From the IMG/VR virus record IMGVR_UViG_3300008267_000095, positions 1 to 44,898 of that record: a stretch of DNA of 44,898 bases; one strand, 5' to 3'. This stretch comes from a virus. Below, piece after piece: positions 1-44,898 of this stretch (position 1 is its first letter; every line of letters starts with the position of its first letter). A model generated the notes under the pieces. That model was not told the origin of the DNA. It did no database searches and saw only the letters and a program-made list of their open reading frames with translations. Both the position numbers and the translations under genes were made by a program.

Positions 1-55
1 TTCGCCTGTTTCAGGTCGCATAATGCATAGGAAAAGGCGCGACAAAGGGAGGGGG

Positions 56-83
56 TTGACATCGGCCAAAAAATGTGTATAAT
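56..83 (+). promoter_or_regulatory. Sigma70 promoter for the early arm
   Basis: A consensus -35 box TTGACA (56-61) and a consensus -10 box TATAAT (78-83) are separated by 16 bp. It lies directly upstream of the first gene and is the strongest promoter match in the window. It should be read by unmodified host RNA polymerase, which fits a phage with no polymerase of its own. An in-frame ATG at 73 lies inside the promoter and cannot be the start of the first gene. Confidence 0.9.
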
Positions 84-132
84 GGAAAGGGTCGACGGCA
101 ATGTCGCTGTCGCAAATTCTCGGAGCATACAT

Positions 133-654
133 ATGACTACAGTTGCGGAAAACCTTGGACACTTGATTGTCGACAGCCTGAATGCCTATCTGCAAGGCGA
201 GAAAAAGCAAGGCAACGGCTACGGTAAACTGATTCAATTTGCTGCAGAGTGCATCAATGGTATCGAAGATACCAAGAAGGCAGATGTTCTTAAGAACACG
301 TTGCAAGCTGCAGAAGGTGAATACAAAATCGGCATGAAAGTGGAGCGTATGCCAGCGGCTTACCGTTCAGCTAAGAGTGTCATTGTGACAGCCGTAAGCA
401 TGAGCATATGCCTTACTGATTCGGATGGCAAGTATAAGGGCAAGACTGAATTGGAAAAAGAAATCAAAGAGGGCAAGCCGGGCAAGCCTGAATTCGAAAA
501 GTTTAAAGCCAGCATGAATACAGCTACGCTGATTTTCGGTAAGCTGGATGCACTGGATGATGTACGTAATGCCAAGGAATTGGTGCGACAGCTTGCTGAT
601 CTTGTCATTAAGACAGAAGCGAGCATGATGGCTGAAGTTAAACTCGCCGCTTGA
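133..654 (+). CDS. First early protein, unknown function (173 aa)
   Basis: First gene after the strong promoter and therefore probably made immediately after infection. The start is placed at ATG 133, because the upstream in-frame ATG at 73 overlaps the -10 box; CGGAG at 121-125 is a suitable ribosome binding site. The protein looks soluble and mostly helical, with a Lys/Glu/Gly-rich middle (about residues 105-125) and no signal peptide or membrane segment. I recognise no family. Position suggests a host-takeover or regulatory role, but that is inference only. It carries one exact copy of the dispersed palindrome (286-297), read as Val-Leu-Lys-Asn, and another copy follows its stop codon. Confidence 0.8.
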   Translation: MTTVAENLGHLIVDSLNAYLQGEKKQGNGYGKLIQFAAECINGIEDTKKADVLKNTLQAAEGEYKIGMKVERMPAAYRSAKSVIVTAVSMSICLTDSDGKYKGKTELEKEIKEGKPGKPEFEKFKASMNTATLIFGKLDALDDVRNAKELVRQLADLVIKTEASMMAEVKLAA

Positions 655-655
655 T

Positions 656-667
656 GTTCTTAAGAGC
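656..667. repeat. Intergenic copy of the dispersed palindrome
   Basis: GTTCTTAAGAGC begins right after the stop codon of the first gene and is one of the very few copies outside coding sequence. It sits 2 bp before the hairpin at 670-695. Because it is free of coding constraint, it is the cleanest place to test whether the motif binds a protein. Confidence 0.8.
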
Positions 668-669
668 AC

Positions 670-695
670 CGGGAGGGACAATCGTGTCTCTCCCG
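670..695 (+). other. Intercistronic hairpin after first gene
   Basis: The arms CGGGAGGGACA (670-680) and TGTCTCTCCCG (685-695) pair over 11 bp with one G-T wobble, closing a four-base ATCG loop. No T-run follows, so a simple intrinsic terminator is unlikely. More plausible roles are a 3' stabiliser of the abundant first mRNA, an RNase III processing site or partial attenuation. The next gene starts 21 bp downstream. Confidence 0.65.
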
Positions 696-715
696 AATAT
701 GTAAGTGGAGGTAGC

Positions 716-919
716 ATGAACATTGTCATTCAGATACGTAATGTATACGGTAATAACCTTGCCTATCCTGTATGCAAAAGAGCTTGCCTTTTTGCTAGGC
801 TTACTGGGCATAAAACACTCTCACGTTCTACGTTGTATGACATTGAGGAGTTGGGCTACAGTGTAAAAATACAAATACTGGGAGTGTCTGAACTTGCCAA
901 TTGGAATGGGGAGATTTAA
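716..919 (+). CDS. Small conserved phage protein (67 aa)
   Basis: Starts at ATG 716 behind GTGGAGGTAGC, a strong ribosome binding site. The layout QIRNVYGN, then a Cys-containing LFA-type segment, a Thr-Leu-rich segment and a final 'ELGYSVKI' resembles a short hypothetical protein I recall from many tailed phages. No function is known to me. It has no membrane segment and no full metal-binding motif. The stop is followed immediately by the next gene. Confidence 0.75.
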   Translation: MNIVIQIRNVYGNNLAYPVCKRACLFARLTGHKTLSRSTLYDIEELGYSVKIQILGVSELANWNGEI

Positions 920-920
920 C

Positions 921-1082
921 ATGCGTTCAATTGTAGTCTTTTCATGTGCTACTGCTGGCTTCTTGCTCTATCTACTGGCTATTCTACAGACTAATGTAGA
1001 GTCCATGATGATACTTACTATGTTAGCCGTATTCGTGCTGTTCATTGCACTTATGCTACAATTAGATAAGGATACCCGATGA
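921..1082 (+). CDS. Small two-span membrane protein (53 aa)
   Basis: Start chosen at ATG 921 behind GGGGAG; the open frame extends back to a TTG at 894 but that region overlaps the previous gene. The 53-residue product has two hydrophobic helices (about residues 4-21 and 28-47) joined by a short turn and ends in a charged tail, LDKDTR. It is probably an inner-membrane protein made early, such as an anti-host or superinfection factor, but the sequence does not decide. Its stop overlaps the next start as ATGA. Confidence 0.7.
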   Translation: MRSIVVFSCATAGFLLYLLAILQTNVESMMILTMLAVFVLFIALMLQLDKDTR

Positions 1083-1345
1083 TGCGAGTAATTAGCGGAA
1101 TATACCACCGGGATGATGTTCGCTCTAAATATACCAAAGGTGATAGGGCTAAGATGTACACCTATGTTCCTAAGAACAACAAGCGAGGAAAGGTTAAGCG
1201 TATCAATCCTGCACAGCATGTATGGGAAATGGAGCATGGCATTGGAAGCTATTGCACCTATGTAGACGGTAGCAAGTTTAGCGATGCTGATGTTCTTAAG
1301 AGCATGGCATCCACCGATCCTCTAATCCTAATCATGGGAGCATAA
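1079..1345 (+). CDS. Hypothetical early protein (88 aa)
   Basis: Begins with ATGATG overlapping the previous stop, so it is probably translationally coupled. The N-terminal half is basic (many Lys and Arg to about residue 45) and the C-terminal half is neutral, which would suit a nucleic-acid-binding protein, but no known fold is recognisable. Two copies of the dispersed palindrome fall inside the gene (1166-1177 and 1292-1303). Confidence 0.7.
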   Translation: MMRVISGIYHRDDVRSKYTKGDRAKMYTYVPKNNKRGKVKRINPAQHVWEMEHGIGSYCTYVDGSKFSDADVLKSMASTDPLILIMGA

Positions 1346-1346
1346 C

Positions 1347-1574
1347 ATGGACTATCGAAGCACCGACCTATCTACGGATACTTTGCAAGAAATCTATTCT
1401 GACTTTTACAAGGACATGTACGGTACTCGCCCTTCACCCATTACATCAAGGGAAGAACTATTGTACGGGCTAGAACTATTGCAATCGGACTTCAATGCTA
1501 TGCTATCCACTGATGCTGGTAGGGCAGAACTATCTGATGCTGGCTGGTACTTTGAGCAGGAGACTATGCAATGA
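1347..1574 (+). CDS. Hypothetical acidic early protein (75 aa)
   Basis: Starts one base after the preceding stop and ends in an ATGA overlap with the following gene. The protein is acidic, rich in Asp, Glu and Tyr, with no membrane segment. I do not recognise it. Tight packing on both sides supports it being a real gene of the early operon. Confidence 0.7.
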   Translation: MDYRSTDLSTDTLQEIYSDFYKDMYGTRPSPITSREELLYGLELLQSDFNAMLSTDAGRAELSDAGWYFEQETMQ

Positions 1575-2062
1575 ATGTATTCTATCTTGACAGTGATCTA
1601 AAGCAATGCGCTATAATGCACACAGATAAGCATGTAGTTAAGATGATACTGGAATATGCCCAGTTACTATCTACTGCACACTATGTATGCGATGGCTCTA
1701 CACCAGAGGGAATGTATAAGCCCACCCATATCAATCACCCGTCTGCAGTGTGGGTACGTAAATCTTCTTATAATTATATATGGTTATGTAATATGCTAAT
1801 TGCATTATGTTCTGAATACACCTATCGCTATTCTAAAACTCATAAAGTAGAGAGGGAGGGGCTATGCTATTTGCTGCTAAAAAATGTTCCTAAGAACATC
1901 GGAAAAGAATTGTGGTCTGAGCCTACACCTGCAATGCCTGATGAATATAAAGTGAAAGGTGATAGCATAACATCCTACCGCAAGTATTATGCCAGTGCTA
2001 AGACACACCTGCATGCATGGAAAAAACGTAGCATCCCATCTTTTATCACGGAGGCAGTATGA
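1571..2062 (+). CDS. Conserved phage protein, pyrimidine-dimer-glycosylase-like family
   Basis: The 163-residue protein has the pattern of a widespread phage family: an N-terminal 'FYLDSDLKQCA', then HTDKHVVKMILEYAQLL (about residues 17-33), a central 'THINHPSAVWVRKS', an Asn-Tyr-x-Trp-Leu segment and a C-terminal YRKYY...WKKR stretch. From memory this family is usually called hypothetical or likened to pyrimidine dimer DNA glycosylases; that functional link is uncertain. The gene overlaps both neighbours by ATGA. A palindrome copy (1886-1897) encodes Val-Pro-Lys-Asn. Confidence 0.75.
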   Translation: MNVFYLDSDLKQCAIMHTDKHVVKMILEYAQLLSTAHYVCDGSTPEGMYKPTHINHPSAVWVRKSSYNYIWLCNMLIALCSEYTYRYSKTHKVEREGLCYLLLKNVPKNIGKELWSEPTPAMPDEYKVKGDSITSYRKYYASAKTHLHAWKKRSIPSFITEAV

Positions 2063-2310
2063 ACTATCGTCAATGGAAACTTGAAAACACTTTCATCACT
2101 GCTAATGATGGCATTGCTATGCAATGGATAGATAAGAAGGGTAATAGGGTTACAGTGTGGGGTAGTGATATATACGGTACACTACAATGCACTACATCCT
2201 ACCCTATGGATACTAAACCATTCATGGATATTTATATAACACAAGTAGGTAATGCGTCTGGTTTAGTTAATAAACTAAACAGAATGCGTGAGGAGTTTAT
2301 GGCAGCTTAA
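2059..2310 (+). CDS. Hypothetical early protein (83 aa)
   Basis: Starts in an ATGA overlap with the preceding gene and is the last gene before the second promoter. The N-terminal half is a compact Trp- and Gly-containing segment that may be a small beta fold. I recognise no family. A 21-base AT-rich gap separates its stop from the -35 box of the next promoter. Confidence 0.7.
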   Translation: MNYRQWKLENTFITANDGIAMQWIDKKGNRVTVWGSDIYGTLQCTTSYPMDTKPFMDIYITQVGNASGLVNKLNRMREEFMAA

Positions 2311-2331
2311 CATTTCTTAACAAAATTCCCC

Positions 2332-2360
2332 TTGACAATTGTTGGGGGGAGTGGTACTAT
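2332..2360 (+). promoter_or_regulatory. Second sigma70 promoter of the early arm
   Basis: TTGACA (2332-2337) and TACTAT (2355-2360) are separated by 17 bp in a 103-base intergenic gap. The leader to the next start is about 47 bases. It would boost transcription of the VWA/MoxR, thyX and replication genes relative to the five small genes upstream. The G-run in the spacer (2344-2350) is unusual. Confidence 0.85.
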
Positions 2361-2413
2361 TGTTGTCGTCGTGGCAGAGTTACTACTATCATCAATTTTG
2401 CATGGAGATTCCA

Positions 2414-2602
2414 ATGCTTACACGTAAAGATTACATTTCATTGTGTGATGCTATGGCTGAAGGGCTAGTCAATAAGAACTTTACAGAGAGTGTATGCTCA
2501 TGGCTATCGAAAGATAATCCGCGATTTGATCGAGCCAAATTCGAAATGTTCCTAAGAACACTGATTGAGAAGAAACAGAAAGCTAAAGAGGTGAGCGTAT
2601 GA
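2414..2602 (+). CDS. Hypothetical protein (62 aa)
   Basis: Start placed at ATG 2414, five bases after GGAGA. A TTG at 2339 that would extend the frame lies inside the promoter, and an in-frame ATG at 2402 is used up by the ribosome site. The small protein is basic at its C-terminus (EKKQKAKE). A palindrome copy at 2548-2559 is read here in the alternative frame, Phe-Leu-Arg. Function unknown. Confidence 0.7.
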   Translation: MLTRKDYISLCDAMAEGLVNKNFTESVCSWLSKDNPRFDRAKFEMFLRTLIEKKQKAKEVSV

Positions 2603-2793
2603 AACCAGTTGTATTCTATGCTGGCATGGTGTCCTATCATCCTACTGGTGATGTAGAGGTGGCACGTGTATTCTGTCCCGATCATTATAAGTTGGGTAAG
2701 AATGTAGATGTACGTACTAGTCGTGTTCTTAAGAAATTCGATGGTGGATTCGAAACTCTAAACACTGTTTACATTCAAACAGAGAGGGAATAA
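2599..2793 (+). CDS. Hypothetical protein (64 aa)
   Basis: Overlaps the preceding stop by ATGA and the following start by TAATG, which supports translation. The short product has a central 'VARVFCPDHYKLGKNV' segment and a Glu-rich end. No family recognised. A near-exact palindrome copy (2725-2736) is present. Confidence 0.65.
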   Translation: MKPVVFYAGMVSYHPTGDVEVARVFCPDHYKLGKNVDVRTSRVLKKFDGGFETLNTVYIQTERE

Positions 2794-4502
2794 TGGCTAT
2801 ATTAGATGATGTATACACTGCGCTAGATGTAAACAAATACATTGCTGCAGTGTGTAAACAGGCTGGAGTGCGTGTAATGTGGGATAATCCTGATGCTACA
2901 CCACGCACTAATGGTAAGGTGATGTATTTGCCTAAAATCAATGCCTATGCATCGCATAAGAATAATGTCAATCTGAAACAGTTTGTAAAGCATGAGACTA
3001 GCCACATTCAGTATTCGGATTTTGCCTTACTGCAAAAGCATAAGCCTACAGGGTTGCTGATGCTGCTGGATAATTTGCTAGAAGATCATCGCATCGACTA
3101 TCTTAATGATTCTGAATATGATGGTGATAGGAAAAACACTGAACAATTTATGTCCTATTATGCTGCTGATTTTGATAAGCATATAAAACCTAATGATGAG
3201 TGGTGCGATGTTATCTCACCTGTTATGGCATGGGATAGTGATGTGCGAGAGGATGTATGGACTATGCCACACAAACTCTTCCATTCCTATATGTCTGAAG
3301 ATGGTAAGCGTGTATATGCAGCACTGCATGCTGGAGATTATGCTGATGTTCTTAGGAGCATTCGTACCATCAAAAATCCTACACTAGGTGGACAGAAGGT
3401 GTATGATTTAGCTGTGCGTATTCTTACGGAAATATTTGGGCAAGATGCTAAAGACTATGAGCAGAAGCCTAGCAAGTCCACTGCAAGTGCAGGTGATGGG
3501 GAAGGTGAGGGCGAGGGAAAGAGTGAACGTAAGAAACTATTAGTTGAAGATATGAAAGGTAAGCAGATACTACCTTACACTATACATGAGGGCGTTACTG
3601 GTGAAGGTATTAATGCATACAATTATAAGACTGGTAAAGGTGCTGCCTATTGTCCTGCTGCTGAAGATATGAAGGAGTGGGATTTTACCACTGGCACTGG
3701 TAAAAATATAGATGTATCATATGGCAAAGGTGAATATATTAGAGGTATACAAAATGCACTTAGTGGTAGTGAATCACTAGCACATCAAGTGCGTACTAAG
3801 TTGCAAATACTTAGCAGAGATAGGTATGAATATGGTAAAAAGAAAGGGGCATTGCATAACAGTGCATTGTATAGGGCTACATTAAAAGATGCCAAAGGAT
3901 TTAATGAGCGTATCTTTAAGCAAAAAATTGTTAACAATACGCTAGATGTAGCGGTGCAAGTGTTGGTAGACGCTAGTGGTAGTATGTCCGGTACTAAATT
4001 CACTAACGCTAGTGCTGCTGCTGTATTGCTGAATGATGTTCTTAGTAACACGTTACGTATCCCTGTAGAAATACTTGCATTTTCAGAGTGTAGTAGTGCT
4101 AATACAATGTTTATAATGAAGTCTTTTGATAAGAGCGTACTTAATGCTACTTTGATTAACGATTTTAGTGCAGTGGGTAGGTATTTATCAGATAATGTGG
4201 ACGGAGAGAGCATTGCATATGGATATGGACGCATTAAACAACGTAAGGAGAAACGTAAACTTATGATTGTTCTATCAGATGGTAGTCCTTGTGGTGGGTA
4301 TAGCAGGGGAGATATTCAGCAATACACTCAAGATGTTATTCGTTCAATAGAATCCTCCACTGTAGAGTTGCTAGGTGTAGGTATTATGTATGATGCAGTG
4401 AAGCACTATTATAAACGGTGGGCTAAGATTGATAGTGCTACAGATATACAAGCTAGTTTGTTGTCTATTATTTCTAACAACATTATAAGAGAGGGTGTAT
4501 AA
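2793..4502 (+). CDS. VWA-domain protein with N-terminal HExxH motif (phage CobT-like)
   Basis: The 569-residue protein combines two recognisable parts. Near the N-terminus is a zinc-protease-type HETSH (residues 67-71) followed by LLEDHRID (about 95-102), an arrangement seen in CobT/VWA-associated metallopeptidase-like domains. A Gly/Glu-rich linker (about 220-245) leads to a C-terminal von Willebrand factor A domain with MIDAS motif DASGSMSG (about 392-399) and a later LSDGSP (about 494). The stop overlaps the start of a MoxR-type ATPase, the partner these proteins normally work with in metal-insertion or remodelling complexes. In phages the pair is often annotated CobT/CobS, but no cobalamin gene is present here, so a remodelling or host-targeting role is more likely. 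Confidence 0.85.
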   Translation: MAILDDVYTALDVNKYIAAVCKQAGVRVMWDNPDATPRTNGKVMYLPKINAYASHKNNVNLKQFVKHETSHIQYSDFALLQKHKPTGLLMLLDNLLEDHRIDYLNDSEYDGDRKNTEQFMSYYAADFDKHIKPNDEWCDVISPVMAWDSDVREDVWTMPHKLFHSYMSEDGKRVYAALHAGDYADVLRSIRTIKNPTLGGQKVYDLAVRILTEIFGQDAKDYEQKPSKSTASAGDGEGEGEGKSERKKLLVEDMKGKQILPYTIHEGVTGEGINAYNYKTGKGAAYCPAAEDMKEWDFTTGTGKNIDVSYGKGEYIRGIQNALSGSESLAHQVRTKLQILSRDRYEYGKKKGALHNSALYRATLKDAKGFNERIFKQKIVNNTLDVAVQVLVDASGSMSGTKFTNASAAAVLLNDVLSNTLRIPVEILAFSECSSANTMFIMKSFDKSVLNATLINDFSAVGRYLSDNVDGESIAYGYGRIKQRKEKRKLMIVLSDGSPCGGYSRGDIQQYTQDVIRSIESSTVELLGVGIMYDAVKHYYKRWAKIDSATDIQASLLSIISNNIIREGV

Positions 4503-5590
4503 TGAGTGCTGCTATTATTGGTAAAACATTTTCGTTGGATGAGTTTGTTGCTAGTGCAATGAATAGCACTGTTGAATCTAAGATGGCTGAGATTGCAGAG
4601 GCAGTGCCTGAGACTGAAGAGCCTACCACTGTTAAGGAGTTGATCCTCAAGAGTGGCGAGGTGTCTTATGCCAAGACTTTCGGTGGTGTTCCTAAGAGCA
4701 TGGAAGATTTTGCTGTCAGCATGTTCACTGATGTTCCTGCTAACATGGTGCATCACATTCCCCGCACTGATGATAAGTATGTAGTGCAGAAAGAGGAGTG
4801 TGCTCGCATTGTTGCTGGCATCATGGACAATGAGAAAATCCTCATCACTGGCCCTACTGGTAGCGGTAAATCTTCGCTGGTCAAATATGTGTGCTCTCTG
4901 TTGGGTGCTCCCTTCATTCGTATCAACATGAGTGCCGATGCAGAATCGTCTGTGTTGTTCGGACAGTTGGTAGTGCGTGAGGGTGCTACTGTGTGGGAGG
5001 ATGGGCCTATCACTGAGGCAGTGCGTCATGGTGGTGTGGTGCTTATTGATGAGTGGGAGTTGATGCCGCCTGAGATTAGCATGGGATTGCAGAATCTGCT
5101 GGAAGATGATGGCTACTTGTTCTTGAAAGAGAAGCCCGGTAGTGCAGAAGATAAGACATTCATTCCGCACAAAAACTTCCGTCTTATCTGTGCAGGTAAC
5201 ACTGTTGGACAAGGCGATGAGACTGGTGGATTTAGCGGTACTATGGTGCAGAACAGTGCTACACTTGATCGCTTCACTACCACTGTGTGCCTTGACTATC
5301 TTAGTAAGATGCATGAGGTGAGCATCATTCGCAATAAGACTGCTGTTAAGAAGCCCATTGCAGAGGGTATGGTTAAACTTGCCTCACTCATTCGTAATGC
5401 ATACAATCAGAGGCAGGTAAACCTAACTATGTCACCACGTACACTTATCTCTTGGGGTAATAAGATTGTTCGTCACAATGGTAATCTGTGGTTTGCATTC
5501 TCTATTGCCTACTATGACAAGTTGCGTGATAGCGATAAGAAAGTTGTTAAAGAATTGTTTGAGAAAGTATTTGCCGAGGAGAAAGCATAA
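4502..5590 (+). CDS. MoxR/CobS-like AAA+ ATPase
   Basis: A 362-residue AAA+ ATPase. Walker A is GPTGSGKS (about residues 118-125), Walker B is VVLIDEWE (about 178-185), and a sensor-like CAGNTV follows near residue 229. The C-terminal part has the helical lid typical of MoxR and CobS proteins. The gene overlaps its VWA partner by TAATG, so the two are made together. MoxR ATPases act with VWA proteins as remodelling chaperones; this pair may modify or disassemble a host complex. A Leu/Glu-rich N-terminal extension of about 80 residues may bind the partner. Assignment to AAA+ is firm, the role is inferred. Confidence 0.9.
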   Translation: MSAAIIGKTFSLDEFVASAMNSTVESKMAEIAEAVPETEEPTTVKELILKSGEVSYAKTFGGVPKSMEDFAVSMFTDVPANMVHHIPRTDDKYVVQKEECARIVAGIMDNEKILITGPTGSGKSSLVKYVCSLLGAPFIRINMSADAESSVLFGQLVVREGATVWEDGPITEAVRHGGVVLIDEWELMPPEISMGLQNLLEDDGYLFLKEKPGSAEDKTFIPHKNFRLICAGNTVGQGDETGGFSGTMVQNSATLDRFTTTVCLDYLSKMHEVSIIRNKTAVKKPIAEGMVKLASLIRNAYNQRQVNLTMSPRTLISWGNKIVRHNGNLWFAFSIAYYDKLRDSDKKVVKELFEKVFAEEKA

Positions 5591-6240
5591 TGGTTGAACT
5601 CATTGCTAAGATGGGTGATGATGTACAGATTGAACACATGGCACGTATCTCCAATCCTGCTGCTAGTGTCACTGCAGGGAGTGGTAAACTGCTAGACTAT
5701 CTGATTAAACATAAGCATTGGTCTCCCTTTGAAATGGCTAATGTTGTTATGCTTATTGAATGTCCACGTGATATTGCTAGGCAAGTGTTGCGGCATCGCA
5801 GCTTCACGTTTCAAGAGTTTAGTCAGAGGTATGCCAATCCACTCAAGTGGTTAGGCATGCATGTTCGTAATGCACGATTGCAAGATGCTAAGAATAGGCA
5901 AGCCTCTCTGCCTCTCACTGTTGCAGATGTGCATATAGATGATGAGTGGGTGAGGCGGCAACGTGACATAATGGCTAGTGTGTCTGAGCATTACACTTGG
6001 GCTGTAGATAATGGTGTGGCTAAAGAGGTAGCACGTGCTATCATTCCTGAAGGCATGGTACATAGTCGTATGTATGTCAATGGCACTGTACGTAGTTGGT
6101 TGCACTATTGCCAATTGCGTATGGGTAATGGCACACAGAAAGAACATGCGATGTTGGCTGCTGAATGTTGGGATGTTCTTAAGAACGCATTCCCTTTAAC
6201 CTGTGCTGCTATGGAGGAACACAATGTTCTGGAATCATAG
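5590..6240 (+). CDS. thyX: Flavin-dependent thymidylate synthase ThyX
   Basis: ThyX makes dTMP from dUMP using reduced flavin and methylenetetrahydrofolate. The diagnostic motif appears at residues 68-81 as RHRSFTFQEFSQRY, matching the RHRxxSx(N/Q)ExSxRY signature with Thr in place of the first Ser. The C-terminal part carries the Arg-rich helix around 'GTVRSWLHYCQLR' expected to bind phosphate. At 216 residues it is a normal length. It overlaps the AAA+ gene by TAATG and, with the NrdA/NrdB genes downstream, supplies DNA precursors. One exact palindrome copy (6175-6186) lies near its end. Confidence 0.95.
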   Translation: MVELIAKMGDDVQIEHMARISNPAASVTAGSGKLLDYLIKHKHWSPFEMANVVMLIECPRDIARQVLRHRSFTFQEFSQRYANPLKWLGMHVRNARLQDAKNRQASLPLTVADVHIDDEWVRRQRDIMASVSEHYTWAVDNGVAKEVARAIIPEGMVHSRMYVNGTVRSWLHYCQLRMGNGTQKEHAMLAAECWDVLKNAFPLTCAAMEEHNVLES

Positions 6241-6457
6241 GTTTGTTAATTGCCCGTCCAAGAATGGTGGTGAAGATTGGTATGAGTTGAAAGAGGTGTA
6301 CTATGACAATCTTGGACTGCCCATTGCATGCACTGAAGATGCTGTAGATGTGTGTGGTGAGAGTATGGAAGAGGTGTATAAACTTGGCTATCGCATTGCT
6401 AAAGCATGGGACAAGCCCATCCTACATGAGAAAGATTTTGGGGGAGTTGAAGAATGA
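6224..6457 (+). CDS. Hypothetical acidic protein (77 aa)
   Basis: Start chosen at ATG 6224 behind GAGGAACACA, overlapping the end of thyX by 17 bases. The product is acidic, Trp- and Tyr-containing and soluble, with a single helix-like stretch around 'SMEEVYKLGYRIAKAW'. I do not recognise a family. Its stop overlaps the next gene's ATG. Confidence 0.65.
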   Translation: MFWNHRFVNCPSKNGGEDWYELKEVYYDNLGLPIACTEDAVDVCGESMEEVYKLGYRIAKAWDKPILHEKDFGGVEE

Positions 6458-6630
6458 TGATGATTGACCCGCCTAGTGGGTGGAAGTATGGCTTTCCTAA
6501 ACCACTACCTGATGGTGTTGAGGATGTATATAACTGGCTTGTTGCTAACGGCTATCCACAAGCAGAGATAGATGCATGTGGTGACTATTTCTACTGTAGA
6601 CATTGGGAGGAAGAAGATGTATCTAAGTAG
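6454..6630 (+). CDS. Small hypothetical protein (58 aa)
   Basis: This frame starts with three ATG codons at 6454 overlapping the preceding stop and ends at TAG 6628-6630. The product contains 'PPSGWKYGFPKPLP' and a Cys/Tyr/His-rich C-terminal stretch. Both junctions overlap neighbours and the third-codon pattern looks coding, so it is probably real. Function unknown. Confidence 0.65.
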   Translation: MMMIDPPSGWKYGFPKPLPDGVEDVYNWLVANGYPQAEIDACGDYFYCRHWEEEDVSK

Positions 6631-7450
6631 AGATGAGATGCAAAATGTTCTTAAGGACATTGATGTGCTTAAAAGTATGGAACAAGTAAATATAAATCAT
6701 GATGAGTGTTCTGCTGGAACAGATACAAAGAAACGATTGTATGTGAAACGAGTTGAAGATGGTAGAAATAATACCTATCTATTCTATTGTCATCACTGTG
6801 GCAATCGTGGTAGTTTGAAATATGATGGGTTACGTAGGATAGAAGAGATTGCAAAAGAGACTACTGCTACCGTTAAAAGTAGTGCAGTAGAATTGCTAAC
6901 TGAACTAAATAAGTATAGGCATGGGGTTTTTACCATAGATTTCTGGTCACTTGACGCAAAATTATGGTGGTATAAATATAATTTAGATAAGGATGATGCA
7001 ATACGTCATTGTGTTCAATATAATGATGTAGATGATAGACTGTGGTTGGAAGTAGCAGATGGTTTGTGGCAAGGTAGAGGGTTTGGAGATGCAGCAAAGA
7101 AAATGAAATACTACACTGTAGGAGATATTACTGCTAGTAAGGTGTTTGTAAAAAATAAACGCTCTACAGTGATGCTAGTTGAAGATGTGGTAAGTGCCTA
7201 TAAATGTGCTAAAGCAGGTATTAATGTGCTACCATTGTTAGGTACTACATTACGTCCACACCACCTATCTCTTGTTAAAGGGTATGATAGAGTGATTATA
7301 TACATGGATAATGACACTGCAGGGCAGAAAGCAGCAGTTAATATATACAAAGAGTTAAGTCCTTATACTAATGATCTTGATGTAATATATGATACTAAAC
7401 AACCTAAAGAACGTCCTCTTGAAGAATTACAACACTATGCAACAATCTAA
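6617..7450 (+). CDS. DNA primase (zinc ribbon plus TOPRIM)
   Basis: Start taken at ATG 6617, seven bases after GGGAGG; the longer frame to 6572 is not needed. The 277-residue protein has a zinc-ribbon-like set of ligands (His28, Cys31, Cys58, Cys61) followed by a TOPRIM domain with VEDVVSA (about 186-192) and the metal-binding YMDNDTAG (about 228-235). This is the primase half of T7 gp4, encoded here as a separate gene from the helicase that follows. It lays down RNA primers on single-stranded template. A palindrome copy (6647-6658) is within the first codons. Confidence 0.88.
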   Translation: MYLSRDEMQNVLKDIDVLKSMEQVNINHDECSAGTDTKKRLYVKRVEDGRNNTYLFYCHHCGNRGSLKYDGLRRIEEIAKETTATVKSSAVELLTELNKYRHGVFTIDFWSLDAKLWWYKYNLDKDDAIRHCVQYNDVDDRLWLEVADGLWQGRGFGDAAKKMKYYTVGDITASKVFVKNKRSTVMLVEDVVSAYKCAKAGINVLPLLGTTLRPHHLSLVKGYDRVIIYMDNDTAGQKAAVNIYKELSPYTNDLDVIYDTKQPKERPLEELQHYATI

Positions 7451-7458
7451 GGAGGTGT

Positions 7459-8700
7459 ATGTACGATATTTCGCTAATGAAGAAGTTGTCCAACAAAGCA
7501 TTGTGGACTAGACTATCTCCATACATTAAAGAGCATGCTGTAAGCAAGGAGACATGGAATATTATGTCCTCTATTAATAACTATTATCGCACCTATCCAA
7601 GTGCTACAGAAATACATTGGAGTGATTTTGCTTTCTTTTTCTTTACGATTAAGAAACTTAAATCAGAAGAGTATGATAACTATCGCACCTACTTCGACAA
7701 TGTAGAGAAGGCTGAAGATAGTGCAGTGTTGGAAGATGTTCTTAAGAACTATGTTGTGAAGGATTATGCTACACAGATAATGAATGTAGCAATGAAGGTT
7801 TGTACCGATGAAGCAGTGTCTATAGATGACATTCAGGAGTTGATGGACAAATACAAGAAAGAGATTGTAACCACTGTAGAAAAGGAGAATGTCTTTGTCC
7901 CTACTGGACTATCTACCACTCTTAGCACTGTTGCTACTGGTGGTTTTAATTGGCGATTGAATGAGATGAACATCAGTGCAGGGCCGTTGCGTACAGGAGA
8001 TTTTGTCATCCTTGCAGCACGGCCTGAGACTGGTAAGACTACATTCATTGCTTCCGAACTATCCTATTTCGCTACACAGTTAAAAGATGATAGGCCGATT
8101 GTATGGGTGAACAACGAAGAGGGTGGCAGCAAGGTGATGAATCGTGTCATCCAATCCTATTTCGGTGTGCCCCTATCCTCTCTCATTGAACATGAGGCAG
8201 AATATGACGAGAGGTATAAGAAAGAGGTGGGTGATAGGATACGAATTATCAATGATGATGCTGGTCTAAACAATGTTAGGAAGTTGACAGCATTGTTTGA
8301 AGAGGTTAATCCATCCATCATTGTATTCGATCAATTGGATAAGGTGCATGGCTTTGAGAAAGAAGCACGTGATGATTTGCGTCTTGGTAAGTTGTACGAA
8401 TGGGCACGTAACTTAGCTAAGAAATATGGGCCTACCATTGCAGTGAGCCAAGCATCAGAAGCAGCAGACTATGTGCATTACATTACACTATCCATGCTGC
8501 GAGGGAGCAAGACAGACAAGGCAGGAGAGGCCGATCTCATTATTACATTGGGTAGAGATAAGGAGGATGAATACAAACGCTATCTACACCTTCCTAAGAA
8601 CAAGTTATGGGGTAGCTCTGCTACACTTGAAGCTCATAGACATGGCAAGTTTGAGGTGTCTATTCAACCTGAAATTGCACGATATAAGGGAGTGTTCTGA
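7459..8700 (+). CDS. Replicative DNA helicase (DnaB/gp4 type)
   Basis: A 413-residue RecA-fold helicase. Walker A reads ARPETGKTT (about residues 185-193), Walker B is IIVFDQLD (about 286-293) and a later RGS...ADLII segment matches the arginine-finger and motif 4 region of DnaB-family hexameric helicases. The N-terminal 150 residues are helical and probably mediate hexamer formation or primase binding. The start follows AAGGAGGTGT, a near-perfect ribosome binding site. It lies between primase and polymerase genes, completing a three-gene replisome block. A palindrome copy lies at 7738-7749. Confidence 0.92.
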   Translation: MYDISLMKKLSNKALWTRLSPYIKEHAVSKETWNIMSSINNYYRTYPSATEIHWSDFAFFFFTIKKLKSEEYDNYRTYFDNVEKAEDSAVLEDVLKNYVVKDYATQIMNVAMKVCTDEAVSIDDIQELMDKYKKEIVTTVEKENVFVPTGLSTTLSTVATGGFNWRLNEMNISAGPLRTGDFVILAARPETGKTTFIASELSYFATQLKDDRPIVWVNNEEGGSKVMNRVIQSYFGVPLSSLIEHEAEYDERYKKEVGDRIRIINDDAGLNNVRKLTALFEEVNPSIIVFDQLDKVHGFEKEARDDLRLGKLYEWARNLAKKYGPTIAVSQASEAADYVHYITLSMLRGSKTDKAGEADLIITLGRDKEDEYKRYLHLPKNKLWGSSATLEAHRHGKFEVSIQPEIARYKGVF

Positions 8701-10706
8701 TGCATGCAGTGCTTGATTTGGAAACCACTACGCATTCACCTATCTCCTCTACATCATTTCCAATGTGGCCTATGAATGAAGTAGTGCTGGTTGGTGTACG
8801 ATTTAATGATGTTAACTACATATCTAAACCATTGATAGATGCTGATTGGGCAGCAGGTACATCACGTAAAGATGATACTGCGGGCAAATATTCTTTTTAC
8901 CGCGCCAGTCACAATGAAGATGTTGACACTCTTGTTGGGCATAACATTAAATTTGATTTGCTGTATGCTCTTAAGAACAATTGGATAACTCCACAGCGAT
9001 TGATGAAAATAAAGGTGTGGGATACACAGCTTGCAGAATATTTGCTTTCAGGGCAAACACGTACCTATCCAGCATTGGATGATCTTAGTGAGAAGTATGG
9101 TGGTACTAAGAAAGATGATAAGATTAAAGAGTATTTCGAACTTAAGATTCCTACTGAGTGCATTCCTACTAAGGAACTAAGTAACTATCTAGAAGGAGAT
9201 TTAGAGAATACAGAGATTGTATACAAGAAGCAGTTAGCCACTGCTACTAAATGGGGTATGATGAAGTTGATAGAGAGTCAGATGCGTTGTCTACAAGCCA
9301 TCACCATCATGGAATGGAATGGTATGAAGGTGGACACTGGATATATAGATACTAGACTGCACTCTCTCAAAGACCTCATTGACATTGAGCAATCACTACT
9401 ATCATCAACATTGTGCAAGTATGTAGATGCTGGCCTTATTTACAGTGATTGGGATTGGTCATCACCTAAAGATGTTAGTAATTTGTTGTTTGGTGGGCAT
9501 ATCAAAGTTAATGTTAAGAAACTTGTTGGCAAGTATAAGAATGGTAAAGATAAATATAAAGCAGAAGTAGAGAGTAGACACTATAGTGGTATGCAATTAG
9601 GCCCTGCTAAGTTTGGAGCGAGCATAACAAAGGTAGGTACTTTCACAGTGGATGATGTTGTCCTTAAGAACATTGACAACGAGGTTACACGAAGTATTCT
9701 TAAGTTGCGAGAGTTGACTAAGCAGAAGTCTACTTATTTTGAAAACTTGAAGGGATTGGTTACACCATATAAATTTGTGCATCCAAATCTTACTATGGTG
9801 ACTACCAAGACGGGTAGACTAGCTTGTAACAAACCTAACATTCAAAATCAAACTACCATTGGTGGTATTAAGAATAGTTATGTGTCTAGATGGGAAGATG
9901 GTGTATTGATAGAGATGGATTTTAGTCAGTTGGAAATGGTGGGATTAGCCATTGTTAGTGATTGTAAACAATTACAGCAAGATATTTCTGACGGTGTAGA
10001 CACTCACAAAGAGTTGTATAAGAAGATGTATGGCAGAGCACCCACTGCAGCAGAGCGTAAGGCATTCAAACCACTTACATTTGGACTAGTGTATGGTGCT
10101 GGAGCAAAGACACTTTCTGAGCAAGGTGGATGTTCTATAGCAGATGCTAAGAAGTTTATCGAAGTGTTCTATGACAGGTATAAAGGAGTTAAACTATGGC
10201 ACGATAGTATGGTACAATTAGCTGAGAAGAACAAGGCAATCACTACAAAGCATACAGGTAAGGGTATGCCTATGCATGCCTATCTGCATAGAATGCCTAC
10301 TGGTAGAATGTATGTGTTCAATACGTATGATAATGAATGGAAGCCTGAACCATCCTTCTCTCCCACTGAGTTGAAGAACTGGCCTATTCAGGGGTTTAGC
10401 ACTGGTGACATTGTTCCTCATATGGTTGGAATAGTCGCAGAAAGTATTTATAAGGAAAGAAAAGATTCCGGTAGTAATATGGGAGAGTTTCTAATACCTA
10501 TTATGACAGTGCATGACAGCATACTATTTGACTGTAAAGGAGAAGAATATTTAAAATATGCTAAAGCTATTCAAACTATGATATTAAATAACACTAGCAC
10601 TCACATTGAGCACTATTTTGGTATTCCTATGCCAGTGAAACTTAAGGTTGGCATGTCTGTAGGTAAAACTTGGGGAGATATGGAAGATGTTCCTACTGGT
10701 TCATAA
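8700..10706 (+). CDS. Family A DNA polymerase with 3'-5' exonuclease
   Basis: A 668-residue polymerase similar in plan to T7 gp5. The exonuclease domain shows LDLETT (residues 4-9) and GHNIKFDLLYAL (about 80-91). Polymerase motifs follow: motif A MDFSQLE (about 406-412), motif B KPLTFGLVYGAG (about 457-468) and motif C VHDS (about 603-606). Motif B has Phe where Tyr or Phe decides dideoxynucleotide discrimination. The gene starts one base into the helicase stop. It replicates the phage genome with the primase, helicase and the OB-fold protein nearby. Confidence 0.95.
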   Translation: MHAVLDLETTTHSPISSTSFPMWPMNEVVLVGVRFNDVNYISKPLIDADWAAGTSRKDDTAGKYSFYRASHNEDVDTLVGHNIKFDLLYALKNNWITPQRLMKIKVWDTQLAEYLLSGQTRTYPALDDLSEKYGGTKKDDKIKEYFELKIPTECIPTKELSNYLEGDLENTEIVYKKQLATATKWGMMKLIESQMRCLQAITIMEWNGMKVDTGYIDTRLHSLKDLIDIEQSLLSSTLCKYVDAGLIYSDWDWSSPKDVSNLLFGGHIKVNVKKLVGKYKNGKDKYKAEVESRHYSGMQLGPAKFGASITKVGTFTVDDVVLKNIDNEVTRSILKLRELTKQKSTYFENLKGLVTPYKFVHPNLTMVTTKTGRLACNKPNIQNQTTIGGIKNSYVSRWEDGVLIEMDFSQLEMVGLAIVSDCKQLQQDISDGVDTHKELYKKMYGRAPTAAERKAFKPLTFGLVYGAGAKTLSEQGGCSIADAKKFIEVFYDRYKGVKLWHDSMVQLAEKNKAITTKHTGKGMPMHAYLHRMPTGRMYVFNTYDNEWKPEPSFSPTELKNWPIQGFSTGDIVPHMVGIVAESIYKERKDSGSNMGEFLIPIMTVHDSILFDCKGEEYLKYAKAIQTMILNNTSTHIEHYFGIPMPVKLKVGMSVGKTWGDMEDVPTGS

Positions 10707-10899
10707 AGAAGATGCTGCAGCTAAATACATTCAAGATGGATATATTTTCAACACTGTAGAAGATGCTGCTAGATATGCAATGGAAGATATGCAAGGCACA
10801 GAGGTTGAAATTTACGAATGTGTCTCCAGATACGAAGTGAGCATGAAAGTTGAAGTTAACAAAGTTGTTCTTAAGAACGAGGAGATGAAAGATGAATAA
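10687..10899 (+). CDS. Small hypothetical protein (70 aa)
   Basis: Starts 20 bases inside the polymerase gene and overlaps the next gene's start by eight bases. Acidic, with a probable helix around 'TVEDAARYAMEDMQ' and a following beta-like 'TEVEIYECVSRYEVSMKVEV'. No family recognised. An exact palindrome copy (10867-10878) encodes Val-Leu-Lys-Asn near the C-terminus. Confidence 0.7.
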   Translation: MFLLVHKEDAAAKYIQDGYIFNTVEDAARYAMEDMQGTEVEIYECVSRYEVSMKVEVNKVVLKNEEMKDE

Positions 10900-11419
10900 A
10901 GTCACTGGTGAAGTTAGCGCAATTGGTAGCAAGCCTGTTAACACTAAGTGGGGTGAGAAAAGCACCCACTCTTTTCAAGTTGATGGTGTGTGGTATAAGA
11001 CTGGCTTTAAGAAGGGTAAGTTTAGTAAGGGTGACACTATTACATTTACCTATGTAGAAGGCCCATATGGTAATGATGTAGATGTTGCATCCATTAGCAC
11101 TGGTGGTGGTGCTACTACAGCATCCGCACCGGCAGCAAGTGCTGCTAAACCTGCATACACTGGAGGAGGTAAAGGCGTGTTTCCTATTCCTGCACTAGAT
11201 GGTCAACGAGCGATTGTTCGTCAAAATGCTCTTACCAATGCACGTGAGTTGTGGATTGCACATGGAAGCAAAGGGGATAATATTAAAGATGAGGCATATG
11301 ATATTATTGCTATTGCACGTGTATTTGAAGCCTATGCTTGTGGTGATTTGGATGCTATGAAGGCAGCAGAGATGAAGGCTGCTAAATCCATGCCTACAAT
11401 TGAAGAGGTAACTGAGTGA
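10892..11419 (+). CDS. Probable single-stranded DNA-binding protein (OB fold)
   Basis: A 175-residue protein in which the first 70 residues alternate beta-like segments (VSAIGSKPVNTKWGEKSTHS, VWYKTGF, DTITFTYVEG) in an OB-fold pattern. An Ala/Gly/Ser-rich linker (about 71-95) follows, then a helical part starting RQNALTNA, and an acidic C-terminal tail (IEEVTE), as in many phage single-stranded DNA-binding proteins. Its place between polymerase and nuclease genes fits a replication or recombination role. Assignment rests on organisation more than on a unique motif. Confidence 0.7.
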   Translation: MNKVTGEVSAIGSKPVNTKWGEKSTHSFQVDGVWYKTGFKKGKFSKGDTITFTYVEGPYGNDVDVASISTGGGATTASAPAASAAKPAYTGGGKGVFPIPALDGQRAIVRQNALTNARELWIAHGSKGDNIKDEAYDIIAIARVFEAYACGDLDAMKAAEMKAAKSMPTIEEVTE

Positions 11420-12258
11420 AAAACATTTCAACACTAGTTGCTGATATTCACGAAGCTATAGATGAGGGAGTATCAGAGGGAACTAGCATATGTATGCTTG
11501 AAGAGATTGGTACAAGCTATGGTAAGCAATTTGGTGCAAGGAAAGAGAAGAAGCGAGATGACAAAACGCTATTCTTTTCAGAGATTTCTGACCCTTGCAT
11601 GAGGCGACTATGGTATAAATATCATAGTCCTAACATTGGAACACCGATCTCTCCCACTACACGTATTAAGTTTATGTATGGTGATGTTCTAGAATCCCTT
11701 GTCTTACAGCTTGCAGAAGATGCAGGGCATTCTGTAACCAATAAGCAAGAAGGAGTTGAGTATGTTCATACTGACAGTGGTTGGCGTGTTCGTGGTCGTA
11801 TTGACGCTATTATCGACAATGTAGTTGTTGACGTTAAGAGTGTTACTAAATTCAGTGTGTTGAAGTTTGAAGATGGTTTAAAAGATGATCCATTCGGCTA
11901 CTATGGTCAATTGAATGGCTATGCCACTGTTCTTAAGAGCAGTGACATGGGATTCTTGACTATTGAGAAAGAGTTGGGACACCTTGACTACCATCCATTT
12001 AAACAAGACACACAGAGTTTTGCACATACATTTGCTAGGGCAGTGAGGGCTGTAGATGCTGATGCACCAAAGGCAGACCCACTTGAGACAGTGCCACAGA
12101 GCAAGACTTCAAAGAATGAGAAGTTGTGCGTAACCTGTTCCTATTGTCCGTACAAGAAAGAATGCTATCCTGATGTTCGTGCATTCAGTTATGCTGGCAA
12201 AGTGGAATGGCTTACCAAAGTTGTAGACACACCACGTGTACCGGAGATTACTACATGA
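11416..12258 (+). CDS. Cas4/RecB-like PD-(D/E)XK nuclease
   Basis: Starts at GTG 11416, overlapping the preceding stop by GTGA. The 280-residue protein has the nuclease core: GDVLESLV (about 90-97), GRIDAIIDN and DVKS (about 130-148, the D...DxK catalytic set) and YYGQLNGY (about 162-169). A C-terminal cysteine group, CVTCSYCPYKKEC (about 236-248), together with the earlier Cys in SDPCMRR (about 60) resembles the iron-sulfur clamp of Cas4 and AddB nucleases. It probably degrades or processes DNA ends during recombination or host DNA breakdown. No CRISPR genes are nearby. Confidence 0.85.
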   Translation: MKNISTLVADIHEAIDEGVSEGTSICMLEEIGTSYGKQFGARKEKKRDDKTLFFSEISDPCMRRLWYKYHSPNIGTPISPTTRIKFMYGDVLESLVLQLAEDAGHSVTNKQEGVEYVHTDSGWRVRGRIDAIIDNVVVDVKSVTKFSVLKFEDGLKDDPFGYYGQLNGYATVLKSSDMGFLTIEKELGHLDYHPFKQDTQSFAHTFARAVRAVDADAPKADPLETVPQSKTSKNEKLCVTCSYCPYKKECYPDVRAFSYAGKVEWLTKVVDTPRVPEITT

Positions 12259-12995
12259 GTGCTCGCATCCTGTTCTTGGACATTGAGACTGCACCTAACA
12301 TAGCATATGTTTGGGCGCTATACGATCAGAACATTTCTACAGATCAAATAGTAGACACTGGCTACATTCTATGTGCTAGTTGGAAATGGCATGGCGAGAA
12401 GGAGGTGCATTATGTCAAAGTTACAGGGGATGAGTTGTCTAGCTTGCAGACTCTTCACAAAGTTATGGACGAAGCTGATATTATTGTGCATTACAATGGC
12501 ATCAAGTTTGACATTCCCACGTTGAATCGGGAGTTTCTACTTCAAGATATTACGCCACCATCCCCGTCTAAGCACATAGACCTATTGAAAGTTGTGCGTA
12601 GACAGTTTAGATTTAGTAGCAATAAACTTGACTTTGTTTGTCAACAGTTGGGGTTGCGTACTAAAGTTAAACACAAGGGGATGGAGTTGTGGACTGGCTG
12701 TATCAATGATGACAAGGCCAGTTGGAAGATTATGGAAGAGTATAATAAGAGAGATGTTGTTATACTAGAAGATTTGTATAACGCATTGCTTCCTTGGATT
12801 CCTAATCATCCTAACACCACTTTGTACACTGCTGAGAAGAATGTATGTCCTAGGTGTGGTAGTGACGACTATCAGAGTAGAGGTGTTATGCACACTCTAA
12901 CAACGTCGTATAAACGCTATCAGTGTAATGATTGTTCAGGTTGGTTTAAAGGTGAACTTGTTAAAGGAGAGAAAGTTGAGCACCGAGCATGTTAA
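12255..12995 (+). CDS. DEDD 3'-5' exonuclease with C-terminal zinc ribbon
   Basis: Start at ATG 12255, overlapping the previous stop by ATGA. The 246-residue protein shows exonuclease motif I FLDIETAP (about 6-13), motif II VHYNGIKFDIPTLN (about 77-90) and motif III YNKRDVVILEDLY (about 161-173), giving a DEDDy-type active site of the DnaQ/RNase H-like superfamily. The C-terminus carries a four-cysteine zinc ribbon, CPRCG and CNDC (about 200-232). The polymerase already has its own exonuclease, so this one may serve recombination or RNA/DNA processing. Confidence 0.87.
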   Translation: MSARILFLDIETAPNIAYVWALYDQNISTDQIVDTGYILCASWKWHGEKEVHYVKVTGDELSSLQTLHKVMDEADIIVHYNGIKFDIPTLNREFLLQDITPPSPSKHIDLLKVVRRQFRFSSNKLDFVCQQLGLRTKVKHKGMELWTGCINDDKASWKIMEEYNKRDVVILEDLYNALLPWIPNHPNTTLYTAEKNVCPRCGSDDYQSRGVMHTLTTSYKRYQCNDCSGWFKGELVKGEKVEHRAC

Positions 12996-13155
12996 GCGCA
13001 AAGCTATTCCGCAACACCGTCTATTGCGTAGCAAAGAACAAAACTTTGAGCATAAGGTGGTGAAGATGAAAAAGAATAGTCAAAAGCAAAAACTTGCTGA
13101 TAAAGATATCTCTCTATACATTCAAGGGAGGTATGATGACTCTGACCGACTTTAA
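12976..13155 (+). CDS. Small basic protein, TTG start (59 aa)
   Basis: Proposed start is TTG 12976, six bases after AAAGGAG, overlapping the exonuclease gene by 20 bases. The product is rich in Lys, Arg, Gln and His, suggesting nucleic-acid binding or an unstructured linker. It ends 20 bases inside the sigma-like gene. The start codon is uncommon and no homologue is recognised, so confidence is moderate. Confidence 0.5.
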   Translation: MSTEHVKRKAIPQHRLLRSKEQNFEHKVVKMKKNSQKQKLADKDISLYIQGRYDDSDRL

Positions 13156-13576
13156 TGAGTTAGCCTCTATATACCATCCTAGGCTTGTACGTACAGCAGT
13201 TAAACGATGGGGAGATGAGGGAGAGGATGTTGTCCAAGAGGCGTTCTTAAGAGCACTTGAGAACATAGAGAGTTTTAGACATGATAGCAGTTTTCCTACT
13301 TGGATATTTGGTATATGCCTCAATATTAAAGCAGATGCTAATAAGACACTCCTCCCTGTAGATGACAGCGTAGACGTTCTTAAAATACTAGACACTTCAC
13401 CAACACCTGAAGAGGAATATAGTTACAATCAAATTATTGCCCTGTGTGAGAGACTGCCTAGGCAACAACGAGAGAGTATTTTCAATAGGTTGAATGGAGA
13501 GGAGACAGATAGGAAGAACTTATGGTGGGCTAAACAAGTATTATCAGGATTGTTAGGAATAGACGATGGAAAGTAG
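13136..13576 (+). CDS. ECF-like sigma factor
   Basis: A 146-residue protein. ATG 13136 is preferred over ATG 13133 for its distance from GGGAGG at 13126-13131. Residues 10-65 match sigma region 2: 'YHPRLVRTAVKRW', then EDVVQEAFLRALENIESF (30-47) and SSFPTWIFGICLNIKAD (51-67), which is the -10 recognition and core-binding block of extracytoplasmic-function sigma factors. A shorter C-terminal segment, residues 98-140, with LPRQQRESIFNRLNGEE could be a degenerate region 4. It sits midway in the early arm, where it could redirect host polymerase to late promoters. An alternative is a sigma-like fold reused for DNA binding only. Confidence 0.72.
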   Translation: MTLTDFNELASIYHPRLVRTAVKRWGDEGEDVVQEAFLRALENIESFRHDSSFPTWIFGICLNIKADANKTLLPVDDSVDVLKILDTSPTPEEEYSYNQIIALCERLPRQQRESIFNRLNGEETDRKNLWWAKQVLSGLLGIDDGK

Positions 13577-14042
13577 AGTGAAACACTGGACAGATGCACG
13601 AATGCGTAGCTTCATTGTATCCACTATACGAGGAGGATTTGGTCGCTATCCTAACAAATACAGTGTTCTTAAGAACGCTTTTGTTAGCAAGAAGATAAAC
13701 AAAGATAGTGGTAGGAAGAGTGCTCATTACAGATGTGCAGGGTGTAAACTAATCTTCCCATCGGCTAAAGTTGCTGTAGACCATATAGCACCTGTAGTTG
13801 ATCCTGTTACGGGATTTGTTGATTGGAACACATACATTGATCGTATGTTCTGTGCAGAGAGTGGTTTGCAAGTGTTATGTGAAACATGTCACACTGAGAA
13901 AACTAAAGAGGAAAGGAAACTTAGAGAATGCAAAGACCCGTCCAAGAAGATGCCTACTACTGGTTCTCCATCACCAGCTTTGAAAACACGGTCAAGGAGC
14001 ATAAAGCGGAAGAAGTTGTCAAAGACATTGGCTACGAAGTAG
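13566..14042 (+). CDS. HNH endonuclease
   Basis: A 158-residue protein with a zinc-finger HNH layout: CAGC (about 59-62), VDHIAPVVDPVTGFVDWN (about 71-88) with the catalytic DH, then LQVLCETCHTEKT (about 101-113). Such enzymes are common phage-encoded nickases or homing-type nucleases. The last 40 residues are Lys/Ser-rich and overlap another small gene. It starts within the sigma-like gene. An exact palindrome copy (13665-13676) encodes Val-Leu-Lys-Asn at residues 34-37. Confidence 0.85.
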   Translation: MESRVKHWTDARMRSFIVSTIRGGFGRYPNKYSVLKNAFVSKKINKDSGRKSAHYRCAGCKLIFPSAKVAVDHIAPVVDPVTGFVDWNTYIDRMFCAESGLQVLCETCHTEKTKEERKLRECKDPSKKMPTTGSPSPALKTRSRSIKRKKLSKTLATK

Positions 14043-14086
14043 CCCTTGCATTATATGACGCTCTTAAGAACAGGTTTACACAATGA
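13928..14086 (+). CDS. Small protein nested over HNH gene end (52 aa)
   Basis: This frame starts at ATG 13928 inside the HNH gene, in a different frame, runs past its stop and ends at TGA 14084-14086 in an ATGA overlap with the next gene. The product has a folded-looking pattern, 'DAYYWFSITSFENTVKEH' followed by a helix 'AEEVVKDIGYEVALALYDAL', and ends with the Leu-Lys-Asn of a palindrome copy (14060-14071). Coupling to the next start argues that it is real. The low-complexity HNH tail over the same bases may be the passive frame. Function unknown. Confidence 0.65.
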   Translation: MQRPVQEDAYYWFSITSFENTVKEHKAEEVVKDIGYEVALALYDALKNRFTQ

Positions 14087-14301
14087 ATAATGAAAACATC
14101 ATCTCTCTACCAGCTTCTGTAAATTTCACGCCAGAGCAAGCACTGTTGTCGATGCTTGAGTTCTGTCGAGCAGACAATCTTTCGGATGTCATGGTGATCG
14201 GGTATGATGCAGACGGTGTGCTGATTATTCGGTCATCAAAAATGACTCGTGCAGAAGGGTTGTTTATGGTTGAGAGAGCAAAAGAATGGACAATGCATTA
14301 G
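14083..14301 (+). CDS. Small hypothetical protein (72 aa)
   Basis: Starts in an ATGA overlap. It has the pattern 'FTPEQALLSMLE', 'VMVIGYDADGVLIIRSS' and 'KMTRAEGLFMVERA', the last two resembling a short family that I recall as hypothetical in several tailed phages. It is probably an alpha/beta fold of one domain. Its codon use is slightly more GC-rich than its neighbours. Function unknown. Confidence 0.7.
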   Translation: MNNENIISLPASVNFTPEQALLSMLEFCRADNLSDVMVIGYDADGVLIIRSSKMTRAEGLFMVERAKEWTMH

Positions 14302-14313
14302 GAGATTTACATA

Positions 14314-14484
14314 ATGACTAATAAACAACAGAAAGCACTATGCATCGACATTGATCTTATATCAGGCGTTGCATTAGGATTGGAATTTGAATGGGATGAA
14401 ACTGGCAGTGCTTTAGTATTGAGCATTGGTATTCTTCGTTTCTATATTGGATGGATAGATTTGGATAAACTAGATGATAATTGA
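14314..14484 (+). CDS. Small hypothetical protein (56 aa)
   Basis: Runs from ATG 14314, preceded by GGAGATTTACATA, to TGA 14482-14484, overlapping the NrdA start by 11 bases. The acidic product has beta-like segments 'VALGLEFEWDE' and 'SALVLSIGILRFYIGWIDLD'. No family recognised. The gene fills the whole space between its neighbours, which favours it being translated. Confidence 0.65.
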   Translation: MTNKQQKALCIDIDLISGVALGLEFEWDETGSALVLSIGILRFYIGWIDLDKLDDN

Positions 14485-16258
14485 TTATTCACGTGACAAG
14501 TTGTTTGATGAGTTGGGCATCACTCGTCTTAAAGAGAGCTACATGCGAGATGATGAAGCCTCTCCACAAGATAGGTTTGCCTACGTATCTAAAGCATTCG
14601 GGAGCAATAAAGAACATGCACAAAGACTTTATGACTATTCTAGTAAGCATTGGCTTAGTTATAGCACTCCTATACTTTCCTTTGGTCGGAGTAGGAGGGG
14701 TTTGCCTATTAGTTGCTTCCTCAATTACATCGAAGATACAGCAGAAGGATTGGTTAACAACCTGTCTGAAACTAACTGGCTGTCTATGCTTGGGGGTGGC
14801 GTTGGTATTGGTTTTGGTATCCGTAGTACAGATGATAAGTCCACCGGGGTTATGCCTCACCTGAAAATCTATGACGCAAGTAGTTTGGCCTATCGTCAAG
14901 GCAGGACTAGGCGTGGTAGTTATGCTGCCTATCTGAACATTGACCATCCTGATATTATTTCATTCTTGGAAATGCGTAAGCCCACTGGCGATCAGAATAT
15001 GCGTACTCTTAACATGCATCATGGTATTAACATTCCTGATGCATTCATGTCTCTCATTGAGAAGTGCATGATTGATGCTAACGCTAATGATGATTGGCCT
15101 TTGTGTGATCCGCATAACGGTGAGGTACGAGAGGTGGTGAGTGCCAAAGAGTTGTGGCAACGTATTCTTGAGATGCGTATGACTACAGGTGAACCCTATC
15201 TACACTTCATTGATGAGAGCAATAGGAAATTGCCCCAATGGTTGAAGGATAAGGGACTATCCATCAAGCAAAGCAATTTGTGTTCAGAGATCATTCTGCC
15301 TACTAGTGAGAAGAGAACAGCAGTGTGTTGCCTCTCCTCTCTTAATTTGGAGTATTACAATGAGTGGAAAAACGATGATCGCTTCTATCGAGATGTTGCA
15401 GAGATGTTGGACAACGTGTTGCAATATTTCATTGACAATGCCCCCGATGCAGTGCAACGAGCTAAGTATTCTGCTATACGTGAACGGTCTATTGGTGTAG
15501 GTGCATTAGGGTTTCATGCCTATTTGCAGCAGAATAATACGCCTTGGGAGAGTGCTATAGCAGTGAGCACTAACAAAGGTATGTTCCTTACAATACGGAA
15601 ACACCTTGATGAAGCAAATAAACAATTGGGTAAAGAAAGAGGTGAAGCTCCTGATTGCGTTGGCACTGGCAATAGGTTTTCACACCTTATGGCTATTGCT
15701 CCCAATGCAAGCAGCAGCATTATTATGGGCAACACTAGTCCTAGCATTGAACCCTATCGTGCAAATGCTTACCGTCAAGATACTCTGTCTGGAAGCTACT
15801 TACACAAAAACAAATACCTAAACTCTTTCATAGAAGCGTATAGTAAACGCAATGGAATGAAAGAAGGATGGGTGAATGAAGTGTGGTCATCAATCATTGC
15901 TAACGATGGCAGTGTTCAACACCTAGACTGGATGGATAATTGGAATAAAGATTTATTCAAGACTGCTATGGAGATAGATCAGCGATGGGTGATACAACAT
16001 GCTGCCGACAGGCAAGAATACATTGACCAAGCACAGAGTGTTAACGTGTTCTTAAGACCAGACAGCAACATCAAGTATGTCCATGCTGTTCACTTTCAGG
16101 CTTGGAAACAGAAACTAAAGACACTATACTATTGTCGTAGTGATAAGATTGCTAAAGCAGACAAAGTGTCTAAGCGCATTGAACGTGAAATTATTAAGGA
16201 GATTGATATGCACAACCTTACTGGAGATGCTAGTGCTTGTCTAGCATGCGAAGGGTGA
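14474..16258 (+). CDS. nrdA: Class I ribonucleotide reductase, large subunit
   Basis: The 594-residue alpha subunit reduces ribonucleoside diphosphates to deoxy forms. Catalytic features are visible: the first redox Cys in PISCFLNY (about 80), the SNLCSEI block (about 268-274, with Asn, Cys and Glu of the active site), the partner Cys in AVCCLSSLNL (about 285), the radical-transfer Tyr pair in LYYCRS (about 551) and a C-terminal CLAC (589-592) for re-reduction. The N-terminus starts directly in the catalytic part with no ATP-cone, so the usual dATP overall-activity control is absent, as in several phage enzymes. NrdB follows four bases later. Confidence 0.95.
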   Translation: MIIDYSRDKLFDELGITRLKESYMRDDEASPQDRFAYVSKAFGSNKEHAQRLYDYSSKHWLSYSTPILSFGRSRRGLPISCFLNYIEDTAEGLVNNLSETNWLSMLGGGVGIGFGIRSTDDKSTGVMPHLKIYDASSLAYRQGRTRRGSYAAYLNIDHPDIISFLEMRKPTGDQNMRTLNMHHGINIPDAFMSLIEKCMIDANANDDWPLCDPHNGEVREVVSAKELWQRILEMRMTTGEPYLHFIDESNRKLPQWLKDKGLSIKQSNLCSEIILPTSEKRTAVCCLSSLNLEYYNEWKNDDRFYRDVAEMLDNVLQYFIDNAPDAVQRAKYSAIRERSIGVGALGFHAYLQQNNTPWESAIAVSTNKGMFLTIRKHLDEANKQLGKERGEAPDCVGTGNRFSHLMAIAPNASSSIIMGNTSPSIEPYRANAYRQDTLSGSYLHKNKYLNSFIEAYSKRNGMKEGWVNEVWSSIIANDGSVQHLDWMDNWNKDLFKTAMEIDQRWVIQHAADRQEYIDQAQSVNVFLRPDSNIKYVHAVHFQAWKQKLKTLYYCRSDKIAKADKVSKRIEREIIKEIDMHNLTGDASACLACEG

Positions 16259-16262
16259 TGGA

Positions 16263-17234
16263 ATGAGTCTTACATCCACTCGCTCCTCTTTCAAGCCGTT
16301 TAACTATCCTTGGGCATATGATGCATGGCTGAAGCATGAACAATCTCATTGGCTGCATACAGAAGTGCCTATGGCAGAAGATGTTAAGAATTGGAAAGGG
16401 AAACTAACCAATGAAGAGAAGCAATTCCTCACGAACATATTCAGGTTTTTTACTCAAGGCGATATTGATGTGGCTGGTGGTTATGTCAATAACTATCTAC
16501 CACATTTTCCACAACCTGAAGTGAGAATGATGTTGATGGGATTTGCAGCACGTGAAGCATTGCACATCGCTGCCTACTCTCACCTGATTGAAACACTGGG
16601 AATGCCTGAAGCTACATACAATGAGTTTCTAGCTTATAAAGAGATGCGGGATAAGCATGACTACTTGACAACCATTAGTGTAGGTGATACAATTGAAGAT
16701 ACGGCAAAGCATATAGCTGCCTTCTCTGCCTTCACTGAGGGTATGCAGTTGTTCAGTAGCTTCATTATGTTGCTTAACTTTCCTAGGCATGGATTGATGA
16801 AAGGTATGGGACAGATTGTTACTTGGTCGATTGTGGATGAGACACAGCATGCTGAGAACATGATTAAGTTGTTCCGTGAATACATCAAAGAGAATAGCAG
16901 TGTTTGGAACGATGCTCTTAAGAGCAGCATTTACAGTATTGCTGAGAAGATGGTGGAGTTGGAAGATGCATTCATTGACCTAGCATTTGCTAATGGGCCA
17001 ATGAAAGATTTGGAAGCAGATGATGTTAAGAAATACATTCGCTACATTGCAGATAGGCGGCTTATCTCCTTGGGTATGAAGGGAATATTCAAGGTGAAAC
17101 GCAATCCTCTGCCTTGGGTGGAAGAGATGATTAATGCTCCTGTGCATGGTAATTTCTTTGAGAACAGTGTTACAGACTATGCTAAAGGTGCATTGAAAGG
17201 TAGTTGGGAAGAGATTTGGGGAAGTGCAGCTTGA
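16263..17234 (+). CDS. nrdB: Class I ribonucleotide reductase, small subunit
   Basis: The 323-residue beta subunit carries the di-iron centre. Likely ligands are Asp67 or Asp69, Glu98, His101 (REALHIAAY), Glu159, Glu193 and His196 (VDETQHAE), with Tyr105 in the radical position as in class Ia enzymes. The C-terminal tail that docks into NrdA ends in EEIWGSAA. A palindrome copy (16914-16925) appears in its doubly changed but still symmetric form GCTCTTAAGAGC. Co-transcribed with nrdA. Confidence 0.95.
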   Translation: MSLTSTRSSFKPFNYPWAYDAWLKHEQSHWLHTEVPMAEDVKNWKGKLTNEEKQFLTNIFRFFTQGDIDVAGGYVNNYLPHFPQPEVRMMLMGFAAREALHIAAYSHLIETLGMPEATYNEFLAYKEMRDKHDYLTTISVGDTIEDTAKHIAAFSAFTEGMQLFSSFIMLLNFPRHGLMKGMGQIVTWSIVDETQHAENMIKLFREYIKENSSVWNDALKSSIYSIAEKMVELEDAFIDLAFANGPMKDLEADDVKKYIRYIADRRLISLGMKGIFKVKRNPLPWVEEMINAPVHGNFFENSVTDYAKGALKGSWEEIWGSAA

Positions 17235-17258
17235 AATGGGGCTGATCGGCCCTAATAT

Positions 17259-17332
17259 GCTCCATTAGTTAAATGGTATAACACTTGATTTGTAATCATG
17301 GATTGGCAGTTCGATTCTGTCATGGAGCACCA
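17259..17332 (+). tRNA. tRNA-Thr (anticodon TGT)
   Basis: A 74-base cloverleaf with a 7-bp acceptor stem (17259-17265 with 17322-17328), D arm GTTA/TAAC, anticodon loop TTTGTAA with anticodon TGT at 17291-17293, T arm GGCAG/CTGTC with TTCGATT loop, discriminator A and an encoded CCA (17330-17332). The anticodon stem has one T-T mismatch (17285 against 17299). It reads ACA codons and to some extent other ACN codons. It lies in the early operon between nrdB and the MazG-like gene and is likely cut out of that transcript. It is the only tRNA found. Confidence 0.88.
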
Positions 17333-17344
17333 TAAGGAGGTAGT

Positions 17345-17635
17345 ATGTTTAGTGAGATACGTAACTGGGCACTAGATAGGAATTTGGTAACAGGTAGCAC
17401 TCCATCAGTGCAGCTTAACAAGCTGATGGAAGAGGTAGGTGAGTTGGCAAGTGGTATTAATAAGCGTAACACTGAAGTGGTATTAGATAGTATTGGAGAC
17501 ACCATTGTGGTACTTACCATTATGGCTGCACAATATGGAATAGAAGTTGAGAAGTGTATAGAGATGGCCTATGACACTATCAAAGATAGGAAAGGTCGTA
17601 TGGTAGGTGGTATGTTTATTAAAGAAGGAGATTGA
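17345..17635 (+). CDS. MazG-like nucleotide pyrophosphohydrolase
   Basis: A 96-residue single-domain protein with the MazG helical metal-binding pattern: EEVGELASG (about 25-33), SIGDTIVVL (about 50-58) and a C-terminal DTIKDRKGRMVGG (about 78-90). MazG-type enzymes hydrolyse nucleoside triphosphates, or ppGpp in proposals for marine phages, and help nucleotide recycling. It follows the tRNA and has the ribosome site AAGGAGGTAGT. Its place next to the reductase genes supports a nucleotide role. Confidence 0.88.
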   Translation: MFSEIRNWALDRNLVTGSTPSVQLNKLMEEVGELASGINKRNTEVVLDSIGDTIVVLTIMAAQYGIEVEKCIEMAYDTIKDRKGRMVGGMFIKEGD

Positions 17636-17636
17636 T

Positions 17637-17882
17637 ATGGAAAAATTGAGTATTTGGTTTACTAGTGAAAATGATGATGGTAGCAGTAGTGTGCAAGGCA
17701 CTGATGTTACTGATACCTATTTTGTATGGACTGATGTAACAGAAGTTTTCCTGCGAACATTGATGGCTCAAGGGTATGTCATTAGCAAGAAGATGTTTCT
17801 TAAATGCGTTGAAGAACAAGATGCAATCTTCAATTGGCCTGATGAAGAAGATGAAGAGGAGGAGGAAGAGAATGCACATTGA
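17637..17882 (+). CDS. Hypothetical acidic protein (81 aa)
   Basis: Start at ATG 17637 behind GAAGGAG. The protein ends in a run of Asp and Glu (about residues 65-78), which may bind a basic partner or mimic nucleic acid charge. The DNA for the run is a purine tract that doubles as the ribosome site of the next gene. No family recognised. Confidence 0.65.
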   Translation: MEKLSIWFTSENDDGSSSVQGTDVTDTYFVWTDVTEVFLRTLMAQGYVISKKMFLKCVEEQDAIFNWPDEEDEEEEEENAH

Positions 17883-18039
17883 ATTGAAAGAAGAACATGA
17901 AGATGGTAGTGGCACTTTCTCTCTAGACTTAAATCAAAAAGAGATTGAGCAGTTGGTGGGTTACGCAGTGAACGAATTATTGCGTAAACTTGTAGATGAG
18001 ATGGCAAAGAATGGGACACTACCCTTTGAACAGTCCTGA
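17872..18039 (+). CDS. Small hypothetical protein (55 aa)
   Basis: Start placed at ATG 17872 after GGAGGAAGAG, overlapping the previous gene by 11 bases. A longer frame from 17776 lies wholly in that gene and is rejected. The product is helical and acidic at the N-terminus, with 'LNQKEIEQLVGYAVNELLRKLVDEM' as one amphipathic helix. Function unknown. Confidence 0.6.
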   Translation: MHIELKEEHEDGSGTFSLDLNQKEIEQLVGYAVNELLRKLVDEMAKNGTLPFEQS

Positions 18040-18229
18040 CAGTAATGTAGAAGCAATACGAGAGTCGTTGTTGCAACGTAGTGTACGTGGACTAGAGAAG
18101 TATGGTGTTACAACAAATCGAACAGACTTGAGTGTGTTACAGTGGCTCACTCATCTGCAAGAGGAGTTGTTAGATGCAGCAGTGTACATTGAAAAACTTA
18201 AAGGAGAAACAAATGGCTTACACAATTAA
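18011..18229 (+). CDS. Small conserved phage protein (about 72 aa)
   Basis: The start is uncertain among ATG 17996, ATG 18011 and TTG 18026; all overlap the previous gene and none has a strong ribosome site. The core 'RSVRGLEKYGVTTNRTDLS' plus 'WLTHLQEELLDAAVYIEKL' resembles a short family common in phages that pairs a KYG(T/V)T motif with a MazG-like EE helix. It could be a minimal nucleotide-binding or pyrophosphohydrolase-related fold, which is inference. Confidence 0.65.
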   Translation: MGHYPLNSPDSNVEAIRESLLQRSVRGLEKYGVTTNRTDLSVLQWLTHLQEELLDAAVYIEKLKGETNGLHN

Positions 18230-18419
18230 ACGAGTTGGTGGCATTCCGAAAGTTCTTAAGAGCATGAAGTTTAAGACGTATGATGAGGCTCGTCGGGCTA
18301 TCCGTAAGTGGATCAATGCCCGAATTGCCCAAGGTAAGATGATGAAGGTTGATGCGACTGAATATCTCAATCGCACCATTAACATTGGTAACTACGGCTT
18401 CAGTGTCACTAAGGGCTAA
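18213..18419 (+). CDS. Last early-arm gene, hypothetical (68 aa)
   Basis: Start at ATG 18213, seven bases after AAGGAG. The product is basic, with a helix 'YDEARRAIRKWINARIAQG', and ends with beta-like residues. No family recognised. Its 3' end overlaps the end of the opposing minus-strand gene by 11 bases, marking the meeting point of the two arms. A palindrome copy (18252-18263) lies near its start. Confidence 0.65.
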   Translation: MAYTIKRVGGIPKVLKSMKFKTYDEARRAIRKWINARIAQGKMMKVDATEYLNRTINIGNYGFSVTKG

Positions 18420-19002
18420 CACCTAGTCTGAAAGAGGCAGTTGGTTGGGGAGGAGGAGTGGCTTGTTGAGCACTCCTCTTTTCCATGTAATCTCGTATAC
18501 GTTGTAGGTAGGGTGCAGTTTCTTTCTGAGATGGTAGTGGTTGTCCATCCATAGCTGCTTTCCCATTAGCCCTTCCACCATTGTAGTGAGCAATAGCTGC
18601 CATAGCATTGTTCTTATACATCCCTAGCAAGTCTTTGAACATACGCCCTGCAGCATCAATAGATGCCATAGGATCGTTAACATCATGTTCATAACTCTTT
18701 CTAGTCTTATCTATAAACTGCATCACTCCCTTTGCTCCGGCAGTGGACACTTGCCCAGTGTTGCTACGTTCACCGGCATTCTTAACAGCCACTATCAAAT
18801 CTTTAGGTAGGCCATATCTCTCTTCTACAGCATTAGCAAAAGAGTCTAGTCTAGGATCGTTATATTTAATCTTAGACAATTCTTCTTGTGGCAAACCATT
18901 TAACTCTTTCCAGTCAGCCATATTATTGTTGCCTCCACCAAGGGGTAGTGCTACTAGTAGTGCTAACCACACTAGGGGTAGTAGGTGTTTGTGTAGGTGC
19001 AT
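18409..19002 (-). CDS. Lytic transglycosylase, two possible starts
   Basis: The SLT domain cleaves peptidoglycan to let DNA cross the cell wall. Counting from ATG 18921 (170 aa), the catalytic Glu51 is in NAGERSNTG, then VSTAGAKGVMQFI (58-70) and IAHYNGG complete the goose-type lysozyme pattern. Two starts are possible. ATG 18921 comes one base after the upstream stop, with GGAGG ten bases ahead. ATG 19002 has GGAGG at ideal spacing and adds 27 residues, 'HLLPLVWLALLVALPLGGG', that look like a signal peptide but overlap the upstream gene in another frame. T7 carries this activity at the start of gp16; here it is a separate gene at the end of the internal protein block. Confidence 0.85.
   Translation of the reverse strand: MHLHKHLLPLVWLALLVALPLGGGNNNMADWKELNGLPQEELSKIKYNDPRLDSFANAVEERYGLPKDLIVAVKNAGERSNTGQVSTAGAKGVMQFIDKTRKSYEHDVNDPMASIDAAGRMFKDLLGMYKNNAMAAIAHYNGGRANGKAAMDGQPLPSQKETAPYLQRIRDYMEKRSAQQATPPPQPTASFRLGVSP
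18453..18482 (+). terminator. Rho-independent terminator of the early arm
   Basis: On the plus strand GAGGAGTG-GCT (18453-18463) pairs with AGC-ACTCCTC (18469-18478) over about 10 bp with one bulged G, closes a TGTTG loop and is followed by TTTT. It starts 33 bases past the last early stop codon and lies wholly inside the 3' coding end of the opposing lytic transglycosylase gene. On the minus strand no T-run follows, so it should stop only rightward transcription. Confidence 0.72.
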
Positions 19003-21199
19003 TAGTACCTCCAGTACGTGCAGCGTTTATTTCTCTAGCGGCTGCTGCCCGTCTAGCCATTTCAGCTTCACTCCCTGCAGGGATAGCAGGGCCACCTTGA
19101 GTGGCTAAAGGATTACGTGGTGCTAGACTATATGGCTCACCACCTTGGCGTATAACTCCTTCACGTACATTAGTTGCTCCCGGCTGTATTGGTGCTACCG
19201 GAAGTTGTGTAGGTGTCCCCACTTCCAATTGACGAGTGGGTGCTTGTGATATAACAGTGTTAGCAATGTCTGTCCTTTTCAATAATGCGTTCTGCATACT
19301 GATAAGAGAGTTGACAGTGTTCAATGTCTTGTTCATATTAATCACTGCTATAGGGTCTGCACCAGCAGGAGGAGTGACAACAATAGCACCGTTCTGCACA
19401 GTCATTGGCAATCCTTCTTGAATGTTATTCATGCTGTTCTTAAGAACAGTCATATAACTATTCGGATCATTACCATTCAACCATGTAGCAATGCGCCCTG
19501 AAGTATCTTTAACAAACATCTCTTTTGCTTTAGCATCAGCAGTGGGAAACATCCCTTCCCATGAACCAGTTGTTACAGCCCTTTGCAATGCACCAAAATT
19601 TGGCCCTTCAGGTACAAAGTTTCTACCTAGAATAATGATGTTGGTAATATCTGCAGCAGTTTGTGTATTGCCACGTGTGAGTGCAGCAGCACCCTGTCCC
19701 ATACTAAGTTGAGTGATTGCAGCAATCTGACGTTTACCCTCTTCAGTGGTCTTAGCCGCCTCATATGCAGCCCTATGTTCCAAAGTAGCATTTGGATTGA
19801 ACATACCGTCAGCAATCATAGAGTGCCTACGAATATCTTCTGAGAAGTTGCCTTGCCGTGTCTTAAATTCATTGACAAATGCCAACACTGCACTATTACC
19901 GGGATAGAGGCGTAACAATTCTTCCTGAGTAGCAGGGTCTTTAGCCATGTTAATTAGGTTGTCGCCCCAAGTTGTTCTTAGGGACATGTCACGTACTTGT
20001 TGAGATACAAGGAGTGTTTGAGCATTGACGTTACGTGCTGTTGCATCCATCTTTAATGTATTCAGCATGTCATCAAAACTAGCAGTTGTAGGAGTGTTAG
20101 CAATCTCCTTATTTAGTTTCTCAATAGTAGCTGCAACAATAGTAGAGTCTAGACTAGGATTAGCACGAAGCCTATCTGTAAGCATCACCCTAGCACCTTC
20201 AAGAGCATTGCGTTCAGCTTGCTTAGATTGTGTATAGGCATTAGTGATGAGTGCTCTATGGGCTTCTGTAAGTTGCGGAAGAGGCTTACTTAGATCAAGT
20301 CCTTGAGCAAGTAGTGATTGTTGTATACGTGTGTTTGCTTCCACACGTGCAGCTTGAGCACCGACATAAGCATTGCTAAAGAATTGATTCATATCACCAG
20401 TAGTCATAGCTTTATTAGTCTGTTCAATAAGAGCATTAGATTGAACAGCAGTAGCCATACGAACACCAGTGTCTGTACGCTGTACTAGATGCTGAAAGAT
20501 TTCTGCACTACTCTTCATGCCAAAATTATTACCTATACCACTATCAAATATTTTCTTAGCATCACCTTCAAGAAGGCGCATCATTACCTTCTGACCTTCA
20601 TCCTCTTTAGCTTTAGCAGTGAGTGCAGTTTCTACTGGACGAACATCCCAATCACCACGACCAGTGTGTGAGTTGTACACCTTACGAATACGTTCTGCCA
20701 GCATTGGATTTTCAGCAATGAGGCGTTTCATATCAGAGGCAAGTAGAGTTTGTGCCTGAGATTGAGAGAGCATATTCTGTTGCACATTAGCTTGTATATT
20801 TTGTGCTTTAGCTACATACTGATTAAACGATTCGTTTGTAAGCTCTCCCATATCTTGAAACTGAGTTTGCAATTGATCTGTTGCCTCCCTACCAAGTCTA
20901 GGAGCAGCAGCAGCAGTCTCACCAACAAAACCAAATTCAGGAGTGTTTAGTTTATTAACAACATCTTGAACAGCAGTACGAGCTTCTTGCTCCACTTTCA
21001 TAGTGTAGCCAGTCTCTGCAAGTTTAGCTAATGCTCCAACAGCCTCTCCTCGCTTTGCAGCAGCAATTTCAATACCTTTTGCCCTAGCATCCAATCCCCT
21101 AGCTTCAGCAGCATATGCCGCTTCCAATACAGCAGGGTTAGGAGCAGCAGGAGCATTCATCTGCCCAAGGTCTGCTGTAAATCCCGGTAGTTTTGCCAT
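18923..21199 (-). CDS. Large internal virion protein (758 aa)
   Basis: Ala/Gln-rich, largely helical protein with long coiled-coil-like stretches (about residues 20-170) and a Pro/Thr/Ser-rich tail after about residue 655. By size and place it corresponds to T7 gp15, one of the ejected core proteins that form the DNA conduit. No enzymatic motif is seen. It overlaps the upstream 1987-residue gene by TAATG. An exact palindrome copy (19436-19447) encodes Val-Leu-Lys-Asn on this strand as well. Confidence 0.7.
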   Translation of the reverse strand: MAKLPGFTADLGQMNAPAAPNPAVLEAAYAAEARGLDARAKGIEIAAAKRGEAVGALAKLAETGYTMKVEQEARTAVQDVVNKLNTPEFGFVGETAAAAPRLGREATDQLQTQFQDMGELTNESFNQYVAKAQNIQANVQQNMLSQSQAQTLLASDMKRLIAENPMLAERIRKVYNSHTGRGDWDVRPVETALTAKAKEDEGQKVMMRLLEGDAKKIFDSGIGNNFGMKSSAEIFQHLVQRTDTGVRMATAVQSNALIEQTNKAMTTGDMNQFFSNAYVGAQAARVEANTRIQQSLLAQGLDLSKPLPQLTEAHRALITNAYTQSKQAERNALEGARVMLTDRLRANPSLDSTIVAATIEKLNKEIANTPTTASFDDMLNTLKMDATARNVNAQTLLVSQQVRDMSLRTTWGDNLINMAKDPATQEELLRLYPGNSAVLAFVNEFKTRQGNFSEDIRRHSMIADGMFNPNATLEHRAAYEAAKTTEEGKRQIAAITQLSMGQGAAALTRGNTQTAADITNIIILGRNFVPEGPNFGALQRAVTTGSWEGMFPTADAKAKEMFVKDTSGRIATWLNGNDPNSYMTVLKNSMNNIQEGLPMTVQNGAIVVTPPAGADPIAVINMNKTLNTVNSLISMQNALLKRTDIANTVISQAPTRQLEVGTPTQLPVAPIQPGATNVREGVIRQGGEPYSLAPRNPLATQGGPAIPAGSEAEMARRAAAAREINAARTGGTNAPTQTPTTPSVVSTTSSTTPWWRQQ

Positions 21200-24100
21200 T
21201 ACTTGTTTTCCTTTCCTTGAACATCCACAATAGCACCGCTACGTGTTGTTATAACATCTTTCAATACCCAGTTGCCACGCAAATATTCTGCTCTCATTTT
21301 AGTTTCAGCATCTCCAAATGGAGCAACAGCAGCAACACCTTTAGGTTTCTTTACAAGACTCCAGAAATAATCTCTTTCACCAGACGGTAGTGGAGAATGC
21401 AATGTAGTCATATAGTTTGTCAATGTTTTATAGCGTTCGCTATTACCATTAGCTGTAAGCTCTTTCAAAGACACCTCTTGCAAATCAATGTAGGTTTTAG
21501 CAAACTCTTGAACAGCCTTACGACGTTCAGCAAGATTGAGTTTAAGTTGCCAATAGTCTTGTTCTGAACTGCTACCAATACCGAATGCTTGTGCAATGAT
21601 TTCAGGATTGGTAAGTTTAACAATTGGCAATTGTTCTTTATTAGGTAGACTACCCTCATGTAGTTGAGCATAATAGGCTTTAGATACATTCCTCCAGCTA
21701 CTAAACACTTCTTTACCAACAGTGTTAAGTGCTTCAGCAAATGCTGTAGTAGATAGGTCTTTACGTACAATGGGCTGTATCAATGCTTCCATTGCGCCAA
21801 GACGAGAGGCACTACCGTAAGATGGCCCTAATGCCACTTCCCAAAAACTGCTATCACCAGCCATAATAGTACGTGCTAACTTATCATAATATTCAAACGT
21901 GCCCAACCTACTACCCACACCTAGTTTTAAATCTTGACCAGTGGATAGTTGGCTTACTTCATTGATAAGGCCAGCAATCATACCTTGACTGAACACCAAC
22001 TTCTCATCATCAGTTGATTTCCTACCTACAATGTTTTCATACCCACCGACCACTTCATCAGCAAGAGACATGAGGCCGTTACCTGCCATACCATATGCAG
22101 CAATGTGGAATGCAAGGATGGAAGAGGTTTCTCCCATAGTGAAGCCGCGATAGGGTTTACCAGTAGCCCATGCAGTTGCACTACCGATCATGTTTGCTGC
22201 AAGTTTCAAGTTATATTGCAAGAATTGACCGGGAATAGATAGTACACCACGTTGATAGAATGCTTGGTTAGCACGTGTCATGTTCTGTGTCAAATCATCT
22301 TGCCTACTGATGATGTTCTTAAGAGCATCGTTTGTAGTCCATGCAGCACCGGGATTCTTAGCCATCCATTCACGCCTAGCAACATCAAACGATACAAGTC
22401 GTGCAAACTCTTCACCACGGTTGAAGAAGAAAGCACTCTTCTCACCAAGTTTAGCAGCAGTGCCCGTGAAGATGTTATAGCGACCAGTCTCTGCACTGTG
22501 CATAGACGTGGATACAATGTTGTCTATCAAACCACTTTTACGAATACTACGAACAGTGTCTACAAACTCTTGAGTGTTAGACATACCTAGCATAGCCACA
22601 TTCTGCAATGTTGCCACTTTAGACCATACAGCAGGGTTGTCACTCATCAATGCAATGCGTAGTAATGGTGCAGTGTATGCTGCCTTAAGTCCATGAACAG
22701 GAGAGACAGCAATAGCGTTAATAGCACCAGCACCTTGCACTATAAGTTGTGCAGGGTTAAATGCTGCAAGCATTGTAAAGAAGTTGAAGCTACGAGCAAA
22801 CTGTAGTGGGTCAGCGTTCCTAAGAGCATGCCCTGCAGTGACAAGGGGCTTACCAATAGGTAGGCCAGCTATCTTAGAATCCTCACTGAATGCGTTAGTA
22901 AAGCGCACCAATGCACCCTCAATGAGTTTCTCATCAAGAGTTTTAACACCTAGCTGTGCCAAGATGTATTTGCGTTGGCTCTCTGCAAACTTAGAAACAT
23001 TCTCACCACCAATGTATGTAGACAATTGGATGGATGGATCAGAGATTATGGCTAGAGGAGACTTGCCACTAGTACGTAATGTCTCAGGGATGTATTGACT
23101 GAAACTATTCCACCATGTTTGTACCCACTTATCCCGCCATTCATCAATGTTACGATGACGAGCAACATTACTTATCTCAGATTGAATGGCTTTGATAGGA
23201 TCAAGAATATTATCTTTATTGCTATCAATAGAGAGAAGGCGCATACCCCTGCCATCATTCTTAGCCAAATCATCATCCCATTGTGCTTTAGCTAGAGTGT
23301 CAATGTACGCATCATTAGTTCGGTCATAGTGAGTGTTAAAGCTAGTGTAACTATCCCACTCACCTTTGTTAATAGCAGCAAGAACAGCATTGGAATCTTC
23401 CAAACGTCCTAACTTGCTTTCAATGAATGCAGCCGTAACACTACCGGGATTGGTACGATGGGCATTCAATACAGCTTCCATACCAGCTTTCCACTTGCCC
23501 ATATCTTTACCACTATTGCTAGTACGCAAATGTAGCGTATCTGTAATAGTCTCGCCATTCACCATACGTTGAATGTTCACACTACCAAAATAGTCTTGTG
23601 TGTAATAGTGACGGAAACTCCCTTTCCTATTAGGAATAGGATTGTACAAATTACCAAATGTAACATTAGTACCATCTGAAACAAACCGAGTGTGCTCTCC
23701 TTTACCAGTGATGGCAACAGGATTGGCTGTCTCAACAATACGCATACCAATGTGTTTTGTAACATCAATAGTTTCCATCTTACCAGTGACGAGGTTGAAT
23801 GCTCTCAATCCTTCATACTCAGCAGTGTTCACTACACGTGCAGGAGCAGTGTGTGTTGCAGCACCATCATTAATAAATCCTTGGGTGAAACCACGACGAG
23901 TGAGGTTTTCTTTAATGGTTTGATTCTTAATAGCCAAATCCAAATTGCTCACTGTACGATAGGTGTAATAGGCCATCTTCTCACGGTCAGTGGTAAGGCC
24001 ACGTGCATTCAGTTCAATGTCATTAAACTCTTTACTAAGAGTGTCGCCCTCTTCTAACACACTAACCACACGCTTGTTCTCTTTGCGAGTCAACCCTTTA

Positions 24101-27100
24101 AATCCATCATCCAAGAATTTCTTAAGAGCATTCTTATCTTTAGCCTCTTGCAACAATGTAATTGTACGATCATGCACAGAAAGTTCTGAAGCACGATGGA
24201 TGGGGTCTAGGCCAGCACCAAACCTACTTTCAATGTCTGTGGTGGTGTGTACCATAGGTGATCCAGCATGACGTACATACCAGCCATTAGTGATTGCCAT
24301 ACGAGAGGCATATTCTGCAGCATCAGTAGCAAGTGCCATATTGTCTACACGTTGTGCATACGACAACTCTCCAACCATATTGAAGAAGTCTGCATTCAAA
24401 CGAATAAAGGCACTAGACGAGGGAAGAGATAGCATATCTGCAATGAATTCAGCAATGCGGTTTAGTACAGTCTTGCCGCCTACTTTGTAAGTGGATAGCA
24501 CATTGTGAATGATTCCACGTTCTGTTAGACCATATGCAAGTAGTTCATGCGGATCAAGCAACATGGCTTCTACTTTATATGCTTCTCCAGTGTTAGCTGT
24601 AGCATCGACAAGCCGCTGCATTAGGTTCTTATCTTTAGACATAGCTATAACATCTTCAGCAGCTTTAATCTGTTTAGCAGTGAGGCCGAGTAGTTGAGCA
24701 GTACCCGATTGAACAGCTTCCAATATTACAGTGGAAACAGAGTGTGCAATTTCGTGCAGCACTAGTGTTTCATTACCTACATACCCTCTATCAAAGAATA
24801 TTTCATCTACATGAGAGGTGTAAGTCCCTGCATCACGCGTACCAGTTTTAACACCAAACTTAATCTTATTTAGTTGTAGTTGTTCTGAAAGACGCAATAG
24901 ATTGCCAGCAAGAATACGGTTGGCATCATCTACAGAAGATGTGCGAATAGCTGTCAACAGTTTATTAGCAACACCAGTGAGCATACTCTTGCCATCAATA
25001 CGTTGCCCTGCCTTAATCAAACCCTGCTGTGCTTCTGCAAGAGCAGCATTAGGAGTGAACACTCCATCAACACTCTTATACAAAGTCTCTTTAAATCCTA
25101 GTGCATCAAGAGCAGTTCTGTCACCTTTCATAGCTTGACTATATGCAGCCATAGTCACATCTTCAGGAGAGGTGTATAGGCGACGAGAGACAATCTTTGC
25201 ATCTTTAGCAGAGAAGATGTTTGCTTGTGGTTGTCCCACTGAAGGATTGAATTTGGTGTTCATTATCCCTTTAACACCAGCATTCTTAAGAACATCTTGC
25301 CCTAAGTCTGCCATAGCAGTTACATCTGACACACCCAAACTCTTAGCCGCATTCTGTATGAATTGAGATTGCTGTGCCATAGGCAAAGACACATCAATCA
25401 ATTGACTCTTACCAACAGTGATGCTTTTTAGAGATGTACCTACTTTCTGTACAGCGCCACGAATGCTTTCAGCGTTGTTTAGCCATACATACACTCCCTT
25501 ACCATACGCACCAACACCACTCTCTTTGAAAGAGGTAAAGTTTTTATCTGTGGAGTGATAGCCAACAAGCGTATCATCCATCATTCCATAAGTAGTAGTC
25601 TTACCTGTAGCACCATCTGTAGCTGCAGAAACATCCATCTTAAGACCCGTAGATGCTTCCAAACTCTTCGCATAGGCTTCTGCCTCTGCCCTTGTCTTGA
25701 ATGGAGTGCCACTAGGATGTTGAATGAGTAGTTCGCCATTGTCTAGGTTTGCACCAACAATGTTAGGAGAGGTTTTCTCAGCATTATTACGAATAAAGTC
25801 AAGCACTGCTTTTGCTTGTGGATCATCGGATACACGTATACGTTGTTCAAGAGTTTCTAGTGTAGCCTTAAGACTATCTTCTAAACTCCTTTGAACAGCA
25901 GCAGAAGTCCCTGCCACACCATCGGGCATATATTTGCTAATGTCCATTGACAAACCGAATCCCACTTGGTCTGCAGCACTTTCTACAATGCGGTTTGTAC
26001 CATTAACAATATCAGCACCAATAGCTGTGCCAATAGCAGGAGCACCAGCAAGTTGCGATCCAGTTTTGGCTACATTAAATGCCTTACCCATAAGACGTAG
26101 TACACCAGCACTATCAAATCCTAAACCAACACGGTCAAGAAACTCTTGTGTCTTTAGTGATAGAGAGAGTTTGCTCCACTCATCCACATCAAAATTATCA
26201 TACAATCGCATGACGTTAAGAGCAGTGAACACCTTACCCACTTCACCGGGAAGTTGTTCTTTACTGGCAATGTAGTCTGCTACAGCTACTAATTGATTAA
26301 GTGCCTCTTGAGGAGGCAATGAAGATAGGCGTGTTCTAAATGCTTGTATTTGAGTAGCATAACCAACAGTGTCTCTAGGAATACCTGTAACTCTGAATAT
26401 AGCATCAGGCACTGTAACAAAAGCATCATACGAGAATTTAGCACCAACAGAAGTACCGGCAATAATACCGGCAAGGGGATTGGCAAAAGCAGCAGCTATA
26501 GGGCCACCAATAGCAGCACCTAATGTTCCTAAGAACATAGCTTGACTAGGAGCAATACCTTTTTTAACTAAGTATTGATCCATAATCTCTTTAACACCAT
26601 TCAGACTACCTACATCATTTGATACGTTATATATTTTAGTAACACTATTATTTTCTACAGCAGCAGGATTGGCAGTGATGATGTTTACAGCAGCATCACG
26701 TGTAATCTTAGTGATTGCTTTCTCTTGCATCAAATTCTTAACATGAGCACTAAGAGTGTCAATGTATAATGCTTGTTGTTCAGCAGCTACTACATTCCCT
26801 CTAGATGCAGCAATGTTAAAATCTTGTTTAGCAGTGTTAATATCTTTAACATAAGATGCAGCAGCATAGTCACGAATGACTTTGCTACTATAGCCACCAT
26901 CTGCCATCAAGTTCTTAAGAGCATTATCATATGTTAATGTCCCTTCAGAGGCTTGCTCTAAAGAGTGTGCCATTGTATTCACATTCTGTATAGGAGTGTC
27001 TACAGTGGTAGCAGAAGTTGTCTCTAGTGTGCGAAGATGATCGTCAACACTGGGTACAGAAGAGGAGGCATTCACCTCATCTAGAATGGTTGGCCCTGCA

Positions 27101-27162
27101 GGAATAGGCACTCCCTCCACATTTTCTTGCGAAGGAATAGGGAATGTTGTAATGTTTTCCAT
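21199..27162 (-). CDS. Giant internal virion protein with ART-like and zinc-protease-like motifs
   Basis: The 1987-residue protein is the largest in the window and takes the place of T7 gp16, the ejected core protein. It has a Gly/Ala-rich hydrophobic segment (about 207-250). Around residues 533-570, GYHSTDKNF followed by GAYGKGVYVWL resembles the NAD-binding core of ADP-ribosyltransferases of the polyvalent-protein type. Near residue 803, VLHEIAHSV gives an HExxH zinc-protease motif, and DPHELLAYGL (about 873) could supply the third ligand. The rest is mainly helical. No RNA polymerase motifs were found. The protein is probably injected with the DNA and may modify host targets; the activities are inferred from motifs. 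Confidence 0.78.
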   Translation of the reverse strand: MENITTFPIPSQENVEGVPIPAGPTILDEVNASSSVPSVDDHLRTLETTSATTVDTPIQNVNTMAHSLEQASEGTLTYDNALKNLMADGGYSSKVIRDYAAASYVKDINTAKQDFNIAASRGNVVAAEQQALYIDTLSAHVKNLMQEKAITKITRDAAVNIITANPAAVENNSVTKIYNVSNDVGSLNGVKEIMDQYLVKKGIAPSQAMFLGTLGAAIGGPIAAAFANPLAGIIAGTSVGAKFSYDAFVTVPDAIFRVTGIPRDTVGYATQIQAFRTRLSSLPPQEALNQLVAVADYIASKEQLPGEVGKVFTALNVMRLYDNFDVDEWSKLSLSLKTQEFLDRVGLGFDSAGVLRLMGKAFNVAKTGSQLAGAPAIGTAIGADIVNGTNRIVESAADQVGFGLSMDISKYMPDGVAGTSAAVQRSLEDSLKATLETLEQRIRVSDDPQAKAVLDFIRNNAEKTSPNIVGANLDNGELLIQHPSGTPFKTRAEAEAYAKSLEASTGLKMDVSAATDGATGKTTTYGMMDDTLVGYHSTDKNFTSFKESGVGAYGKGVYVWLNNAESIRGAVQKVGTSLKSITVGKSQLIDVSLPMAQQSQFIQNAAKSLGVSDVTAMADLGQDVLKNAGVKGIMNTKFNPSVGQPQANIFSAKDAKIVSRRLYTSPEDVTMAAYSQAMKGDRTALDALGFKETLYKSVDGVFTPNAALAEAQQGLIKAGQRIDGKSMLTGVANKLLTAIRTSSVDDANRILAGNLLRLSEQLQLNKIKFGVKTGTRDAGTYTSHVDEIFFDRGYVGNETLVLHEIAHSVSTVILEAVQSGTAQLLGLTAKQIKAAEDVIAMSKDKNLMQRLVDATANTGEAYKVEAMLLDPHELLAYGLTERGIIHNVLSTYKVGGKTVLNRIAEFIADMLSLPSSSAFIRLNADFFNMVGELSYAQRVDNMALATDAAEYASRMAITNGWYVRHAGSPMVHTTTDIESRFGAGLDPIHRASELSVHDRTITLLQEAKDKNALKKFLDDGFKGLTRKENKRVVSVLEEGDTLSKEFNDIELNARGLTTDREKMAYYTYRTVSNLDLAIKNQTIKENLTRRGFTQGFINDGAATHTAPARVVNTAEYEGLRAFNLVTGKMETIDVTKHIGMRIVETANPVAITGKGEHTRFVSDGTNVTFGNLYNPIPNRKGSFRHYYTQDYFGSVNIQRMVNGETITDTLHLRTSNSGKDMGKWKAGMEAVLNAHRTNPGSVTAAFIESKLGRLEDSNAVLAAINKGEWDSYTSFNTHYDRTNDAYIDTLAKAQWDDDLAKNDGRGMRLLSIDSNKDNILDPIKAIQSEISNVARHRNIDEWRDKWVQTWWNSFSQYIPETLRTSGKSPLAIISDPSIQLSTYIGGENVSKFAESQRKYILAQLGVKTLDEKLIEGALVRFTNAFSEDSKIAGLPIGKPLVTAGHALRNADPLQFARSFNFFTMLAAFNPAQLIVQGAGAINAIAVSPVHGLKAAYTAPLLRIALMSDNPAVWSKVATLQNVAMLGMSNTQEFVDTVRSIRKSGLIDNIVSTSMHSAETGRYNIFTGTAAKLGEKSAFFFNRGEEFARLVSFDVARREWMAKNPGAAWTTNDALKNIISRQDDLTQNMTRANQAFYQRGVLSIPGQFLQYNLKLAANMIGSATAWATGKPYRGFTMGETSSILAFHIAAYGMAGNGLMSLADEVVGGYENIVGRKSTDDEKLVFSQGMIAGLINEVSQLSTGQDLKLGVGSRLGTFEYYDKLARTIMAGDSSFWEVALGPSYGSASRLGAMEALIQPIVRKDLSTTAFAEALNTVGKEVFSSWRNVSKAYYAQLHEGSLPNKEQLPIVKLTNPEIIAQAFGIGSSSEQDYWQLKLNLAERRKAVQEFAKTYIDLQEVSLKELTANGNSERYKTLTNYMTTLHSPLPSGERDYFWSLVKKPKGVAAVAPFGDAETKMRAEYLRGNWVLKDVITTRSGAIVDVQGKENK

Positions 27163-27704
27163 TAGGAGAAAATACTCTTACCGGGAGTTGTACCACCACC
27201 AGCACTGAAAATAGTACCTCCCATGTTCATCATTTGTGTTGCTGATTGGTAGTCTGCAGAGGCTTGTGCCATAGCAATGTTTGCTTGACCTGCCATTAAT
27301 TGAGCTTGCCCACCACGTTCTGCTGCAGCCATTGTAGCTGTTTGTGTATCAGCAACATCAGACATATATCCAAGATTGGATGCAAGTTGAGAACCCAATC
27401 CACTAACACCTCCAGCAACACCACTACTTCCACTAGTACCTGTAGTTGCACCACGTGCAATGATTCCAGCAGCGGCAGCACGTTGTTGCCTAATAGCACC
27501 ACGAATAGCTCGCATATTCTCAATGTCAGCACGTTGTTTTTGTGCAGCTAGTTCTTGGCGACGAGCTTGTGCTGATTCATTAGCAGCTTGCTCTTGTCGT
27601 TTCATAGCCGCTTCTTGGTCATCTCTAGCATCTTGTTGATTCATAAACCCAACAACACTCATCACTGCACCGACTACTTGTGCAACTGCCGCTACTTGGC
27701 CCAT
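27162..27704 (-). CDS. Internal virion protein, T7 gp14-like
   Basis: A 180-residue protein with an N-terminal hydrophobic helix (VAQVVGAVMSVVGFM, about 6-20), a charged Gln/Arg/Ala coiled-coil region (about 25-80) and a Gly/Ala/Ser-rich C-terminal half. T7 gp14 has the same layout and forms the outer-membrane channel at the start of DNA ejection. It lies between the gp13-like and gp16-like genes as in T7, and overlaps the next gene by TAATG. Confidence 0.78.
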   Translation of the reverse strand: MGQVAAVAQVVGAVMSVVGFMNQQDARDDQEAAMKRQEQAANESAQARRQELAAQKQRADIENMRAIRGAIRQQRAAAAGIIARGATTGTSGSSGVAGGVSGLGSQLASNLGYMSDVADTQTATMAAAERGGQAQLMAGQANIAMAQASADYQSATQMMNMGGTIFSAGGGTTPGKSIFS

Positions 27705-27705
27705 A

Positions 27706-28008
27706 CTATTCTCCTATCTCTCTCATTAAAAATATTTGACCTTTCTCTACTGCCAAATATTTAAATCCAAACAGTTTAGCAAATCTATATAGTTTTGTAT
27801 TAGCAGGGTCTACCATTACAAAAACATGTTTAATCCCATTACTAGAAAATGTTTTAAGCACTGCATTAAACCATTTCCTATATTGTTTTAAGCACTCTTT
27901 AGTCCACACATATATTTCTGCATGGATAAACATTGCGTTATAATCTGTTCTTTCACATTCTAAATGAACAAATTCATTCTTTATTAATGTATGCTTAAGT
28001 GCTTCCAT
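27706..28008 (-). CDS. GNAT-like / T7 gp13-like virion protein
   Basis: A 100-residue protein with alternating strands and helices ending in 'NTKLYRFAKLFGFKYLAVEKGQ', which resembles the C-terminal part of GNAT acetyltransferase folds. T7 gp13, the internal protein encoded at the same position just before gp14, has a comparable fold, so a structural role is more likely than an enzymatic one. It overlaps the upstream tail gene by 14 bases. Confidence 0.65.
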   Translation of the reverse strand: MEALKHTLIKNEFVHLECERTDYNAMFIHAEIYVWTKECLKQYRKWFNAVLKTFSSNGIKHVFVMVDPANTKLYRFAKLFGFKYLAVEKGQIFLMREIGE

Positions 28009-30196
28009 ATAAAGTGTTACTCCAACCTAATATACGCATATCATAATCTTCGTGAGCAGTAAATTTAAGTTGCAATGCCCTACCTCTACCACGTATTTTA
28101 TTTTTGGTAATTACTACAGGATAGCCATCATCAAAGTCAAAAGTAGAAGGGATGTACATACGTGTATGCCTATAAACCTCTTGACCATCATCCCACTTAT
28201 TAGCATTGGCGCTGTCTGTAAAATCCCAACGTGTTTGCATTGTGCAACTACTGCTATTCAAATCATTATACGAAGCATCAAATCCAGTTTCAGTGCGTTC
28301 CATAAACACAGTGATGTATTGAGATTGTTTCCTTTTACTAGGCCCATTAGGAGCAAAATTGTAGCCAGTGAGTAGATAGCTACTATAAGACACACCAGTG
28401 TTATTATAGTTATACCAATCTCGCCATTTACTAGGAGCATTACGTTCATTCAGAAAATCTGCAAACGTCATTTCGTAATAGCTGCCACTAGGTACAATGG
28501 TGAGGAATTTCCATTGTTTACTACCTGCAACATTAGATGCAATTGTAGCAACTACTTGATTACTACTTGCGTCAATAACATTATTACTAGATGCATCAAT
28601 CACTGTAAATGTATTAGATTGATTAAGGGTTTCTTTAGTAACTACAGCATCTACAATGACAGGCAGAGAAGTTGAGTCACTGAAACTTAACGGGTAAAAT
28701 GCATTAAGACGAACATCTAATGCAAGAATGTTAGTTTTTTGATAGGGAAATGTATCATCATCAGTGTCTAGGTTTTTGTTATATAGCCAATACACCACCT
28801 TATCTGTAGCATTATATGCCCCAGTAGCAAATTGTTTTGCCAATGATGGAATAGCAGTGTAATAGGATTTAATGTTTAGGTCAGTGATAGAAGAGACAGA
28901 CAATGCGCCAACTTGGTCTTTACCAATACTACAAACACCTGAATACCCCCAAAACAAAATGCTCTCTTCTACGTCAACAACACTTTGTTGACCAGCACAT
29001 CCAAGACTACTCACCTTCTTTACTTCATATCCAGTAGCACTAAAACCAATATTAGAAGTTCCAGTGATTGTCCAAACACCATTAGTAGCAAGAACCACAA
29101 TACCATTATCATTACTAAGAATGTCAACAATTTCACCGCAATCTTGAATTGGCACTACACCACCATCACTATCTACAAGGTCACTTAGCACTTCCGAAGT
29201 GGGGTCAGCACTTTGATAGCATTGGCCATACTTAGTAGTGTCTACAGCAACTTGACTAAAGAATACAGTGCTGCCATAAGTGGTTGAAGAGATTCCAGCA
29301 AACCATGCTCTACCAGCAAAGAAAGCACACACTTTAGGACGAGTGAGTTCTTTTACTACAGCTAGGCCAGTAATGCCGCTAGCAGTAGCCCTATCTTGGT
29401 TAAACACATCTAAAATGTAACGTCCACGTGGAGCACGTGATGTTCCAAAATCTTGCTTGTTCAGTAGTGCTGCATCAAAATTATCACTAGAATCTTTACC
29501 ATATATCCAACTTTGAGCATTGGAAGGGTAGTTTGATTGGCTACTATTCCAAGAATTTATTTTAGTTTGATCCCATCCTTGGTTAAACAAATTATATTTA
29601 TGAGCGTCTGTCAATGTAGTGGGCTTAAAATCCACTGCATATCCATCACTCACTCCATCAAAATCACGTATTTGCATAGTGATAGCTGAAACAGAAATAC
29701 TGTCAGTGGAAGCAGTGTAGGTTACAATGATTGGTTCAATATCACGACAAGTAATAAGTAATCTACCTTGTGCGCTAACACATTTAATAGGTGCTGTACC
29801 AATAGTGTTAGTGTTGCCACTACACAAATAGGTGTTCAAATCAATAGTAAACGATTTGACGTTAATAGATGGAGATACAGGAGTGTCAGGATAGAAATAG
29901 ACATATCTCCCAACTTGGGAGACAATGAAGTTCAAATCTCCATTACCACCAACAGCAGTCCACTTACCACTAGTAAATGCCCATGTATTACGTTGAGCAC
30001 TAGTAATAGAGCGAGAGGTGAGTGTCCAGTCTGTTTCCAAATCCACAGCGCGGCGTTTACTTAGCTTTCCACTAATAGCAGGGATAAGATTGTCTCCATC
30101 TTTCCAAGTGTTCTTAGGAAAAGTAAAATAACTAGCCTCAGTGTTAAGGCCAGCTACAAAAGTAAACTGCTCATCTTGTCCAACTTGTACACTCAT
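27995..30196 (-). CDS. Tail tubular protein B (T7 gp12-like nozzle)
   Basis: A 733-residue protein starting 'QVGQDEQFTFVAGLNTEAS', then 'NLIPAISGKLSKRRA', a beginning typical of T7 gp12-type nozzle proteins, where the first strands form a 'fixed, positive, negative' propeller core. Mostly beta structure follows. It lies directly after the gp11-like gene, separated only by a small gene, and would form the tail tip that carries fibres and touches the outer membrane. Confidence 0.82.
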   Translation of the reverse strand: MSVQVGQDEQFTFVAGLNTEASYFTFPKNTWKDGDNLIPAISGKLSKRRAVDLETDWTLTSRSITSAQRNTWAFTSGKWTAVGGNGDLNFIVSQVGRYVYFYPDTPVSPSINVKSFTIDLNTYLCSGNTNTIGTAPIKCVSAQGRLLITCRDIEPIIVTYTASTDSISVSAITMQIRDFDGVSDGYAVDFKPTTLTDAHKYNLFNQGWDQTKINSWNSSQSNYPSNAQSWIYGKDSSDNFDAALLNKQDFGTSRAPRGRYILDVFNQDRATASGITGLAVVKELTRPKVCAFFAGRAWFAGISSTTYGSTVFFSQVAVDTTKYGQCYQSADPTSEVLSDLVDSDGGVVPIQDCGEIVDILSNDNGIVVLATNGVWTITGTSNIGFSATGYEVKKVSSLGCAGQQSVVDVEESILFWGYSGVCSIGKDQVGALSVSSITDLNIKSYYTAIPSLAKQFATGAYNATDKVVYWLYNKNLDTDDDTFPYQKTNILALDVRLNAFYPLSFSDSTSLPVIVDAVVTKETLNQSNTFTVIDASSNNVIDASSNQVVATIASNVAGSKQWKFLTIVPSGSYYEMTFADFLNERNAPSKWRDWYNYNNTGVSYSSYLLTGYNFAPNGPSKRKQSQYITVFMERTETGFDASYNDLNSSSCTMQTRWDFTDSANANKWDDGQEVYRHTRMYIPSTFDFDDGYPVVITKNKIRGRGRALQLKFTAHEDYDMRILGWSNTLYGST

Positions 30197-30456
30197 GCTA
30201 GAATGTCTTTCCCATATTTATTAACTACAGTGCGACGCAAACTGTCAATGGATGTAAACTTGCCATTCAATTCAAAGGGAAGTTGACCACCACCTTTAAA
30301 ATAGACAAAATACAATCCTGTTGGAGTGCGTTCTGCTTGCAACAACTTTTCACCCTTTTCTACACTCTCTTCAAACTCTTGACGTTTATTCTTAGCGTGT
30401 TCTTTTTTCTTCTCATGCTTCTCAACCACTGCATCAAAAATATTATCGTCGGCCAT
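30193..30456 (-). CDS. Small conserved structural-region protein (87 aa)
   Basis: N-terminal half is a highly charged Lys/Glu coiled coil (about 10-45); the C-terminal half is a compact segment with 'YFVYFKGGGQLPFELNGKFT'. Small genes of this type sit between tail tubular A and B in several marine T7-like phages, as far as I recall. It overlaps the upstream gene by 14 bases and the downstream gene by ATGA. Possible assembly or accessory tail factor. Confidence 0.65.
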   Translation of the reverse strand: MADDNIFDAVVEKHEKKKEHAKNKRQEFEESVEKGEKLLQAERTPTGLYFVYFKGGGQLPFELNGKFTSIDSLRRTVVNKYGKDILA

Positions 30457-31150
30457 AATTCACCTTTGAATTGTAATAGGTTTCACTAGCTTTATTACGC
30501 CATGCTTCATTTTGAAAAGTGTTTCGACCACGTTGAGCTTTCCTCTCCTCTTTAGCATTTGGCACTTGACGTAGATTTATAGAGGAAGTGCTTTTAATTT
30601 CAGCAAGCAAAGTAGGAAACATCTTTTCAGGGAGTCGAGGAACAAAATCATCCTCATGTGTCCAAGAAGGAACAATCACTCCATAACACAAGTTATTAGA
30701 AGTTTGCAAAGTGTTTTCTACACTTTCATTATACCCATCAAATACAAAATAGGTGTCATCAAAAGTGGTGTAATACAGTGGATCACGATTAAGAGCAAAC
30801 CCATCTGCATCCACTACATCTGTTTCTTCCACTCGCAAATCAAGCATGTCTTGAAAATCTTTAGGATCAAGCCATAAAACATCTTTCTTATTATATTTAA
30901 GCCACTCTATTTTACTTACATCATCCTCATCCAATTCCATATAAGTAGGACGAGTAGTATCTCCCAACCCTTGCAAAGAAAAAGTGTCTTTAAGAAAAGG
31001 CCACTCTCTTTGCCCAATTAATTCGTAATAGCACTCTTTAACAAACATTGCTACTTGTTTACTTTCTACAGTGTCATCAATACTATTAACATCATCACTG
31101 TCAATGCTATTAAGAACACTCTGCACCATATCTAGAATAGACATTTTCAT
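30443..31150 (-). CDS. Tail tubular protein A (T7 gp11-like adaptor)
   Basis: A 235-residue protein beginning with a helix 'ILDMVQSVLNSI', then 'ESKQVAMFVKECYYELIGQREWPFLKDTF', which is the typical start of gp11-type adaptor proteins, where a conserved Trp-Pro pair follows the second helix. It forms the ring between portal and nozzle. Located immediately upstream of the gp12-like gene in transcription order. Confidence 0.8.
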   Translation of the reverse strand: MKMSILDMVQSVLNSIDSDDVNSIDDTVESKQVAMFVKECYYELIGQREWPFLKDTFSLQGLGDTTRPTYMELDEDDVSKIEWLKYNKKDVLWLDPKDFQDMLDLRVEETDVVDADGFALNRDPLYYTTFDDTYFVFDGYNESVENTLQTSNNLCYGVIVPSWTHEDDFVPRLPEKMFPTLLAEIKSTSSINLRQVPNAKEERKAQRGRNTFQNEAWRNKASETYYNSKVNYGRR

Positions 31151-31152
31151 TA

Positions 31153-31800
31153 TTAAGCCCCTGCAAAAATGCCATTGAGTTGATATGAATAGACGCGAAT
31201 ATCTCCACTAACACCAGTGTTATAAGCATACAATTCAAAATAGTCATTAGTAGCAGCACTAATTACGTTAGTTCCAGCAATGTTACTAATATGACCATTA
31301 TTAACACTAGCAATACTTCGTCCATTAGTAATTACTCCATTTTTAAAAATAGCAATGACAATGTTACGTATAGTACCAACACTTTGGTCTACACTTAAAG
31401 AATAAATGAATGAGATGGGTACAGTGTCTGTACCAGTGTATGTAAGTCGAGCAGTAGTGCCTTCAGTAAAATCAGAAGGTACACCACCAGCAGTGGTAGT
31501 AGGAGCTAGTTTAGTATAACTAGCTGGATAGGAAAGAGTGTATGGAGAAGAGGTACTAAAAAAGTCAATTTGCCCATGAGCAGCACCTGCAAATACAAAA
31601 TTACCAGCACCATCTACACTGACAATTTGATTAGCTGCACCATTAGTGGTCAGGCCAGCAAGTTGCGGAGGAGATAGTTTCTGCCATGTACCACTACCAC
31701 TTCCATCAGAGACATACACCTTATTAGCAGTGGCACTAGCCACTCCTTTAGGTTCATGCAAGTTAGCACCAGTTAGAGATGCATGCGATACGTTAGCCAT
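31153..31800 (-). CDS. Virion protein, possible head or tail appendage
   Basis: A 215-residue Thr/Ser/Gly/Ala-rich protein with mostly beta character. The N-terminus (residues 1-50) contains 'GVASATANKVYVSDGSGSGT', a layout of tail- or head-appendage proteins, and the C-terminal 120 residues alternate strands like a small jelly-roll. It is the first gene after the strong terminator at 31815-31852, so it may be made at a lower level than the capsid genes. No named family is certain. Confidence 0.65.
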   Translation of the reverse strand: MANVSHASLTGANLHEPKGVASATANKVYVSDGSGSGTWQKLSPPQLAGLTTNGAANQIVSVDGAGNFVFAGAAHGQIDFFSTSSPYTLSYPASYTKLAPTTTAGGVPSDFTEGTTARLTYTGTDTVPISFIYSLSVDQSVGTIRNIVIAIFKNGVITNGRSIASVNNGHISNIAGTNVISAATNDYFELYAYNTGVSGDIRVYSYQLNGIFAGA

Positions 31801-31814
31801 ATTATCCTCTATAG

Positions 31815-31852
31815 AAAAAAGGGGGCTAAGACCTTTTGAGTCCTGCCCCCTT
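31815..31852 (-). terminator. Strong rho-independent terminator after capsid cassette
   Basis: On the minus strand AAGGGGGC (31852-31845) pairs with GCCCCCTT (31826-31819), with an inner stem AGGAC/GTCTT and a seven-base loop; a T-run (31820-31815) follows. It lies between the decoration protein gene and the next virion gene. It should reduce readthrough from scaffold, capsid and decoration genes into the tail genes and so help keep capsid protein in excess. Confidence 0.88.
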
Positions 31853-31866
31853 CACATCCCTCTATA

Positions 31867-32367
31867 TTAGAGGTAGGTCACAACCATTGTTGCCGATCCA
31901 GCAGTCCAGTCGGTCTGAGCACTGGCGAGAACAACATCAGTGGCAGCAGAATAGCTCTTCAATTCTGCAGCACCCGTGTCAGTCGCACCAAAAGCATACA
32001 CACCATCAACCAGAATCACAGCACCAGCACTAGCCATTGTAGCACTGGTAGCAGCAGTGGTGGTGATAAAACCGTCAGCATCTGAAGCATCACCCACAGT
32101 GATTGTGTTAGTACCAGTGGAAGTAAACCCAGTGTCCACCACAAGACGCACATCCAACACACGTGCACCAAGAGGTACAGTGATCTTCAGCGCATCAGCA
32201 GCATTCAGGTTTTTCCAGTCAAACTTCTGAACAGCCGATTTAGCACCACTAATTCCACCATAGTTCTTAGCATTAGCACCGGCAATGGCGGGGCTGTTAG
32301 TACCAAAACCAACAACCAAACCATCCGAGTTCGACCATGTTGCAGCACGTTTACCAATAGTAGCCAT
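31867..32367 (-). CDS. Probable capsid decoration protein
   Basis: A 166-residue protein rich in Ala, Gly, Thr and Val with no Cys or membrane segment; beta-strand-like repeats such as 'LKITVPLGARVLDVRLVVDTG' and 'AGAVILVDGVYAFG'. It directly follows the major capsid gene and is followed by the terminator, the usual place for a capsid cement or head-stabilising protein. Base composition is more GC-rich than the replication genes, as in the capsid gene, which may reflect high expression. Function inferred from context. Confidence 0.7.
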   Translation of the reverse strand: MATIGKRAATWSNSDGLVVGFGTNSPAIAGANAKNYGGISGAKSAVQKFDWKNLNAADALKITVPLGARVLDVRLVVDTGFTSTGTNTITVGDASDADGFITTTAATSATMASAGAVILVDGVYAFGATDTGAAELKSYSAATDVVLASAQTDWTAGSATMVVTYL

Positions 32368-32379
32368 ATCTTTCTCCTA

Positions 32380-33333
32380 TCAAACAGTGTGCTTGGAAAG
32401 AATGCCAACCACCGATTCCGGGCGATAGAGCTTCAGACCAAAGCGAGCATTCATAACATATTCGTCACGACGCAGGTCTTTGTTACGCTCGTACTCCACG
32501 TTCGGCATTTGCCGCCATGCACCTACGAACGGTGTAACATCGCCACCCATACCGAAGAACAGGTTAACAACCGTTGCAGCAGGAGAAGCCGTACCGCTGA
32601 TTGTTTCTGCACCTTGAGTCGGCAGGTAGTTGGAGACATACACGTCAAAGCCGTAGATGTTACGGATGAATGACATACCAGTAATATCGTTCACAAAACC
32701 GGTGTTGATAATACCTTCAAAGCGCGGATTGCTATCAGCAGCGACCAAGTTGGTCAGTGTGTTCAGCACATACTCTTGCGAAGGATCAACAACAGCTACA
32801 CGAGCACCAGTGACGTTAGCTTTGTCCAGAGCATATTTAGCTTTGGCAAAATCGCTAAGAGTCAGCGTGGTGTTGGTGTTGCCCGAAGCAACAAAACGGT
32901 GCGAAGCACTGTTAATGCTGTTCGGATCAGACAGCGTTTGGCTCTGAATGAGTTGGAAAATCGAGGTTTCCATGTTCTCTTCCAGCGCACGACGCATCTT
33001 GGGAACAAACGACGCAATCAGTTGATTGGCGTAATAGGCATCTTGCTTGGCCTTGTCGGTGATGTATGTCGCACTCTCGACATAACGATCAATGGTGAAG
33101 TTGAATTCACCAGTGTCAAGTGCATCATACACGACAGGGCTGTTTTCAGCCGTTTCACGCATCGGGATTTCACCAATCGACGGAATTGTGAATTGGTTAC
33201 CATCGGGAAAGCCACTCAGCCAACGAACATAATTCGTGCCCTGCAAACGATCCAGAAGAATCTCTTTAATCTGGTCACTCCACAGTTCCGAACGAACGAG
33301 GTTGGCATTTACGGCATCATAATTCATGCTCAT
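32380..33333 (-). CDS. Major capsid protein
   Basis: A 317-residue HK97-fold-type capsid protein judged from position and pattern: an N-terminal arm, 'FTIPSIGEIPMRETAENS', an E-loop-like region and a spine helix around 'VPKMRRALEENMETSIFQL' (about 110-128), and later strands including 'GFDVYVSNYLP'. It lies directly after the scaffold gene and before the decoration gene, and the start has GGAG in its leader. Codon use is richer in C and G than in neighbours, typical of a highly made protein. Confidence 0.88.
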   Translation of the reverse strand: MSMNYDAVNANLVRSELWSDQIKEILLDRLQGTNYVRWLSGFPDGNQFTIPSIGEIPMRETAENSPVVYDALDTGEFNFTIDRYVESATYITDKAKQDAYYANQLIASFVPKMRRALEENMETSIFQLIQSQTLSDPNSINSASHRFVASGNTNTTLTLSDFAKAKYALDKANVTGARVAVVDPSQEYVLNTLTNLVAADSNPRFEGIINTGFVNDITGMSFIRNIYGFDVYVSNYLPTQGAETISGTASPAATVVNLFFGMGGDVTPFVGAWRQMPNVEYERNKDLRRDEYVMNARFGLKLYRPESVVGILSKHTV

Positions 33334-33342
33334 AAAAACTCC

Positions 33343-34116
33343 TTATTTTTTGTAATAGAGGTTAGGATTTGTCCTAACCGCAGTGTCCATCTTCAATTGG
33401 AAATCTGTACTGTAATAGGATTTAGGGTTTGTACGGCGAATATTATCAAAATACTCTTTAGTGCCAAATTGTTGCACCCTACCACTAGGGTTGGCAGAAG
33501 AGTAGTTGACAGTGGTATTCACTGTTCCACCACTTCCCACTCCAGTGTTCTTAGGAACATCTCCAACGAACAATGAAATAAATTTATCAGGATCGACAGA
33601 AGCTAGTTCAGTGTACACTTTCTGCAGTTCAGGAGTGCTTGCAAACTCTGCAAACTTCTCTCCAGCTTTTTCGCCAAACACTTCTTTCATTTTGGCATCT
33701 GCTTTCAGCATATTACTGCGCCGTTGTTTCTGTGTCTCCAATCCGGTAACAGTAGCTTCAACCAACTTACTCAGTTCAGATACATCAACTCCCTTTGTGG
33801 GAGCAGGAGAGGGGTCGCTTTCCTGTGTAGTCTGCTGTTGATTCAACCGTTGCAAAACATCATCGACTGTTTTAGCTGCAGTGGCCTTCTCTTTCAAATC
33901 TCGGTTTTCAGCCTTGAGTTGTTCGATGAAGCCATCGGCATTGATATAACCCTTTGCCAAGTCATCATATGTTTTGTACTTCTTACCCTCACCTACAAGG
34001 GCGCTGACAATATCAGAGGTCTGAGTTGCAGGAGGTGTAGTTCCTGTCTGCCCGTCAGGGGTGGCAGATGTTTGGGGCTGGTCGCCCTGAAAAATTGTAG
34101 CTTGGTCAGCAGTCAT
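33343..34116 (-). CDS. Capsid assembly scaffolding protein
   Basis: A 257-residue acidic, Gln/Thr/Pro-rich protein with a disordered N-terminal 40 residues, a coiled-coil stretch 'FIEQLKAENRDLKEKATAAK' (about 63-82) and a basic C-terminal end, the normal layout of scaffolding proteins that bind capsid subunits by the C-terminus. It sits between portal and capsid genes and is the first gene after the bipartite promoter at 34136-34166, with GGAG 7-10 bases before its ATG. Confidence 0.85.
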   Translation of the reverse strand: MTADQATIFQGDQPQTSATPDGQTGTTPPATQTSDIVSALVGEGKKYKTYDDLAKGYINADGFIEQLKAENRDLKEKATAAKTVDDVLQRLNQQQTTQESDPSPAPTKGVDVSELSKLVEATVTGLETQKQRRSNMLKADAKMKEVFGEKAGEKFAEFASTPELQKVYTELASVDPDKFISLFVGDVPKNTGVGSGGTVNTTVNYSSANPSGRVQQFGTKEYFDNIRRTNPKSYYSTDFQLKMDTAVRTNPNLYYKK

Positions 34117-34135
34117 TAAATTACTCCAGTTATGT

Positions 34136-34166
34136 ATTAGTAGTAAAAAACAAGTAAAATGTCCAA
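34136..34166 (-). promoter_or_regulatory. Bipartite candidate late promoter for scaffold/capsid
   Basis: Reading the minus strand, TTGGACA is followed after 8 bp by GTTTTTTACTACTAAT. The same two blocks with the same spacing occur at 44556-44586, upstream of the first late gene. If TTGGAC is the -35 and TACTAA the -10 the spacer is 18 bp, which suits host or phage sigma. It begins 20 bases before the scaffold start. Confidence 0.75.
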
Positions 34167-34167
34167 T

Positions 34168-34425
34168 TTAAAACGGTGTTTTTGCTCCTTCAGGTAACAT
34201 ATCAATTACTTCTTGGTAAGCAGCCCTCTTACCTGCTTCAAAAGCTAGTAAAGCATAATGGTTAGGAATTGAAAAATCATCAGTTTTGGTCTTGAAAGTT
34301 GACTCCTTCATCTCCATTAAGGCTGTATGCAGAGGGGTAAGGCCATAACCCATCCCCTCCCACATCTTTTGCCACTCTTCTTTAGAGGTGTTTTTTTGTC
34401 GATTTTTACTCAACAACATATGCAT
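34168..34425 (-). CDS. Small hypothetical protein between portal and scaffold (85 aa)
   Basis: Begins at ATG 34425 directly after the portal stop and ends just before the bipartite promoter. The N-terminus is basic, and the middle reads 'KMWEGMGYGLTPLHTALMEM', then 'PNHYALLAFEAGKRAAYQEVIDML'. Genes at this place in related phages are usually unassigned. It may be an assembly factor. No family recognised. Confidence 0.65.
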   Translation of the reverse strand: MHMLLSKNRQKNTSKEEWQKMWEGMGYGLTPLHTALMEMKESTFKTKTDDFSIPNHYALLAFEAGKRAAYQEVIDMLPEGAKTPF

Positions 34426-36189
34426 TTACATGTTCTCCATATTGGGAGGGCCATCTACAGGTACTTGTTGCTCAACCTGCATATCCTCTTGTACTTGGTT
34501 GATAAGACGTTGAGTGTCTGCTTGTTCAAACACCATAGCATTATCTTTAACAATCTTGTAACTACTCCAACCAAGAGCATCTTCAAGTGCTTTAGCAACA
34601 GCTTTACCACTAAAGTGTGCAGCTACAGTGGGCATAGCCGCCACTGCTTGCATAGTGGTGTTCAATTCTTGAATGAATTTAGCTTGTTCAGCAAAATGAC
34701 GAGCACCCATCGGAAACAACACTCCTTTTCCTTTAAGATCGTCTTTAGTCACTTCAATGTAGATTTCTGCACCAAACTCAGGGTCAGTAGTGCGAATGCG
34801 TTCCAGTGCCCCAAAGTTACGAACACTTTCTTCCAGCATACTATTCAACAGGGGTTCAAGAATGTTCTTCTCAAACCAATACACCTTGCTTTGGAAAATA
34901 CGACCAGCAGCATTCTCAAGTTGTTGCACTTCGTATTTGGTTTTCTCTCCCGGTGTGCGAATACCCATAGCTTGTTTAGGAGCACCTGCCAACTCTTCCA
35001 TGCGATTCATCAGTTCATTAATCTGCATGTCAGCTTGCAAGGCAGTCGCATCAGGACGAAGGAATTCAACATCTCCCTCATCTCCACAGAAGATGTTAAT
35101 GCCGGGGGCAAACTCAAACTCTTCCACCGTAATGCCTTTAATCTTGGCTACAGGGTAGGCAATCTGGTCAAACACATCGGCCTTAAGGTTTTCAAGATGG
35201 TCGATTCGATATTGCATTCCCATCAACTGATCCAACGGGCCTTGTGCCCACAAGTTATCAGGGCGCAAACGCCAGCCACAATGGAAGAAGGGTTTATTGC
35301 CAAGCCAACTCTTATTAGGCCTGTTCCTAAGAACCCACTTCCTATCAATGATGGTAATGACAACATCTCGATGGTAGGTGTTAGATTCACGATCCCAAAC
35401 ATCACCCCAATACTCAATGATTTCTACAAGATCGGATTTGATGTATTCTTCCAAACTACCAAAACCATCTACAATGAGGCCATCGCGTTTCATCTCTTCA
35501 GGATTTTCACGATAGGAAGATCGCATTTCAAGAGCTTTATTAATCACTGCCTTATTATATCCAAGAGTGGGTTTTGTTTCCACATCATTCATCAAATCCC
35601 CCACACTTTTAAGCATACGACGGATAAATGGAGTGGTTTCAAAAGATGTAGACAACGGATTTATAACTACATCTAGAGGGTTTACACGGAAGGCTTTAGG
35701 GCCAGTGTAAAGATTAATAACATCACCAGTGTCTTGATCTTTCTTTGTTTCATTGACAAACTCATGGCCTACAAATACATTACCATAATCAATGTAGTCA
35801 TAAATAAGATTGCTTACCAACAACTGAAAGTTAGAAGCCTTCAACTTATTTTTCATGTAGTTGATGATTGCTGTGCGCTTCTTAGCAATGTCATCTGTCT
35901 TTTCTGTACTCTCCCAAATAAACCAATCCTCAGATGGAAATAGTGCAGCCATGTAGTTAGCATGCAAATTATCACGTATCTGAGTGAGCTTTGGAGTGAC
36001 AGTGGAGTTTTTCCAAGGGAGTTTCTTATTCTCGGTTTTACGAGTGTCTGTCGCAAACAAATACTCTCGCAACTCCTTCTTCTCATCTTTCCAATGTACA
36101 CGTGCAGTGTCCCATCGTACCCAATGGTCTGTAATGTAACCAGCTAAATATTCTGGTTCGTATTCACTCATTTGAATATTATCTTGCAT
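34426..36189 (-). CDS. Portal (head-tail connector) protein
   Basis: A 587-residue protein. The N-terminal part has 'EYEPEYLAGYITDHWVRWDTAR' and 'LPWKNSTVTPKLTQIRDNLHAN', and a long helical domain follows, ending with a barrel region rich in helix (about 480-560). Length and layout fit a T7-superfamily portal. It lies next to the large terminase gene, and twelve copies would form the DNA entry ring. A palindrome copy (35323-35334) is present. Confidence 0.87.
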   Translation of the reverse strand: MQDNIQMSEYEPEYLAGYITDHWVRWDTARVHWKDEKKELREYLFATDTRKTENKKLPWKNSTVTPKLTQIRDNLHANYMAALFPSEDWFIWESTEKTDDIAKKRTAIINYMKNKLKASNFQLLVSNLIYDYIDYGNVFVGHEFVNETKKDQDTGDVINLYTGPKAFRVNPLDVVINPLSTSFETTPFIRRMLKSVGDLMNDVETKPTLGYNKAVINKALEMRSSYRENPEEMKRDGLIVDGFGSLEEYIKSDLVEIIEYWGDVWDRESNTYHRDVVITIIDRKWVLRNRPNKSWLGNKPFFHCGWRLRPDNLWAQGPLDQLMGMQYRIDHLENLKADVFDQIAYPVAKIKGITVEEFEFAPGINIFCGDEGDVEFLRPDATALQADMQINELMNRMEELAGAPKQAMGIRTPGEKTKYEVQQLENAAGRIFQSKVYWFEKNILEPLLNSMLEESVRNFGALERIRTTDPEFGAEIYIEVTKDDLKGKGVLFPMGARHFAEQAKFIQELNTTMQAVAAMPTVAAHFSGKAVAKALEDALGWSSYKIVKDNAMVFEQADTQRLINQVQEDMQVEQQVPVDGPPNMENM

Positions 36190-36197
36190 TATCTCTC

Positions 36198-37739
36198 CTA
36201 ACTAGCTACGCCGCCGAAACGACTTGAATATACCACGTTGTCATTCTTTCTACGCCATGTCTTATGTGAAGCCATTGGTGGTTTTGCTATTTCCACCACA
36301 CTTGCTAAAGCATCTTTAACGTCATCATGTTCAGGGTTGGACATTAACAACTCCTCCTCTAACACTTGACAGTTACCACCTTTATAATGCCACATTAATC
36401 TATTAGAATAACGTGGTTCTAATATGGCACTAATACGTTCTTGCTTTTTCATATTACGTGGAGGATGATATTCCTCAATAGTAAATAGAATGTTTTGAGT
36501 TCTCATAAAATCCTTAAACTGAGATACAATCATTCCTTGTGCTTGCACAACTTCTGCACGTAATTTTCTAAACTTCCATTTCTTATAAGATGCAGCAACC
36601 TTTTCGTACATTACACTTATTTTATTTGTTTTAAATCTATCAATATCTAATAAGTAGATGTAATTATCTTCATCTATTCCAATAATAACTAATGCAGTGT
36701 AGTCACTATTAGCATTCATTGTAAATGCAAAGTCTATAGCTGCATAGACATTTAACATCTTATCGCCAATGTACCAAACACCACTTACATTCTCAATCTT
36801 CTCCCGATCATACCATTGGAAGTTGTCTTTACTCATATATTGAGTTTCAACAGCATTGGGATTGTTATAATATTGGGCATAAAACTGCGTAATGTCCAAA
36901 TATTTGGCCTTCTTTCTAGCCAATTCCCTCTCATCAAAGCCAAAAGTTTTACCATCTTTACGACGCTGTTTAGGCCATAAAAACTCACCGTTAGTCTCTA
37001 CTTGACGTTCAAACACTTCGTACACATGCAACTCAACATCTTCATCCTTCTCTTCCTCAAAGAAGGTTTCAGTCATTTCCATCAAGTCGCAATATAAATC
37101 TTTAGGATGGTAACGTGTACCCACTACCCACTCTTTAGCCCCTGTAGTTTGAATGGAAGAGAGTTGTGAATAGGTTGCCCTAACCAACTCCCTACCAGTC
37201 TCTGTATAGGCATTAGAAGGCACTACAACGTCATCCATCACTGCTACGTTACAATGTAGACCAGTCATGTTAGCTGTGAGGCCACAGGCCTTTACAGTGG
37301 CATCTCGCACACCTTCTAGCTTACGTTTAGGATGGTCAACACTTATCTCATCCACTGCCCATCGTTCACGCTTGTTTTCATTCTCATACACCATCTCAGG
37401 CCAGTAGTATCTATAAATATCACTAGTAAAAATGTCTTTAATACTCTTCAACTGCTTCTCTGCCAAGTCTGCTGTAGCACTTACATACAGGACAGTGATT
37501 TCAGGGTATTTAGTAATGTGTTGAGCTACCCTGTATGCAATTAGTGCGCTCTTTTGGTGATCCCTCGGAAGTAGTACCAGTTGGTTATCTTTGGCATCTT
37601 GTCGTTGCCACCAAGCACATAACTCTTCATGTACAGCACCCAAAATACGGTGCGGAGCAACGAGTTTAATGAATGTGTACAAGTCATCTTCAGCAGCCTT
37701 TCGTATTAGAGCCTTGTCCGACTCTGTTAATTTAGCCAT
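36198..37739 (-). CDS. terL: Terminase large subunit
   Basis: A 513-residue DNA-packaging motor. The ATPase half has a Walker A-like LLPRDHQKSALIAYR (about 56-70), a Walker B VAVMDDVV (about 166-173) and a coupling 'VSATADLAEKQL' (about 90-101). The nuclease half has the acidic residues of YAAIDFAFT (about 334-342), 'RAEVVQAQG' (about 399-407) and HDDVKDALAS (about 480-489), matching an RNase H-like headful or unit-length nuclease. It overlaps the upstream HNH gene stop by one base. Confidence 0.93.
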   Translation of the reverse strand: MAKLTESDKALIRKAAEDDLYTFIKLVAPHRILGAVHEELCAWWQRQDAKDNQLVLLPRDHQKSALIAYRVAQHITKYPEITVLYVSATADLAEKQLKSIKDIFTSDIYRYYWPEMVYENENKRERWAVDEISVDHPKRKLEGVRDATVKACGLTANMTGLHCNVAVMDDVVVPSNAYTETGRELVRATYSQLSSIQTTGAKEWVVGTRYHPKDLYCDLMEMTETFFEEEKDEDVELHVYEVFERQVETNGEFLWPKQRRKDGKTFGFDERELARKKAKYLDITQFYAQYYNNPNAVETQYMSKDNFQWYDREKIENVSGVWYIGDKMLNVYAAIDFAFTMNANSDYTALVIIGIDEDNYIYLLDIDRFKTNKISVMYEKVAASYKKWKFRKLRAEVVQAQGMIVSQFKDFMRTQNILFTIEEYHPPRNMKKQERISAILEPRYSNRLMWHYKGGNCQVLEEELLMSNPEHDDVKDALASVVEIAKPPMASHKTWRRKNDNVVYSSRFGGVAS

Positions 37740-38008
37740 TAAGCCATCCTTGCACTTTTTGTACGTTTAAAACTTCTATTGGCACTCTTACTCTGCACTC
37801 GCAAATTAGACCGCTTATTACCACCACCTTTAGCAATGGGTGTTTTATGGTCTACATCTTTACCATCATGCTTTTCTACTCTACCCTCTTTCATCAATTC
37901 ACGACGAGCAGCATTACGCATAGCACGTGATTTTTTTTCTTTCCTACTAGATTGAGAGGTTTCATATTCCTCTTTATAATCTCGTTTATAATTTTTAGAT
38001 GAAGGCAT
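37739..38008 (-). CDS. Small HNH nuclease next to terminase
   Basis: An 89-residue, very basic protein with the core 'DGKDVDHKTPIAKGGGNKRS' followed by NLRVQSKSANRS, a short HNH motif with the catalytic Asp-His. HNH proteins beside terminase genes are needed for DNA packaging in several phages, for example HK97. It lies between the probable small terminase and TerL genes and overlaps both, which supports a packaging role. Confidence 0.8.
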   Translation of the reverse strand: MPSSKNYKRDYKEEYETSQSSRKEKKSRAMRNAARRELMKEGRVEKHDGKDVDHKTPIAKGGGNKRSNLRVQSKSANRSFKRTKSARMA

Positions 38009-38493
38009 TACTTTACTCCGTTAATCACTGATAGGCCAAGACGCTCCATATCCTCGCTTATTCGCTCAGAAATTTTACTTTGCTTTTCTTCGGAAATTTC
38101 CTTTGCTTTTTTGCCTTTTCCGTAGAATTGCCCTTCACTAATATATTTAGCTGCTGCAGTGCCGTTAGGAGTTGTAGATAGTTTTTCAAGTTTTCTAAAT
38201 GCTGCACTCTTAAGTTTGATAGACACCTCTTCAGCCCACTCATCCATTATTGGTTTAATCTTTGGATGGTTGCGGATGAGGGAGTAGTGTTCCCAATTCC
38301 CAATAAGGCACATGGCTGTTTCATATTCTGTGGGGTCTGCAATGTCAACGTATATCTGTTTCCAATCTTTACGTAAACTCCATAGGGGAGTGTAGTCCCC
38401 TCTAGAGAATTCGGAAAACAGAGATAGCACAACTCTTCGTCCATAGGAGTCAACAACCTTATCCTTTATTGTGGAATAGTCAAACTGCTTCAC
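38008..38493 (-). CDS. Probable terminase small subunit (GTG start)
   Basis: Starts at GTG 38493 in a GTGA overlap with the upstream small gene. The 161-residue protein is helical: an N-terminal half with '[16 protein letters not shown]' that could hold a helix-turn-helix, and a C-terminal half with basic residues '[20 protein letters not shown]'. Position one gene before TerL is the usual place for the small terminase that recognises phage DNA. Assignment is from context and composition, not from a unique motif. Confidence 0.6.
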
Positions 38494-38636
38494 TTCTTTT
38501 TCTTCTTTTTAGTTTTACCTGCAGCACTAAGAGCAATGGCTACAGCTTGTTTATTGGACATTTGCGGATGCTTTTTCATTTCCATCCGAATGTTTGCACT
38601 GATTGTCTTTTGACTACTCCCCTTCTTTAGTGGCAT
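38490..38636 (-). CDS. Small basic conserved protein (48 aa)
   Basis: The frame begins at ATG 38636, inside the end of the upstream gene, and ends at TGA overlapping the GTG of the small terminase. The product starts [20 protein letters not shown] and continues [14 protein letters not shown] with a C-terminal Lys run. This is a widespread short phage family that I recall being listed as DUF6496, function unknown. The tight coupling on both sides and the family pattern make it a firm gene despite its size. Confidence 0.85.
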
Positions 38637-38883
38637 TGTCTACCCTTTCTGTTATCTCTTCTACTTCACGTATCATCCCTCGCGGAATCTGAAACCTACG
38701 ACCAACAGTACCATCTTCAATAACACTGCTAGTGAGGATGATTCCTTCAGGCCCGTCATACAACACCACCCCAATAGTAAACACCATACAAGGTGTGTAT
38801 TCAAAAGTGTCATTGTCGTGTACCACCCAAACATCTGCATCTACATCACAAGCATCTTCCCACTTAACAATGACTAGTTTCAT
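38614..38883 (-). CDS. Hypothetical protein (89 aa)
   Basis: An acidic protein with beta-like segments '[20 protein letters not shown]', '[20 protein letters not shown]' and a C-terminal acidic helix. It could be a small single-domain beta barrel. It begins at the stop of the M15 endolysin gene and overlaps the next gene by 23 bases. No named family recognised. Confidence 0.7.
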
Positions 38884-39317
38884 TAGTAGTTCCTTGTTCC
38901 AAGTTTGTCGATAATTAGTGCCTTGTTCCTAGGAACATCTGTTTCAGTGTTAGGCACACTGATATGCACCCAAGAATCAAACTCTAAAATGATTTGATCG
39001 TATGGAAGTTTGGCAAGGATACATGTGCCGATAACTTGTTTAGGAGTCATTCCCGGCACACGAATGTCTGCTGCACAACCAATACGATGTTGACTAGTAT
39101 CTTTACTGCCCACTGCATCATTCACTTGTTTATTACGAAAACCAGAATTTATCATTACTGGCTTACCACCAAGTGCTTCTTTAACTTTCTCAAGTAGGCC
39201 AGCCAATCGACGTAGATTTGCCACCTCCTTATCTGATGGAGTGTTATTCCACCCATTACGAACACCAACATCTGAGTGTGTCAACTCTTCTAAAGTGAAG
39301 TGTGGAGAGAGATTCAT
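38883..39317 (-). CDS. M15-family peptidase endolysin
   Basis: A 144-residue peptidase of the M15A/VanY-like group, which cuts peptide cross-links in peptidoglycan. Zinc ligands are visible: His77 in SQHRIG, Asp84 in AADI and His118 in WVHIS, with SGFRNKQVN (58-66) before them. No signal peptide is present, so release would depend on a holin. It lies among two holin-like genes, so it is the lysis enzyme. Confidence 0.9.
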   Translation of the reverse strand: MNLSPHFTLEELTHSDVGVRNGWNNTPSDKEVANLRRLAGLLEKVKEALGGKPVMINSGFRNKQVNDAVGSKDTSQHRIGCAADIRVPGMTPKQVIGTCILAKLPYDQIILEFDSWVHISVPNTETDVPRNKALIIDKLGTRNY

Positions 39318-39706
39318 TTCTTCATCCCCATAACTTTTTCAAGAGTGCGACCACCAAAATAGAACGACATAATAAGCATACCCCATTGTCCAAGGAGTTC
39401 TACGTAGTTGTTATTTACTTCAACATCCCATGCAGACATAAGTCCAAACACTGTGTAAGTGATTAGGATGAATACCAATGTAAGAGGGCGAATGTTTTTG
39501 GACAACCATGAATCAGAACCCATATCAGCTTTAAGTCTGTCGGTTAGTTCATGCTGTTCAGAAACATCCGCATTAAGTTGTGCAAGCTCCCCGGTCTGTT
39601 GCATCTCGAGGAGTTTAAGTTTAGCAGCCTCTGCTTGTGCAGGGTCTGGAAAAAACTTATCTACTAATTTACTACCAATGTCTAATATTGCTGTCAATGG
39701 AAACAT
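39314..39706 (-). CDS. Holin of the 3TM / gene-transfer-release type
   Basis: A 130-residue protein with an N-terminal amphipathic region 'FPLTAILDIGSKLVDKFFPD', a charged helical part ending in DMGSDSWLSKNIRPL, and then two membrane spans (about 72-90 and 104-121). The sequence SWLSKNIRPLTL with a following span is characteristic of the HOL_3TM family (PF11351). It overlaps the endolysin start by ATGA and would release the M15 enzyme. Confidence 0.85.
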   Translation of the reverse strand: MFPLTAILDIGSKLVDKFFPDPAQAEAAKLKLLEMQQTGELAQLNADVSEQHELTDRLKADMGSDSWLSKNIRPLTLVFILITYTVFGLMSAWDVEVNNNYVELLGQWGMLIMSFYFGGRTLEKVMGMKK

Positions 39707-39708
39707 AA

Positions 39709-40242
39709 CTACCTCATGTAATAGATGCTAGTGAATACTAATATCATTCCAATGCCTACCACTGTAAACACTCCTACAACGGTAAATAAATCTTCACGTT
39801 CTTTCTTTTTACGTTCTGCAATGTCTTTAGCAAGACGAGCTTTGCGAAGTTTCTCTCTAGCCTCTTGATCTTGTTCACCAGCTATTCTATTTCTCTCAGC
39901 GCAGAGTTCTTCATACAATTCCATCTCACCCTGCATCATAAACATATCTTTTAGCTCTCGCTCAAACTCTCGCATTTGTTTACGATGCATAACCAGTGTA
40001 AACGCTTGTGAGAGAGCACTTTCATGCACTGCTGCTTCTTTAGGGTCAGTAGGTTTTGGTAGAGCTTTAGCAATTTCTGCTTCTTTAGCAGCTTTCTCTA
40101 TCTGTCCCTGTGCTTTAAAAAACTTACTTAAATCATCGTAACAATCTTTAATTTGATGGCCTACACCAATAGCCTCTTTGACAAAAGCTACACTGGTTTT
40201 TGCAACAGCAAAAGCTGCACCAATTGTTACGGGATCAATCAT
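39709..40242 (-). CDS. Coiled-coil protein with C-terminal membrane anchor
   Basis: A 177-residue protein with a central charged coiled coil (about 55-150, rich in Lys, Glu and Ala) and a single C-terminal hydrophobic span 'FTVVGVFTVVGIGMILVF' (about 153-170). It lies within the lysis block. It could be a spanin-like or envelope-tethered lysis regulator, though the tail anchor is at the opposite end to usual i-spanins. No family recognised. Confidence 0.7.
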   Translation of the reverse strand: MIDPVTIGAAFAVAKTSVAFVKEAIGVGHQIKDCYDDLSKFFKAQGQIEKAAKEAEIAKALPKPTDPKEAAVHESALSQAFTLVMHRKQMREFERELKDMFMMQGEMELYEELCAERNRIAGEQDQEAREKLRKARLAKDIAERKKKEREDLFTVVGVFTVVGIGMILVFTSIYYMR

Positions 40243-40514
40243 TTCTTTTTTTTATTCCTATTAGCAAACGCCCTAGCTTCTGCCTTATTAGAAAACCCCC
40301 ATGCTTCTAGAGCTTTCTTAAGACGAGTGGGTCTACCCTTCTCATCTTTTAACGGGCCATCCATACCGGCAAATCTAGCGGCAAATGACACTCTACGTGG
40401 ATTTGTACCAGACTTAACAGGAGCTTTTAGATTACTACCCTCTTTGCGTTTGTAATACTCTCGTCCTGCTTTATTAAGTCCACCATTAGGATTTTGATAT
40501 TTTTTAGCTGGCAT
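40239..40514 (-). CDS. Small basic conserved protein (91 aa)
   Basis: The sequence pattern 'GGLNKAGREYYKRKEGSNLK', APVKSG, 'RVSFAARFAGMDGPLKDEKG' and RPTRLKKALEAWGF matches a small, very basic phage family that I recall as DUF6321. Function unknown; the charge suggests nucleic-acid or virion binding. It overlaps the holin-like gene by TAATG and the following gene by ATGA. Confidence 0.8.
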   Translation of the reverse strand: MPAKKYQNPNGGLNKAGREYYKRKEGSNLKAPVKSGTNPRRVSFAARFAGMDGPLKDEKGRPTRLKKALEAWGFSNKAEARAFANRNKKKK

Positions 40515-40681
40515 TATTTTAACATCTCACTAATAGATTTACCTTTTACCATTTCTACAATACGCATGATTGTCCACACTAACGAGGCCAACGCAGCAAC
40601 TTGAGGAAGCCACCCTGCTACAGTACCAAAGGCAGTACCTACAGCAGCCCAATCTATCCAGTGTTTAGCACTCTCACTCAT
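40514..40681 (-). CDS. Holin-like class II small membrane protein (55 aa)
   Basis: Runs from ATG 40681 to TAA 40516-40514. The product has 'HWIDWAAVGTAFGTVAGWLP' and 'VAALASLVWTIMRIVEM', two short hydrophobic stretches split by Trp-Leu-Pro, and then a basic end. This layout is typical of a small holin-like protein found in many podoviruses. It starts in an ATGA overlap with the fibre-chaperone-like gene. Together with the 3TM protein it gives the lysis block two candidate holins. Confidence 0.75.
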   Translation of the reverse strand: MSESAKHWIDWAAVGTAFGTVAGWLPQVAALASLVWTIMRIVEMVKGKSISEMLK

Positions 40682-41205
40682 TGCGGAATCTCTTCCGCAC
40701 CTTCAAACACTGGAGTAGTGCTTACTAATTCAACATAATCAGGATTGTTAGGCCACACTACTTTAATAGCAGTTTGCACCTCTTCTACAGTGGATGCAGT
40801 GCCAATAGCAACTAGTGCCATACTAGCGGTGTCACGCACACTCTCACGCCACACTATCCACTCAGGTTTGTACGTAGCATCTTTCATATTACGTATTTCC
40901 ATATAATCTGTAGGAAATAGAATTGAATGAGCTTGTTGACGAATAGTGTTCTTCCATTGCGTTTTAAGAACGGTTAAATCTTTAGGAGTGTTTGTATAAG
41001 TTAATACACCTTCATTCCATGTACTATTTACCCAATAAAACCTATCATCCTCAGGAGAGTTGTATGTAACGGTTTCAACAATGCCAATACCCTGTTTTTG
41101 TTCAGGGGAGGCAAGTTGCAGCCAATTAGCAGGGTATTGCACTTCATTAAGAGTGAAAGGCATTCCTTCTTGAATGTACACTCCTGTATCAATGTGATAA
41201 TACAT
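40678..41205 (-). CDS. Probable tail fibre assembly protein
   Basis: A 175-residue protein directly after the large fibre gene. The layout 'VQYPANWLQLASPEQKQGIG' near residues 23-42, then a helical middle with 'LKTQWKNTIRQQAHSILFPTD', resembles chaperones of tail fibres, in which an Asn-Trp-Leu and a later helical DUF4376-like region recur. It probably assists trimer formation of the fibre encoded upstream. Confidence 0.7.
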   Translation of the reverse strand: MYYHIDTGVYIQEGMPFTLNEVQYPANWLQLASPEQKQGIGIVETVTYNSPEDDRFYWVNSTWNEGVLTYTNTPKDLTVLKTQWKNTIRQQAHSILFPTDYMEIRNMKDATYKPEWIVWRESVRDTASMALVAIGTASTVEEVQTAIKVVWPNNPDYVELVSTTPVFEGAEEIPQ

Positions 41206-41207
41206 AA

Positions 41208-43625
41208 TTACCTCGCTCTTGATATGTTAAAGGGGTTTTCTGCGAAAGCAGCGTAGATGTAAGTAGATCCACTTTGATTTGAAGTTGCAGTAGTTGTTCG
41301 CGCTTTAAATCCATTACTCAAAAAGTCACAAGTTGGATCAGATAATGTAGCGTCACTAAGAGCTAAGTTAGGACACTGGCGACTTGGCATTACGTTATAT
41401 GTATCTCGTGATGAATCAATAATTACCCAATGTGTTGCTGATGATATAATTTTGATTAATACAAAACGAGGACGGAAACCGCAATACACAAATGGCCCGT
41501 CTGTTGAACCGTTGCCCGTGTACGAACCAAACGCGCTGTAGCCGGAGATGGGGGCAAAACAATAGGCGATGTTGCTAGTGCTGCCGTTGCAGCTGCTATT
41601 TGCACCAAGACTGAACACGGTGCTTGTCGGTGCAACACCCTGCCAGAAGATGCTGTTGCTGGTTTGCCCGTTGGTTTCATCAAGCGTCAAATAATACGAG
41701 GCCGATGTCAAATTGGCGTGATACACAATCCAGTTGACTACGTTTGTCCTGTTACGCGCAATAATCATCCTTGGCGCAACACCAAGGCCGTGACCAACGG
41801 TTGCATTTGCGATTGTGCCAGTGTAGGTCACCACGCTAAAGCCAGCGGTTGGATTTGCGCTTACCGATGAGGTAATGCTACCTGCGGTGTTGGTTACCGC
41901 AGTGCCGCCGCCTTTCCAGTTCCAACCAACATATGCTTCACCATTAGCGTTCCAAGTGGCAACAGAGCCTACGGAAAAGCCATTGCTATTGAAAGCCTGT
42001 ACACCGTTGGTTGTGTCGTAGTCTTCGGCGTTTGTATTGTTTGAACTTAACGCTCTTGAAGCACCGCGAACCGAATCAAACAGACCATGCACACGAGCAG
42101 TAGCTCTACACTTCAGCCACACAAAATCAGGCTGGAATGAGAAGGTGTTGTTTGTGTTGGCGACAGTAAGGTTTGCGCCAGTACCCGTATACAGCGTAGA
42201 GGCATTGTAGTTTGCGCCGTTGCTGATCGTCGGCGTGGGCAGGTTTTGGGTGCAAAGTGCTTTGAAGCCTGATGGTGCGGTGTAGGTGAATGGCTGCTGA
42301 CCGAAGTTAGCGGCATATCCTTTTGTTGAGCCGCTGTTACCATTTCCAACAACAGGAACATAAGTACCGGAAATACCTGTGTATGCAGTGCCTTGACTTG
42401 TGCCATTTTTGTAGAACACAAGGGTTCCAGCATCCATATCTACCGCAACACCGATGATGTCGTTTACCGTGTACGTTGCACCGTAAGCAGAATAAGAACC
42501 ATTTGAGCCTTTATTCGCTGTTCCAGTGTAACCGTATCCAATGTACGTCCCCGCATTTGTAAAAATGACTTGCGTAAATCTTGGGTCAACAATGCCAACA
42601 ATAGCCGTTGTTTCAGTTGCCGCTGTTAATGTTATTTCAAAATAAAATTTACCCGAAGAAACCCCAAAAGTTCCCACGTTAGAGGAATCAGCGCCAACTG
42701 TAATACTTAAATTACCGTTAGAAAAAGTTCCCGCTGTTCCATTTTTAGTCAACGGATTCAATACCGCATAATTCCCGCGCACCGTCCCACCAGCACCTGT
42801 ATCGCTGCCATAGTTAGTTGGCGTATCCACCATGCTGTCGTAGGTCGTGCCAGCAGTCACCGAGATGTTGTTGGCAGTCCAGTTGTTGCTGTTGCCTGAG
42901 TAATCATAGGCAAGTGTAGAGGCGCTGGTTGGATCGCTGTAGTTGAGGTAGAACCCGTTATTGCCGTATGTACCAGTGTACTTCTTAGGATTCCACACCC
43001 CAGTTGCAGCGTCAAATGCGCCAAAGCTGGTTGGCGTTAAGGCCTGACCATCAATGAAGTAGCTATCGGCAAAGTACGAGCCAACAAAATTTCTTACCGA
43101 TCCGGAATAGTTCGCACCAAAGTAAGTCAATTGACCAGAGTTGTTTATGTAGGTGTTGTAGTTTTGGCTTGGATATGTTGTGTTGGAATAAGAAGTTACT
43201 TGCACTCCATTGATGTAATAGATGATTCGATTTGCTGCCGTTGCTTGCGTACTGTCGTACACATACATGAGGTGATACCAAGCCGAGGAATCACGCAAAA
43301 TATTGCTGGAGGTAACATAAATGGCTGTGCCACTAGAGTAGTCATTTATGTACATCATTCCATTTGAATAATCTACTCCAAGCTGAACATAGTTTCCAGA
43401 CGCGCCGCCGTTATCTGTCGTTCCAAGGATGTTTCCACCCGGGCCAAACTGTCCGTTGCCAAGTTTGAACCAAGTGCTAAGAGTCCAAATTTTGCCGTTG
43501 GTTGGAGTGCCAAATGTGCGGTTTAGGTACGCACTAGCACTTGCTCTCAACCGAATGCTGCGGCTGATCTGATAGCCATCCTCTCCAGCCACCAGCAACA
43601 TATTTCCGTTAGCTGGTACACTCAT
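41208..43625 (-). CDS. Tail fibre with LamG-like and SPRY-like domains
   Basis: An 805-residue Ser/Thr/Gly/Asn/Tyr-rich receptor-binding protein. The N-terminal part (about 20-215) matches a concanavalin-like LamG fold: 'WTLSTWFKLGNGQFG', 'WYHLMYVYDST' and 'NRIIYYINGVQV'. A second domain (about 315-430) with 'GKFYFEITLT', 'IIGVAVDMDAGTLVFYKNGT' matches SPRY/B30.2. A third beta-rich part (about 480-805) ends with 'GFRPRFVLIK'. It overlaps the upstream gene by ATGA. Base composition through much of it is more GC-rich than its neighbours. It probably binds host surface glycans. Confidence 0.85.
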   Translation of the reverse strand: MSVPANGNMLLVAGEDGYQISRSIRLRASASAYLNRTFGTPTNGKIWTLSTWFKLGNGQFGPGGNILGTTDNGGASGNYVQLGVDYSNGMMYINDYSSGTAIYVTSSNILRDSSAWYHLMYVYDSTQATAANRIIYYINGVQVTSYSNTTYPSQNYNTYINNSGQLTYFGANYSGSVRNFVGSYFADSYFIDGQALTPTSFGAFDAATGVWNPKKYTGTYGNNGFYLNYSDPTSASTLAYDYSGNSNNWTANNISVTAGTTYDSMVDTPTNYGSDTGAGGTVRGNYAVLNPLTKNGTAGTFSNGNLSITVGADSSNVGTFGVSSGKFYFEITLTAATETTAIVGIVDPRFTQVIFTNAGTYIGYGYTGTANKGSNGSYSAYGATYTVNDIIGVAVDMDAGTLVFYKNGTSQGTAYTGISGTYVPVVGNGNSGSTKGYAANFGQQPFTYTAPSGFKALCTQNLPTPTISNGANYNASTLYTGTGANLTVANTNNTFSFQPDFVWLKCRATARVHGLFDSVRGASRALSSNNTNAEDYDTTNGVQAFNSNGFSVGSVATWNANGEAYVGWNWKGGGTAVTNTAGSITSSVSANPTAGFSVVTYTGTIANATVGHGLGVAPRMIIARNRTNVVNWIVYHANLTSASYYLTLDETNGQTSNSIFWQGVAPTSTVFSLGANSSCNGSTSNIAYCFAPISGYSAFGSYTGNGSTDGPFVYCGFRPRFVLIKIISSATHWVIIDSSRDTYNVMPSRQCPNLALSDATLSDPTCDFLSNGFKARTTTATSNQSGSTYIYAAFAENPFNISRAR

Positions 43626-44485
43626 TTAACATCTCCGAGCATACGGCAAGAGATGCGTGTAGCACTCTCTACGTAATAGGCCATAGTGTCTACAGCAGAA
43701 GCAGTGGCTGTCACTGTGGGCACTGTACCACCGGGGAATTTCCAATAGCTACCAAAGGCTAGGGTTTTTGGTGAAGATGCATGCTGAGTGAACACAATAG
43801 TTCCACATTGACCAGCAGTGATGTTAGTGGGGTTGGCTAGTGTAGTGTTCTCAGTGAAAGTGTGTGTGAAGTTGTTAGCCAGAGCTAGGTTGACAGCAAT
43901 TGATGCCGAGGTGCTGGTCAGTGCTGTGGCACTCCCTCGTTGAGCAACAGAGAAACTCTGCACCACGTTTGTCTTGGCTGTATTAGCATCATATGCTTGT
44001 ACGTCTGTATTAATAACAGCACCAATGGCTGTACGAGCAGCAGCAGCATCTACGGCTATAAACACTGCTTTACCCACTGTAGTGCCACCAAGGTTGGTAC
44101 GAGCAGTGGCTGGACTAGCAAGTTCTGAGAGGTTGTTATTTTTATTAAGGAGGTTGCTGGTGTCCAGAGAGGCGGCACTTGCTGCAGCAGCAGCGGCACT
44201 GTCTGCGGCATCTTCTGCACTGGCAGCAGCAGCTACACTGGCATCATAAGCATTATTATCCAATATGCTTAAATAGGCACGTGTAACGGGTTCATTATCA
44301 CTAGTGGGAGCAGGGACATTAAGAATTCGATTGGAGTTCATATCCAAATTACCAGACATGGTGTTTGGACTTGTACCATCTCTACTTAAGGTGTTTTCAA
44401 TTGCTGTTACAATTGCAGAGAAGTTGGCATTGAGAGCAGCTACTGAGGCATAGCGACTACCAATGGTGGACAGTGTGAGTTTCAT
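43622..44485 (-). CDS. First late gene: tail fibre/virion protein (287 aa)
   Basis: The first gene after the right-end promoter. The N-terminus has 'RYASVAALNANFSAIVTAIENTL' and 'MSGNLDMNSNRILNVPAPTS', a pattern of tail-fibre N-terminal parts that attach to the virion, followed by an Ala-rich coiled-coil (about 78-105) and 'NLSELASPATARTNLGG', a motif frequent in fibre proteins. A compact beta C-terminus follows. It probably forms the base of the receptor-binding apparatus. The ribosome site AAAGGG is weak. Confidence 0.78.
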   Translation of the reverse strand: MKLTLSTIGSRYASVAALNANFSAIVTAIENTLSRDGTSPNTMSGNLDMNSNRILNVPAPTSDNEPVTRAYLSILDNNAYDASVAAAASAEDAADSAAAAAASAASLDTSNLLNKNNNLSELASPATARTNLGGTTVGKAVFIAVDAAAARTAIGAVINTDVQAYDANTAKTNVVQSFSVAQRGSATALTSTSASIAVNLALANNFTHTFTENTTLANPTNITAGQCGTIVFTQHASSPKTLAFGSYWKFPGGTVPTVTATASAVDTMAYYVESATRISCRMLGDVK

Positions 44486-44533
44486 GGGGATACCCTTTCA
44501 TTTCATTCAAGGAGGGAGTTTGCGTCACCCGTA

Positions 44534-44548
44534 GGCCAGCTTCTGGCC
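44534..44548 (-). other. 5' leader hairpin of the first late transcript
   Basis: GGCCAG (44534-44539) pairs with CTGGCC (44543-44548) around a three-base loop, read AAG on the minus strand. It lies just downstream of the bipartite promoter, near the expected transcription start, so the late mRNA would begin with a small hairpin, as is common for mRNA protection. Confidence 0.65.
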
Positions 44549-44555
44549 CATATGC

Positions 44556-44586
44556 ATTAGTAGTAAAAAACATTCAAATTGTCCAA
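44556..44586 (-). promoter_or_regulatory. Bipartite candidate late promoter, right end
   Basis: TTGGACA and GTTTTTTACTACTAAT are separated by 8 bp on the minus strand, exactly as at 34136-34166; the following CATA is shared too. It is the only promoter-like element upstream of the first minus-strand gene and would drive the late arm. Confidence 0.75.
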
Positions 44587-44610
44587 TTGTACGTACAAAA
44601 TAATACGATA

Positions 44611-44625
44611 GGGCGGGTGGGTGGG
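44611..44625 (+). other. G-quadruplex motif with one-base loops
   Basis: GGGCGGGTGGGTGGG has four runs of three G separated by single bases, the pattern that gives very stable parallel quadruplexes. It is on the plus strand, about 25 bp upstream of the minus-strand late promoter. Formation is predicted from the pattern, not shown. Confidence 0.8.
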
Positions 44626-44719
44626 AAATATTTAATATATACAGAGTAGCATATATGTTACCAATGTGTACAGAAAAAATTGTGAGGGATTTTTATGGGT
44701 CTTTATGCAACAAGAACAT

Positions 44720-44744
44720 CCCCCCTACCCCCCTTACTCCCCTC
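44720..44744. other. C-rich (minus-strand G-rich) tract
   Basis: Three C-runs of 4 to 6 bases in a pyrimidine-rich stretch, with further short runs. On the minus strand it has enough G-runs for a second, less regular quadruplex. It lies between the late promoter and the triloop hairpins. Confidence 0.6.
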
Positions 44745-44763
44745 CATGCTATGCATGAATTGG

Positions 44764-44843
44764 CTGGCATAGTATTTGCCTTCGGCAACTAACAGCGAAG
44801 CTGTTGTTTATTTACCACTGGCATAGAAATTGCAGAGCAATTT
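44764..44843. repeat. Three triloop hairpins with repeated CTGGCATAG lead
   Basis: TTGCC-TTC-GGCAA (44776-44788), AACAGC-GAA-GCTGTT (44791-44805) and AAATTGC-AGA-GCAATTT (44827-44843) are perfect stems of 5, 6 and 7 bp with three-base loops. The first and third follow the same words, CTGGCATAG (44764 and 44818), so they look like copies of one module. The second contains GCGAAGC, known as an unusually stable single-stranded DNA mini-hairpin. Confidence 0.8.
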
Positions 44844-44898
44844 TAATACATATATATAATATATGTTAGTAAGTGCTAACTTATGTATATAATGTTCT

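Follow-up and report, generated by a model that had tools for sequence, protein, structure and literature searches.

Why a 12-bp palindrome, GTTCTTAAGAAC, should recur along most of a viral genome, largely inside its genes, is the question raised by the window analysed here, a stretch of 44,898 nucleotides that makes up IMG/VR record IMGVR_UViG_3300008267_000095. By its gene content the window is a Zobellviridae-type podophage: its terminase matches that of Methylophilales phage MEP401 at 57% and those of Cobavirinae isolates at 53–55%, and it carries terminase, portal and capsid genes in a two-arm layout, gene families and arrangement that are common to the family. No isolate phage matched the window by megablast, and a literature search found GTTCTTAAGAAC in no paper. 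Our core reading, to which we assign a probability of roughly 0.6, is that the palindromes form a network of binding sites for a protein encoded at the left end of the window (the RSAKSV protein), whose gene lies in an operon with two partner genes, a role as silencer or roadblock being the leading guess.

A scan of the window allowing up to two mismatches yielded 38 matches to GTTCTTAAGAAC, six of them exact, spanning positions 286–38936, against a mean of 2.5 and a maximum of 6 in 100 dinucleotide-preserving shuffles. A symmetric position matrix retained 37 of the 38, where 0.5 would be expected by chance, and discarded the match at 24183, which is chance-like. The initial annotation had reported 37 copies within two mismatches, six exact, in excess of random expectation, on both arms and including two variants that preserve the dyad. 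All of this was borne out, the symmetric double variants being GCTCTTAAGAGC (16914–16925) and GTTCCTAGGAAC (38925–38936), although sites thin out along the window, with 10 per 5 kb at its left end and 0–2 at its right.

The sites accepted by both scan and matrix, given without strand, are as follows. Exact copies of GTTCTTAAGAAC lie at 286–297 (within the RSAKSV gene), 6175–6186, 7738–7749 (at the same codon in the related genome G003), 10867–10878 (intergenic by the first gene list), 13665–13676 and 19436–19447. The variant GTTCTTAAGAGC occurs at 656–667, directly past the RSAKSV stop codon, and at 1292–1303, 11929–11940, 13243–13254, 18252–18263, 22315–22326 and 26911–26922, and GTTCCTAAGAAC at 1166–1177, 1886–1897, 2548–2559, 26525–26536 and 35323–35334. 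Two copies each were found of GTTCCTAAGAGC (4688–4699 and 22816–22827) and GCTCTTAAGAAC (8967–8978 and, intergenic, 14060–14071). The remainder, besides the two double variants, are GTTCTTAAGAAA (2725–2736, intergenic by the first gene list), GTTCTTAGGAGC (3348–3359), GTTCTTAGTAAC (4038–4049), GTTCTTAAGGAC (6647–6658), CTTCCTAAGAAC (8590–8601), GTCCTTAAGAAC (9660–9671), GTTCTTAAGACC (16048–16059), GTTCTTAGGGAC (19974–19985), TTTCTTAAGAGC (24118–24129), ATTCTTAAGAAC (25282–25293), GTTCTTAGGAAA (30110–30121), GCTATTAAGAAC (31106–31117, not preserved in the related genome G002) and GTTCTTAGGAAC (33547–33558). The contig breaks off inside another site, of which the last eight bases of the window, AATGTTCT (44891–44898), are the left half; they align with an intact, perfect 18-bp copy, AATGTTCTTAAGAACATT, that in G002 lies upstream of the RSAKSV gene. 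Once flanking bases are counted, the dyad reaches 14 bp, TGTTCTTAAGAACA.

Annotated coding frames hold 34 of the 38 matches, the other four lying in the window's 2,872 non-coding bases, and the network is under selection. When codons were shuffled among synonymous positions, a procedure that preserves both the proteins and codon usage, 6.5 ± 2.3 coding sites were expected at up to two mismatches (maximum 15 in 300 shuffles) against the 34 observed; the corresponding figures were 1.1 against 22 at up to one mismatch and 0.13 against 5 for exact copies. A shuffle of codon order gave 2.6 coding sites. The excess thus withstands both refutations that the initial annotation had named, since it persists under a codon-preserving null and, as described below, is present in related phages. 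One reading frame holds most of the coding sites, since a stop codon would arise in one of the others; a second frame and non-coding DNA are also used. Spacing between sites was more even than random in seven of eight genomes (coefficient of variation 0.47–0.59 versus about 0.9, p<0.03, and p<0.01 in six), G008 being the exception. On the early arm, sites stand roughly evenly at about 0.5–0.8 kb, and the structural arm is sparser.

The network is conserved, and its sequence varies by lineage. Site positions are kept at 31 of 33 sites in G002 and at 11 of 22 in G003, the early proteins of G003 being about 40–64% identical to those of the window. Sister phages without the window's word use instead a version of their own that keeps its frame, GTTnnTAnnAAC, of which GTTACTAGTAAC is one example; some carry RTTACTAGTAAY and others TGTTMYTARKAACA, so that the core becomes ACTAGT or CCTAGG while the outer GTT...AAC, and the frame GTT..TA..AAC as a whole, stay constant. 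Carrier contigs range from 37 to 56% GC and include two unrelated virion modules, in both of which the word is linked to the replication/early module. An exact 14-mer scan of IMG/VR returned mostly chance single hits, which were reused as a control set.

Which protein might read these sites was approached through covariation. Among 55 non-redundant loci fetched by the RSAKSV protein alone, the GTTnnTAnnAAC class ranked first of all 4,096 palindromes in 47 and among the top five in 51 (it was not first in eight), compared with 3 of 66 control loci, a set partly fetched by the exact word and so biased in the controls' favour. Family profiling pointed to the same protein, RSAKSV being the only family found in 18 of 18 motif-positive contigs, most of them picked for having it, and in none of seven controls. 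The word is absent from CobS/CobT phages that lack RSAKSV (ICP2, JSF27, T5S1 and CRP-810). Moreover, the central bases vary with the residues beside RSAKSV: the base after GTT is C in phages with AY-, AW- or KW-RSAKSV (about 110 C to 10 A half-sites), A in those with NSL-RSAKSV (137 A to 2 C) and mixed in those with PW-RSAKSV. Loci L304 and L307 have the other virion type, yet they combine a SAW protein with the C word, so that the subtype rule crosses two virion modules. At 14 bp, the window type reads TGTTCTTAAGAACA and the NSL type TGTTACTAGTAACA. Only a handful of switches among the three motif states are seen on the tree, and the link between protein and motif is partly shared ancestry. 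On this covariation we consider it highly probable that RSAKSV physically binds the palindromes.

Other candidate binders were set aside. The DNA polymerase, primase, helicase, CobS/CobT pair and an OB-like protein (10892–11419) occur in all 18 motif-positive contigs but also in motif-free controls. A sigma-factor-like ORF (13094–13576) was rejected because it is missing from several motif-positive phages, and the phrog_624 ‘DNA binding protein’ ORF (1571–2062) because tblastn found it only in G002 and G003.

The RSAKSV gene (73–654, plus strand) encodes 193 amino acids, the conserved part of which probably starts at codon 21, the Met in ...SIHMTT. The protein had no match among Pfam, PHROGs or PDB profiles, and no relatives turned up among 50,697 phage records or, at the sensitivity of a search with two alignments as query, in 84,980 prokaryote genomes; judged from these searches, it would represent a phage protein family without previous description. 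The AlphaFold2 monomer is predicted to be all-helical (pLDDT 80, pTM 0.62), with RSAKSV opening a helix. Fold searches of the PDB gave no match, Foldseek returning no known DNA-binding fold for this model, and a viral fold library matched it only to uncharacterized phage proteins. Downstream on the same strand lie a CobT-like metallopeptidase (HExxH)–VWA gene (2793–4502; PF11775 CobT_C, PF00092 VWA) and a CobS/MoxR-like AAA+ ATPase gene (4502–5590; PF07728 AAA_5, phrog_249), which together hold the AAA+ and VWA domains of a cobaltochelatase; no CobN was recognized among the scanned window ORFs. Each of the 81 testable copies of the RSAKSV gene has a VWA and an AAA gene within 6 kb, directly adjoining it in about 58, and all 79 CobT-like homologues from RSAKSV loci have both HExxH and MIDAS motifs. 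The RSAKSV protein, the operon and the lineage-specific variants are additions to what the initial annotation had described.

Our working model is that RSAKSV binds, probably as a dimer, to the 14-bp dyad TGTT(nn)TA(nn)AACA, at sites that selection retains inside genes. Classical promoter repression does not explain the sites, because they are mostly intragenic. Bound RSAKSV may instead coat or bridge the phage genome and, whatever the orientation, block or silence early transcription, whether in the same infection or against superinfecting relatives, and the AAA+/peptidase pair could load, remodel or clear it. We advance a silencing or organizing role for RSAKSV tentatively, and a remodelling role for its partners a shade more tentatively still. 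No lysogeny genes were recognized in these phages, so a role in immunity is unsupported.

The closest rival to this silencer reading is a nucleoid-like organizer, in which RSAKSV would bridge evenly placed sites and in this way compact replicating DNA, segregate it or make it available for packaging, with transcription left unregulated. Even spacing, the mostly intragenic position of the sites, palindromes without orientation and linkage to the replication/early module over two virion types are all in keeping with it, but the steep drop in density from the early to the structural arm is not expected of even whole-genome compaction, and we regard this version as rather unlikely. A mark of self, in which word-bound RSAKSV licenses the phage genome while the AAA+/metallopeptidase–VWA pair acts on unmarked DNA or proteins, or is recruited against host or rival factors, would suit the fixed neighbourhood of these genes and the reported occurrence of MoxR–vWA pairs in conflict systems (PMC7159879). 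However, the operon contains no nuclease, PADLOC gave only weak matches confined to AAA domains, and the density gradient is left unexplained, which makes such a mark improbable.

The initial annotation had suggested that the sites serve a phage silencer or a nucleoid-like protein, that they mimic a host signal, or that they are a modification target with core CTTAAG, and of these only the phage-protein sites gained support, since the word covaries with a phage protein family across two unrelated virion modules. Modification of CTTAAG is unsupported because sister phages use other cores in the same frame. A HIP1-like word driven by the host, which phages sharing a host group would keep as sites for a host protein, an uptake signal or a methyltransferase, we think very improbable because the enrichment follows a phage gene for which no relative was found in the prokaryote genomes searched and the centre switches with protein subtype, and the spread of GC content and virion types among carriers and the related isolates without the word also tell against it. 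That bias in codons or amino acids (V-L-K-N words), or common ancestry of repeats, produced the word incidentally might be read from the predominance of one reading frame and from the lean of the protein sequences towards it (6.5 versus 2.6 in the two shuffles); the codon-preserving null refutes this, non-coding DNA and a second frame also contain sites, and sister phages have a different word, so that we give it practically no weight.

ParB and Noc sites (parS, NBS) are perfect palindromes of about 14–16 bp with TGTT...AACA arms in many copies, as here. The present sites, in contrast, are spread genome-wide rather than clustered at an origin, and searches of Pfam, PDB profiles and folds revealed no ParB/KorB-type domain in RSAKSV. 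ImmR and ImmA form repressor–metallopeptidase pairs; by analogy, and as a lead only, the candidate DNA-binding protein here is likewise encoded beside an HExxH protein, with the differences that an AAA+ ATPase is added and the sites are dispersed. Cluster A mycobacteriophages carry more than 20 dispersed stoperators of about 13 bp per genome, bound by a phage-encoded immunity repressor (L5/TipsytheTRex; PMC9283540). These resemble our network in copy number and dispersal, but they are asymmetric, oriented with transcription, placed in promoters and short intergenic gaps, and their binder is an HTH repressor that acts as a monomer in temperate phages, whereas the sites here are symmetric, mostly coding and paired with an unrelated candidate family that has fixed AAA+/peptidase–VWA partners; no HTH repressor was recognized. 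If the network does silence or organize DNA, phages without recognized lysogeny genes would have a layer of control over the whole genome, with a reach like that of stoperators but with components unrelated to theirs.

Phage and viral cobST pairs have been read as serving cobalamin synthesis (PMC8651126) and also described as of uncertain function (PMC11288001). By domain the partner genes here belong with them, but the pair is joined by a third conserved gene that comes with a network of sites across the genome, and all the VWA proteins have the HExxH. For this environmental phage group, both points suggest a role in DNA-linked remodelling and not in B12 synthesis, and so offer an alternative to the cobS/cobT annotation ‘auxiliary cobalamin metabolism’ that can be tested. 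Group 2.2 jumbo phages have similar pairs of a MoxR AAA+ protein and a metallopeptidase–vWA fusion, proposed for virion assembly (PMC7824862), although no DNA word or RSAKSV protein is described there. Most likely the palindromes and their protein represent a control system of a new kind, one that spans the genome in aquatic phages. We see about an even chance that its three parts, an RSAKSV DNA-binding family, an evenly spaced network and a dedicated AAA+/metallopeptidase–VWA machine, long annotated ‘cobaltochelatase’, working on the genome so bound, make up a system not described before, with specificity that coevolved at least twice over several dozen sites per genome. The RSAKSV code can be read from genomes (AY/AW with CTT, NSL with ACT), which offers a clean test case for protein–DNA coevolution across several dozen sites at once. 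In ICP2 we also observed gapped palindromes, GGGCCnnnnGGCCC, the likely cause of which is GC-rich stem-loops.

The dispersed 12-bp palindrome that the initial annotation had described across the window was confirmed, with 38 matches at two or fewer mismatches, six of them exact, against 2.5 in dinucleotide shuffles. A symmetric position matrix lengthened the dyad to TGTTCTTAAGAACA and retained 37 window sites, where 0.5 would be expected. The codon-preserving shuffle that had been suggested as a check also left the excess standing, so that 34 sites in coding DNA compare with 6.5 ± 2.3 under a synonymous-codon shuffle and with 2.6 under a shuffle of codon order. As the first of these null values exceeds the second, the comparison suggests that amino-acid choice, too, leans towards leaving room for the word in the window's proteins. 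One reading frame is closed to the word because TAA would fall in frame; sites were found in both remaining frames and in non-coding DNA.

The window, an IMG/VR virus record of 44,898 bases, has a two-arm podophage layout, with early and replication genes on the plus strand (73–18419) and virion genes on the minus strand (18409–44485). It encodes a DnaB-type helicase, a DNA polymerase, a primase, a class I ribonucleotide reductase and a ThyX-type thymidylate synthase, as well as a terminase, a portal and a major head protein. Sites fall from 10 per 5 kb at the left end to 0–2 at the right end. In the genomes tested for spacing, site density was 0.9–2.0 per kb in the early arm versus 0.3–0.7 elsewhere, and early-arm spacing was more even than random in seven of eight (coefficient of variation 0.47–0.59 versus ~0.9, P<0.03; six at P<0.01). 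A near relative, G002, holds 31 of 33 mappable window sites at the identical codon, and the more distant G003, about 40–64 % identical to the window in most early proteins, holds 11 of 22, the majority of them in early genes. Sister phages that carry another word share 0–1.

The candidate binding protein is the product of ORF 73–654, for which no relative was found in Pfam, PHROGs or the PDB. Profile searching defined a family with a conserved RSAKSV motif and, further along, GK(T/S), whose genes sit at the early end of those motif-bearing contigs that reach it. Separate alignments of two of its subfamilies proved to be related (hhalign probability 89, E 2e-6). The family was not found among 50,697 phage records, nor among 84,980 prokaryote genomes in pattern-based scans reaching mainly close relatives; its absence from the prokaryote genomes makes a host-encoded member unlikely. 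Two diverged paralogues occur in G003 (39621–40091 and 41876–42454, both minus strand) and in contigs L267 (869–1369 and 2449–2886) and L279 (8179–8676 and 9863–10291); GTTCTTAAGAAC-type sites are very numerous in the latter two contigs (54–56 % GC), at 24 and 21. An AlphaFold2 model built with 35 homologues (pLDDT 80, pTM 0.62) is nearly all helical and places RSAKSV at the start of helix 80–94, after which come two short bridges and then the GK(T/S) helix; this arrangement could be a helix–turn–helix with a small wing. A fold search with this model matched nothing in the PDB, so that a DNA-binding role for this face is conjectural.

The association of protein and word was examined in 55 non-redundant loci of at least 9 kb, drawn from IMG/VR with the protein query only. 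The class GTTnnTAnnAAC, 16 words among 4,096 palindromes, was the most enriched palindrome in 47 of the 55, among the top five in 51 and among the top twenty in all, as against first in 3/66 control loci, L064 among these three being a motif-bearing relative that is truncated. No enrichment was seen in isolates from the same or adjacent phage groups that lack the protein, the class ranking 16–861 at best, and four of them (ICP2, JSF27, T5S1 and CRP-810) do have CobS/CobT. Among gene families, RSAKSV alone was present in 18/18 motif-positive contigs and in 0/7 controls, most of the 18 having been found via this protein. The base after GTT tracks the residues preceding RSAKSV: in totals over the listed rows, some of them coming from the same contig as another row, AY, AW and KW phages have C (about 110 C : 10 A half-sites), NSL phages have A (137 A versus 2 C) and PW phages are mixed. 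Contigs L304 and L307 have a terminase and portal of the type found in the distant phage G016 yet carry a SAW protein and the C word, whereas other G016-type phages carry a PW protein and the mixed word, so that protein and word stay linked in phages with two unrelated virion modules. The three word states required 6 changes on a maximum-likelihood tree versus 28 in shuffles, long-branch warnings making the number of switches imprecise. Covariation in sequence strongly supports binding of the word by the RSAKSV protein, and hence the earlier proposal of sites for a phage DNA-binding protein; the silencer or nucleoid-like function proposed with it is treated below as a hypothesis.

The word differs between lineages. 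GTTCTTAAGAAC is carried by terminase relatives at least 77 % identical and by one at 69 %, and is absent from most others at 70–75 %; in a scan of all 4,096 12-bp palindromes, several relatives without it proved to have their own word, RTTACTAGTAAY (22–33 sites each in G008, G010, G011 and G013), and the more distant G016 and G017 have TGTTMYTARKAACA. The outer GTT...TA...AAC frame is constant throughout. A modification target with core CTTAAG, as once proposed, was not borne out, since the core differs by lineage; a changing centre in a constant frame suggests a coevolving binding protein rather than a host modification core. Other repeats were also seen: ACTAGT-type sister phages such as G013 (L223–L224) show strong enrichment of TATATATA runs; CTGCA-n11-TGCAG occurs 13 times each in MEP401 (L238) and ICBM1 (L240) versus 1.2 and 2.2 expected, which may be a codon-repeat effect; and GC-rich gapped palindromes GGGCCnnnnGGCCC, possibly terminators, are enriched in ICP2 (L242; 10 at one mismatch or fewer, 0 expected).

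Of the RSAKSV genes followed by 6 kb or more of sequence, all 81 lie within 6 kb of two further genes, one for a CobT-like VWA protein (window 2793–4502) and one for a CobS/MoxR-like AAA+ protein (window 4502–5590); in about 58 cases the VWA gene is the immediate neighbour. Both HExxH and a MIDAS-type motif are present in 79/79 VWA proteins from these loci. Viral pairs of the CobS/CobT type have been interpreted as cobalamin genes (PMC8651126), given an ‘uncertain’ function (PMC11288001) or, in jumbo phages, assigned a chaperone role in virion assembly that includes a metallopeptidase (PMC7824862); we found no published account of such a pair being consistently tied to a dispersed DNA word.

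Our working hypothesis is that each dyad is bound by an RSAKSV dimer and that the bound network would act as a roadblock or silencer, or compact transcribed DNA, with the AAA+/peptidase-VWA pair loading, remodelling or clearing the protein. The dense early arm and the even spacing of mostly intragenic sites point to coverage of transcribed DNA more than to promoter control. Self-regulation would fit a perfect 18-bp copy, AATGTTCTTAAGAACATT, which in G002 lies upstream of the RSAKSV gene, between its two arms; the window contig breaks within its own copy (44891–44898) in this control region, and its position 1 aligns with the G002 region nearer the gene. By mode of action the nearest known system is the mycobacteriophage stoperators (PMC9283540), yet the window sites share neither their asymmetry nor their intergenic location, and the RSAKSV protein has no recognized relation to the repressors that bind them. 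The chance that the system as a whole is new is substantial.

The window terminase is 57 % identical to that of Methylophilales phage MEP401 and 53–55 % to those of Lentibacter, Roseobacter and Celeribacter Cobavirinae, so that the phage is Zobellviridae-like. A Sigma-70 region 2 protein (Pfam Sigma70_r2; 13094–13576) is present in G001–G003 and some sisters and absent from some motif-bearing phages. Where the early arm ends, a ribonucleotide reductase gene and a MazG-like gene flank a tRNA-Thr (tgt) gene (17259–17332), which might assist host identification.
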